From NCBI GenBank assembly GCA_001798855.1, contig MGQQ01000138.1, forward strand, positions 1 through 42,898: a DNA stretch of 42,898 nucleotides, in the 5' to 3' direction. The DNA comes from Deltaproteobacteria bacterium RBG_16_49_23 (lineage in GTDB: Bacteria > Desulfobacterota > BSN033 > UBA1163). The notes beneath the pieces were generated by a model. It was not told the origin of the DNA and ran no database searches. It saw nothing but the letters and a program-made list of their open reading frames with translations. This document shows, one piece after another, positions 1 to 42,898 of this stretch. Within the stretch, counting starts at the first letter, position 1; each line of letters opens with the position of its first letter. The position numbers and the translations under genes were made by a program.

Positions 1-126
1 CTGGGCGAGGAAGAATTGAAAAAGGGCAGGGCGGTCCTGAGAGATATGAAAGACAAATCCCAGGAAGAAATCCCAACCGCCGATCTGTTGAATATACTAA
101 AGGAAAAAGTTGGGCGTCAGGGGTAA
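1..126 (+). CDS. hisS: Histidyl-tRNA synthetase, C-terminal end (partial)
   Basis: Only the last 41 codons are in the window, reading LGEEELKKGRAVLRDMKDKS and ending in VGRQG before TAA. The pattern G-E-x-E-L-x-x-G-x-x-x-L-[RK]-D-M matches the last strand of the anticodon-binding domain of class II histidyl-tRNA synthetase, which charges tRNA-His in the cytoplasm. The upstream catalytic domain is outside the window, so the call rests on this short tail. ProRS or GlyRS tails share the fold but fit the spacing less well. tRNA-Gln follows 127 bp downstream, and glnS lies nearby, so this is a translation-related neighbourhood. Confidence 0.7.
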   Translation: MGEEELKKGRAVLRDMKDKSQEEIPTADLLNILKEKVGRQG

Positions 127-253
127 AGCGAAAAGGGTTGAACGTTTCATGCTTCAGTGCTATTATGTTTTTAAACCCTTTACGCCTTGCGCCTAACACC
201 TGACGGTTTTTTACGCTATGCGCCATGCTCTCTGCGCTATGCGGTTTTGTGAT

Positions 254-327
254 TGGGGGATCGTTCAATGGTAGGACAACGGACTCTGACTCCGTGAATT
301 GAGGTTCGAGCCCTCATCCCCCAGCCA
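254..327 (+). tRNA. tRNA-Gln (anticodon CTG), CCA encoded
   Basis: A full cloverleaf can be drawn. The acceptor stem is TGGGGGA (254-260) with TCCCCCA (317-323), discriminator G324, and CCA at 325-327. The anticodon stem is ACGGA/TCCGT around loop CTCTGAC, giving anticodon CUG (glutamine). The T arm is TGAGG-TTCGAGC-CCTCA. Its 3' half (283-331) is repeated at 2795-2843, so this gene served as the attachment site of an integrative element. The matching synthetase gene, glnS, lies 3.9 kb downstream. Confidence 0.95.
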
Positions 328-331
328 ATGA
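283..331 (+). repeat. Left attachment-site copy (attL), within tRNA-Gln
   Basis: These 49 bp cover the anticodon loop through the CCA end of tRNA-Gln plus four more bases. They match 2795-2843 at 47 of 49 positions; the two differences are adjacent to each other in the T loop. By the usual logic of tRNA integration, this copy came in with the element and restored a working tRNA gene. Confidence 0.8.
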
Positions 332-333
332 TT

Positions 334-585
334 TCAAGGCCTTAGAGAAACCACCTTTTGAGGGATCACAGATTGGGGTGGATTTTGTGACATAATCCGA
401 TCCAAAACGTTGATAGCTCTCGTCTTGTGATTCGGAGAAAGGTGGGCATATCTCAAGGTCATTGTCAGATCGTTGTGACCTAACAACTCCCTCACTGTAT
501 TTAAATCTTCCCCTGCCATGACCAGATTTGAAGCAAAGGTATGACGAAGGTCATGGAATCTAATAATCGAAAGAATCATCCTCAT
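334..585 (-). pseudogene. Tyrosine integrase, C-terminal remnant
   Basis: The 83-residue product holds the C-terminal catalytic part of a phage-type tyrosine recombinase: HDLRHTFAS (H-x-x-R box), ELLGH (second His) and MTLRYAHLS (nucleophile Tyr in the usual position). Intact integrases are about 300-400 residues. Here the arm-binding and core-binding domains and the first catalytic Arg are missing, so the protein cannot be a complete recombinase. A purine-rich stretch (AAGGGAGGGAG) precedes the ATG, so a short peptide could still be made. It points toward the tRNA and ends 7 bp from it, as expected for an integrase next to attL. Confidence 0.85.
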
Positions 586-945
586 AATACTCCCTCCCTT
601 CCTTAAATTTAGCCCTCATGTTTATAAAACAACAAAACCCCATCCCCTTTTAAGAAATGGGGTCTAATTTTCTCAACCCATAATCCCCCCTTGGGTTAAA
701 GGTTAGCGTTAGAGGGCCTCAGTTTGGGTAAGAGACTATCAGAGGCGTCCAGGGAAGTCAACAGGGAATAGGGAAATTGTCAGGAAAGTTTACAATTTTA
801 AAAATTGGAAAATTCCTTAATTGGTTCATATGGGTAGAATAACAGCCTAAAGCTCCTGTCGGGAAACATTACATTCTGGCCTTTTTAGAAATATCGGGGT
901 TCGATAAAACCCAATGATATTAAATGCTTATAAAATGGCCTACCT
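586..945. other. Intergenic stretch, no gene recognised
   Basis: There is no convincing reading frame on either strand. It contains a short complementary pair around 638-662 (AAACCCCATCC and GGGGT tracts) and A/T-rich sequence. It separates the integrase remnant from the promoter of the PEP-CTERM gene and may be scar DNA left by loss of the upstream integrase half. Confidence 0.5.
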
Positions 946-962
946 TGGTATGGAAAATGCTT
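946..962 (+). promoter_or_regulatory. Sigma-54-like (-24/-12) promoter of the PEP-CTERM gene
   Basis: TGGTATGGAAAATGCTT has the GG and GC dinucleotides at the exact spacing of the sigma-54 consensus TGGCACG-N4-TTGC, with C-to-T and T-to-A departures. It lies 59 bp upstream of the ATG at 1021, compatible with a start site near 972. PEP-CTERM genes are known to be often controlled by sigma-54 with PrsK/PrsR-type regulators. No regulator gene is in the window. Confidence 0.5.
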
Positions 963-1020
963 GAAAAGTATGATGTATTGGTTTATGCATTCAACACCAA
1001 ACCATTAGGGGGGACGACCA

Positions 1021-1683
1021 ATGCGAAAAATATTTCCCTTAATAACTTTCTTGGCAATCATATTCGGAGTAACGGTTACTACCTATGCTACACTCTGGGA
1101 TCGTGGAGGAGGCCTCATCTATGATGATGTCCTGAACATCACATGGCTTCAGAATGCCAACTATGTCAACACCTCTAGGTATGACGATGCTCTCTACGGT
1201 TTTGATACAAATGGAATGCTAACGTGGCAAGATGCCATGTTATGGGCTAATAATCTGAGTTACACTGATACCCAAACAGGCATTATTTACAATGATTGGC
1301 GTCTGCCAATAACTTTTTATCCCTCTGCGGATGGATACAACGATGGCAGTGAGATGGGTTCCCTGTATTACGTTGGGCTGAAGAATCTGTGGGGGGACCC
1401 AAGTCCACTTTTCTCCCCCTTCGAGAATGTTCAGGATTATTGGTACTGGTCTCAAACGGGATACGAAGTTGAATTCGCTTGGGGCTTCTCGTTTCGGGAC
1501 ATACCTACTACTTCAGGGTTTATCGAAAGCGGGTACCAGGCCACGCCCTACAAACCTGCGGTGGCGTATTGTTGGGCGGTACGTGATGGTGACGTTGCCC
1601 CGGTCCCCGAACTCTCCACCATGCTCCTCCTTGGTTCTGGGTTGCTTGGTCTTGTAGGACTTAAGAGGAAGTTTAGGAAGTGA
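1021..1683 (+). CDS. PEP-CTERM sorting domain protein with Lcl/DUF1566-like region
   Basis: This is a 220-residue secreted protein. Residues 1-23 form a signal peptide (MRKIF, then a hydrophobic run ending near TYA). The middle contains W-L-Q-N-A, TWQDAMLWANNL, DWRLP and a late AVRDG, a pattern typical of Lcl/DUF1566-type domains in exported proteins. The C-terminus is a PEP-CTERM anchor: VPELSTMLLLGSGLLGL followed by a basic KRKFRK tail. The usual P-E-P is P-E-L here. In such proteins exosortase cleaves and transfers the protein to the envelope or exopolysaccharide matrix; no exosortase gene is in this window. A strong ribosome site (AGGGGGGA) precedes the ATG. It is cargo of the tRNA-Gln element. 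Confidence 0.85.
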   Translation: MRKIFPLITFLAIIFGVTVTTYATLWDRGGGLIYDDVLNITWLQNANYVNTSRYDDALYGFDTNGMLTWQDAMLWANNLSYTDTQTGIIYNDWRLPITFYPSADGYNDGSEMGSLYYVGLKNLWGDPSPLFSPFENVQDYWYWSQTGYEVEFAWGFSFRDIPTTSGFIESGYQATPYKPAVAYCWAVRDGDVAPVPELSTMLLLGSGLLGLVGLKRKFRK

Positions 1684-1709
1684 ATTCAGGTAACAACAGT
1701 ATTAAACAT

Positions 1710-1955
1710 ATGTTGGTATACGAGTTATACACATTTGATCCAATAAATGGATATGAGTTAACTGGGGTACTTCCCGAGAGAAGAAAAAACCCAAAGAGAA
1801 TGACCGAGGACTCTGTCCTGGGTTGGGGAAGAATTCTCTTAGGTGGTAATGCAAATAACAAGAGCATCTATTTCAAGAAAGTAACATTAGATAATGATGG
1901 CAGAATCCTTTGGGTTAATCTGGATATCAATAGTAATACAATAACCTTTCAGTGA
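1710..1955 (+). CDS. Small protein, paralogue of the ORF at 2145-2342
   Basis: The product is 81 residues if translation starts at ATG 1710. A GTG at 1680, overlapping the previous stop, would add ten residues, but only the ATG start lines up with the paralogue downstream. Shared features are an opening Y-E-[FL]-Y, then G-[VI]-L-P-E-R-R-K-x-P-x-R-[MI]-T-[EK]-D-S-V-L-x-W-G, then I-Y-F. There is no signal peptide or membrane segment, and I do not recognise a named family. The ribosome site is weak, so it may be translated by coupling to the PEP-CTERM gene just upstream. Confidence 0.6.
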   Translation: MLVYELYTFDPINGYELTGVLPERRKNPKRMTEDSVLGWGRILLGGNANNKSIYFKKVTLDNDGRILWVNLDINSNTITFQ

Positions 1956-1998
1956 TCATTGGAAAATAAATCCATACTCACAGACAACGGAGATGTGA

Positions 1999-2151
1999 AT
2001 GAGGAGTTTCCTGATTAATAAAAACCTGTCTCTTTATTACTGGCTCAAAAAGAGAATCGGAAAGGAGAGGGCTTACAGGGCGGCAATTGTCTTTGAGAAA
2101 GTTATCCTGATCTTTGGAAGAGGAACATATGAGGGAAATGGAACATGGTAG
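1999..2151 (+). CDS. Small basic hypothetical protein (50 aa)
   Basis: A short frame reads MRSFLINKNLSLYYWLKKRI and ends GTYEGNGTW before TAG. It lies between the two paralogous small ORFs, on the same strand, and its stop codon overlaps the start of the next ORF (ATG at 2145), which suggests translational coupling. It is rich in Lys/Arg with a hydrophobic stretch (AAIVFEKVILIFG). No family is recognised. A real gene is plausible from the spacing and overlap alone, but the evidence is thin at this length. Confidence 0.45.
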   Translation: MRSFLINKNLSLYYWLKKRIGKERAYRAAIVFEKVILIFGRGTYEGNGTW

Positions 2152-2342
2152 GTTACGAATTCTACTGGCGTGATGAAATCGAGAAAGAGCATTTTATTGG
2201 GATACTCCCAGAGAGAAGGAAGATTCCAGAGAGAATAACAAAGGATTCTGTTTTGAATTGGGGATGGAAGATTATAGGCAATAATTCAGATGTCAGCAAT
2301 ATCTATTTCGTTCAGGTAGAAATGGAGGAACTTAAAAAATAA
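2145..2342 (+). CDS. Small protein, paralogue of the ORF at 1710-1955
   Basis: This 65-residue protein shares the block G-I-L-P-E-R-R-K-x-P-E-R-I-T-K-D-S-V-L-N-W-G with the 1710 ORF, about half identical over the central 45 residues. The conserved positions are charged, Trp and Gly residues rather than low-complexity sequence, so the pair is a real duplicated family. The start overlaps the stop of the 50-codon ORF. A rho-independent terminator follows 24 bp after the stop, so the four cargo genes could form one transcript. Function unknown. Confidence 0.6.
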   Translation: MVGYEFYWRDEIEKEHFIGILPERRKIPERITKDSVLNWGWKIIGNNSDVSNIYFVQVEMEELKK

Positions 2343-2366
2343 ACCCATATAGAATTAGAGGAGGGC

Positions 2367-2397
2367 AAAGGCAGAGTTAAACGGCTCTGCCTTTTTT
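2367..2397 (+). terminator. Rho-independent terminator after the island genes
   Basis: A ten-base-pair stem, AAAGGCAGAG with CTCTGCCTTT, is separated by an 8-nt loop and runs into a T-rich tract. It sits 24 bp past the last small ORF and is a convincing end for the cargo transcript. Confidence 0.85.
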
Positions 2398-2794
2398 GTT
2401 TGTTTCCTTCGGTAATCATCAACTTCCAGGTTAACCTGTTACTGTAGATAGGTGTACTCCTCAACCCTGTAAGCCACAATGGCAGGAGTAAACCCTCACG
2501 GTCGTATATAAGGGTAACTTTTTTTTGGGGGGGGGTTCTATATATAGCGGATATATGGTCAGAAAGAGCCCCTGCCATCCCCCAAAGCCACCCCTCTCTT
2601 TCCACCATATAAAAGGGGAGGGAGCGATTCCGCTCCTCTCCCCCTATACCTCCTTGTGGTGGATTTTGTGACAGGTTCAATTCCTTTTTAGGCTTTTCGA
2701 GGCTTCCCCGTCATCCATCTCAATTTCAGGTTTTCTTAATATCTTCGGTGTCTTTATCCTCCTTGCCTTGTGCTTTATTTCTTGCCTCAGTGCC
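2398..2794. other. Non-coding right arm of the element
   Basis: There is no supportable gene on either strand. The stretch includes a run of eight T followed by nine G (about 2519-2536) and TATATATA-like sequence. A short minus-strand frame across 2312-2680 has no recognisable motif and overlaps the terminator. It looks like eroded mobile-element DNA. Confidence 0.5.
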
Positions 2795-2843
2795 ACTCTG
2801 ACTCCGTGAATTGAGGTTCGACTCCTCATCCCCCAGCCAATGA
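2795..2843 (+). repeat. Right attachment-site copy (attR): displaced tRNA-Gln 3' half
   Basis: These 49 bp repeat the tRNA-Gln sequence from the anticodon loop through CCA (283-331) with two mismatches in the T loop. The 5' half of a tRNA is absent, so this is not a second tRNA gene. It is most simply the original 3' end of the tRNA, pushed 2.5 kb away by insertion of the element. Confidence 0.8.
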
Positions 2844-2844
2844 G

Positions 2845-2887
2845 TAAAAAATGGGTTTACCTTAAATGAGCCAAACCCGTTTTTTAT
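2845..2887 (+). terminator. Rho-independent terminator, probably the original tRNA-Gln terminator
   Basis: AAAAAATGGGTTT pairs with AAACCCGTTTTTT across an 18-nt loop (one G-T pair). It begins two bases after the displaced tRNA end and follows no other gene, so it is best read as the tRNA's own terminator separated from it by the insertion. The A and T tracts on both sides would let it work in either direction. Confidence 0.75.
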
Positions 2888-2957
2888 TACAAGAATCAGG
2901 CAATAGCTTATATGAAATGGGTGAACCTTCACAAGATTTAGACATGTAGAAATTTGC

Positions 2958-2990
2958 TTGACAACTCCAAATATCTATATAAAATGGAGT
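2958..2990 (+). promoter_or_regulatory. Promoter with palindromic operator for the DUF4143 ATPase
   Basis: TTGACA (2958-2963) and TAAAAT (2980-2985) are 16 bp apart. An inverted repeat, ACTCCA (2964-2969) with TGGAGT (2985-2990), brackets the -10 box and would suit a repressor. The predicted start site falls at or within a few bases of the ATG at 2992, so the message may be leaderless; the GGAG just before the ATG is too close for a normal ribosome site. Confidence 0.5.
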
Positions 2991-2991
2991 T

Positions 2992-4128
2992 ATGTATTCC
3001 AGATTGCTCAGTCCGCCCAGGGCCAAAAGCTTCTTTTTGTTCGGTCCCCGGGGAACCGGTAAGACCACATGGGTGAAGTCGGCCTTTCCAAAGGCCATCT
3101 ATATCGATTTATTAGAAGCTGAGCTGTTTAACGATTTAACAGCGAATCCACAACGATTGTCGAATTTTATCCCTCCTGATTTCAAAGACTGGATTATTAT
3201 TGATGAAATTCAGCGAATCCCCGATCTTTTACATGAAGTTCATCGTTTGATTGAAGCAAAAAAGTATCATTTTATTCTCACCGGGTCCAGCCCCCGGAAA
3301 CTGAAGAAAAGAGGGCCAAATCTTCTGGCTGGCCGGGCATTAACGCTTTCCTTACATCCTTTATCGGTCGCTGAGTTAGGAGGGGATTTTCGGTTAGAGC
3401 ATTCCCTTACGTATGGTCATTTGCCCAGCGTTTACATAGAAACCGATCCCCAAAAGTATCTCGAGGCCTATGTCAGGACCTACCTCGAGGAAGAAATTCG
3501 TCAGGAGGGGCTTACGAGAAACCTTTCAACATTTGCTCGATTTTTGGAGGCGGCGAGTTTTTCCCAAGGGTCTGTTTTGAACATTTCTTCGGTGGGGCGG
3601 GAGTGTCATGTCGAGAGAAAGGCTGTTGAGAGTTATTTTTCGATCCTTGAGGACCTTATGATCGGATACAGGATACCCATTTTCTCTAAGAAGGCAAAAA
3701 GACGGCTTATCGTGCATCCCAAATTTTATTTTTTTGATGTGGGTGTCTATAGGACTTTGAGACCCATGGGCCCGCTTGATGCTCCGGAAGAGGTTGATGG
3801 AATCGCTCTGGAAACACTCTTCCTTCAGGAGCTCATCGCCCTTAACGATGCCTTGGATTTGAGGTATAAGGTCTTTTACTGGCGTACTTCTAACGGCAGA
3901 GAGGTGGACTTTGTCCTGTATGGCCCTAAAGGGTTGCTCTCTTTTGAAATAAAAAGAACATCCAGAATAACATCAAACATGCTGGGGGGATTGAAATCAT
4001 TCTTGGCGGATTATCCTATGGCAAAGGCGTATTTCGTTTACATGGGGAATCGGCGAATGTATGAGGGCAAAATTGAGATTGTTCCGGTCCAGGAGATCCT
4101 GAAAGATTTAAAAACATTATTAGCCTGA
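2992..4128 (+). CDS. AAA_14 / DUF4143 family ATP-binding protein
   Basis: A 378-residue P-loop ATPase of the common AAA_14 plus DUF4143 type. Walker A is GPRGTGKT (18-25), Walker B is WIIIDEIQ (near 63-70) and the sensor strand is FILTGSS (near 96-102). The C-terminal half is the DUF4143 region with a PD-(D/E)xK-like core: YWRTSNGREVDFVL, then LLSFEIKRT. The length is normal for the family. Such proteins are frequent in environmental genomes; their role is not settled, and toxin-antitoxin-like or defence roles have been suggested. It sits just outside the right end of the tRNA-Gln element and has its own promoter. Confidence 0.88.
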   Translation: MYSRLLSPPRAKSFFLFGPRGTGKTTWVKSAFPKAIYIDLLEAELFNDLTANPQRLSNFIPPDFKDWIIIDEIQRIPDLLHEVHRLIEAKKYHFILTGSSPRKLKKRGPNLLAGRALTLSLHPLSVAELGGDFRLEHSLTYGHLPSVYIETDPQKYLEAYVRTYLEEEIRQEGLTRNLSTFARFLEAASFSQGSVLNISSVGRECHVERKAVESYFSILEDLMIGYRIPIFSKKAKRRLIVHPKFYFFDVGVYRTLRPMGPLDAPEEVDGIALETLFLQELIALNDALDLRYKVFYWRTSNGREVDFVLYGPKGLLSFEIKRTSRITSNMLGGLKSFLADYPMAKAYFVYMGNRRMYEGKIEIVPVQEILKDLKTLLA

Positions 4129-4190
4129 CAACATGAGGCGATGATAAAAAACACCGTCTTTCCGTTATCTCATCCTGCCCGTCATGTCGG

Positions 4191-5885
4191 CTATTTCTTC
4201 TCCTGACCGGCTAATTTGGCCCAGGAGTCACGAAGGGTCACAACACGGTTGAAGGCAGGCCTTCCAGGAATAGAGTCTTTTAGATCCAGACAGAAATAGC
4301 CGAGCCTTTCAAACTGGAAACGGTCTTCAGATTTTATTGTTGCGAGGCCAGGTTCCACGCGACATGTGGTAAGGATTTCCAGCGATTTTGGGTTCAGGTA
4401 TTTTGTAAAATCACCCTCTTCACCCATTGGATTGGCGACCTGGAAGAGTCGATCATATAATCGTACCTCGGCAGAAATAGAATGTTCTGCCGATACCCAG
4501 TGGATCGTTGCATCGACCTTCCGCCCATCGGGAGCAAACCCGCTCCGGGTCTCCGGATCATAGGTGCAGTGAACTTCGACCACTTGGCCTGTTTTAGGAT
4601 CTTTAACAACGCCCACACATTTTATAAAGTATCCATAGCGTAAACGGACTTCCCGGCCAGGGGAAAGGCGGTAAAACTTCTTGGGCGGATTCTCCATAAA
4701 ATCTTCCTGTTCGATATATAAGACCCGGGAAAAGGGAACTTTCCGGGAACCCAAGATTGGATTCTGAGGATGATAGGGGGAATCGAATTCTTCCACCCGG
4801 CTTTCCGGGTAGTTGTCAATGACGACCCGGAGAGGATGAAGCACAGCCATGACCCGGGGGGCCTTTTCATTCAGATCTTCACGAACGCAGTGTTCAAGGA
4901 GAGCCATGTCGATGATGCTGTCATTTTTGGCCACGCCAATCCGCTCACAGAAGCTGCGGATTGCCTCCGGTGTATAGCCCCGCCTTCTCATTCCGGCAAT
5001 GGTTGGCATCCTTGGATCATCCCATCCCGTCACATACCCCTTCCGGACTAATTCAATCAGTCTCCGCTTGCTGAGAACCGTATAACTGAGGTTGAGCCGT
5101 GCGAATTCGATCTGTTGAGGATGGCATTCCGTTTTTAATCCATCCAAAATCCAGTCATACAGGGGGCGGTTATTTTCAAACTCGAGGGTGCAGATCGAAT
5201 GAGTGATCTTCTCAATCGAATCGGAGAGACAGTGGGCAAAGTCATACATCGGATAGATACACCACTGATTGCCTGTCCGGTAGTGATGTGTTCGCTTGAT
5301 ACGATAGAGCACCGGGTCCCGCATGACGATATTCGGGGACGCCATATCGATTCGGGCACGAAGGACAAGGGCTCCATCCTCACACTCCCCGGCCTGCATG
5401 CGTTTGAACAGATCGAGGTTTTCCTCCACTGACCGGTTCCGATAAGGACTTTCCTTGCCGGGTTCGGTCAGGGTGCCCCTGTGCTCCCGGATCTCATCCG
5501 CGCTCAGACTGCAGACATAGGCTTTGCTCTCCTTAATCAATTGAACAGCATACTGATAGAGTTGTTCGTAGTAATCCGAGGCATAATAGAGGCGGTCCTC
5601 CCAGTCAAATCCAAGCCACTTCACATCCCGGATGATCGAATCGACATATTCCTGGGTTTCCCCACTCGGGTCCGTATCATCCATCCGGAGATTACAGGCG
5701 CCTCCATACTGGGCGGCGATTCCGAAATTGAGGCAGACCGACTTGGCATGTCCGATATGGAGATAGCCGTTCGGCTCAGGCGGGAATCGGGTGGCCACAC
5801 GGCCCTTGAACCTTTTCGTTCTCGAGTGATCTTCAATGATCTCCCTTATAAAATCCGATGGGGGTGAATGTTGGATTTGAGCCAT
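4191..5885 (-). CDS. glnS: Glutaminyl-tRNA synthetase
   Basis: This 564-residue class I aminoacyl-tRNA synthetase attaches glutamine to tRNA-Gln. Visible marks are [16 protein letters not shown] (HIGH at residues 43-46), the DDTDP segment, and a KMSKS-type loop as VLSKRR near residue 270, followed by [17 protein letters not shown]. The C-terminal beta-barrel anticodon-binding region is present ([17 protein letters not shown]-type end). Length and order match bacterial GlnRS, which distinguishes it from non-discriminating GluRS. The start has an AAAGGAA ribosome site. It is monocistronic, and its substrate tRNA-Gln is encoded nearby. Confidence 0.97.
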
Positions 5886-5990
5886 AGATTCCGTTCCTTT
5901 CTCTTTTCTCAGATTTGCTTTGGTGTTCTATTGCTGTATTCAGGTCTATTTTACAACAAAATTCGATTTTTTCCTAAACCGGGTTTTTGT

Positions 5991-6326
5991 GTAACCCCTC
6001 AGAAGCTGTGAAAAAATTGACGGACTGTGCCTCGGCCCACAGGGTTGGGCGTCTTGTCCAAGCTTTAGAAGGCGGATCATTAGATGTTATGGGTAACCTT
6101 CGTTTCCGGTAAGATAGCGATCATACCCGGATTTAGACAACGTAGTTTAAGATTAGAGGTTCCGCCCTAAAGCTTCTCCAATCCCCCCAACCCTGTGGGC
6201 CGGAATGATGCCGATTCTATAAATGTGATTTTTTCACACCTTCTCAGTTATGGGGTTGTATTTGACCCAACAGGGTCGGAAGGTTCTCCCGACCCTGTTC
6301 TGTTTCATTAACTTCTGAGGGGTTAC
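5991..6326. repeat. 336-bp non-coding element with nested inverted repeats
   Basis: The stretch is bounded by perfect 15-bp inverted repeats (GTAACCCCTCAGAAG at 5991-6005, CTTCTGAGGGGTTAC at 6312-6326). Inside is a second perfect pair of 16 bp (6034-6049 with 6186-6201), and an imperfect third pairs about 5999-6019 with 6222-6244. A strong hairpin with an 11-bp stem follows at 6269-6299. No open frame is credible. The nested palindromes suggest a MITE-like element or a long structured RNA. It fills most of the gap between the divergent glnS and HD genes. Confidence 0.65.
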
Positions 6327-6363
6327 CCTTTTGTTTTCTTTCATTTGATAACTGTTTCGTTAT

Positions 6364-6390
6364 TTGATATGATGTAGTTTATGATATAAT
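6364..6390 (+). promoter_or_regulatory. Putative sigma-70 promoter of the HD-domain gene
   Basis: TTGATA (6364-6369) and TATAAT (6385-6390) are 15 bp apart, slightly short of the ideal 17, but the -10 box is perfect. The ATG follows 33 bp downstream, after a GGGGGGA ribosome site. Confidence 0.45.
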
Positions 6391-6422
6391 GTCTCGGTAA
6401 AATACGATCCATAGGGGGGATT

Positions 6423-7358
6423 ATGGAACAGGCCAAAGATTTCATCTTAAGGCACTTTGAGAAGATTCTCGTCGTCATCATCCTTCTTGCCTCCTTCATC
6501 GGCACCTATCTTATCGAAGAGAAATCGATTGTTTTGAATTTTTATTATCTTCCCGTGCTTGCATCGGGTTACTTTTTGGGGAGACGGCTGGGGGTGCTGA
6601 CCGCTGTCTTTTCGATTCTTGTCGTTGTGATCTCATCCTTGTTTTTTCCAAATTCTTTTTTCGGAAACCAGGATTTTCTGAAAAGCTTTGCCCAGATTTC
6701 TTCATGGGCTGGCTTTCTTATTTTAGCGAGCGTTGCGGTCGGAACCTTGTATGAACAGAATGAACACCGCATACGGGACCTAAAAAATGCCTATATCGGC
6801 ATTCTGGAAATCCTCTCAAAATATCTTGAGTCAACCGACCGCTATACCAAGGGTCACTCCGTAAGGGTTTCGGAACTGGCCATGGAGATCGGGGTTGCCA
6901 TGGAATTGCCGCGGGCAGAAGTGGAGAATGTTCGTGTTGCCGGTTTACTTCATGACATCGGAAAGATAGAAGTCAGCGGAGACATCCTCAGGAAAGCAGC
7001 TGCCTTGACAACAGAGGAACGCGAATTAATCGACGAACATACCGTCAAGGGAGCCTATCTCCTCAGCTCTGTAGGTTCGGTTCTGAAAGAGGTTGTTCCC
7101 ATTGTCGTTGCACATCATAAATTTTTTATCGATTCCATTGATAAACCTGAGAAAGACATCGTTGGCATGCCCCTGGGCGCCCGAATCGTTGCTGTTGCAG
7201 ATGCCTTTGATGCAATGACGAGTGACAGACCCTATCGGAAAGGAATGACCCCCCGGGAAGCGGCTGAAGAGATCATTAAAAATTCAGGGAAACAGTTTGA
7301 CCCGGAGGTGGTCGACGCTTTCAAACATGTCATTAGAGAAAAGCTGGAAAGTATCTAA
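6423..7358 (+). CDS. Membrane-anchored HD-GYP-like phosphodiesterase lacking the GYP motif
   Basis: A 311-residue protein. Residues 1-115 hold about four hydrophobic segments (for example VVIILLASFIGTYLI and LGVLTAVFSILVVVISSLFF), so the N-terminus is a membrane sensor region. The C-terminal HD domain has GHSVRVSELAMEIG, LLHDIGKIEV (HD near 176-177), VVAHHKFF and the late helix RIVAVADAFDAMTSDRPYR. These match HD-GYP proteins that degrade cyclic di-GMP. The stretch after HH, normally E-x-x-D-G-x-G-Y-P, reads KFFIDSIDKPEKDIVGMP, so the GYP signature is absent. It may act on another nucleotide or be regulatory. Not in an operon. Confidence 0.85.
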   Translation: MEQAKDFILRHFEKILVVIILLASFIGTYLIEEKSIVLNFYYLPVLASGYFLGRRLGVLTAVFSILVVVISSLFFPNSFFGNQDFLKSFAQISSWAGFLILASVAVGTLYEQNEHRIRDLKNAYIGILEILSKYLESTDRYTKGHSVRVSELAMEIGVAMELPRAEVENVRVAGLLHDIGKIEVSGDILRKAAALTTEERELIDEHTVKGAYLLSSVGSVLKEVVPIVVAHHKFFIDSIDKPEKDIVGMPLGARIVAVADAFDAMTSDRPYRKGMTPREAAEEIIKNSGKQFDPEVVDAFKHVIREKLESI

Positions 7359-7407
7359 ATCCGCTGAATGGGATCAACACCTTTGAACCATGAAAATCCC
7401 CCCTCGC

Positions 7408-7490
7408 CCCCCTTTTTCTAAGGGGGGTAATGATCTCCTCCCTTTGGTCTCCGACCCAGAGTGGTCTCCGACCCGGAGGGCAAAGGGAGG
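7408..7490. repeat. G/C-rich palindromic repeats between HD and thioesterase genes
   Basis: A short hairpin of C6 and G6 tracts (7408-7428) is followed by CCTCCCTTTG (7437-7446) pairing with CAAAGGGAGG (7481-7490). Between them GGTCTCCGACCC occurs twice in direct orientation (7446 and 7463). The CCTCCCTTTG/CAAAGGGAGG unit recurs at 11860-11880, so this is a dispersed repeat family. Confidence 0.6.
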
Positions 7491-7559
7491 TAGGGAGGGA
7501 TTTAAGAATGTTATTTCTGAACAGTTTTACCACCTAACGGATGAAAGGAGGGATGGAAG

Positions 7560-7955
7560 GTGGCAGTTGAATATGTTTATGAACATGTCGTGACTCCGAT
7601 CGACACTACAGCCTCAGGGATTGCTTACGACGGGAGTTACATCGAGTGGGCCTGCACGGCAAGGGAGCGGATGATGGTCGATCATCTGGATATGAGCGAA
7701 GCCCCTTCTCCCTGGTTTCTGGTAGGAGAGACAAATGTGCGGTTTATGACCCCTGCCTATCTCAACGACCGGATTGAGGTCCGCGTGAAGGTAGGAGACC
7801 ATCATGTGGAAAAGGGGTATGCCAAGCTTGACTTCCGGTTCATCAATAAAGCGACCGGTCAGCTCATTGCCCAGGGATATCAGATCATCTTCTTCTATGA
7901 TTCAAAGACGGGCAAGCGGGTTCCCATCTCAGGGGAATTCAGAAAATTATTATAG
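7560..7955 (+). CDS. 4HBT-family (hotdog) acyl-CoA thioesterase
   Basis: This 131-residue protein has the single hotdog fold of 4-hydroxybenzoyl-CoA thioesterase-like enzymes. It shows an early DTTASGIAYDGSYIEWACTA segment, corresponding to the catalytic loop and central helix, then F-M-T-P-A-Y-L-N-D-R-I-E-V and a late strand pair. Enzymes of this type hydrolyse acyl-CoA thioesters in the cytoplasm. The start is GTG at 7560, chosen because AAAGGAGGG ends seven bases upstream; the ATG at 7553 is out of frame. It converges on the acyl-CoA synthetase genes, so a shared acyl-CoA substrate is possible but unproven. Confidence 0.75.
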   Translation: MAVEYVYEHVVTPIDTTASGIAYDGSYIEWACTARERMMVDHLDMSEAPSPWFLVGETNVRFMTPAYLNDRIEVRVKVGDHHVEKGYAKLDFRFINKATGQLIAQGYQIIFFYDSKTGKRVPISGEFRKLL

Positions 7956-7971
7956 TACGGGTTCCGCCTTC

Positions 7972-8034
7972 ACCCCGTTAGAAATAATGCCCTGCTCGGT
8001 TTCGAGTCGCAACGACTGGAATTTCTAACGGGGT
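7972..8034. repeat. Dispersed palindromic repeat, copy 1 (ACCCCGTTAGAAAT family)
   Basis: ACCCCGTTAGAAAT (7972-7985) is perfectly complementary to ATTTCTAACGGGGT (8021-8034) around a 35-nt centre. The same terminal sequence bounds a 105-bp insert in gspI at 16141-16245. Here it sits between two convergent genes and its right end abuts the stop codon of the minus-strand gene (8035-8037), so it may also work as a two-way terminator. Confidence 0.8.
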
Positions 8035-8730
8035 TCACTCTTCAAGAATGATCCTCGCATCGACGGCAAGGGCGCCTTTTTTGTAGGCCATGACGGGGTT
8101 GAGCTCGAGCTCTCTAATCTCCGGGTTCTCTTCCATCACTCCCGATATTTTCAGGATGATCTCTATTAACGCCGGAAGATCGGCTGGTTCCTTTCCCCGG
8201 TAACCCTGCAGCAATGGGTATCCTTTTAACTCTTCGATCATCTCCAGAGCATCTTTTCGACTCAGCGGAATAATCCTGAAAGAGACATCTTTGAGAACTT
8301 CCACAAAGATTCCACCCAGACCAAACATGATGACCGGCCCGAACTGGGGATCTTTGCTTGCGCCTACAATCACCTCTGTTCCAGGCTTTGCCATCTTTTG
8401 CACGGATACCCCCCGGATGGACGCCGAAGGATTTTTCTCTTGAACCCGATCCATGATCTGACTGTAAGCGGCCTTGACATCGGAGGCATGATTCAGGGAA
8501 AGTTTCACACCGCCTGAGTCACTCTTGTGAACGATATCCGGGGAAGCGATCTTCAAAGCCACAGGAAAACCCATCTCCTGGCTGAACAGAATGGCCTCTT
8601 TCTGAGTTCTGGCCAGTCTTGTCTCGATCACGGGAATCCCTGCCTGCTTCAGGAACTTTTTCGATTCAAATTCGGTCAGAATCCGTCTTCCCTCCTTTCT
8701 CAATTGTGCGATCATCGCTGATTTCTTCAT
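8035..8730 (-). CDS. ADP-forming acyl-CoA synthetase, beta (ATP-grasp) subunit
   Basis: This 231-residue protein is an ATP-grasp domain of the ADP-forming acetate/acyl-CoA ligase family. Motifs are FLKQAGIPV, the FPVALKIASPDIVHKSDSGG block (Lys and His-Lys-Ser-Asp of the ATP-grasp site), GPVIMFGLGGIFVEV and the late ELELNPVMA. It partners the larger CoA-binding subunit encoded just upstream; the two reading frames overlap by four bases (ATGA), so translation is coupled. The pair interconverts acyl-CoA + ADP + Pi with free acid + ATP + CoA. The size equals that of stand-alone beta subunits. Confidence 0.85.
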   Translation of the reverse strand: MKKSAMIAQLRKEGRRILTEFESKKFLKQAGIPVIETRLARTQKEAILFSQEMGFPVALKIASPDIVHKSDSGGVKLSLNHASDVKAAYSQIMDRVQEKNPSASIRGVSVQKMAKPGTEVIVGASKDPQFGPVIMFGLGGIFVEVLKDVSFRIIPLSRKDALEMIEELKGYPLLQGYRGKEPADLPALIEIILKISGVMEENPEIRELELNPVMAYKKGALAVDARIILEE

Positions 8731-10139
8731 TGATCTCCTCCCTTCGCCTTCGCATATTGGCTCGCCACCCCCAGCGCTTTAATAGCCATTTCGATATCCG
8801 GAAATACCGGGAATCCCAGTTCCTCCAGCCGGCGGGACATTTCATTGATCGAGTCCAATCTCGGCCCATAGACCCATGAGGCGACCGGCACCCGGTTCCC
8901 CTGCAACTCCCTGTAGATTTTTAGATATTCCTCGATGAACTCACCGGAAGGGCCCGTCCAAATGACATTGAAGATAGAGTCGATACAAGGATCAACGGTC
9001 ACGGTCTTCAGAATTTCAGAATAGATGGACATATAATCATTGACCACGGCCATCGGCGGCCCGATATCTACGATTCTCTTTCCCAGACCCGGAAAGATGG
9101 CATCTAATTTTTTTCTCGTTCGAGGAGATAATAAGGGAACAGAGAGACCGTATTTCGCTCCCTCGTCAATGGCCAGAACCCCGACCCCGCCGGTGAATGT
9201 GATGATTCCCAGCCGATTCCCTTTGGGCAGGGGTTGATAAGCAAAGATTTTAGGCAACTCAAACAGCTCCCGGAAATTTTCCAGCCGGATGATTCCGGAC
9301 TGTTTGCAGGCCGCATCAAATATCCGGTCGTCCAGGGCAAGGGAACCGGTGTGAGAGGCGGAGACGCGAGCTCCCTGTCCCGTCCTGCCCGATTTTAAGA
9401 TGAGGACGGGTTTCCTGGAGGTCACCCTTTTTGAAACCTTCAGAAACCTCCGGCCATCTTTAATGCTTTCAAGATAAAGGGTCATCACTTTTGTCAATGG
9501 ATCTCTTTCGAGATAGTCCATGATGTCGCATTCATCGACATCACACTTATTTCCAAAGTCGCATATTTTGCTTACCCCGTAGCGGAGGTCTCCGTAAGGA
9601 AAGGCCTGGGGATTAATCATCCCTGTCTGTGCGCAGATGGCTATTGTCCCCTCCTTTACCCTTTCGTATCCCATTTCGTAGGGGTTGGGAATGAGGCCTT
9701 TTGCCGGATTGGCGACGCCTGCCGTATTGGGCCCGATGATTCGAAGGTCTCCCTGCCCGGCAATCGCCACGATCTCCTCTTGAAGTCTGCGTCCTTCCTC
9801 ATCCCTTTCCGCAAAACCATCCGAGACGACAATGGCGGCCCTCACCCCTTTCTGTATGCACTCTCTCAGGATTCCGGGCACGGACTTGCTGCCTGTGATG
9901 ATGAGAACCAGATCTATTCTTTGTGGGACCTCCTTAATCGAGGGATAGACCGTTAATCCCCAAATCTCTCTATAGGATGGATTGACAGGATAGATTTCTC
10001 CCTTAAAACCGGCATTGATCAGAGACTTGATCACCACATAGCCGCCAAAAAAGCCTTCTTTCAGCGATCCGATAACAGCGATGCTCCGGGGATCAAAAAA
10101 GGGGGTGAGACCGCTTCGCTCCGGCTTTTTATGTGGCAT
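8727..10139 (-). CDS. ADP-forming acyl-CoA synthetase, alpha (CoA-binding) subunit
   Basis: A 470-residue protein with an N-terminal CoA-binding Rossmann domain (FFDPRSIAVIGSLKEGFFGG; NPSYREIWGL) followed by two succinyl-CoA-ligase-like flavodoxin folds. The SASHTGSLA segment carries the His phosphorylated during catalysis in this family, and GVGVLAIDEGAKYGL fits the third domain. The length and the separate ATP-grasp subunit downstream match the archaeal-type heterodimeric layout rather than the fused ~700-residue form. It probably yields ATP from acyl-CoA during fermentation or aromatic/amino-acid breakdown; the substrate cannot be read from sequence. Confidence 0.87.
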   Translation of the reverse strand: MPHKKPERSGLTPFFDPRSIAVIGSLKEGFFGGYVVIKSLINAGFKGEIYPVNPSYREIWGLTVYPSIKEVPQRIDLVLIITGSKSVPGILRECIQKGVRAAIVVSDGFAERDEEGRRLQEEIVAIAGQGDLRIIGPNTAGVANPAKGLIPNPYEMGYERVKEGTIAICAQTGMINPQAFPYGDLRYGVSKICDFGNKCDVDECDIMDYLERDPLTKVMTLYLESIKDGRRFLKVSKRVTSRKPVLILKSGRTGQGARVSASHTGSLALDDRIFDAACKQSGIIRLENFRELFELPKIFAYQPLPKGNRLGIITFTGGVGVLAIDEGAKYGLSVPLLSPRTRKKLDAIFPGLGKRIVDIGPPMAVVNDYMSIYSEILKTVTVDPCIDSIFNVIWTGPSGEFIEEYLKIYRELQGNRVPVASWVYGPRLDSINEMSRRLEELGFPVFPDIEMAIKALGVASQYAKAKGGDQ

Positions 10140-10247
10140 TTACATTCTCCTTAGGATGGCTTTGATCTTTGGCGATAGACCCACTCAAATTAACCATTTC
10201 AACAAACGATTTCAACCTAAATTGAACGATTCTTTTTGGAATTTATT

Positions 10248-10341
10248 GTAGCCCCAGGCTTTAGCCTGCGTTTTCCTCTCACCCGCCGGGTGAGAATTTG
10301 TTTCCGACCCGCCTGCCAAAGAACTTGTTCGGCGGGCAGGT
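10248..10341. repeat. Dispersed repeat (GGCTTTAGCCTGCG family) plus hairpin
   Basis: GGCTTTAGCCTGCG with a following TCACCCGCCGGGTGAG hairpin matches one arm of a larger palindrome at 28187-28280. A second G/C-rich hairpin (CCCGCCTGCC with GGCGGGCAGG tracts) follows at 10308-10340. It fills the 308-bp gap between the acyl-CoA synthetase and rhomboid genes; I see no gene there. Confidence 0.6.
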
Positions 10342-10447
10342 AAAATCACACAACCTAAAGGTTGCGGTTACATTTTAGATGATAAATCGCTCAATTTAAT
10401 TTCAATACATTTTGCGGGAAACATAAGATGAATGGGGAGAGAGATCC

Positions 10448-11419
10448 CTAACTCAGGATTCGGACTTCGAGGAAGAGATCTCCCCGGTTGCCCTCACGGT
10501 CAGCCCGGCCCAAACCCTTCAGACGAAGCTGTGTGCCTTGACGGACCCTCTGGGGAATCGTGACGATTATGTGTCTCTTCTTTAATCCCTGGGGGACCGC
10601 GACCATTTTTCGGGCTCCCTGAAGGGCCTCCTTCGGCGTAATCAAGATTTCTCCAGAAAGATCCAATTCTTCGGAAAGGGACTGAGGGGAGATGGTCTGA
10701 AGGCGTGGCGTGGTCTTCCTATCGGTATAATGGCGTAACCCCTGACCCAAACCCATCCTGGGAATCAGGTCAAATAGTTTGATGAAAACGAGGCCGACGG
10801 CAAAACCGCCGACATGGGCCCAGAAGGCAACCCCTCCGACATTTTTTGGAGTGAGGCTTGCGGAAAATACCTGTATGAGAAGCCAGTAACCGAGAAAGAT
10901 GAAGGCCGGGATTTCCACAAACTGGAAAAAGAAGAAGATCGGAATCAATGTGTAGATTCGGGAACGGGGATAAAGGAGAAGATAGGCTCCCATGATCCCT
11001 GAGATGGCTCCGCTTGCGCCAATGGTGGGGATTCCGGAGTCCCAGTTGGTGTAAAGATGGATCAACCCCGCTGCCATTCCGCAAAGGAGGTAGAAGATCA
11101 AGTATCGAATATGACCGAGCCGGTCCTCGATGTTATCTCCGAAGATATAGAGGAACCACATATTGCCGAGTATGTGAAAGAAACCGCCGTGAAGAAACAT
11201 CGATGTGATGAAAGGGAAGGCCTGCTCTAAGAATGTAAATTGTACGGAGAGCTCCGGATTGGAATACCGGAGGGGGACAATTCCATAGAAATATAGGGCT
11301 TCCCTCAAATGAGGACCCTGGTAGAGTTGCCAGAGAAAGGCGATGCCATTGGCGATAATGATCAGGAGATTGACCACTGGAAAGGTCTTTGATCGAATCG
11401 CATCTCGAATGGGAATCAT
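10448..11419 (-). CDS. Rhomboid intramembrane serine protease with DnaJ-C-like tail
   Basis: A 323-residue inner-membrane protein. Residues 1-230 form a rhomboid domain with six or so membrane helices: the GNMWFLYIFGDNIEDRLGH loop, catalytic Ser136 in GASGAISG and catalytic His202 in FWAHVGG. After a linker, residues ~258-323 resemble the C-terminal domain of DnaJ (HIIVTIPQRVRQGTQLRLKG, then GDLFLEVRIL), a beta-domain that binds peptides. This fusion could bring unfolded or membrane substrates to the protease. Substrates are unknown. It is not a rhombosortase of the GlyGly-CTERM kind by any visible feature. Strong GAGGAGAG ribosome site. Confidence 0.88.
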   Translation of the reverse strand: MIPIRDAIRSKTFPVVNLLIIIANGIAFLWQLYQGPHLREALYFYGIVPLRYSNPELSVQFTFLEQAFPFITSMFLHGGFFHILGNMWFLYIFGDNIEDRLGHIRYLIFYLLCGMAAGLIHLYTNWDSGIPTIGASGAISGIMGAYLLLYPRSRIYTLIPIFFFFQFVEIPAFIFLGYWLLIQVFSASLTPKNVGGVAFWAHVGGFAVGLVFIKLFDLIPRMGLGQGLRHYTDRKTTPRLQTISPQSLSEELDLSGEILITPKEALQGARKMVAVPQGLKKRHIIVTIPQRVRQGTQLRLKGLGRADREGNRGDLFLEVRILS

Positions 11420-11730
11420 GGGCGCTCTCCTCTAATACTTCCCCTCTCCTCATGGGGGAGAGGAGAAGGGTGAGGGGAAATTTCAAATATTTTTAGATCT
11501 CAGATTTTTAAATACTATACCAATGATCACTAAAAAAACAAGCGGGTTGAGAATTCAGACCGGCTGGAAACGTGTTTTTGTCCTTGATTTTTAATAAAGC
11601 GTGAGTTAACTTGAACAAGGTGTTGATAAGGCCAAACTGGCTTGATTACAGTTAGCAAGAAGTGTTTGCTGTCGTTTCTTGCTAATTGAAAATTGCTAAT
11701 TGATCACTGAAAATTGATTTTTTTAGGAAG
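11420..11730. other. Intergenic, repeats only
   Basis: No gene is seen. A hairpin of CCCCTCTCCTC and GAGAGGAG tracts lies at about 11442-11466. It is followed by GGGGAAATTTCAAATA, which resembles the right end of the 194-bp repeat found three times further along. The remainder is A/T-rich with short direct repeats of TTGCTAATTGA (about 11680-11705) just before tRNA-Glu. Confidence 0.5.
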
Positions 11731-11803
11731 GGTCCCATCGTCTAGTGGCCTAGGACACCGGCCTCTCACGTCGGTAACACGGGTTCGAACCCCGTTGGGA
11801 CCA
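11731..11803 (+). tRNA. tRNA-Glu (anticodon CTC), CCA not encoded
   Basis: The acceptor stem GGTCCCA pairs with TGGGACC (11796-11802), discriminator A11803. The anticodon stem CCGGC/GTCGG encloses loop CTCTCAC, giving anticodon CUC (glutamate). The T arm is ACGGG-TTCGAAC-CCCGT. The gene is followed by TTAAG, so CCA must be added by enzyme, unlike the tRNA-Gln in this window. No integrase or repeated tRNA end is seen beside it. Confidence 0.95.
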
Positions 11804-11859
11804 TTAAGTGGTTTGTATCAATTTACGGTTTGAAATCATTTTTGTAAAATCCCTCCGAT

Positions 11860-11880
11860 CCTCCCTTTGCCAAAGGGAGG
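11860..11880. repeat. Short palindrome, CCTCCCTTTG/CAAAGGGAGG
   Basis: A perfect 10-bp inverted repeat with a single central base. It is the same arm sequence as the pair at 7437-7490. It may act as a processing or termination hairpin downstream of tRNA-Glu. Confidence 0.6.
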
Positions 11881-11973
11881 TGAAAATTATCCCTCTTTTA
11901 ACAAAGTCGGTACGACTCGAAACCGAGGGGATGAAATAATTTTTTTCAAAAAGCAAAAGTATTACAAAGGTTT

Positions 11974-12008
11974 AAAGGGGTTAGGCGATTGGCCTAACCC
12001 CTTTTTTG
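11974..12008 (+). terminator. Rho-independent terminator upstream of the T2SS operon
   Basis: AAAGGGGTTAGG pairs exactly with CCTAACCCCTTT around a 7-nt loop and is followed by a T-rich tract. It lies 170 bp after tRNA-Glu and 87 bp before gspE, so it isolates the secretion operon from upstream transcription. Confidence 0.9.
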
Positions 12009-12031
12009 TACACCTGCGAGGAAAGAAGATA

Positions 12032-12060
12032 TTGCATAATTTTAAAAAATCTGGTTTAAT
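12032..12060 (+). promoter_or_regulatory. Putative promoter of the gsp operon
   Basis: TTGCAT (12032-12037) and TTTAAT (12055-12060) are 17 bp apart, and TGG before the -10 gives an extended -10 element. It lies between the terminator at 11974-12008 and the gspE start at 12095. No operator or riboswitch is apparent. Confidence 0.45.
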
Positions 12061-12094
12061 TATAAGTATATAGAATTTATCGGAGAATCTTTAA

Positions 12095-13807
12095 ATGGAG
12101 AACCTCAGCAGTCAAATCTTCTCTTTTTTAGTCGATAAGGGCTTGATCGAGAAGACCGAGTTAGAAAAGGCTTCCCTGCCGGATCAGGCGCCCGGCTCTC
12201 TCTCGCTTGAAGACCATCTCATCAGCTCCGGACTCATCACCAAGGAAGCGTTTCGTTCCGCGCTTGCGGAATTTTTCGGCGCCTCATTTGCACAGGAAGA
12301 GGATTTTCCCGTCGAGTCGGTTCTGGTCAATCATCTATCGATTCAATTTATGAGGGAATCAAAATTTGTCCCTGCCCGATTGGTGAACAATGAATTGACG
12401 GTCATTATGAGCAATCCACACGACTTCTATACGATCGATGCGATCCGGTTGGCGACCCAGTATGAAGTCCGTGCGCTGGTTGGAAGAGAGAATGAGATTC
12501 TGGAAGCCATCGACCGTCATTACGGATCCGGCCCGACCTCCATGGAGAAGATCATTGAGGACATGGAGAACATTCCGGAATATAGTCCGGAAGAGGAGGA
12601 TAGCATCGATCACCTCCGGGATCTGGCCTCAGAAGGACCGGTCATCCGCCTGGTCAACCTCGTTATTTCAAAAGCGATCGAGACAAGGGCGAGCGACATA
12701 CACTTCGAACCTTTTGAGGATCAGTTCAAGGTCCGGTACCGGATCGATGGCGTGCTTCACAATGTGGAATCTCCTCCCAAAAGACTTCAGGCGGCCATTG
12801 TCTCCCGCATCAAGATCATGGCGAAGCTCAATATTGCCGAGAGGCGGCTTCCCCAGGACGGACGGATTATGCTCCGGGTCAAGGGCAAAGAGGTTGATTT
12901 CAGGGTCTCCTCCATTCCGACCATCTATGGAGAGAGCCTTGTCTTAAGAATTCTGGATAAGACCAGCATCCTGATGGAAGTTGAGAGATTGGGTTTTCCC
13001 GAAGATACGCTCGCGGGCTTTGAATATCTGGTCGAAAGACCCCATGGGATCATCCTTGTCACCGGTCCCACGGGAAGCGGAAAGACGACCACCCTCTACT
13101 GTGCCCTGCAGAAAATCAATTCTTCCGAGAAGAAAATCATCACCGTTGAAGATCCGGTGGAGTACCAGTTAAAAGGCGTCAATCAAATTCAGGTGAAACC
13201 CTCCATTGGACTTTCTTTTAGCAATGCCCTGCGGTCCATTGTCCGCCAGGATCCGGATGTCATCCTCATCGGTGAGATCCGGGACGCAGAGACGGCGGAA
13301 ATTGCCATTCACTCCGCCCTGACAGGCCACCTGGTCCTGAGCACCCTCCACACGAACGATGCCCCCAGCGCCATCACACGGCTTCTCGATATGGGCATGG
13401 AAGATTACCTCCTCTCCTCCACCATCATCGGGCTGCTGGCCCAGCGCCTGGTGAGAGTGGCCTGCCCTAACTGCCGGGAGCCTTATCCGCCGGACTCCCC
13501 CATTCTGAAAGGGCTAAAGACAGAAGTGAAGAGGCTGAACGGATTCAATCTCTTCGATGTCAAGGGATGTGAGAGCTGCGCCTACACAGGCTACCGGGGC
13601 CGGACAGGGATATTCGAATTCCTTAAAGTCAACGACGAAATTCAGAGGCTCATCCTGGAAAAGAAAGGTTCCCAGGTCATTAAGGAGGCGGCCCGAAAAC
13701 AGGGCATGAGGACTTTGAGAGAGGATGGCTGGATGAAGGTGAGGCAGGGCATGACAACCGTTTCAGAGGTCTTAAGGGTCACACAGGAAGAAGAGATCCT
13801 GTATTAA
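12095..13807 (+). CDS. gspE: Type II secretion system assembly ATPase GspE
   Basis: A 570-residue cytoplasmic hexameric ATPase that powers the T2SS pseudopilus. The N-terminal ~150 residues are the GspE/MshE N domain (SLEDHLISSGLITKEAF; IMSNPHDFYTIDAI). The motor has RASDIHFEP, Walker A GPTGSGKTTT (from residue 324), an Asp box around ITVEDPVEYQ, Walker B DPDVILIGEIRDAET and the His box STLHTNDA. A zinc-binding insert has CPNC (about 457-460) and CESC (about 492-495), typical of GspE/PilB. The first gene of the operon and the presence of all minor pseudopilins support GspE over PilB. Confidence 0.95.
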   Translation: MENLSSQIFSFLVDKGLIEKTELEKASLPDQAPGSLSLEDHLISSGLITKEAFRSALAEFFGASFAQEEDFPVESVLVNHLSIQFMRESKFVPARLVNNELTVIMSNPHDFYTIDAIRLATQYEVRALVGRENEILEAIDRHYGSGPTSMEKIIEDMENIPEYSPEEEDSIDHLRDLASEGPVIRLVNLVISKAIETRASDIHFEPFEDQFKVRYRIDGVLHNVESPPKRLQAAIVSRIKIMAKLNIAERRLPQDGRIMLRVKGKEVDFRVSSIPTIYGESLVLRILDKTSILMEVERLGFPEDTLAGFEYLVERPHGIILVTGPTGSGKTTTLYCALQKINSSEKKIITVEDPVEYQLKGVNQIQVKPSIGLSFSNALRSIVRQDPDVILIGEIRDAETAEIAIHSALTGHLVLSTLHTNDAPSAITRLLDMGMEDYLLSSTIIGLLAQRLVRVACPNCREPYPPDSPILKGLKTEVKRLNGFNLFDVKGCESCAYTGYRGRTGIFEFLKVNDEIQRLILEKKGSQVIKEAARKQGMRTLREDGWMKVRQGMTTVSEVLRVTQEEEILY

Positions 13808-13811
13808 AGTC

Positions 13812-13870
13812 ATTTCAAATTTCAGATTGCAAATTGAAAAATTTACAATCTGAAATCTAAAATTTGAAAT
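13812..13870. repeat. Palindrome between gspE and gspF
   Basis: ATTTCAAATTTCAGATTG (13812-13829) pairs with the segment 13846-13870 with one small bulge. It is A/T-rich, lacks a T tract and sits inside the operon, so it is more likely a message-stability hairpin or a mobile repeat than a terminator. Confidence 0.6.
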
Positions 13871-13923
13871 TAGCGGTTTAGGGTCTTGAGAAAAAAAGAA
13901 GGAGAAGGAAACAATAAAGGGAA

Positions 13924-15138
13924 ATGGTAGAGTTCTTCTACAAAGCCACGACCCTCAGCGGACAGACGGTCGAAGGGTTAATGGAGGGCAAGGATGAATC
14001 CACAGTCGTCCAGAGCCTTCACCAGATGGGCTATATCCCCATTCGCATCGGCTCCGCTGAGAAAGGGGAGACGGGTTTTTCCCTTGCCTCCTTTTTGCCC
14101 CAACGGGTTGGCGTCAAGGACCTCCTCGTCTTTACTCAGGAGCTTTCTACTCTCGTTTCCGCAGGGTTGCCTATCGACCGGAGCCTCAGTATTCTGGGAA
14201 CCCTGACCGAGAATCAAAAATTGGGAGAGACGGTAAAGGATGTGCTTAAGAGGATCGAGGGAGGAAACTCTCTGGCCGAGGCTCTCAGTAACCATCCTCG
14301 AATCTTTCCAAAACTCTACGTCAATATGGTGAAGGCCGGAGAAGCAGGGGGTTTTTTAGAGACGATTCTGGCGAGATTGGCTCAATATCTGGAGAGTTCA
14401 AAAGAGATCCGCGAGACCCTGATCTCCGTCATGATCTATCCCTTGATTCTTACCTTTGTCAGCGGGCTCTCCATCGCCATTTTGGTCACCTTTGTGATCC
14501 CGAGATTTGCCAAGATCTTTTCCGATATGGGACAGGCCATTCCCCTGCCCACGCAAATCATACTCTGGATCAGCCATGGGGTCAGGAGTTACTGGTGGGG
14601 AGGCCTGGGGGCGGCCGTCCTGGTCTATTACGGGTGGAAGCTCTATACCCGGGATGAAGAGAGAAAATTCGGGTGGGATCGATTCAAGTTGAAGTGGATT
14701 CTCGTGGGGGACCTGATCAAGAAGATTGAGGTCGCACGATTCTCAAGGACCCTGGGCACCCTGCTTCAAAGCGGCGTCCCAATCCTGCCCGCTCTTAATC
14801 TGGTCAAGGAAGTTTCCCTGAACAGCGTCATTTCAAGATCCATCGGCAATCTTCACGACCGGCTGAGGGAGGGGAAGGGGATATCGAAATCACTAGTCGA
14901 GACGGATGTTTTTCCTCCCCTGGCGGTTCATATGATCGGGGTCGGGGAGGAGACGGGAAGGCTCGACGAAATGCTTCTCAAAGTGGCCGAAACCTATGAG
15001 GAGAATGTCCGGAATTCACTCAAGAGGTTTATCTCCTTATTGGAGCCGTTGATCATCCTCATCATGGGAGGGGCGGTGGGGTTTATTGTCATATCCATGA
15101 TGTTGGCCATCTTCAGCATCAATGAGATTCCATTTTAG
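13924..15138 (+). CDS. gspF: Type II secretion inner-membrane protein GspF
   Basis: A 404-residue polytopic membrane protein with two tandem T2SF domains: residues ~65-190 (DLLVFTQELSTLVSAGLPID, then NMVKAGEAGGFLETIL) and ~265-390 (FSRTLGTLLQSGVPILPAL, then MIGVGEETGRLDEMLLKVAE). Three membrane helices lie near 170-190, 215-240 and 375-400. GspF is the platform that links the GspE ATPase to pseudopilus assembly. Length and motif order are standard for the family. A GAAGGAGAAGGAAA purine stretch precedes the ATG. Confidence 0.95.
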   Translation: MVEFFYKATTLSGQTVEGLMEGKDESTVVQSLHQMGYIPIRIGSAEKGETGFSLASFLPQRVGVKDLLVFTQELSTLVSAGLPIDRSLSILGTLTENQKLGETVKDVLKRIEGGNSLAEALSNHPRIFPKLYVNMVKAGEAGGFLETILARLAQYLESSKEIRETLISVMIYPLILTFVSGLSIAILVTFVIPRFAKIFSDMGQAIPLPTQIILWISHGVRSYWWGGLGAAVLVYYGWKLYTRDEERKFGWDRFKLKWILVGDLIKKIEVARFSRTLGTLLQSGVPILPALNLVKEVSLNSVISRSIGNLHDRLREGKGISKSLVETDVFPPLAVHMIGVGEETGRLDEMLLKVAETYEENVRNSLKRFISLLEPLIILIMGGAVGFIVISMMLAIFSINEIPF

Positions 15139-15156
15139 AAAAGAGAGAGGTAGAAG

Positions 15157-15585
15157 ATGAAGGATCATGATAGGCGAGGCGAACGGGGTTTTACATTGAT
15201 TGAGATCATGATCGTGATCATCATCATCGGGCTTATGGCCGGCCTGGTCGCCCCCAGACTCATGGACAAACTCACCCAGGCAAAACATAAGGCGGCCAAG
15301 GCTCAGGTCGCGCTCTACGGGACCGCCCTTGATACGTTCCGGCTCGATGTGGGGAGATATCCGACAACGGAAGAGGGGTTGAAAGTCCTCCGGGAAAAAC
15401 CTCCCGGGGTAGAGATGTGGAAAGGGCCTTATTTGTCGAAGGAAGTCGCTCTGGACCCCTGGGGCAAACCCTATATCTATAAATCTCCCGGTGAACATGG
15501 CGATTACGATCTTCTCTCCTTTGGTCTCGATGGCGTGGAGGGAGGGGAGGGGGAGAATCAGGATGTCATGAGCTGGAAGGATTGA
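15157..15585 (+). CDS. gspG: Major pseudopilin GspG
   Basis: This 142-residue pseudopilin has a short basic leader (MKDHDRRGERG) cut before FTLIEIMIVIIIIGLMAGLV, which forms the N-terminal helix. The globular domain contains YPTTEEGLKVL, DPWGKPYIY and YDLLSFGLDG, matching the calcium-binding GspG core. It polymerises into the pseudopilus that pushes folded substrates through the secretin. A GAGAGAGG ribosome site precedes the ATG. Its stop overlaps the start of gspH (TGATG). Confidence 0.95.
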   Translation: MKDHDRRGERGFTLIEIMIVIIIIGLMAGLVAPRLMDKLTQAKHKAAKAQVALYGTALDTFRLDVGRYPTTEEGLKVLREKPPGVEMWKGPYLSKEVALDPWGKPYIYKSPGEHGDYDLLSFGLDGVEGGEGENQDVMSWKD

Positions 15586-16106
15586 TGAAAATGAAGTCAA
15601 AGGGTTTTGTCCTCATCGAGCTGATCATTGTCCTGATCCTCTTCAGCCTCTCCCTTGCTCTGGCTGTCCCCTTCTTCTCCCGTGTCTCTAAAACGGCTGA
15701 GTTGAAAGGAACGGCGCAGAAGATTTCGGGAATCCTCCGCTACGGCCGAAGCGAGGCGGTCCATGAGGGAAGGGTGTATCAGGTTCTTTTTAATGCGGAC
15801 CTCCGGGAGGTGAGGGTCAAATCGATCGAACCGATAGAAGAAGAAAAGACGGAAGATGAAAAGGCGGAAGACGAAAAGGCAAAGGAGAAAAAGGCTCAGG
15901 ATAAGATCTACTCCCTCCCGGGGGGGATCCATATAAAAGAGGTGAAGATTCCTCCCGCCCTATATATCTCTGATCTCCCGGCGATTGAATTTTATCCCAA
16001 TGGCAGTTCGAATGGAGGGTCGCTTCTTCTGGACAGCGAGGAGCAGAAAGGGTACCGGATCAAGGTCAACTTCCTTTCCGGAATCGTCGAAATTGAAAGG
16101 CTCTGA
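15585..16106 (+). CDS. gspH: Minor pseudopilin GspH, with an acidic/basic repeat insert
   Basis: A 173-residue protein whose leader MKMKSKG precedes FVLIELIIVLILFSLSLALA (Gly before the Phe, Glu at +5 as prepilin peptidase needs). The body has ILRYGRSEAVHEGRVYQVLF, typical of the GspH/FimT domain. An ATG at 15585 overlapping the gspG stop is preferred to the TTG at 15582. An unusual feature is a charged stretch at about residues 86-107 made of repeated E-D-E-K-A units, encoded by a near-tandem 15-bp repeat at about 15850-15900. It probably forms a solvent-exposed helix or loop. Confidence 0.88.
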   Translation: MKMKSKGFVLIELIIVLILFSLSLALAVPFFSRVSKTAELKGTAQKISGILRYGRSEAVHEGRVYQVLFNADLREVRVKSIEPIEEEKTEDEKAEDEKAKEKKAQDKIYSLPGGIHIKEVKIPPALYISDLPAIEFYPNGSSNGGSLLLDSEEQKGYRIKVNFLSGIVEIERL

Positions 16107-16113
16107 TGTCCCT

Positions 16114-16638
16114 ATGGTGAAAAAAGAAGGCACGGGATTTACCCCGTTAGAAAGCTCCAGCACTTATGCTGGGGATGGTAAAAATAGAAAACCTCAGCTC
16201 CTTATTGAGGGTGGCGTCAAAACCCAGTCCGTTCTAACGGGGTTTACTTTAATTGAGGTGGTTGTTGCTCTCGCCATTTTAGGGATCGGGTTGACCGTGA
16301 TCCTTGAGCTCTTCGCCGGCGGACTTCGCCTGGCCAGAGTTTCAGAGGAATATACAAAGGCGGTGAACTTGGCCCGCAATAAAATGGAAGAGATGGCATG
16401 GAAGCCGCCCACGGTGGAAGGGACAGAAGAAGGGGAATTCAATGAGACTTATCGGTGGAAGGTAGAGACCAAGAAAGTGGATCTCCTTCCCGCTGAAAGA
16501 GAGACGGACTTCAAGTCTCCGGTTGAGTTATTTCAGATTAAGATGAATGTCCTGTGGAAATCGGGCTCCAAGGAAAGGGCACTGGAGATTGAATCCTACA
16601 AGGCCATCAAACCGGAAAGCGATGAGAAGAAGAGTTAA
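16114..16638 (+). CDS. gspI: Minor pseudopilin GspI with a repeat-extended leader
   Basis: This 174-residue protein carries the GspI N-helix FTLIEVVVALAILGIGLTV, then NLARNKMEEM, characteristic of GspI. The leader is 43 residues long instead of the usual 6-10. It contains a 35-residue insert encoded by a 105-bp palindromic repeat (16141-16245). Both sides of the insert read T-G-F-T, so the cleavage site (Gly43 before Phe) has been kept. Removing the insert gives MVKKEGTGFTLIEV, a normal leader. The start is ATG 16114, eight bases after the gspH stop; no internal ATG between the repeat and the cleavage site is in frame. Whether the long leader is processed efficiently is unknown. Confidence 0.88.
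   Translation: MVKKEGTGFTPLESSSTYAGDGKNRKPQLLIEGGVKTQSVLTGFTLIEVVVALAILGIGLTVILELFAGGLRLARVSEEYTKAVNLARNKMEEMAWKPPTVEGTEEGEFNETYRWKVETKKVDLLPAERETDFKSPVELFQIKMNVLWKSGSKERALEIESYKAIKPESDEKKS
16141..16245. repeat. Dispersed palindromic repeat, copy 2, inserted in gspI
   Basis: The 105-bp insert starts ACCCCGTTAGAA (16141-16152) and has the complement TTCTAACGGGGT at 16232-16243. The ends match the copy at 7972-8034, while the centres differ. The flanks GGGATTTA and GGGGTTTA look like a short target duplication. The length is a multiple of three and has no stop in the gspI frame. Confidence 0.85.
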
Positions 16639-16660
16639 GGAAACAGGAGCTGAAATCCCA

Positions 16661-16790
16661 TCCCCCTCCCAGCCTCCCTCTTGAAGGGGGAGGCTGGGCA
16701 TTAAGGTTACTCCCCGTTGAAAGGGGAGGAGATAAGAAAGTTGCCCCTAAGATTCCCTCCCCTTCAAGGGGAGGGTGAGGGAGGGGATGG
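16661..16790. repeat. Cluster of G/C-rich hairpins between gspI and gspJ
   Basis: CCCAGCCTCCC (16668-16678) pairs with GGGAGGCTGGG (16688-16698). TCCCC and GGGGA tracts pair at about 16711-16728, and CCCTCCCCTT pairs with AAGGGGAGGG at 16755-16775. The 235-bp gap has no gene and is the widest junction inside the operon before gspD. It may attenuate or stabilise the transcript. Confidence 0.6.
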
Positions 16791-16873
16791 GGCAAATGAA
16801 AGCGAGGGGGAGTAAAGTTGGCGCTTCTGCCATCGGACGGGGGAGAAGGGTGAGTGAATGGAATGGGTGATTG

Positions 16874-17608
16874 ATGTTTTATAAAAACGGTAAGGTTAAT
16901 TCAAAGGAGAAAAAGAGCGGCTTCACCCTGATCGAGGTAATGGTTTCCCTGGCGGTCCTCGGGTTTGTTCTGGTGATCATCTTTGGCGCTTTCCGACTCG
17001 GACTCTCCGCCTGGGAAAGAGGCGAGTCGAGCAAAGAGGAATATCAGAGGATACGAATCGCCTCCCAGGTCCTTTCCCAGCAGTTGAAATCAATCGTCCC
17101 CTATAAAATCCAGAACAAGAGTGCAGGGGGAGATTATCTCGCTTTTGAGGGGAAGGCTCACTCTTTAAAATTTGTCTCCGCCTTTCCCATTAAAGCAAGA
17201 CAGATTGAAGGTTTTGTATTTGCAAGTTATGAGTTTAAAGAGAATGGGGAGGCAGGCGGCCGTCTGGTGCTCCATGAACAGAGAGTTCTGAACAAAGACT
17301 TCATGGAGGAGGGGCTGAAGGAAGAGGCAGGCGTCCCGCTTATTGAGGGAATCTCTCAGCTCCGTTTCGAATATTACCGTGAAGGGGATCCACAGAAAGA
17401 CCAGGCAGAGGAATGGGTTGAGGAGTGGAACGGCAAAGACGAGAAGGATCTGCCAAAATATTTGAAAGCGACCCTCACCTTTAAAGGGAAAGACGGGAAG
17501 GAATCCTCGCTCACACTGATTCCCTCCATTTCAGCGAACAAGGTTGAAGAGAGAAGGGTTGCTCCAAGAATTTTTCGGCCGGGGATCCGGCCCCCGGGGA
17601 CCCCATGA
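16874..17608 (+). CDS. gspJ: Minor pseudopilin GspJ
   Basis: This 244-residue protein has a leader MFYKNGKVNSKEKKSG cut before FTLIEVMVSLAVLGFVLVII. The remainder matches GspJ in length and position, with RIASQVLSQQL, LKFVSAFP, VPLIEGISQLRFEYYREG and a late KATLTFKGKDG strand pair. ATG 16874 is preferred to the TTG one codon upstream. It belongs to the H-I-J-K tip complex of the pseudopilus. The C-terminus is Arg/Pro-rich (RIFRPGIRPPGTP). Confidence 0.88.
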   Translation: MFYKNGKVNSKEKKSGFTLIEVMVSLAVLGFVLVIIFGAFRLGLSAWERGESSKEEYQRIRIASQVLSQQLKSIVPYKIQNKSAGGDYLAFEGKAHSLKFVSAFPIKARQIEGFVFASYEFKENGEAGGRLVLHEQRVLNKDFMEEGLKEEAGVPLIEGISQLRFEYYREGDPQKDQAEEWVEEWNGKDEKDLPKYLKATLTFKGKDGKESSLTLIPSISANKVEERRVAPRIFRPGIRPPGTP

Positions 17609-17662
17609 GAAGGGCGTTCCCCTGTTGCATGAGAATTCACTGGTGTTCATGGTTGATTGAAA

Positions 17663-18688
17663 ATGAAGGAATTGGGGTTTAGAATAAGAAAATCGAATGG
17701 GGTGGCGATGGTGATGGTCCTCTGGGTGATCGCCATCCTTTCGGTCATGGTGTTGGAATTCAGTTTCGCCATGAGAACAGAGATCAATATTACCAGGCAT
17801 TTCAAAGAGGATCTGCAGCTCTATGCTATTGCCGAAGGCGGAATGCAACGCGCCATTGCGGAGATGATCTACAAACATGACCCCAGAGTTCAACAGTTAC
17901 GAAAGACGATGAAGGAGGAGATGCCTCCCGAAAAGAGAGAGTGGATAGCGGACGGGAGGCCATATCTTCTCTCCTACGATCAGGGATCGTGTGACGTCAG
18001 GGTGATGAATGAAGAAGGGAAGATCAACATTAACCTCGTCTCAGAAGCGGGACTTCGCAGGATTATGAAGAATATCGGCTTAGAAGTAGAAGCGAGGGAT
18101 ATCGTGGTTGATTCGATTATGGACTGGAGAGATCCGGATGACTTCTATCGAATCAATGGAGCGGAGAACGACTATTATCGATCCCTTCCTGAACCCTATG
18201 ATTGCAAGAACGGGCTTCTGGATGCCATCGAGGAGCTCCTTCTCGTCCGGGGGGTAACCCCTGATCTTTTTCATGGACGAAGAGGATCGAAGACGGAAGG
18301 GGAGAAGATAGAACGGGTTGGATTAAAAGATGTCTTTTCCCTCTACTCTTCCGGAGAACAGATTGACATCAACAGCGCCACAGCGCCTGCCCTGAGAATA
18401 GCGTTAGGTATTCCGGGGGAGGTTTCCCGGCTCATCGTGAAGGCAAGGGAAGAGAAGGGGTTTGATCATCAACTGGATCTTCTTCAAAGGGTTCCTGAAC
18501 TTGCCCCTTTCATCGGTGAGATAACGGGGCTCATTCTCTATCGATCCAGAAGCGCCTACTATACCATCGAATCGAGGGCAAGCTACCTGGAGGGAAAGTC
18601 GAAACGGGGGATCAAAGGGATCGTCAGGATAGATACAAGAGAGAAGAGAGGATATAAAATCATTCAATGGATTGATTCACTATCCTGA
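17663..18688 (+). CDS. gspK: Pseudopilin tip protein GspK
   Basis: A 341-residue protein with a prepilin-like N-terminus (SNG before VAMVMVLWVIAILSVMVLEF) that lacks Glu at +5, which is normal for GspK. The globular part contains EGKININLVSEAGL, then DSIMDWRDPDDFYRINGAEN, then a long alpha domain with INSATAPALRIALGI, all typical of the GspK helical insertion. GspK caps the pseudopilus. The ATG at 17663 is preferred to TTG 17657; the ribosome site is poor. It is followed 36 bp later by gspL. Confidence 0.92.
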   Translation: MKELGFRIRKSNGVAMVMVLWVIAILSVMVLEFSFAMRTEINITRHFKEDLQLYAIAEGGMQRAIAEMIYKHDPRVQQLRKTMKEEMPPEKREWIADGRPYLLSYDQGSCDVRVMNEEGKININLVSEAGLRRIMKNIGLEVEARDIVVDSIMDWRDPDDFYRINGAENDYYRSLPEPYDCKNGLLDAIEELLLVRGVTPDLFHGRRGSKTEGEKIERVGLKDVFSLYSSGEQIDINSATAPALRIALGIPGEVSRLIVKAREEKGFDHQLDLLQRVPELAPFIGEITGLILYRSRSAYYTIESRASYLEGKSKRGIKGIVRIDTREKRGYKIIQWIDSLS

Positions 18689-18724
18689 TGCCCGGCATGG
18701 ATCAGGCAACCGACCGGTGAAGCG

Positions 18725-20143
18725 ATGGGGATTTTAGACTCAAGTCTTGGAATCGATTTCAGACAGAACCATCTCATTCTCACGCTCCTGAAAAAATCTT
18801 TCCGGAAGATCAGGCTGGTAGATTATGCCATCCACCCGATCCTTCCGGAAGAGCAGAGAGAGGAGCGGGAGGGGCAATGGATCAACCAGATTAACTCCTT
18901 TCTCGTCAAGCACCATCTTACCCGGGAGCGCGTCTTCCTCTCCATCCCCAGGGAGAAGGTGGTCGCCCGGTTCATCCGGCTTCCGCTTGCGGCCAAAGAG
19001 AATCTCCGAAAAGTTCTTGAATACGAAGCTCCTAAATATATCCCTTTCGAGAGCGAGGAGGTCTATTTCGATTATCAGCTCCTCAAGGAAGAGAAGGAGG
19101 GGATTGATCTTTTTGCCGTTTTTGTGAAGAGATTGGATTTGGATAGCTATCTCTCCCTCCTTAAGAAAATCGGGATTCAACCGATTTCCGTCCAGATTTC
19201 CTCTACGGCGGCCCTCAACCTCTTCCTCTTTCATGAAGGAGAGAGGGACAGCAAAATCTCCGTTCTGCTCGATGTCGCGGAACCCTTCTTAGAGATGAAC
19301 CTCATCGAGGGAAGGAATTGGAAGGAGAGCTTTCACATTCCTTTATCCCCGCAGGCCCGGGCCGCTCAAATCATGAACACCTTTAAGCGACTGGGATTAG
19401 CTCCCGCGCTCACTTCTAAGTCGACTTTTTTCGTATATGGATCGGCGACCGATGAGGCGCTGCTGAAGGCGCTCCGGGAGGCTGATCAGATCGCCGGAGT
19501 GGCGCCCCCTCCCTTAAACCGTGTAGAGTCAGGGGAAGAGAGGGCAAAGCTTTTACCCATCTATGCGTCAATTGGCGTTCCACTTGGAGGATTAATCCAT
19601 CCGAGGGTGAACCTTAACCTCCTTCCTTTAGAGATGAGGAAGAAGGTGAGAGAGATCGGGAAACCCCTTTCCATTATCCTCCTCTGCCTCGTTTTCTTTT
19701 TGGCGGTCACATGGGGAGTCGGGGCCTTTACACAATACAGAAACGATTTGAACAGAGTCAACCAGGAGATCAAAAAGAGAAAACCTGAAGTGGAAGTGGT
19801 CGAAAAATTACAGAAGCGAAAAGAGACATTGAGGAAAGAGGTTTCCGAATTCGGGAAGATCCATTCAGGGGAGATCAGCAAAATCGACATCTTAAAAGAG
19901 CTCACCCAGCTCCTTCCCACGACCGTTTGGATCTGGAGCTTGAAATATAACGGCAAGGAGATTGAGATCAACGGATACGCTGATTCCGCCTCCGACTTAA
20001 TCACCCTTCTCGATAAATCTCCCTTCTTCGAAAAGGTTGAATTTTTAGCTCCCGTGACAAAAGAGAGGATGATGAAACCGGAGGCAGAGAAGGAGAGGTT
20101 CAGGATCCGGGCCAAAATAGAGGAGAGGAGATCGATCTCTTGA
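18725..20143 (+). CDS. gspL: T2SS inner-membrane protein GspL (PilM/PilN-like fusion)
   Basis: This 472-residue protein joins an actin-like cytoplasmic domain (residues 1-~290: LGIDFRQNHLILTLL, FLSIPREKVVARFIRLPL, DYQLLKEE) to one membrane helix (about 315-335: PLSIILLCLVFFLAVTWGVG) and a periplasmic ferredoxin-like part with a coiled coil and LTQLLPTTVWIWSLKYNGKE. The layout equals PilM plus PilN fused in one chain, as in GspL. It couples GspE to the inner-membrane platform. The next gene starts inside its stop codon. Confidence 0.88.
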   Translation: MGILDSSLGIDFRQNHLILTLLKKSFRKIRLVDYAIHPILPEEQREEREGQWINQINSFLVKHHLTRERVFLSIPREKVVARFIRLPLAAKENLRKVLEYEAPKYIPFESEEVYFDYQLLKEEKEGIDLFAVFVKRLDLDSYLSLLKKIGIQPISVQISSTAALNLFLFHEGERDSKISVLLDVAEPFLEMNLIEGRNWKESFHIPLSPQARAAQIMNTFKRLGLAPALTSKSTFFVYGSATDEALLKALREADQIAGVAPPPLNRVESGEERAKLLPIYASIGVPLGGLIHPRVNLNLLPLEMRKKVREIGKPLSIILLCLVFFLAVTWGVGAFTQYRNDLNRVNQEIKKRKPEVEVVEKLQKRKETLRKEVSEFGKIHSGEISKIDILKELTQLLPTTVWIWSLKYNGKEIEINGYADSASDLITLLDKSPFFEKVEFLAPVTKERMMKPEAEKERFRIRAKIEERRSIS

Positions 20144-20760
20144 AAGGTTTGTCTTTTATAAATTTGTCTTTTGTAAAAAAGTGGAAGTTTTCTGAAAAAA
20201 GAGTCCTCTGGGCGTCCATCGGAATCGTTGCGGCGATTCTGATCTATGTTCTTGGGGTCCTCCCTCTTGTTGAAATGGTCAGGAAGTCAAAGGAAGAGAT
20301 CGTCCTGAAGAAGAGGGTTCTGGTAAAATATGAAGAATTTCTTCAAAACCGGAAGACGGTTGAAGAGGAACTGGACCGTGTCTCCAAACAGTATGAAGGT
20401 ATTCAGCAGAAACTTCTTCCCGGAGAAACGCCTCAATTAGGCGCCGCCCATCTCCAGGAGGTTGTGAAAAAGGTTCTCGAAAAGAATGGAATGGCGATTC
20501 GGAGTTTCAGAATATTGGAGCCGAAGGAGATCAGCGGATTCAGGAAAATTTCGATCCATATTGACTTCAACCCCACCAGCAAGATGTCCGGTTTAATGCA
20601 GTTTATTCAGGATATTGAACAGAATGAAAAGGAGTTGATGATTTCGGAAATGGATCTCCTCGTTCCCAATCCGAGGGCGCCCAATATGATTCAGGGGAGC
20701 CTGGTCGTCTCCGGATTGATGAAGGCAGACCAGGCTCAGGAAAAGAAAAAGGAGGGGTGA
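20140..20760 (+). CDS. gspM: T2SS inner-membrane protein GspM (PilO-like)
   Basis: This 206-residue bitopic protein has a cytoplasmic N-terminus, one membrane helix at about residues 24-45 (LWASIGIVAAILIYVLGVLPL), a coiled coil (KKRVLVKYEEFLQNRKTVEE) and a ferredoxin-like periplasmic domain (HLQEVVKKVLEKNGM; ISIHIDFNPTSKMSGLMQFI). This is the GspM/PilO plan. The start is TTG at 20140 overlapping the gspL stop (TTGA), with GAGGAGAGGAG upstream. It pairs with the GspL periplasmic domain in the inner-membrane platform. Confidence 0.82.
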   Translation: MKGLSFINLSFVKKWKFSEKRVLWASIGIVAAILIYVLGVLPLVEMVRKSKEEIVLKKRVLVKYEEFLQNRKTVEEELDRVSKQYEGIQQKLLPGETPQLGAAHLQEVVKKVLEKNGMAIRSFRILEPKEISGFRKISIHIDFNPTSKMSGLMQFIQDIEQNEKELMISEMDLLVPNPRAPNMIQGSLVVSGLMKADQAQEKKKEG

Positions 20761-21578
20761 TGTCTTTCAAATATGGTATCCTCTGCCTGATGCTTTCCCT
20801 GATGGTTTTCTTCCTTGGCATCGAAAGCTATGAGGTGTGGAACGCCCCTATCCCGGCAATAAATGAAAAGACCGTTAACAAAAGGCCAATGGAGAAGAGG
20901 GTGGATGGGGCAGGAACGGCAGGTGAGAAGACGACCCGCCCCGCAGATTCGAGCATGCTGGTAGCTGAAAAAAATATCTTCAGCCCGGAAAGAAAGGAGT
21001 TTCCAATCCCTTCGTTACCGCAAGCAGGGGGTAAAAATCAGGCGACACGCCCTCAAATTGTTTTGCACGGAGTGATTCTTGCGGGCGATTATCAGTCGGC
21101 ATCCATCGTTCATCCGGGCAGGCCCCTCAAAAAAGATGAGAGGGAGACGATCAGCTTAAGGGTTGGAGAAAAGGTCGGGGAATATAAGTTAACCAAAGTC
21201 TTGCCCGATCGAATCACTCTGGAAGCAGAGGGCGACAGTTTCGAAGTGCTTCTCTACGATCCTGAAAAAATTAAAAAGAGAAGCGAGGCCAGACCGGTTG
21301 CAGCGGCAAGCATACTGCCCAGCTCTCCGACCGCACAACCTCCGCAGGTGCCGGGTCAGGTGGTACGGCCTTCGTTCCCAACCCCGGTCACGCCTCCACA
21401 GATGCCTCCGGCCGTTTCAACTCAAACGGGGCCGGAAACTTCATCGACCCCGTCGCCATTGAGTCAACGAAGGAGAAGGCCTCTTCCCGGAGCTCCATCT
21501 TCGCCTGTAACGCCGGGGACGCCAGCGCCCGGGAATCCCACTCTGCCCAATCCGTCACAGGGGCCGGGAGGAAATTAA
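20760..21578 (+). CDS. gspC: GspC-like inner-membrane protein with Pro-rich tail
   Basis: A 272-residue protein with one N-terminal membrane helix (residues ~5-22, YGILCLMLSLMVFFLGI) and a periplasmic HR-type domain: AEKNIFSPERKEFP, then LHGVILAGDYQSASIV, LRVGEKVGEYKLTKVLPDRI, and FEVLLYD. That arrangement fits GspC, which links the platform to the secretin, or the related PilP. The last ~80 residues are Pro/Ser/Thr-rich and no PDZ domain is present. The start ATG overlaps the gspM stop (TGATG). Its position right before gspD supports the role; the symbol is by analogy. Confidence 0.75.
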   Translation: MSFKYGILCLMLSLMVFFLGIESYEVWNAPIPAINEKTVNKRPMEKRVDGAGTAGEKTTRPADSSMLVAEKNIFSPERKEFPIPSLPQAGGKNQATRPQIVLHGVILAGDYQSASIVHPGRPLKKDERETISLRVGEKVGEYKLTKVLPDRITLEAEGDSFEVLLYDPEKIKKRSEARPVAAASILPSSPTAQPPQVPGQVVRPSFPTPVTPPQMPPAVSTQTGPETSSTPSPLSQRRRRPLPGAPSSPVTPGTPAPGNPTLPNPSQGPGGN

Positions 21579-21580
21579 AA

Positions 21581-21646
21581 AGAGATTTCTGAAAAAGTCC
21601 AGAAATCTCTGATTACGCCGATTGGGTACCGATTACACAGATTAAA
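21581..21646. repeat. Dispersed hairpin repeat, copy 1 (AGAAATCTCTGATTAC family)
   Basis: AGAGATTTCT pairs with AGAAATCTCT, and the second arm runs on into GATTACGCCGATT and ACCGATTACA. A close relative is at 29742-29807. Both copies lie within about 120 bp of a copy of the 194-bp repeat. It lies in the 150-bp gap between gspC and gspD. Confidence 0.65.
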
Positions 21647-21728
21647 AATACATTGATAAATAAAGGAAAATCTGTGAAATCAGAGAGCAAAAGATATTTT
21701 TTCGGAGCTCTTAAAAAAGGGGGAAAGA

Positions 21729-24131
21729 ATGAGGAGAACGTCAAACCTTTGGATAACATTTTTAAATACTTACACCAGAAAGTCTGAGGATTTATCTCTA
21801 ACTTTCTCTGAAATGTTTCCCAAAAATCTCCCCTCCCCTCGGCGGGAGGGGATAAAGGGGAGGGGGGGCCCAATGGTCTCTATTTTGTCCACCCCCGCCC
21901 TAACCCTCCCCCGTCGAAGGGGGAGGGGATTATTTGGAAATTTCAAATATCTTTGGATAGTTTTTATTTGTATTGCCGGAACAATCGGTTGTTCCGGTCC
22001 GAATTCGCAATTAAAGTCTGAACCTTCACCCCGGCTGGCTCAAGCAGAACCTGTACCTCAACCTGCTTCCCCTCCCCGGCCTACCACTTCTCCTGCTGCT
22101 CCAGCGCCCCCTTCGCCGCCCACCCCGGTGGCGCCCCCGGCTCCTGCTCCCGCTCCAGTCACACCCAAGGCGTCGCCTCTGACAACGCCTTCGCCGCCTC
22201 CAACCTCTGCTCCTGCACCCTCAAAACCTGCGGAACCCCGCACGGGTGGGGTCGTCTTCAATTTTGATAATGCAGACATCTATGGAGTCATCCGGGTCAT
22301 GGCAGAGATTCTGAAGATCAACTATATCATCGACCCAAGGGTCAGAGGGGTGGTCAATATCCAGACCGCAGGTTCGATTTCTGTGGAAGATGTTTACCCC
22401 ATCTTCCAGTCGATCCTGAAAATGAACGGAGCCACGGCCATCAAGAAAGAGAACCTTTATGAAATCGTCCCTTTCGGTGATGCCAAAAAGCTCTATGTGC
22501 CCCCCTCAACTACGCTGGAGCCGGGGAAGCAGCCTCCGGACGGAAGATATGTCATCCAGATTGTCCCTCTGAAATATATTCCGGTCTCAGAGGTTGCAAG
22601 AATGCTTAAGCCCTTTCTTTCAGACGGGGCTGATCTGGTGGAGCATCCTGCCCATAACATTTTGATCATCGGCGATATGGCTTCGAACATTAGAAAATCT
22701 CTCGATATCATCAACCTGTTCGATCTCGATATTTTCACCGATATGAGGATACGCATCTACCCCATTCTCAATGCCGATGTTACTGAAATCGCCAAGGAGA
22801 TGGAGCGTATTTTCGCCTCCTTCGAGGTTTCCACCAAATCAGGAAGAGGGGTGGGCATTACCTTTACACCCATTGCACGAATCAATTCCCTCCTTGTGGT
22901 CAGCTCCATTCCCAATATTTTTGACAGAGTGGAGGGATGGCTGAAGGAGCTGGACAAAATACCTGCCGAGGGCTCGAAATACAGCGTCTTCGTCTATTAT
23001 GTTCAGAATATGAAGGCCAAGGATCTCGCCGATGTCCTGAAACAAGTATTCATGGGAGCAAAGGAGAAGAAAGATGAATTTAAACAGAAGGTGGCTGATA
23101 CCCCAAGAAGCGTAAGACCTCCTCCTGTTTCTCCGACTCCCCCAAGTCCGACTGCATCCGAAGCAACCACCGTCCCCGAAGGGGAGATCAATATTGTAGT
23201 TGATGAAACAAACAACGCATTGGTAATAAGAGCCTATGCCAGGGATTATAAAACAATACTCGAAACCGTCAAAAAACTAGATATTTATCCAAGGCAAGTT
23301 TTAATTGAACTCTTATTAGCGGATATTACTCTCACTGATGATATGCAGTTCGGTATAGACTTCGTGAAGTATCTTGATAAAGGAAAATTTCAACAAACAA
23401 TTAACCTTGGAACTTTTGCAGGACTTGCGGAAGCTGGTCCTGGGATAACCTATTCCATTGTGGAAGAGGCCGGAAGATTTTCTGCTGCCATTAAGGCAGC
23501 GGCAACCCTTGGGCGTCTCAAAGTGCTAACCTCACCACATCTTCTTGCCTCCAACAATAAAGAAGCCAAGATTCAGATTGGAACGTCCGAGCCCGTCGTC
23601 TCAAATATTTTCACTTCAGCTGCAACCACAACAACCACTACAGCAACAGGATTTGCCGAGCAATCCATTGAGTATAAAGACATTGGTACAATCCTCACCG
23701 TTACTCCCCGAATTAGTGATGGAGGATTGGTGACGCTTGAACTCTCCATCGAGGAGAGCAGCTTAGACACGAGGGAGATTGGAAGGCGGGATACAGCTTT
23801 AGCTAGTTCTTCGACTTTTGTAGTTCCTGCCTTTAATAAAACCACCGCCAAAACAGTTCTCTCCATTAAAGATGGCCAAAGTATCGCTATCGGAGGATTG
23901 ATCCGGAATACAAAGGACGTGTCAAGGCAAGGACTTCCATTTTTAAGTAAAATCCCTATCATCGGTTTCCTCTTCGGGGCTGATACGCGCTCACATCAGA
24001 AAAGAGAGTTGATCCTTCTTCTAACCCCTCATATTATCACCGATCACATTCAGTCAAAAACAGTCACGGATGAGTTCAGGGAAAAGATTGAAGGGCTAAA
24101 GAAGGAATTGGAGAAGAAGGAGAAGAAGTAA
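21729..24131 (+). CDS. gspD: Type II secretion outer-membrane secretin GspD
   Basis: An 800-residue secretin. Residues 89-165 are Pro/Ala-rich. N0 begins at VVFNFDNADIYGVIRVMAEI, followed by N1-N3 repeats (YVIQIVPLKYIPVSEVARML; INIVVDETNNALVIRA). The C-terminal secretin core has KVLTSPHLLASNNKEAKIQI, SIEYKDIGTILTVTPRI and LPFLSKIPIIGFLFGA. It forms the outer-membrane pore of the T2SS. The N-terminus is odd: a 194-bp dispersed repeat sits in frame at codons 13-77, and the lipobox Cys falls at 88. Without it the signal would read MRRTSNLWIVFICIAGTIGC. An in-frame ATG inside the repeat (21873) with its own G-rich ribosome site could serve as a second start. Confidence 0.93.
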   Translation: MRRTSNLWITFLNTYTRKSEDLSLTFSEMFPKNLPSPRREGIKGRGGPMVSILSTPALTLPRRRGRGLFGNFKYLWIVFICIAGTIGCSGPNSQLKSEPSPRLAQAEPVPQPASPPRPTTSPAAPAPPSPPTPVAPPAPAPAPVTPKASPLTTPSPPPTSAPAPSKPAEPRTGGVVFNFDNADIYGVIRVMAEILKINYIIDPRVRGVVNIQTAGSISVEDVYPIFQSILKMNGATAIKKENLYEIVPFGDAKKLYVPPSTTLEPGKQPPDGRYVIQIVPLKYIPVSEVARMLKPFLSDGADLVEHPAHNILIIGDMASNIRKSLDIINLFDLDIFTDMRIRIYPILNADVTEIAKEMERIFASFEVSTKSGRGVGITFTPIARINSLLVVSSIPNIFDRVEGWLKELDKIPAEGSKYSVFVYYVQNMKAKDLADVLKQVFMGAKEKKDEFKQKVADTPRSVRPPPVSPTPPSPTASEATTVPEGEINIVVDETNNALVIRAYARDYKTILETVKKLDIYPRQVLIELLLADITLTDDMQFGIDFVKYLDKGKFQQTINLGTFAGLAEAGPGITYSIVEEAGRFSAAIKAAATLGRLKVLTSPHLLASNNKEAKIQIGTSEPVVSNIFTSAATTTTTTATGFAEQSIEYKDIGTILTVTPRISDGGLVTLELSIEESSLDTREIGRRDTALASSSTFVVPAFNKTTAKTVLSIKDGQSIAIGGLIRNTKDVSRQGLPFLSKIPIIGFLFGADTRSHQKRELILLLTPHIITDHIQSKTVTDEFREKIEGLKKELEKKEKK
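21767..21960 (+). repeat. 194-bp dispersed repeat, copy A, inside gspD
   Basis: This starts TACTTACACCAGAAAGTCTG and ends TTTCAAATATCTTTGGATAG. Near-identical copies are at 25543-25735 (plus) and 29883-30076 (minus). Its core contains two G/C-rich hairpins (CTCCCCTCCCC with GGGGAGGGG tracts; CCTCCCCC with GGGGGAGG). The nonamer CTTTGGATA occurs on both sides (21747 and 21951, exactly 204 bp apart), but copy C ends the same way, so that nonamer may belong to the element rather than be a target duplication. Confidence 0.85.
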
Positions 24132-24200
24132 CCAAACTGTGAGATCAGGTCAAGCGATTAGAATATGCTAATTTGACAAAAGCGGTTGCGTGTTTCGTTG

Positions 24201-24262
24201 AAGGGTACAGGGTGTAGGGGATAGGGTGTTACTGCACCCCGCACCCCTACACCCAGCACCCT
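24201..24262. terminator. Hairpin between convergent gspD and the SLH gene
   Basis: GGGTGTAGGGG (24210-24220) pairs with CCCCTACACCC (24244-24254), extended by AGGGT/ACCCT pairs. It ends just before the stop codon of the minus-strand gene. Related ACACCC-rich sequences lie at the same position after two other SLH-tailed genes (32240-32311, 37372-37403). Confidence 0.6.
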
Positions 24263-24265
24263 TGA

Positions 24266-25513
24266 TTACTGCATCCCCAGAAATGCCCTGGCCAGGAATG
24301 CGGCCATCTGGTTGCGTAGAACATTATCTCCGGGACAGTACATCCCCGGTTGACATCCCTGGGTCACCCCGAGCTCGACCAGCCTCTTGATGTATTTGCA
24401 AAAGACGCTGGCTGGCTGCACGTCTGTAAAAGATATTCCGGTATCGCAATAATTTGGGAGAGGTTCTCCCTCCACCGCTCTTACGATAAACGCCGCCATC
24501 TGCTGACGCAGGACGTTATCCGTAGGGCAGTACTTTCCCGCTTCACATCCAGCAGTGATCCCGAGCTCAACCAGCCTCTTGATGTATTTGCAAAAGGGGC
24601 TGGCTGGCTGCACGTCCGTAAAGGATATTCCGGCGTCGCAATAATTCGCCGGCGGCTCTCCCTCCTTTGCCCTCACGATGAAGGCCGCCATCTGCTCGCG
24701 GGTGACATTGTTTCCGGGGCAATACGTGCCAGCCCCGCATCCCCCCGTGATCCCGTCGTCATAGATCCCCATGACATATTGATAAAACGGGTTGACTCCC
24801 GGTCCTGACTTGATAGGGACATCGTTGAAAACGGCTGCAACATTCAAGTCAGCAAGCACTTTCGTGTCAATATCTTCGGGGCCAAAAACTTCCACATCTT
24901 GAACAATCCCGATATACGGAGCAAACCACCGGGTCCGATCCATGACCTGTCCCCCTAATTGAGGCACGGATATCTGGCGGTGAACTTCATAAGCCTGAAA
25001 GGTGCCAAGTGGCACGGTGACACGTCCAAACCCAACGACAGTGACTGTGGAAGTAATATCAATTGGACCGGTAAAAGTTGGATCATTAAATGTTCCCGTG
25101 GTATTTTCGATTAGCGGAACACCAAAGGCAATCTGTTTCCCCCCCACGAAGAGTCCTCCATTAAACGTCACCGTCATTTGATCCTGTAAATATTCTCCCC
25201 GATGCCACCTGAAATCAAATGGACTTAACGGATTAACGGAATACCAGTCCATATCCTGCAAGGTGATGCCCCCGCTAAAGCCGTCAAGACGGTAGGTTGT
25301 AAGTCCGGGCACTGTTACTGGATCAATGGCAGCAACATTTGTGCGCGAGGTCCATGTACATGGACCCGGGATGCACCCTATAGGGTTGCTCCCGTTATAG
25401 TCCCAAAAATTCCCCACATCCATTGCCCAGAACTTGTTAGGTTGTGCGATAGCGCCACTAACAAACACCAGACACACTGCAGAAACAGCAACAAACAAAA
25501 TCATCTTCCTCAT
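24266..25513 (-). CDS. Secreted protein with three Cys-containing SLH-like repeats (family A)
   Basis: This 415-residue protein has a signal peptide (MRKMILFVAVSAVCLVFVSGAIA). Residues ~25-230 form a domain shared with the products at 28313 and 41714: early K-F-W-A-M, later LGTFQAYEVH and RWFAPYIGIVQ. Residues ~235-415 hold three SLH-like repeats with D-G-I-T-x-[19 protein letters not shown], and extra Cys before F-T-D-V and K-Y. It ends [20 protein letters not shown] domains anchor proteins to cell-wall polymers; the Cys pairs suggest disulfides and export as a folded protein. It converges with gspD. Function of the N-terminal domain is unknown. Confidence 0.85.
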   Translation of the reverse strand: MRKMILFVAVSAVCLVFVSGAIAQPNKFWAMDVGNFWDYNGSNPIGCIPGPCTWTSRTNVAAIDPVTVPGLTTYRLDGFSGGITLQDMDWYSVNPLSPFDFRWHRGEYLQDQMTVTFNGGLFVGGKQIAFGVPLIENTTGTFNDPTFTGPIDITSTVTVVGFGRVTVPLGTFQAYEVHRQISVPQLGGQVMDRTRWFAPYIGIVQDVEVFGPEDIDTKVLADLNVAAVFNDVPIKSGPGVNPFYQYVMGIYDDGITGGCGAGTYCPGNNVTREQMAAFIVRAKEGEPPANYCDAGISFTDVQPASPFCKYIKRLVELGITAGCEAGKYCPTDNVLRQQMAAFIVRAVEGEPLPNYCDTGISFTDVQPASVFCKYIKRLVELGVTQGCQPGMYCPGDNVLRNQMAAFLARAFLGMQ

Positions 25514-25542
25514 GAGACTTTCTCCTTTCGATAAGATTAGGC

Positions 25543-25735
25543 TACTTACACCAGAAAGTCTGAGAATTTATCTCTAACTTTCTCTTAAATGTCCCCCAAA
25601 AATCTCCCCTCCCCCGGCGGGAGGGGATGAAGGGGAGGGGGGACCCAATGGTCTCTATTTTGTCCACCCCCACCCTCACCCTCCCCCGTCGAAGGGGGAG
25701 GGGATTATTCGGAAATTTCAAATGTTTTTGATAAG
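25543..25735 (+). repeat. 193-bp dispersed repeat, copy B
   Basis: It matches copy A along its length, starting TACTTACACCAGAAAGTCTG; its right end diverges to AATGTTTTTGATAAG. It lies just upstream of the 24266-25513 gene, starting 30 bp before its ATG, and so occupies that gene's promoter region. GATAAG occurs on both flanks (25530 and 25730). Confidence 0.85.
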
Positions 25736-25789
25736 TATTTTAGTCAATATTTTAAATACTGACATTTACACTGACACAGACACTAATTT

Positions 25790-27754
25790 TTACGGCATTC
25801 CTAAAAACGCTCTTGCCAAAAAAGCGGCCATCTGGTCGCGAAGAACGCTATCGGATGGGCAGTACATTCCTGCGGCACATCCCTGGGTGATCCCGCGATT
25901 TACAAGCCTCTCGATATTTCTACAGAAGGGATTGGTTGCGAGCACATCGGAAAACGGAGATGGACCGATGCAAGAGCCTTCAAAGTTCTGTCCACCCTCT
26001 ACGGCCCTCACGATAAAAGCAGCCATCTGCTCGCGGCTCACGGTGTGCCCAGGGCAGTATGTGTTCGGCCCGCAACCTGTTGTGATCCCAAGCGCTCTGA
26101 GCCTCTCGATATTTGCACAGTGGGGATTGCTCAGCGGCACGTCGATAAAGACAGCCCCTGTGCAGCTTGCAGCATCGGTTCCATCCACGGCCCTCACAAG
26201 AAAGGATGCCATCTGCTCGCGGGTAACATTAGTCAAAGGACAGTAGAGACTCTCATCACATCCCTGGGTAATACCTGCGTTGAAAATAGCATCAATATAG
26301 GTTTCAGCCCAATAACCTATTGGGACATCGATAAATAAACCGCCGGGAAAGGACACGTTAAAACTCATCGTCGCCCCCGGGGTCGAAATGTTATCCACAA
26401 GCAGTCCGGTGAGTCCGCCGTCGTATCGGTTGCTGTTCGGTGAAGTGTTCGGGCCGAAGGTCTTTCCAGCCACGAAGTAATCTCCTGCATCGCCGATTCC
26501 ATTTCCGAATTCGATCTCTTCCAATCCATCCGCTTCCATCAAGCGAAGCAGCTTATGCTCGGTATCTGAGTTGTCGTATAGAAAATTCGTCCCCCCTGCA
26601 TTAAGACGGGCATCCACATGCCAGATCAAAAGGCCGTCGCCCGGGAAAGGCGTGTCATTTCCGACACGATTACGGTTCTGTATCATAAAGAACTCGCCAA
26701 ACGGATTTCCCTGGACAGCGCCAGGCATGACCACGATGGCATCCTGCGATGTCCCCGAGCTATTCAACATTACTGCGTGAGTCCCTAAACCATAAGCCTG
26801 AGGGCTAATCCAGTCCAGAAGAAATTTGCTAAAACAGTTGTGGTCTCCTTTGTTACCATCCATCATATCCAGATCGCCCACTCCTCCGTCTGGACCAACG
26901 GCATCGTCGTAGTCATAATAATCCGGCAAGCCCAGGGCATGACCAGTTTCATGAATGACAACTTTGGGGTCAAAGGCGCCGGAAGGGTAGTTGTACGATT
27001 CCCATTGCCAGGAATAATCCCCCAGCCTTTTTCCATCGAGCCGGAAAGTGCTGTCTCCAAACCATGTTTTGTATCCCCACCAAAAACTGGACCAGGCGCC
27101 ATGTGAGCCCGTCCAGATGACGATCAAATAGTCGATGATTCCGTCGCTGTCATTGTCATACTGAGCAAAGTCATGGCCCAGAGCTTCATAATAGTTGAGC
27201 GCTTCCTTGATCAGATTCTGGCGTCCCTGAGTAGTCTCAACAACGTTGCTGCGGGGGTACGGGGTTGTGTACCATCCAAGCGCATTGCCCTGGATTTCAA
27301 GTTGATTATAGGATGACCGGCGATAAAAATTCCGGAGGCTCTCGTAAGGGGGAGACCCCTCACCGTCAACGAACAGTTTTGAATTGACCGATGCCTGCGT
27401 GTCACTTACAATTTGAGGTGTGTCCTGAAATGCAATAAGCAGGGCAAGCACTTTCACCGGTCCTGAAGTGGGCATCCCTTGCCATGCAGGCGGGGGAGCG
27501 AGAGCCTGACCGATTTCTTGAGAGCTCATTCCTTGCATTTGCAAGGATATGCGTTTCAGTTTGTATTGGGCACGGGCTACAGCGCTTTGAGACGGGAGGT
27601 GATTGCCCAGACCTTTTGCCTCAGCAATGCGGGAGCCAAGAGACCCATCCCTTTTATACTCTTCCAATTGCTCTTTTGTTGGAGGTTCAAGAGCCAGACT
27701 CAGGTTGCAGAAAACCAGAAGCAATAAAATAATTGTGATAAGAATTTGTTTCAT
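25790..27754 (-). CDS. M6-family metalloprotease with three SLH-like repeats
   Basis: This 654-residue protein has a signal peptide (MKQILITIILLLLVFCNLSLA), a short pro-region, then a peptidase domain related to immune inhibitor A (M6). The zinc site is HETGHALGLPD, with His268, Glu269, His272 and the distal Asp278. YDNDSDGIIDYLIVIWTG, WQWESYN and IQNRNRVGNDTPFPGDGLLI are typical M6 stretches. Residues ~475-654 carry three Cys-containing SLH-like repeats and end [17 protein letters not shown]. It is probably a surface-held secreted protease that degrades proteins outside the cell. A T2SS route is likely, since M6 and other large folded exoenzymes commonly use it, but this is inference. Confidence 0.9.
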   Translation of the reverse strand: MKQILITIILLLLVFCNLSLALEPPTKEQLEEYKRDGSLGSRIAEAKGLGNHLPSQSAVARAQYKLKRISLQMQGMSSQEIGQALAPPPAWQGMPTSGPVKVLALLIAFQDTPQIVSDTQASVNSKLFVDGEGSPPYESLRNFYRRSSYNQLEIQGNALGWYTTPYPRSNVVETTQGRQNLIKEALNYYEALGHDFAQYDNDSDGIIDYLIVIWTGSHGAWSSFWWGYKTWFGDSTFRLDGKRLGDYSWQWESYNYPSGAFDPKVVIHETGHALGLPDYYDYDDAVGPDGGVGDLDMMDGNKGDHNCFSKFLLDWISPQAYGLGTHAVMLNSSGTSQDAIVVMPGAVQGNPFGEFFMIQNRNRVGNDTPFPGDGLLIWHVDARLNAGGTNFLYDNSDTEHKLLRLMEADGLEEIEFGNGIGDAGDYFVAGKTFGPNTSPNSNRYDGGLTGLLVDNISTPGATMSFNVSFPGGLFIDVPIGYWAETYIDAIFNAGITQGCDESLYCPLTNVTREQMASFLVRAVDGTDAASCTGAVFIDVPLSNPHCANIERLRALGITTGCGPNTYCPGHTVSREQMAAFIVRAVEGGQNFEGSCIGPSPFSDVLATNPFCRNIERLVNRGITQGCAAGMYCPSDSVLRDQMAAFLARAFLGMP

Positions 27755-27779
27755 CTTTTCATCCTTTTTTCAGGTTTAT

Positions 27780-27842
27780 TCATCATAACACCCCTCTATT
27801 CCCCCCTTAACTTAAGGGGGGAATAGAGGGGTGTTATGATGA
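27780..27842. repeat. Perfect 63-bp palindrome
   Basis: Arms of 31 bp (27780-27810 and 27812-27842) are exact inverted copies around a single central C. The arms contain CCCCTCTATTCCCCCCTTAA. Related shorter forms are at 28085-28120 and 41552-41572. It begins 26 bp upstream of the M6 protease start, so it could extrude as a cruciform or block transcription from upstream. Confidence 0.9.
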
Positions 27843-27990
27843 TCGAAAAACATTGAAGAGTAAGCATATTATGTGCCACGGAACTTGTCCGTCTAACTGC
27901 ATGACATTAAATCACTTTTAAAATTCTCTCATTGTCTGTAGTAATAAAAATTGACTAATTATGACCAGATTCAGCCAAATTTTGGCACAC

Positions 27991-28029
27991 AAAAAAGCCT
28001 GGTCTCAAATGCCTTCAAGACCAGGCCTT
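27991..28029 (-). terminator. Rho-independent terminator after the 28313-29566 gene
   Basis: On the minus strand GCCTGGTCT pairs with AGACCAGGC and runs into TTTTTTGTG. It is about 280 bp past the stop of the SLH-tailed gene at 28313, with no other gene in between, and would end that transcript before the M6 protease gene. Confidence 0.8.
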
Positions 28030-28084
28030 GAATAAATATTTTAAGGTTCTTCCGGCTTTTGTGTGGGTATCTCCCCCTCTTTAA

Positions 28085-28120
28085 CGCCCCTCTATTCCCC
28101 CCTTAGTTTAAGGGGGGATG
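28085..28120. repeat. Palindromic repeat, relative of the 63-bp palindrome
   Basis: CCCCTCTATTCCCCCCTTAG and TTTAAGGGGGGATGAAG form a hairpin of the same family as 27780-27842, with a diverged right arm. Confidence 0.65.
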
Positions 28121-28186
28121 AAGGGGGGTTAGGCACTTAGTGAATCGATATCGACAAAAGATTGTTGATGATTTGTTAAAATCAAA

Positions 28187-28280
28187 TGGTAGGCGAAGGC
28201 TTTAGCCTGCGTTATTTATCTGTAACGATTTTTCACCCAATGGGTGAGAGAAAACCGCAGGCTAAAGCCTCCGCCTACCA
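28187..28280. repeat. Inverted repeat with GGCTTTAGCCTGCG arms
   Basis: The 25-bp arms (28187-28211 and 28256-28280) match at 24 positions. An inner hairpin TTCACCCAATGGGTGAG lies between them. A half copy occurs at 10248-10294. It sits 32 bp downstream of the 28313 gene's stop. There is no gene in 27755-28312. Confidence 0.75.
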
Positions 28281-28312
28281 TAATTTCAAAAAGAATCGCT
28301 CAATTTTCCAAA

Positions 28313-29566
28313 TCACGGCATTCCCAAAAACGCTCTGCCGAGGAAGGCGGCCATCTGGTCGCGTAGCACATTATTGCCGGGACAATACATCCCCGCTGCA
28401 CATCCTTGGGTGATCCCGAGGCCTACAAGCCTCTCAATATTGGCGCAGTGAGGAGCGCCTAATGGCACATCGGTAAAAAATCCTATGCAGGGCCCCGGAG
28501 CATCGGCTTTATCCATGGCCCTCACGAGAAAGGATGCCATTTCCGTCCGGGTGACATTGTTGTCGGGACAATAGTTTCCACTTCCACACCCTTGGGTAAC
28601 ATTGAGCTCCTTGAGCCTCTCGATATTGGCGCAGTGTGGAGCGCCCGGTGATACATCATTAAAAACATTTCCTAAGCAGTTTGTCGCATCGGCTCCATCG
28701 ATTGCTCTGACAAGAAAAGAAGCCATTTCGGCCCGGGTGACGAGGTTAGAGGGACAGTATGCCATAGCCCCGCATCCCGTTGTGATTCCATCATCAAAGA
28801 TTCCTGCGGTGTAATGATAAGCCCAGAAGTTGAGGGGAATGTCCGAAAAAACAATTGGGAGGATTAATGAGGTAAGCAATCTCCCGTCCCCATTGAAGGG
28901 ATTACGTGACATATTATCCCATTTAATTTTCCCAAGATAAGGAACCCACCATTTCCGTCCTGTCATACCCCAGCGAAAATTATTAACGGAATCCCAACCT
29001 GTTAAATGATGCTCAAAATGATAAGTGTTGTAGGTCCCAAAGGGTGTTATTGTGGTGGTTTCCAAACCCCGAACAAAGGCAGTTCCAGTAAGGGTGAGTG
29101 TAATGCTTTCTACATCGTTTCCTTGAGGGACAGTGCCTTTATTCAGAGTTCCCAGGGCTGAAATTGGCCAGGAGTCCCCTCCGAAGATCGGGTTTTTTGT
29201 CCACAGAACCCCCGGGTTGTCTAAGATGAGTGTGTACCAAAGCTGGTCAAAGTTATTGTATTTAGTGTGTTGAAGGAATCTCATTTCTGATGGACTTATT
29301 GAAATCCAGGTTCTTTCTAAAAGAACCCAAGTAAATCCATCCCACCTTCTACCTTCTATCACATAAGTCATTACTCCTTGAACCCAATCTATTCCAACAA
29401 TGTCTTCGCGCCACTGATAAGGGGAACCATTGCTATTTCCATCGAAGATCCGATAATGCCCCAGTTCCATTGCCCAGATTTTTTGTGGTGTCTGCGCATG
29501 GGCATTTCCCACAAGCGTAAATAGCCCGATGATAAGAAACTGAGCAATGACAAGTTTAATTTTCAT
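28313..29566 (-). CDS. Secreted protein with three Cys-containing SLH-like repeats (family A)
   Basis: The product is 417 residues from ATG 29566, which follows GAGGGGGGATT; a longer frame to 29692 would put 42 unrelated residues before the signal peptide. The signal is MKIKLVIAQFLIIGLFTLVG, ending AHA. Residues ~25-230 match the 24266 and 41714 proteins: TPQKIWAMELG, FGTYNTYHFEHHL, WWVPYLGKIKWDN. Three SLH-like repeats follow, with GITTGCGAMAYCP, NVTQGCGSGNYCP and GITQGCAAGMYCP cores, ending [17 protein letters not shown]. It lies on the minus strand with its own terminator at 27991-28029. Confidence 0.87.
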   Translation of the reverse strand: MKIKLVIAQFLIIGLFTLVGNAHAQTPQKIWAMELGHYRIFDGNSNGSPYQWREDIVGIDWVQGVMTYVIEGRRWDGFTWVLLERTWISISPSEMRFLQHTKYNNFDQLWYTLILDNPGVLWTKNPIFGGDSWPISALGTLNKGTVPQGNDVESITLTLTGTAFVRGLETTTITPFGTYNTYHFEHHLTGWDSVNNFRWGMTGRKWWVPYLGKIKWDNMSRNPFNGDGRLLTSLILPIVFSDIPLNFWAYHYTAGIFDDGITTGCGAMAYCPSNLVTRAEMASFLVRAIDGADATNCLGNVFNDVSPGAPHCANIERLKELNVTQGCGSGNYCPDNNVTRTEMASFLVRAMDKADAPGPCIGFFTDVPLGAPHCANIERLVGLGITQGCAAGMYCPGNNVLRDQMAAFLGRAFLGMP

Positions 29567-29583
29567 GTAATCCCCCCTCTGAA

Positions 29584-29646
29584 TTACTGCATCCCCAAAA
29601 ACGCCCGTGCCAGGAACTCGGCCATCTAGTCCCTTAATACAATGTT
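29584..29646 (-). pseudogene. Remnant of an SLH-tail C-terminus
   Basis: The minus strand reads NIVLRD, then TAG where all relatives have Gln, then [13 protein letters not shown] and TAA. The match to the common C-terminus of the SLH-tailed proteins is clear, and the expected Y-C-P-G block upstream is gone. The gene is therefore a dead tail, with one nonsense change and loss of everything before it. It lies 18 bp upstream of the start of the 28313 gene. Confidence 0.85.
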
Positions 29647-29741
29647 CGATGAAGATCCTCTCAAAGCACTGAAGGCAGGCCCGGTTGATCATTCGATACG
29701 AATGATCAAGGGATTCGTAGGTTTTGTCAAGAATTTTTTTG

Positions 29742-29807
29742 GAGAGGTTTCTGGAAAAAACCAGAAATCTCTGATTACTTCGATTAGGGACCGATTACAG
29801 GGATTAG
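29742..29807. repeat. Dispersed hairpin repeat, copy 2 (AGAAATCTCTGATTAC family)
   Basis: AGAGGTTTCTGG pairs with CCAGAAATCTCT, followed by GATTACTTCGATTAGG and ACCGATTACA. It resembles 21581-21646 over its whole length. It lies next to copy C of the 194-bp repeat. Confidence 0.65.
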
Positions 29808-29882
29808 AAATTCTGAAAGCGAAAGGGAGTTGTAACGTAAATACAAGAAAAATTCATGGTAGAATTGCTTCGTATATAAATC

Positions 29883-30076
29883 CTATCCAAAGATATTTGA
29901 AATTTCACAATAATCCCCTCCCCCTTCGACGGGGGAGGGTTAGGGTGGGGGTGGACAAAATAGAGACCATTTAGTCCCCCCTCCCCTTCATCCCCTCCCG
30001 CCGAGGGGAGGGGAGATTTTTTAGAAACATTTCAGAGAAAGTTAGAGATAAATTCTCAGACTTTCTGGTGTAAGTA
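29883..30076 (-). repeat. 194-bp dispersed repeat, copy C
   Basis: Read on the minus strand it starts TACTTACACCAGAAAGTCTG and ends TTTCAAATATCTTTGGATAG, like copy A in gspD. The core G/C hairpins are kept. It lies directly after the stop of the Tat-exported amidohydrolase gene (stop at 30081), so it may also serve as that gene's terminator. Confidence 0.85.
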
Positions 30077-30080
30077 TCTA

Positions 30081-31208
30081 TTATCCACGCTTTAACAGCC
30101 GCTGAATGTTTTCGCTAAAAATCTTCCCCTGATCTTCCTTGCTTAGGGCCAGGTCCTCCACACTTTTCCTTGCATCCATGGTGAAGGCTTTGCCTCCGGT
30201 TTGGTCCATCGGGGCATCGGAGCCAAAGAGCATCTTTTCCGGGCCAAAAAAGTCATAAGCCATCTTAAGGAGCAGGGGCTCGTGTCCCTGGGTGGCTGTA
30301 TCGCAATAAAACTTCTTAAAGTGATTGATATATGGGCGAGAAATAGGGGTGGCTTGCTTCTCGCCGGTATTCTGCTCAAAGTAGTCCCAGCCATACTGCA
30401 TCCGCTTGGCAAACAGCGGGACGAGAGCTCCATGGTGATGAATGATCAATTTAAGATCCGGATACCGTTCATAAACCCCGCTAAAGACAAGCCTGACCAT
30501 GGCGGTCGAGCTGTCAAGCAGCCAGGAGAGGGTTTGCCAGACCTGGTATTGAGAGATCTTTTCACCGACGTAGTCCGGATAGACAGGCGGACGGGAAGGG
30601 TGAACCCACAGTGGAACACCCAGCTCAACAGCCTTCTGGTAGAGATGCTCATAATCCGGATGATCGGGTTGTTTGACCGTAGGCCCGACAACAAAAAAAC
30701 CTCCCACGAGCTTCAACGAGCGAACGGCCCTTTCGAACTCGGCAAGCATTACTTCGGGGTTCGTCGTCGGGAGAAGAGCAACCCCCGCAAATCGATCAGG
30801 CCGCTTATTCACAATAGTTGCCAATTCATCATTGAAGAGCCGGGCGGCCTCCGCGCACAATTTGGGGTTGGCGTGAACTGGCGGGGTTGTCTCCAGCCAG
30901 GGCAGTGGAACCAGAACACTCAGATCAATACCGCAGGAATCCATGAGTGCAAGGCGTTTATCCGGATGGATAAGGGTTGGAGTATTGGCGAAGAGATTCC
31001 TGAAAATATGAGGAGAACTGTTGCTGGCCCTCTCCAGAAAATCGATGACCCTCATCACTGAAAAATGGCAGTAAGAATCAATCCGATAATCTTTCCCTGA
31101 TTGAGTTGTCTTGTGCTGTTCCCCTCTTGCAGGAGAAGCAGATGCCAGTCCCATGCTAACCAAGCCTGAGGCCAGCAAAGCCTTCTTCAAAAAATCTCTT
31201 CTCTTCAT
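30081..31208 (-). CDS. Tat-exported amidohydrolase-2 family protein
   Basis: This 375-residue protein begins MKRRDFLKKALLASGLVSMG, a twin-arginine signal ending near ASPARG, so it is exported folded. The rest is a metal-dependent TIM-barrel hydrolase/decarboxylase of the amidohydrolase 2 family (as in ACMSD): LPTTNPEVML, LWVHPSRPP, LKLIIHHHGALVPLF and MLFGSDAPMDQTGG. The usual first metal motif H-x-H is Y-C-H here (RIDSYCHFS), so one metal-binding His is lacking. It may still use another metal arrangement or be altered in activity. Substrate unknown. It carries no SLH tail although its neighbours do. Confidence 0.85.
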   Translation of the reverse strand: MKRRDFLKKALLASGLVSMGLASASPARGEQHKTTQSGKDYRIDSYCHFSVMRVIDFLERASNSSPHIFRNLFANTPTLIHPDKRLALMDSCGIDLSVLVPLPWLETTPPVHANPKLCAEAARLFNDELATIVNKRPDRFAGVALLPTTNPEVMLAEFERAVRSLKLVGGFFVVGPTVKQPDHPDYEHLYQKAVELGVPLWVHPSRPPVYPDYVGEKISQYQVWQTLSWLLDSSTAMVRLVFSGVYERYPDLKLIIHHHGALVPLFAKRMQYGWDYFEQNTGEKQATPISRPYINHFKKFYCDTATQGHEPLLLKMAYDFFGPEKMLFGSDAPMDQTGGKAFTMDARKSVEDLALSKEDQGKIFSENIQRLLKRG

Positions 31209-31514
31209 AGGATCTCCTTGTCTATTTTAATTAATACACCATGCCCGGAGGGCACCCGCGAACCATGAAAAAAAGAATCCTCCTCCCCCTTGACGGGGGA
31301 GGATTGAGGTGGGGGTGAAGACGTGCGTTTCCCCCTCACCCCCGCCCTCTCCCGCCAAGGGAGAGGGGGAAAGGTGCTATTTCTTAATTAATGGGACCAT
31401 TTTTAACATATCCGGGTTCAGACCGACAAGAGGACATCTGGCAAATTATGAGGGAAAAGAGTAGGGGAAATCAGGGAAATGGGGTCAGACAATGGGCGGT
31501 GTTGAGGGCAAAAC
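31209..31514. other. Intergenic, hairpin-rich
   Basis: This region has no gene. TCCTCCCCCTTG and GGGGGAGGATT pair at about 31280-31304. A second hairpin of CCCCTCACCCCC and GAGAGGGGG tracts runs to about 31372. They resemble the cores of the 194-bp repeats. Confidence 0.5.
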
Positions 31515-31557
31515 GAAAAAGCCTGATCATCCAACATTAGGATGAATCAGGCTTTTT
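31515..31557. terminator. Bidirectional rho-independent terminator
   Basis: AAAAAGCCTGAT-CATCC pairs with GGATGAATCAGGCTTTTT around a short loop. A and T tracts flank both arms, so it can stop transcription from either side. It lies between the amidohydrolase and the DUF5618-like gene, about 180 bp past the latter's stop. Confidence 0.85.
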
Positions 31558-31739
31558 CTCTGCGGCATCGTCTTCACCCCGAGAAGAGGAATACGCCGGT
31601 GATTATCGGTTTCTCCCTAATCCCCCATGGCCGCAAGATCACCCACGAACCAATATATTTACACTCACCGAAGGGCTTATGCTTTCAATTACTACTAACA
31701 CTGGCACTTACACTGACACTCTTAATTTCTAAGGGTGTG

Positions 31740-32114
31740 TCACTTCATCTTTTCAATAAAGGCCTTAGCTGCCTTAAGGGCATCTTTAACAATATCTACC
31801 CTGTCTAAAAGCTTTCTATAATAACCCGCTATATGGATAACCCTGTAAAGCGATTCAAACTCCCTTAAGAGCCTGCCATCATGAACTACAAGATATTTCT
31901 GCAACGCTTTTCTGTATGCATCTACGGACGTTGGCAGCTCTTTTTCGCTCAACCCCTTCTTTATTAAGGCTTCGTCAATAGCCTCTAAAACAGCGAGATA
32001 AGCTGTTCCCAATGCTTCTCTTACAGGCTTGACATCCGTATAGGTATTGTCCTCTATGGGGACAGATTTCAATATTTCCTTTGCGTTGTTCAAATATCTT
32101 ATTGCCTCTTTCAT
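31740..32114 (-). CDS. DUF5618-like helical protein
   Basis: This 124-residue, all-helical, cytoplasmic-looking protein starts MKEAIRYLNNAKEILKSVPI and contains AYLAVLEAIDEALIKKGL and IHIAGYYRKLLDRVD. I associate this pattern with DUF5618, a small HEPN-like helical family; the assignment is from memory of the pattern. There is no signal peptide, unlike the genes on both sides. A partner gene (nucleotidyltransferase or antitoxin) is not visible beside it. Function unknown. Confidence 0.65.
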   Translation of the reverse strand: MKEAIRYLNNAKEILKSVPIEDNTYTDVKPVREALGTAYLAVLEAIDEALIKKGLSEKELPTSVDAYRKALQKYLVVHDGRLLREFESLYRVIHIAGYYRKLLDRVDIVKDALKAAKAFIEKMK

Positions 32115-32239
32115 CTAAATTTCCTCTTTAAATACATTTATAGAACGGTTGGTCAGGTAATGTCAAACCATCCTCTTCTCCCTCTTAATCCCTACCTGTG
32201 TTATGGGGCAGTTGTTATGTGATAATTTGACAGAAACTG

Positions 32240-32311
32240 TAAAGGGGGCAGGGTGTAGGGGGTAGGGGGTGGAAGGTCGCTACACCCAACACCCCGTACC
32301 CAGCACCCTGT
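32240..32311. repeat. ACACCC-rich repeat after the 32313 gene
   Basis: AGGGTGTAGGGGG and CTACACCC, then CCCAGCACCCTG, lie immediately beyond the stop codon. The same arrangement is found at 24201-24265 and 37372-37403, always directly joined to the end of an SLH-tailed gene. It probably travelled with the tails during duplication. Confidence 0.65.
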
Positions 32312-32312
32312 A

Positions 32313-35300
32313 TTACTGCATCCCTAAAAAAGCCCTGGCCAAAAAAGCGGCCATCTGGTCGCGTAGAACATTATTGGATGGACAATACATTCCTGTTGCG
32401 CATCCCGCGGTGGTCCCAAGATTTACAAGCTGCTCGATGTTCCTGCAGAAGGGGCTGCTTTGAAGCACATCGTTAAACGGAGATAGACCGGCACAGACTC
32501 CTTCATAGAACTGGCCACCCTCCACTGCCCTCACAATGAAGGCTGCCATCTGCTCCCGGGTCACGTTGTTCCCGGGGCAGTACATGCCGGTTGTGCATCC
32601 AGCGGTGATCCCAAGAGCCATAAGTCTTTCGATGTTGGCGCAATGAGGATTGACGTTAGTCACATCGTCAAATACAGTTCCTAAGCAGATCGAAGCATTA
32701 GTTCCATCCACAACCCTCACAAGAAACGATGCCATCTGATCGCGAGTGACGGGATTAGAAGGACAGTATTGTAATGGATTCAATGAGCAACCCAGAGTGA
32801 CTCCAACGCCGTAAATTGACTGGATGTATGCACGTGCAAAGTTATCGTTTGGGACATCCCCAAAGCTAACCGGGGGCTGAAAGCTCACCGTAAAAATTCT
32901 TGTAGCAGGAGAAAGATCCTCGTTTCCTGCGCTATCCTTTGCCTTCACATGAAAGGTATAAGACCCGTCAGGCAGGTTGCTGTAGGATATGGCGGTAGAA
33001 GGACCAAAGGCCGACCATCCGGAGTCAAACCCTTCGAGGTATGTGGCATAGAGAAGATTGGATGCCGGAGTCGCATTATCCGAACCCTTAAAGATAAATG
33101 TGGCATTACGGGTCGTGATATTTCCGCCTGGACCACTGATGATCAACGTCTCGGGAGGAGTCAGGTCAGGGCAGGCTGAGGTTGACTGGTTTCCAAGCAG
33201 CGTCCAACCCGTCTCTGCATTCTCTGCATTTTTGGCCTTCACCCTGAAGCTGTAAGGGCTGCCGCACACCAGGCTACAGCTATCCCAGGAGGCCCCTGTG
33301 GTCCAGCCGGAATTCGTCCCTGCTGTGGTGTTCTCGCAGAAATACTGGGTTCCGGAGGGGTTTGCATTATCAGCCCAGTTCGCACGGACACAGGTTTCAG
33401 TTATATTAGAAAATGCGGCTGCTCCGGGAGGATTGGCCAGGGTAAACCTGGAAGCAACAGGAGAGTAACCCGTCTCGATGCCATCTCCGTTTCTTGCCTT
33501 GGCCCTGAAACTGTAGCTCGCATTCGGTAAGAGAGAATTACTGGTCCAGAAATTATTGTCCTGCTTCCAGCCGGAGTTGGTGACATTGGTGGTATTCTCG
33601 ATCAATAACCCTGAGCTTCCACGGTTGAGCCCCGAGGGAGTATTGGTGGATTGAATCTGAATGCTTGTTGAGGTTATTGCGCCGAACGTCACCCCAGTCG
33701 GGGCCTCAATAGCGGTATAGAGATATCTTGTCGGGGAGGAGTAAGCTGTCTCATTATTGCCCCCATCTCTTGCCTTCACCCGATAGCCATATTGATGGTT
33801 GGGTTGGAGTCCGGCATTCGTATAAGATGTTTCAGCCTGCCAGGCTGAGTCAGCTCCTCCACTGCCTCCGGTAGGACTATCCACAAAATCGAAGTAGTAA
33901 TCGATAGGAGCCGTTGGATCACTTGCTGTGCTTGCCGTCATTGTGATGGAGGTTGTTCCCGTTGCTGCAGGAGCAGTGACCCAGGTCATCGGATTCGGCG
34001 TCGGCGGAGTCAAATCAGGCAGAGAGTAGGTGACCGTAAGAGTGTCGATTCCAACATTTCCGTCTGGCTCCCGATCCCGGGCAGTGACTGTGATGATGTT
34101 TTCACCGACAAAGAGTGATATGCCAGTTGCGCTCCATGAAGAAGTTCCAGTGCACGTCCCGCTTCCTCCCCGGTCATTAGACCATGTGACTTTGGTAATT
34201 CCCACATTATCTGTTGCCGTTCCGCTGATGCTGATCGCCGGTTGAGTGGTTGAATAGGTCGGGTTGCTTGTGGGTGAGGTAATGGTGACTGTCGGAGAAG
34301 TCGTATCCACAATGGCTGTGAATTCATCCGCTCCAATATCCACAGTGGCATTAATGATTCGGGGGTCTCCTTCAAAGTCGGTCGTGAGTGTCACTGGAAT
34401 GACCGCATTGCTTCCTGCATTGATACAGGGTGAACCCGGTTGGAGGTGAAAATCCCCTCCCGCTCGGTTCACAAAGAGCGGGTCGAGATGAATGTCGGTT
34501 GCTCCTGCTGATAAGTTTATGTAGTAGGAGTGGCTGCCCGTGTCAAATATATCGTTTTTTCCTAAGGTTGGAACAAGCATAGGAGTCATCGGATATTGCC
34601 AGATACCCGAAGAGTTAAAAGCAATGACGTTATTGGCGACGATTGCTCTCCCAGGGGGAGGGATCGGAGGAGGAGGCAAGGGGGCCGGAAGCGCTAAGGC
34701 GATTCCCCCTCCCCATTCGGAGAACATGGCAGTCGCGGTATTGCCCACAATTGTATTATTCACTATGTACAGGTCATCGTTTGGTGATGCATGGGTCTGG
34801 GCATAGATGCCTCCGCCCATGCCTGCACCAAGAGGGCTTTTCGCTTCATTATTGATAATCAGATTGTTCAGGATGCGTCCTGCCAAGTTACTCTGCACGC
34901 AGATCCCCGCCCCGGCATTAGCAATGTTTCCCTGGATGAGATTCCCCCGGATCAGGAAATTTTGACTCCCTCTAAGAGAGATGGCGCCCTCTGTGGCCCC
35001 ATTGTAAAGGGGAGTAAGAACATACATGAAATTATTTTCAATGATATTCCCAAGTATCCAGGGATCCGAATACTCTCCATAGATCGCCCCCCCATAGACA
35101 GCACGGTTCTGGGTTATGGTGTTTCCTTCGATCACCGGTGCGGAATGGATAAAATAGATCCCCCCGCCGCTGCCGGAGAAAGTATTGATGATCTCATTCT
35201 CCGTTATGGTATTCTTGCGAATGAAGGCAGCGCTCAGATAGGTGTAAATCCCTCCTCCATATCCGGGTTTATTGGCATTATCGAAAGGGTTACCCAACGA

Positions 35301-37190
35301 GTTATGTCTAATCGTGTTATTCTCGATGTAGGGTGTGCTCACCTGGCAATAGACGCCTCCTCCAAGACCGCCGTATCCATCATTTCCACCGGGTATTTGT
35401 CCCCCGGTGTACCTGCCGCCATTCTGAATCGTGAAGCCGTCCACCGTGCTGACCAGGTATCCTGCCCTCTCGATCATGACAACGGTGGGGATTCCTACGC
35501 CATCCAGGATAGTTGGATTAGCAGCGATGTTCCGGTTGAGGCGACTGGTTTCAGTCCCGGCAAATCCTCCATAAAGGTAAACGAATGCCCGTAATACAAC
35601 GTGCTCCTGGTAAGTACCTGCGGCAACCCACACTTCCCCTCCTGTTAAGGATGCTGTCAGGATGCCTGCGGCAACGGTTCTTTTGGCTGTCGCCCAACTC
35701 AACCCATCATTGTCATTATTTCCTCCTGTTTTCACATATATGACCGGCGTAGAAGAATTCCATGAAGTGCCATCCGACTCATCCGCCCCGATATCGACTC
35801 CGCTCCCGATAATCCGATTTTGACCGTCCATATCGGTCCATCCGGGTGCGACCGCCCCTGTGGTTCCGGCATCAATGCAGGGAGAGCCAGGCTGCAGGTG
35901 AAAGTTCCCGATTTTGTAATTGGCCAACAGGGGATCGGCTGAAATATTTCCGTTCAAACCGGTTTGATCAGCAATCCCCTGGTAATCGGATATTTGTCCT
36001 CTCAGCGTATTCCCATAAACGCAGTTGTTGCCAATGGTGGCTGTGGAAGGATTCGTATCCCCCAGCTCCAATCCCCAGGTGTTGTAAACGATCAAGTTAT
36101 TGCGTATCACCGGAGAGGTTGTATGCCAGACGATTCCGGAGCCATTATTTGCCACAACCGTATTATTTGTAATGACAGGAATGCCGCCATGCTCCGGATC
36201 CGTATCGAATAGCATGATCCCTCCGCCGACCCCGCCTCCATTTGCAGCGATGGTGTTGTTGACGATGATCGGGGTCGTAACGGCAAATTCAATCGTGCTG
36301 TTATCCAGATCTCTCGTGGTGGCGAAGATTCCCCCCCCTTTTCCCAGAAAATTCGTTTCGGCATAGGCGGCCATATTGGCAATGATTTTATTATTGGCAA
36401 TGAACGGGGTGACATGGCCATGGATGCTGACTCCTCCGCCATTCAGCGCCGACACGTTACGAAAGATTGTATTTTCTGTAATCGTCGGCATCACCGGCCC
36501 ATATTGTGGAGGCGTGATATGCTCGGAGCCGATGATTGCGATCCCTCCTCCGCTCTCGCTGGCGAAATTCTCAGTGATCACATTTTGGGTTATGATAGGG
36601 TGCTCTTTGGGCGCCGTAATTTTATAGTTGATTATAAGAATGCCTCCGCCGGCATTGGCCCGATTCTCACTGATAGTGTTATTGATGATGGTAGGGGCCG
36701 ACCCCAGAATGGCGATTCCTCCGCCAGCCATGTCATGTCCCCGGATGATAACAAATCCATCGATGCGAGTTGCCTGTGTCGCTCCTCCACGAATATAAAT
36801 AACAGTGCCGATTTCAGGCGGCATGGGAAAGGGGCCGCCTCCGCCGTCCAGAATGGTTATATTGACGTTCCAGTCGCGTTGGTCACGAGCCGTTTCAGTG
36901 CCGGCGAAGCCGCCGTACAATGCCATGTCTACAGCCAATTCGCTCCCCGGGCTGCCGACGGTTTTATTCTTGATGTGCTCGGGATAAGTTCCGGCAACTA
37001 CCCAGATTTCGTCCCCCTGATTCCCCGCATTGATTGCGGCCTGAACGGTTTTCTTGGCTAAGTCCCAGTTTGCACCGGAGTTGGCGTCGTTGCCACCAGG
37101 TTTGACGCGGATGATGGCTGAATAGGCGGCTGTTTGTAAAAGGATGACAAGGATGAATGACGTTAAACTAATTTTGAAAAGGTGTTTCAT
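32313..37190 (-). CDS. Giant secreted beta-helix/Fn3 protein with three SLH-like repeats
   Basis: The 1625-residue product uses ATG 37190, preceded by GGGGGGATC and followed by signal peptide [19 protein letters not shown]. Two right-handed beta-helix units (choice-of-anchor Q/pectate-lyase-like) start at [20 protein letters not shown] and [20 protein letters not shown], with many N-N-x-I and G-G-G-I turns; each ends in D-I-G-A-D-E. An Ig-like segment ([16 protein letters not shown]), Fn3-like repeats and a Y-Y-Y-like domain ([20 protein letters not shown]) follow. Three Cys-containing SLH-like repeats close the protein, ending [17 protein letters not shown]. Likely an adhesin or polysaccharide-binding surface protein; no catalytic site is evident. 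Confidence 0.9.
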
Positions 37191-37282
37191 TGTGATCCCC
37201 CCATCTCGCAAAGAGTGTTCAGCATTCATGCCCCACCAGAATTACAAATTTAAGGTTTATTGGGTTCATTGAGCTTGTTGAG

Positions 37283-37312
37283 TTATTGGGTTTAACCCAA
37301 GTAACCCAATAA
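37283..37312. terminator. Hairpin between the 37404 and 32313 genes
   Basis: TTATTGGGTT pairs with AACCCAATAA around a 10-nt loop. It lacks a clear T tract on the minus strand, so termination strength is uncertain. It is the only hairpin between the two minus-strand genes besides the ACACCC repeat. Confidence 0.45.
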
Positions 37313-37371
37313 GCCCAAATAACACAAGTAACCAAGAAACCTGAAATAAAAAATTTGAAATGGATTTATTT

Positions 37372-37403
37372 TACACCCTACACCCTGCACCCAGCACCCT
37401 GTA
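37372..37403. repeat. ACACCC-rich repeat after the 37404 gene
   Basis: ACACCCTACACCCTGCACCC, then AGCACCCTGTA, ends exactly at the stop codon. The last 30 bases are nearly identical to those next to the 32313 gene. Confidence 0.65.
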
Positions 37404-39581
37404 TTACTGCATCCCCAAAAAAGCCCTGGCCAGAAATGCGGCCATCTGGTCGCGGAGGACGTTATTAGCAGGGCAGTACATACCTGCTGAACATCCCAGA
37501 GTAACATTAAGAGTCCTGAGCCTTTCGATATTGGCACAATGAGGAGCTCCCAGCGGCACATCGTTAAATACATCTCCTGCACAAACCGTAGCATCGGCCC
37601 CATCCACTGCCCTCACAAGAAAGGATGCCATCTCCTGCCGGGTCACATTGCCCAGAGGACAATATAAATTTGGTCCGCAACCCAGTGTAACGTTAAGAGT
37701 CCTGAGTCTCTCGATATTGGCGCAGTGAGGGTTGTCTGCAGTCACATCGTCAAATACAGTCCCTAAGCAGGTCGTCGCATTGGCCTTATCCTTTGCTCTC
37801 ACAATGAAGGCGGCCATCTGTTCACGGGTGACATTATTGCCGGGACAATACATGCCAGCAGCGCATCCCGCAGTAATTCCATCATTATAGATTGCCATAA
37901 CATAATCGTTTGCCCAGTGTTGAGACAACACATCCAAAAATGTGGGCTTGTGGAGTCTGAAGAAATTCAGCAGATCCGACCAGATCTGAGGGCTATAGTT
38001 GTGACCAACACCAGGGTAAATGACAAATTGGGCGTTAGCGGCCACGGAGTCATACATCTGCTCAGCAATCGGCCAACGCTGAGAGATATTTGGGAGGGGA
38101 GAACAATTCAGCATCGCACAAATCAGATCCCGGTCCTCCTGCGGCATATCTCTGGTGTCGAGCGCATCGTTTGTGTCCAGGTTTCCGACATAGATATACT
38201 TGGGAACTGTCAGGAATGTGTTAAGGTCAAAGGGGACACCCACAAGTTGCTCGACGTCAGCTACCCCGACGGGATACCTGAGGGGAATTCCATTCCATAC
38301 GCCTACCGGAGCTATCGGCCAGCCGCCGGGCGACCCCTGCGCCACCGCTCTGACTATCCCAGGATGAAGGGCAGTGAACCTGCTTACGAAAGCCCCTGAC
38401 GCTGAGAACCCCGTTAAAAAGACTTTCTCTTCGGTCTGGTAACCCATTGCGGCAAGCTTTTCCCTCGCGTCATTGATCATGGCGATCAGTTGGAGATCTA
38501 TGCGCTTGAGGTTGTCAGGAAGATACGAAAGATAGAGGCTGTACCTGTCGAGGGCGTGGGTGTAAATGCCTCCCGGCTCAGGAGCCTGCGGTGTTATCGG
38601 TCTCGGAAATGTTGGGACTAACAGGGGAGCATCCAGGTCAATCGCAAAACTCGATCGCTGCAACACCAGATCGTGGGCTTTCCCGTCGTGGAAGTTAGGG
38701 TCGTCGCTCCATGTCCCGCTGTTGTTCGGTTCGACAAGAAGAACCGATCCCTGACTGAGTGAATTCGGGACGCTGAGATAATACGGCCAGTGAAACCCTT
38801 TCGCAGGATTTGCTTCGATCCTTTGCAATTGAGCGCCCATTTCGGTTGTGAACGATAATGTAAAAGTCGGTAAAGCGTGACCATCCATGGACTCATAAGG
38901 AGGATATCCCGGGGGGCTGAGCGTGATGCTGACTGTCACACCAGCTCCGAGCCTCTGCGGATCCGTTCTGACAAAAGTGACAGTCATCCGGTCTGTTGAC
39001 CATACAATATCGCTTGATCCCCAGTTCGTGGCGGAAGTCGTGCCGCCGCGCATGGGCTTATTGAATACTATCGATACCGATGGGAGGTCGCGAGAAACGT
39101 TGATTGCCCCATTCGGAGGGCTCGTCGAGACAACGTAAGGAGCCTGTGAATCCAGCAGAATCGTGAACGACAACGTATAGGTCGGCAGGGGAATCCCCTG
39201 TAAATCCTGGAAGCTTGTAGATCCCTGGTAATTCAGGATGAGTGTCACTTGGGTTCCGGGTGCAAGGTCTCCCAGACCGGGTCTTGTCAGGTTAATAATC
39301 GTATTGCCCGCCGACCAGAAAACCGACATGGGTGACCAACTACCAGTCATGTCTGTAATGCTGTAGCCTCCACTCATTGGCTCGCTGAAGGTGATCGAGA
39401 TCACGGTCTGATTCCCGGGGACATTGGTTGCGCCGTTTGCAGGGCTTGTTGACACTACTGTAGGACCCTGGGCCAATGCCTCCTGGATGGGAATACAGAA
39501 AAGCAGAGGGATGACAAAGATGAGAATAAACGGAGTTGCCCCTGTAAGCCACGCAATCTTTTTCGTAGGTTTTGTCAACAT
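37404..39581 (-). CDS. Ig-like/alpha-beta-hydrolase protein with three SLH-like repeats
   Basis: This 725-residue protein has a signal peptide (hydrophobic LTGATPFILIFVIPLLFC, ending ALAQG). Two SbsA-type Ig-like domains follow (TVVSTSPANGATNVPGNQ; YVVSTSPPNGAINVSRDL). Residues ~255-540 form an alpha/beta-hydrolase like PHB depolymerases and feruloyl esterases: FLTGFSASGAFVSRF with Ser393 as probable nucleophile and YPGVGHNYSPQ for the His near 526. Three Cys-containing SLH-like repeats complete it, ending [17 protein letters not shown]. Likely a surface-held esterase or depolymerase; the substrate is not readable. Confidence 0.85.
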   Translation of the reverse strand: MLTKPTKKIAWLTGATPFILIFVIPLLFCIPIQEALAQGPTVVSTSPANGATNVPGNQTVISITFSEPMSGGYSITDMTGSWSPMSVFWSAGNTIINLTRPGLGDLAPGTQVTLILNYQGSTSFQDLQGIPLPTYTLSFTILLDSQAPYVVSTSPPNGAINVSRDLPSVSIVFNKPMRGGTTSATNWGSSDIVWSTDRMTVTFVRTDPQRLGAGVTVSITLSPPGYPPYESMDGHALPTFTLSFTTEMGAQLQRIEANPAKGFHWPYYLSVPNSLSQGSVLLVEPNNSGTWSDDPNFHDGKAHDLVLQRSSFAIDLDAPLLVPTFPRPITPQAPEPGGIYTHALDRYSLYLSYLPDNLKRIDLQLIAMINDAREKLAAMGYQTEEKVFLTGFSASGAFVSRFTALHPGIVRAVAQGSPGGWPIAPVGVWNGIPLRYPVGVADVEQLVGVPFDLNTFLTVPKYIYVGNLDTNDALDTRDMPQEDRDLICAMLNCSPLPNISQRWPIAEQMYDSVAANAQFVIYPGVGHNYSPQIWSDLLNFFRLHKPTFLDVLSQHWANDYVMAIYNDGITAGCAAGMYCPGNNVTREQMAAFIVRAKDKANATTCLGTVFDDVTADNPHCANIERLRTLNVTLGCGPNLYCPLGNVTRQEMASFLVRAVDGADATVCAGDVFNDVPLGAPHCANIERLRTLNVTLGCSAGMYCPANNVLRDQMAAFLARAFLGMQ

Positions 39582-39708
39582 GATAAAATTATCTCCCTTT
39601 TTTTATTATGGTAACCCCATACGAGATATTGGAATACAGAAGCAGAACCTCACATAAACATAAACCTGCGAAAACCTTCGATTTCCTTAGTTTCATTTCA
39701 CATTCGCT

Positions 39709-39746
39709 TTGACATGAAACCAATTCTGTGATAATTTTGGTATAAT
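39709..39746 (+). promoter_or_regulatory. Promoter region of the toxin-antitoxin pair
   Basis: TTGACA (39709-39714) has TAATTT 17 bp downstream. A second, stronger-looking extended -10, TGGTATAAT, lies at 39738-39746. Either would place a start site 20-40 bp before the ATG at 39775, which has AAGGAG upstream. Confidence 0.5.
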
Positions 39747-39774
39747 AAATCTATTAAGTAAGGAGTGGCCTCGA

Positions 39775-39990
39775 ATGAACCGTGCACAGGTGAAAAGCGC
39801 TGTTGATATTCTCCACCAAATCGAGAATATCGAAAAAGAGATATTGGATTTAAAATTAACTCTCCTCAAAACTCTGCCCCCCGCCGGAAAGAAAGCGCTC
39901 TCTTTCAAAGGAATTCTCAAAGGAGTAGAAATTACCGAAAAAGATATAAGGTCCGCAAAAAAATCTCTTTATAGCAAAATGGGGGTTTAG
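39775..39990 (+). CDS. Probable VapB-type antitoxin
   Basis: This 71-residue protein starts MNRAQVKSAVDILHQIENIE. It is helical and charged, with a basic C-terminus (SAKKSLYSKMGV), and no clear Arc/MetJ or AbrB signature. It is called an antitoxin from position: directly upstream of a PIN-domain gene, 7 bp gap, same promoter. Antitoxins of PIN toxins are often small, poorly conserved proteins that bind and neutralise the toxin and repress the operon. Confidence 0.65.
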   Translation: MNRAQVKSAVDILHQIENIEKEILDLKLTLLKTLPPAGKKALSFKGILKGVEITEKDIRSAKKSLYSKMGV

Positions 39991-39997
39991 CGAAACC

Positions 39998-40387
39998 ATG
40001 AATTTTGTCACCGACACCCACGCACTCCTGTGGTGGTTTATTGATAGCCCCAAGATAAGCCCAAAAACTGCCGAGATTTTTGAAAAATGTGAATCGGGTG
40101 ATAATATTATTTTTATTCCGTCCATTGTCCTGGCTGAGGCTCTCAGCATTTTCGAGAAGAAGCGAATCTCTTTTGATTTTAAGAAGCTATTTAACCAGAT
40201 TACTGACAGCCGAACCTTTATGATCGTTCCACTCGACTACCCAATCCTCCATATCATGTTAGATCTAAGAGATGTCCCTGAGCTCCACGACAAAATAATT
40301 GTCTCAACGGCAAAGTATCTTGATGCTCCCCTCATTACCAAAGACAAAACCATTCAAGCTCTTTCTCTTATCAGGACTGTCTGGTAG
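39998..40387 (+). CDS. PIN-domain toxin (VapC-like ribonuclease)
   Basis: A 129-residue PIN domain. Acidic residues of the magnesium site are in place: Asp6 in VTDTHALLWW, Glu47 in VLAEAL, Asp98 in PELHDKIIV and Asp116 in ITKDKTI. The VTDTHALLWW start is typical of the VapC subgroup. VapC toxins cut tRNA or rRNA when the antitoxin is lost. It is cotranscribed with the small gene upstream. The plus-strand pair interrupts a row of minus-strand secreted-protein genes, suggesting separate acquisition. Confidence 0.85.
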   Translation: MNFVTDTHALLWWFIDSPKISPKTAEIFEKCESGDNIIFIPSIVLAEALSIFEKKRISFDFKKLFNQITDSRTFMIVPLDYPILHIMLDLRDVPELHDKIIVSTAKYLDAPLITKDKTIQALSLIRTVW

Positions 40388-40432
40388 CGATTACTGGGAA
40401 ATCCTAAAAACCTTCTTGAAAAATCTTTTTTG

Positions 40433-41440
40433 CTATTGAGGGACGTCTTTGCATTGGCCGGCGTGCAAAACGGAGACGCCGACCGCATAGGCTTCGCAGT
40501 GGTTGCAATACGTCTGGTTGTCGCAACCACAGACCAGAGGAAGGCAGGCAAACGTTAAAGGACATACAGGTCTGGGCGCACAAATACCCTGGCCGGCACA
40601 CTGACCGTCCGGCTTCAGGCAGAACCAATTTGGGCTGCAATCTTCATTTATGGTGCATCTTTTGATATCTTCACATCGCCCGGGGTGGAGCACGGAAACG
40701 CCGGCCGCAGCCGCTTCACATTCATTCCCATAGGTCTTTCCGTCGCACCCGCAAACGGGATCGTAGTATAGGGGGCAGGCCTCGGGTTTTAGTCTGCACA
40801 CACCCTCTCCTTCGCAATCCCCTGGTTGTTTAGCACAGTACTCTTTTTCGGCGCACGCTGTGTTGCTGGTGCATAGCTTTGGTTGAACCATCGGCTGATG
40901 CTCAAAGGCGACGGAGATATGAATCCCCCTTAACCTGGACGCCGTGTAAGGAATCAGGTCCGTTATCTTCACGATGTGATAGGGGTTTGTAATCACGGTC
41001 AGGGGGCCCGGGGTTTTATTGTCCATCACTAATGCTCTCATCCCTCTCGGAAAGATCAGGTTAGCGGAGAGGGATAGATTCACGGGATCGATATCACGGA
41101 TCTCCTCAATGGATATTATTTCAATAGCGGGGCCGCCTCCTGAAGTCTGAAATCCGAGAAGAGTTACGAGAATGAATTCTTTCCAGAAGTTTACAACAGG
41201 CAGAGGCAGGGCAGGGGAGAGGCCCTGGGTATGCTTTTCCCAGAACCATTTCCATGTCATTGGGTCCCTGATGACCATATCAGCTCCAAGGAAGTTGGAA
41301 TCGTTATACCTGAAATATGAGATCTCCCCTTTGGCTATCGTTTCAAAAGGGATGGAGCGAGGATGCGCGACCCCCTGGAGGAATAATGGAGAAACAAAGA
41401 GAATAAAAACCACAACCCATACTTTTTTCAGATTAGACAT
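40433..41440 (-). CDS. Secreted PrcB-like protein with Kazal-type domains
   Basis: The 335-residue protein has a signal peptide (KVWVVVFILFVSPLFLQGVA). Residues ~45-125 resemble the PrcB C-terminal domain (VIRDPMTWKWFWEKH; FILVTLLGFQTSGGGPAIEI). The C-terminal 150 residues are Cys-rich: CAEKEYC and GVCRLKPEACP, a Kazal-type unit (DPVCGCDGKTYGNECEAAAA), then NWFC-GICAPRPVCP and a second, diverged Kazal unit (LVCGCDNQTYCNHCEAYAVG). Kazal domains inhibit serine proteases. It may protect the cell surface from proteases, its own or those of competitors. It has no SLH tail although it is surrounded by SLH-tailed genes. Confidence 0.82.
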   Translation of the reverse strand: MSNLKKVWVVVFILFVSPLFLQGVAHPRSIPFETIAKGEISYFRYNDSNFLGADMVIRDPMTWKWFWEKHTQGLSPALPLPVVNFWKEFILVTLLGFQTSGGGPAIEIISIEEIRDIDPVNLSLSANLIFPRGMRALVMDNKTPGPLTVITNPYHIVKITDLIPYTASRLRGIHISVAFEHQPMVQPKLCTSNTACAEKEYCAKQPGDCEGEGVCRLKPEACPLYYDPVCGCDGKTYGNECEAAAAGVSVLHPGRCEDIKRCTINEDCSPNWFCLKPDGQCAGQGICAPRPVCPLTFACLPLVCGCDNQTYCNHCEAYAVGVSVLHAGQCKDVPQ

Positions 41441-41529
41441 CTGAATCCCCCCTTCTTAAACATTGTTTAATCCATTGTGATGGAGTGTCAACCTGAAACC
41501 ATTCACCCTCCCCTCTATCACGGCTTAAG

Positions 41530-41660
41530 TTAAAACTTAACCCCCCTTTATCCCCCCTTAAACTAAGGGGGGAATAGAGAAAGGAATCCCTCCCCTTATA
41601 ACTCCCCCTTCCCCCTCTTAAGGTAAGAGGGGGAAGATGGACGGCCTCTGGCTCGTATGA
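41530..41660. repeat. G/C-rich palindromic repeats
   Basis: CCCCCCTTAAACTAAGGGGGG (41552-41572) is in the same family as the 63-bp palindrome at 27780-27842. A second hairpin, CCCCCTCTTA with TAAGAGGGGG, lies at about 41609-41633. No gene is present in 41441-41713. Confidence 0.65.
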
Positions 41661-41713
41661 GCCTACGGCTCGGAGAGGGGCGTTAGATTGGGAGGAAGGA
41701 GGGGTTATGAATC

Positions 41714-42898
41714 TCATGGTATTCCTAAAAACGTTCTTGCGAGGAATGCGGCCATCTGGTCGCGAAGGACATTATTTTCAGGGCAGTACTTTCCTGCCTC
41801 ACATCCCGCCGTGATCCCACGATTTATAAGCCTCTCGATATTTTTGCAGAAGGGACTGCTTTGAGGCACATCGGAAAAAGGAGATGCGCCGTCACAGGGT
41901 CCTTCAAAGAACTGACCACCCTCCACCGCTCTCACAATGAAGGCAGCCATTTGCTCGCGGGTGACATTGTCGAAAGGGCAATATATCCCCGCTGCACATC
42001 CTGCGGTAATCCCAAGATCTACAAGCCTCTCGATATTCCTGCAAAAGTTACTGCTTTGAGGCACATCCAAGAAAGGCGATGGACCAATACAGGGTCCTTC
42101 ATAGGCTGGGCCTTTTTCATGTGCTCTCACAAGAAAGGCGGCCATCTGCTCACGGGTCACATTGTTCCCGGGACAATAAAAGGGATTCCCACATCCCGCA
42201 GTGATTCCGTTGTCGTAGATTCCAAATATGTAATGATAGGCCCAGTTGTTGGAGGGGACATCCGGAAAAAGGAAGGGAAGGGTCAGCGAAGAGAGCAATT
42301 CTGTCGACTGCGCATTTGCCCATTTAACATTTCCTAAATAAGGGGCCATCCACTCCAGATCTGTCATAGTCTCGATATTATTACTTTGATCCCTAATCTC
42401 TATGAAGTGTTGAATTTTATAAGCCTTGTAGGTTCCCAAGAGAGCTGTGATGGTTTCGGCAGCAAGGACAGAGACGTTCCCAGTCACGGTGACTGGAATA
42501 CTTCCTCGATCGTCACCGAGAGGGGTGGTACCAGTGTTTACTATGCCCGTGGCTGAAATTGGCCAGAAGTCTCCCACGATTATTGGGTTTCTGTTCCATA
42601 GAATACCCGGAGGGTCTAAAATGATTGAGTACCATACCTGGCGAAAATCATGGTATTCTGCGTTCGCCATTACTCTCATTTCAAATGGATTAGTTATTGA
42701 AAACCAGGATCTGTTATCGGGTTGCCATGTTGGTGTAAAATCGTTCCGCCAGCTACCCACCTGAACATAAGTATCGACTAAATTAATTATATCTGTCCCT
42801 ACAATCTCTCCACGCCACTGGAATGCGCCAGTCTGACTCGTTCCATCAAGGATATGTACATTTCCAACGCTTATTGCCCAGAATTTCTCAGGTGTCAG
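41714..42898 (-). CDS. Secreted protein with three Cys-containing SLH-like repeats (family A), 5' end outside window
   Basis: The frame is open from the stop at 41714 to the window edge, 394 codons, although the first in-window ATG is at 42760. Translation upstream of that Met (LTPEKFWAISVGNVHILDG; FQWRGEIVGTDI) aligns with residues just after the signal peptide of the 28313 protein, so the ATG is internal and the true start lies outside. LGTYKAYKIQHFI and LEWMAPYLGNVKWAN are the family marks. Three SLH-like repeats with GITAGC and Y-C-P cores end [17 protein letters not shown]. Confidence 0.88.
   Translation of the reverse strand: MTPEKFWAISVGNVHILDGTSQTGAFQWRGEIVGTDIINLVDTYVQVGSWRNDFTPTWQPDNRSWFSITNPFEMRVMANAEYHDFRQVWYSIILDPPGILWNRNPIIVGDFWPISATGIVNTGTTPLGDDRGSIPVTVTGNVSVLAAETITALLGTYKAYKIQHFIEIRDQSNNIETMTDLEWMAPYLGNVKWANAQSTELLSSLTLPFLFPDVPSNNWAYHYIFGIYDNGITAGCGNPFYCPGNNVTREQMAAFLVRAHEKGPAYEGPCIGPSPFLDVPQSSNFCRNIERLVDLGITAGCAAGIYCPFDNVTREQMAAFIVRAVEGGQFFEGPCDGASPFSDVPQSSPFCKNIERLINRGITAGCEAGKYCPENNVLRDQMAAFLARTFLGIP

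Follow-up and report, generated by a model that had tools for sequence, protein, structure and literature searches.

A single C-terminus common to many different secreted proteins is familiar from the PEP-CTERM, MYXO-CTERM and GlyGly-CTERM systems, and tags of the PEP-CTERM and GlyGly-CTERM kind consist of a short motif, a transmembrane helix and a basic end. The tail analysed here is likewise common to many secreted proteins but, unlike those tags, forms a folded domain of three repeats and about 185 residues, with no separate transmembrane helix; given this length, the lack of a basic cluster and a last helix that lies within the predicted SLH fold, we rejected the tail as a short sorting tag. 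Closer in fold are the SLH trimers of Sap (Bacillus anthracis) and SpaA (Paenibacillus alvei), which are placed near the N-terminus of S-layer proteins. By the groove rule in passages of PMC6081394, Gly29 of SLH1, Trp13 of SLH2 and Arg43 of SLH3 make up one groove. The present tail resembles the Sap and SpaA trimers in its three tandem repeats, in its predicted fold (Foldseek TM about 0.65–0.8) and in the conservation of Gly29 and the TR motif, but it is C-terminal on many proteins, carries a Cys pair in nearly every repeat (with a second pair in this genome), mostly retains Trp13 in repeat 1 alone and belongs to a genome with a type II secretion system (T2SS). An anchor best known from monoderms appears, then, in genomes with T2SS.

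According to passages of PMC10628300, the outer-membrane protein OmpM binds the wall through SLH domains that lie in the periplasm, and OmpM and SlpA resemble our case in being SLH proteins of diderm bacteria that bind wall or polymer; theirs, however, combine an N-terminal SLH domain with a beta-barrel, whereas ours is a C-terminal tail on secreted proteins, and none of the six proteins described below matched an outer-membrane barrel family in Pfam. For LysBT1, which has a C-terminal SLH domain, passages of PMC12285257 place none of the cysteines in a disulfide, which counts against the disulfides proposed below. The nearest counterparts of the sugar-chain exporter found in the same genome are the Wzm/Wzt systems of Aquifex aeolicus and E. 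coli O9a as outlined in parts of PMC9445017. There as here, an ABC-2 permease adjoins an ATPase that is extended by an additional domain at its C-terminus, and a possible cap-forming enzyme lies next door, but the additional domain is a jelly-roll carbohydrate-binding domain in those systems and a set of SLH repeats in ours, which has a pyruvyltransferase-like fusion as its neighbour.

We suggest, with moderate confidence, that the tail is a disulfide-stapled C-terminal SLH trimer that non-covalently docks secreted enzymes and adhesin-like proteins on a pyruvylated surface glycan. That the same genome encodes an SLH-bearing sugar-chain exporter suggests what the tails hold.

The window (the whole stretch of DNA that was analysed, 42,898 nt) is the complete contig C138 of Deltaproteobacteria bacterium RBG_16_49_23. 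Its plus strand carries a type II secretion operon from gspE to gspD (12095–24131, NCBIfam), in which gspE (12095–13807), gspG (15157–15585), gspM (20140–20760) and gspD (21729–24131) score above the curated cut-offs and gspF (13924–15138) slightly under its own. Weaker NCBIfam matches identify gspH-like (15582–16106), gspJ-like (16871–17608), gspK-like (17657–18688), gspL/PilM-like (18725–20143) and gspC-like (20757–21578) genes, and a gspI-like gene (15985–16638) is named by its place and a prepilin-type stretch alone. As had been noted originally, the operon ends 134 bp from the first SLH gene (gspD stop at 24131, SLH gene from 24266), and the two are convergent. Of 12 relatives in the genus and family, seven have a GspD 55–67% identical to that of the window and the other five gave no match at 1e-30; because the window GspD resembles that of those seven, we do not favour the window being a contaminating contig. 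The other SLH contigs were assigned to this genome by binning alone, and their tetranucleotide correlation with window positions 1–24131 is 0.92 for a stretch of contig C81 and 0.69–0.94 for the rest.

All six SLH-tailed ORFs lie on the minus strand where the original prediction had placed them, each with SLH (PF00395) above the gathering score of 20.8 bits and each with three repeats in alignment; the added cysteines (G-C and Y-C-P) are invariant in 18 of 18 window repeats, and the last repeat follows VLR(D/N)QMAAFL(A/G)R(A/T)FLG(M/I), then P or Q. The first is a predicted secreted protein of 415 aa (24266–25513; three SLH stretches, E 7e-20) whose tail (24266–24838) ends in LGMQ, as placed by alignment and the tail profile. 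It is followed by an M6-family metalloprotease of 654 aa (25790–27754; TIGR03296 159.6 bits, cut-off 110.8) with a tail (25790–26341) ending in LGMP, and by a putative secreted protein (28313–29692; Pfam SLH) that probably starts at the Met at 29566, ahead of its signal sequence, and whose tail (28313–28861; alignment and profile) also ends in LGMP. A multidomain protein of 1638 aa (32313–37229) shows, by Pfam and NCBIfam, choice-of-anchor Q, Big_7, fn3 and Y_Y_Y domains and a weak NosD-type (beta-helix) match, and a 725-aa protein (37404–39581) has two Big_5 stretches in Pfam and a hydrolase-like part judged by eye that has no Pfam match; their tails (32313–32876 and 37404–37952, both by alignment and profile) end in LGMQ. 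The last protein (41714–42898) is cut at its N-terminus by the contig end, leaving an open 5' end, and its tail (41714–42277; profile E 1e-100) ends in LGIP. Its N-terminal part is 45% identical over 196 aa to that of the 28313 protein, and the 24266 protein matches both (E 4e-9 and 6e-9), so that the claim of unrelated N-terminal parts does not hold for these three homologues; a structure model of their common domain was poor (pLDDT 43) and was discarded.

A profile built from the six window tails re-finds its own builders at E 1e-96 to 1e-101, and since it also detects additional tails, both elsewhere in the genome and in other phyla, likeness by chance is excluded. The Cys-rich form of the anchor is likewise seen in several unrelated bacterial groups. 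The six, although all present, are not the full set: 26 distinct SLH-ending proteins with the C-terminal end in hand occur in the genome stretches read, 20 of them on 11 other contigs. Two of these 20 (on C149, and C81 196–1092) show fewer than three repeats, the former because its contig begins inside the gene. By the repeat model, exactly three repeats followed by a stop were found in 23 of 27 own proteins and in 106 of 110 scored proteins of named loci. Among the own repeats, 94 of 95 have both cysteines of a pair or neither, as do 366 of 367 repeats in other organisms. A Sec-like hydrophobic stretch lies near the N-terminus of all 22 own tail ORFs with the start in hand (a crude hydropathy test, one duplicate gene among the 22). 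Partner domains are very diverse, among them metalloprotease, beta-helix-like, kelch and cohesin domains. Choice-of-anchor domains accompany varied surface anchors, and of the 13 own tail proteins that were scanned with NCBIfam, five have such a domain above cut-off. Predicted fold, C-terminal position, Sec-like stretch and diverse partners together support the tail as a surface anchoring module, as had been proposed, with a location that we infer from these features.

Modelled with AlphaFold (pLDDT 96.2, pTM 0.91), the tail of the 25790 metalloprotease gave 15 PDB matches at E <= 0.001 in Foldseek, all of them Sap or SpaA SLH structures (3pyw at E 1.8e-9) and several bound to pyruvyl-ManNAc, so that the tail is, by its predicted fold, a Sap/SpaA-type SLH trimer. 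The original view of a system without a known name is correct only in part: Pfam and Foldseek both recognize an SLH trimer, while the Cys-paired C-terminal form is poorly covered, with one weak NCBIfam match far under cut-off. Across 24 own tails, Arg43 is kept in 72 of 72 repeats and Gly29 in 71 of 72 (the other being a masked X), whereas Trp13, the residue stacking on the sugar, has gone from the second and third repeats in most tails, a point against docking on the glycan. A full groove is present in 16 of 24 own and 88 of 106 named tails when W, Y or F is allowed, and in 11 of 24 and 79 of 106 when W alone is; under the wider rule eight own tails, including that of the window 24266 protein, have none.

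The putative ligand side of the system lies elsewhere in the genome. PF04230 (pyruvyltransferase) has a single match in the whole of RBG_16_49_23; the CsaB-like gene here scores 182.6 bits with TIGR03609 and that of Desulfoferrobacter suflitae 148.9 bits, both under the curated cut-off of 213.1. The own pyruvyltransferase gene lies 373 bp from a Wzt-SLH gene, and Wzm and the gene of an S8 protease with an SLH tail adjoin them. In D. suflitae Wzm, Wzt-SLH and pyruvyltransferase follow in the same order; a WecB-type UDP-GlcNAc 2-epimerase is encoded close by, and 5.6 kb separate the pyruvyltransferase gene from an SLH-tail gene on the opposite strand. In both organisms (C81 in our genome) the Wzm/Wzt pair is recognizable as a PF01061 gene adjoining a gene with PF00005 and PF00395, and the Wzt-SLH proteins match SLH in place of any Wzt C-terminal (jelly-roll) Pfam family. 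Their SLH repeats, presumably cytosolic, have no Cys pair, and Gly29 of SLH1, Trp13 of SLH2 and Arg43 of SLH3 are invariant between the two when read by hand. Full-length Wzt-SLH was found in two genomes among those searched; in the 395 phylum genomes (E <= 1e-78) none appeared beyond our own, with four candidates scored per genome, so that some may have been missed. No description of such a fusion was found in the open-access literature searched, including passages of PMC6801904.

Further, CsaB-like genes co-occur with the tail. Such a gene is present in 24 of 30 tail genomes (RBG_16_49_23, 27 named genomes, G138 and G323; it was not matched in G138, G323, G008, G015, G016 and G022) against 20 of 335 other phylum genomes (Fisher p 3e-20), a contrast confounded by taxonomy in that 14 of the 30 are Chloroflexi, with the gene also in 12 of the 16 non-Chloroflexi. 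For SLH of any kind across the phylum, no association with a CsaB-like match was seen (four genomes with both, p 0.31). Twenty of the 24 were examined for co-location, and in 12 (a raw count) a tail gene lies within a stretch of 3–20 kb round the CsaB-like gene.

With respect to T2SS, the original proposal that the tail is used after T2SS export fails for the tail as a whole: the 14 tail-bearing Chloroflexi genomes (MAGs of unstated completeness) gave no secretin match at E <= 0.001, and GspD scores above cut-off in 254 of 395 phylum genomes, about 251 of them among the 392 without a tail, which itself was found in three. On this distribution we reject T2SS as a general partner of the tail. 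A narrower idea, that the last helix (RAFLG, then P or Q) is a T2SS-linked sorting signal marking proteins for export and surface retention, we consider unlikely, although the check on its narrow form (RAFLG or RAFLD plus at most three residues, small variants allowed) came out as predicted: the six genomes with this terminus (RBG_16_49_23, G001, G014, G026, G138 and G323) all have GspD above cut-off (judged by E-value in G138 and G323, 9.8e-134 and 2.3e-116), and it is absent from all 87 tails of the Chloroflexi without GspD and from all 13 tails of the four Acidobacteria-like genomes with secretins under cut-off (Fisher p 0.0006 uncorrected for kinship; shared ancestry or transfer among the six genomes could explain this equally). 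In line with that idea, GspD is above cut-off in all eight named tail genomes outside the Chloroflexi and the Acidobacteria-like group, and in both family genomes in which SLH tails were found, RBG_16_49_23 and G138, an SLH gene adjoins gspD; in G138 it is the sole SLH gene found, two genes downstream on the same strand. However, GspD is so frequent in the phylum that its presence beside tails is to be expected often, and since the own tail genes are scattered over 12 contigs, one cluster beside a T2SS is weak evidence. Moreover, four other GspD genomes (G016, G017, G025 and G027) have one tail each with a different terminus, and G015 has no scorable tail.

Two readings dispense with T2SS or with the ligand. 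Considering that OmpM SLH domains bind the wall in the periplasm (passages of PMC10628300) and that tails occur across bacteria without T2SS, the tails might tie proteins to peptidoglycan or a peptidoglycan-linked polymer within the periplasm, as in OmpM/SlpA, but we give this little credence, as the partners (metalloprotease, beta-helix-like, kelch and cohesin proteins with a C-terminal SLH) suit the outside and the pyruvyltransferase adjoins an ABC glycan exporter. More doubtful still is a reading in which the tail serves as a stable cap, structural or self-associating, that has lost a pyruvyl-glycan ligand and was spread by duplication and horizontal transfer. The frequent loss of Trp13 from repeats 2 and 3 and the lack of any full groove in a third of own tails would fit, as would the patchy occurrence (at E <= 1e-15, 0 of 6 same-genus genomes have the tail, yet tails 55–62% identical to ours occur in a MAG that is labelled Rhodocyclaceae and differs greatly in composition); against it stand the near-complete retention of Gly29 and Arg43 and the co-occurrence and co-location of CsaB-like genes.

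Returning to docking on a pyruvylated glycan, we infer the following course. A CsaB-like enzyme would pyruvylate a glycan in the cytoplasm; the Wzm/Wzt exporter would recognize the pyruvyl cap and export the polymer, with the Wzt SLH repeats replacing the jelly-roll cap-binding domain; tail proteins would exit via Sec and cross the outer membrane, plausibly by T2SS in this lineage; and outside, disulfides may staple each repeat while the trimer docks on the same glycan. More tentatively, and with rather more doubt than belief, we propose that one SLH fold serves on both sides of the envelope, as a Wzt-fused cap reader inside and as a stapled surface receptor in the tail, for the same glycan. 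If so, export and protein display would be matched by one recognition code, Wzt-SLH would add a new class to the cap-binding domains of ABC glycan exporters, and a pyruvylated SLH ligand would have an ABC export route. The SLH-bearing exporter, pyruvyltransferase and tail genes make the question testable in cultured D. suflitae, and the tail may serve as a simple sequence marker by which probable surface proteins can be picked out in many Chloroflexi, Acidobacteria and proteobacteria that are uncultured.

Finally, the nearly fixed C-terminus belongs to the third SLH domain, whose end it forms: in 23 of the 26 distinct SLH-tail proteins FLG or FLA is followed by one or two final residues, and tails of other bacteria commonly end in TFNLP or similar. 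Identity is 88% in the last repeat and 77–80% in the other repeats, and differences at four-fold sites are alike (0.57 against 0.59 and 0.59). Recent gene conversion is not favoured as the origin of the fixed terminus, because the four-fold sites of the last repeat have diverged like those of the others, and the constancy of that repeat, on these sequence comparisons, appears to reflect selection on the protein. A short DNA stretch, CAGATGGCCGC, recurs across the tails despite their diverged four-fold sites.

The tail is an SLH (PF00395) anchor whose unusual traits are its C-terminal position, its paired cysteines and its expansion in a genome that has a T2SS; the anchor itself is of a known kind, of which this form is a variant, and the strong new lead is an exporter that carries SLH repeats (Wzt–SLH). 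The window is one entire contig (C138) of a 3.83 Mb genome in 171 contigs (completeness 93%, contamination 3.2%), with the T2SS operon running from gspE to gspD on the + strand and six convergent genes on the − strand (24266, 25790, 28313, 32313, 37404 and 41714), each ending in a three-repeat SLH tail. The original prediction of six such tails beside the T2SS is sound, with E-values of 1e-96 to 1e-101 against a joint profile built from those same tails; its description of the N-terminal parts as unrelated is not, since three of the six are homologous to each other. An AlphaFold model of the 25790 tail, based on an alignment of 58 tails (six from the window plus 52 out of 104 suitable tails at loci outside this genome), reached pLDDT 96.2 and pTM 0.91, and every one of the 15 PDB entries that it matches at E ≤ 0.001 is a Sap or SpaA SLH trimer.

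Under a single-repeat model, exactly three repeats are present in 106 of 110 scored proteins from the outside loci (the best 80 of 211 found) and in 23 of 27 from this genome, the other four being one with seven repeats, one cut by its contig and two copies of a gene with one repeat. The stop codon then follows 3 to 12 residues past the end of the model, so that these tails in general have a fixed C-terminus. In this genome the end reads F/Y-L-G/A plus one or two residues in 23 of 26 distinct proteins (the exceptions are 46–1050 on contig C107 and two on C81); the Chloroflexi ending is FNLP or a sequence close to it. Comparison of 11 tails of this genome (55 pairs, an 18-codon segment per repeat) gave 88% protein identity for the last repeat versus 80% and 77% for repeats 1 and 2, with four-fold sites alike diverged (223/392 differences versus 205/346 and 200/339); the last repeat therefore seems to be held by selection on the protein rather than by recent copying. 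Separately, the 11-mer CAGATGGCCGC occurs eight times on the − strand (window 24310–42148), always within SLH tails, despite the strong divergence of four-fold sites in them.

The two cysteines of the G-C and Y-C-P sites are both present or both absent in 94 of 95 repeats of this genome and in 366 of 367 from the best 80 of 211 outside loci, gapped repeats (two and five, respectively) being set aside; repeats of this genome without them follow the ordinary SLH pattern (GFPDGTFQP, for example). A second pair, with one Cys ahead of F-x-D and its partner in helix 1, is complete in 57, absent in 37 and half-present in two of 96 repeats of this genome. Of 363 repeats from the same outside loci, 316 lack this pair, 28 have half of it and 19 have it complete. 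Such pairing is what disulfides would give.

This genome is an outlier with a large SLH-tail expansion, because tails are rare in Desulfobacterota (3/395 genomes at E ≤ 1e-15), SLH matches elsewhere are mostly single (42/338 genomes have any; besides this one, 40 have one and one has two), and the six sister genomes of the genus have neither a tail (E ≤ 1e-15) nor an SLH match. Here 46 matches to the tail profile reach E ≤ 0.01, and the window together with the other stretches covered contains 27 ORFs (26 distinct) with SLH at the C-terminal end and the stop in hand, a few without their 5′ end. Horizontal transfer of the tails is likely on compositional grounds, because the closest outside tails (55–62% identical, among the best 80 of 211 loci) sit in a MAG labelled Rhodocyclaceae whose tetranucleotide correlation with the window is 0.11–0.21, versus 0.84–0.95 for loci of relatives. 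SLH repeats also occur in other arrangements. On C81 (L112), a gene for an SLH protein with a single repeat is present in two tandem copies (196–1092 and 1768–2664), whose products are identical over the last 150 residues; on C134 (L115), the 1047-aa product of 5186–8329 has a scaffoldin-like architecture, with SLH repeats close to its two ends, a choice-of-anchor D domain and matches to Cohesin (PF00963, 82 bits). One family of small, secreted proteins (L118:3911–5065, and in L119, L115 and L120) has a single N-terminal Cys-type SLH repeat, starting ...AQALCTG.VF.DVN, and several members lie close to tail genes.

That the tail serves anchoring or sorting after T2SS export was also predicted, and as a general tie to the T2SS this fails: of 27 outside tail genomes, a secretin match is present in 13 and eight reach the GspD cut-off, while the 14 lacking any such match all carry the label Chloroflexi or Anaerolineales. 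Within Desulfobacterota, 254 of 395 genomes reach the GspD cut-off (a count including the three tail genomes, two judged by E-value), so that 3/3 compares with 251/392 (p 0.56). The link does hold so far for the RAFLG/RAFLD-type terminus, which was seen only in genomes with GspD: it is found in 23/26 tails of this genome (FLA counted), in 4/4 scored tails of G001 (one reading RAVLGM), in 2/2 of G014, and in G026 (one tail, RAFLDIP), G138 (RAFLGIY) and G323 (RAFLGMQ), all over the GspD cut-off. It was found in 0/87 tails of GspD-less Chloroflexi (one near miss, RSFL) and 0/13 of Acidobacteria-like genomes. Among the other GspD genomes, G016, G017, G025 and G027 each gave a single tail, with a different terminus, and G015 had none that could be scored. 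The sole SLH gene found in G138 lies two genes from gspD; among the T2SS loci of six other relatives, those of G034, G072 and G264, with ample flank, have no SLH gene and their genomes no SLH match, and in G382, G306 and G219 contig ends are too close to judge. Downstream of the T2SS operon, two relatives (L142:2070–5069, L145:1–1194) have a gene for a 118–120 aa secreted protein and one for a larger protein sharing its N-terminal domain (in G382, behind one TPR-like gene); the larger protein of G138 has two SLH repeats and ends in RAFLGIY.

CsaB-like genes (TIGR03609, E ≤ 1e-15) are present in most tail genomes, namely in this one and in 23 of the 27 from outside. They also occur in 2 of 13 relatives (G323 plus twelve from the genus and family); two of these relatives, G138 and G323, carry tails without a CsaB-like gene at that threshold. 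This amounts to 24/30 tail genomes versus 20/335 others of the phylum (p 3e-20) or, grouped alternatively, 24/28 versus 20/337 (p 1e-21). In stretches of 3.4 to 20 kb around the gene in 20 of the 24 genomes (G013, G014, G021 and G027 left out; G003 scored as a miss, the ORF filter giving no pyruvyltransferase ORF), a tail gene was present in 12, a raw count since a tail genome may contain many tails, and Wzt together with Wzm in eight; two same-genus controls had neither.

The single PF04230 match of this genome, on C81, forms the N-terminal portion of a 1301-aa protein that also has glycosyltransferase domains; it scores 182.6 bits against CsaB, under the cut-off of 213.1. Upstream on the same strand lie an SLH-tailed subtilase, Wzm and a Wzt-type ABC ATPase with a C-terminal SLH match of 39.5 bits (L112:12794–13993). 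In Desulfoferrobacter suflitae, Wzm, Wzt–SLH (L170:9930–11198) and a pyruvyltransferase/glycosyltransferase fusion share this gene order, and after them come glycosyltransferases and a WecB-type epimerase, an enzyme that in P. alvei supplies UDP-ManNAc for the SLH ligand (excerpt of PMC11464976); an SLH-tail gene is at the far end of the locus, 5.6 kb away from the pyruvyltransferase and on the opposite strand. The two Wzt–SLH proteins, the only ones found, are 51% identical, lack the G-C/Y-C-P Cys pair and have a degenerate third repeat. By hand-read alignment, both keep Gly29 of SLH1, Trp13 of SLH2 and the Arg in the TRG motif of SLH3; by a published rule these residues together make up one binding groove (excerpt of PMC6081394).

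Three further proteins of the window may be recorded. Inside the SLH cluster, 40433–41440 encodes a secreted-looking protein without an SLH tail, with a Kazal-type inhibitor match and, by eye, a second copy; the same cluster has an M6 metalloprotease. Close to the T2SS, 10448–11419 encodes a Rhomboid-like protein with a DnaJ C-terminal-like part, matching rhombosortase weakly (25 bits, cut-off 84). Finally, judging from the PEP-CTERM-looking C-terminus (by eye) of the protein at 1021–1683, this genome may have a second surface-sorting system.
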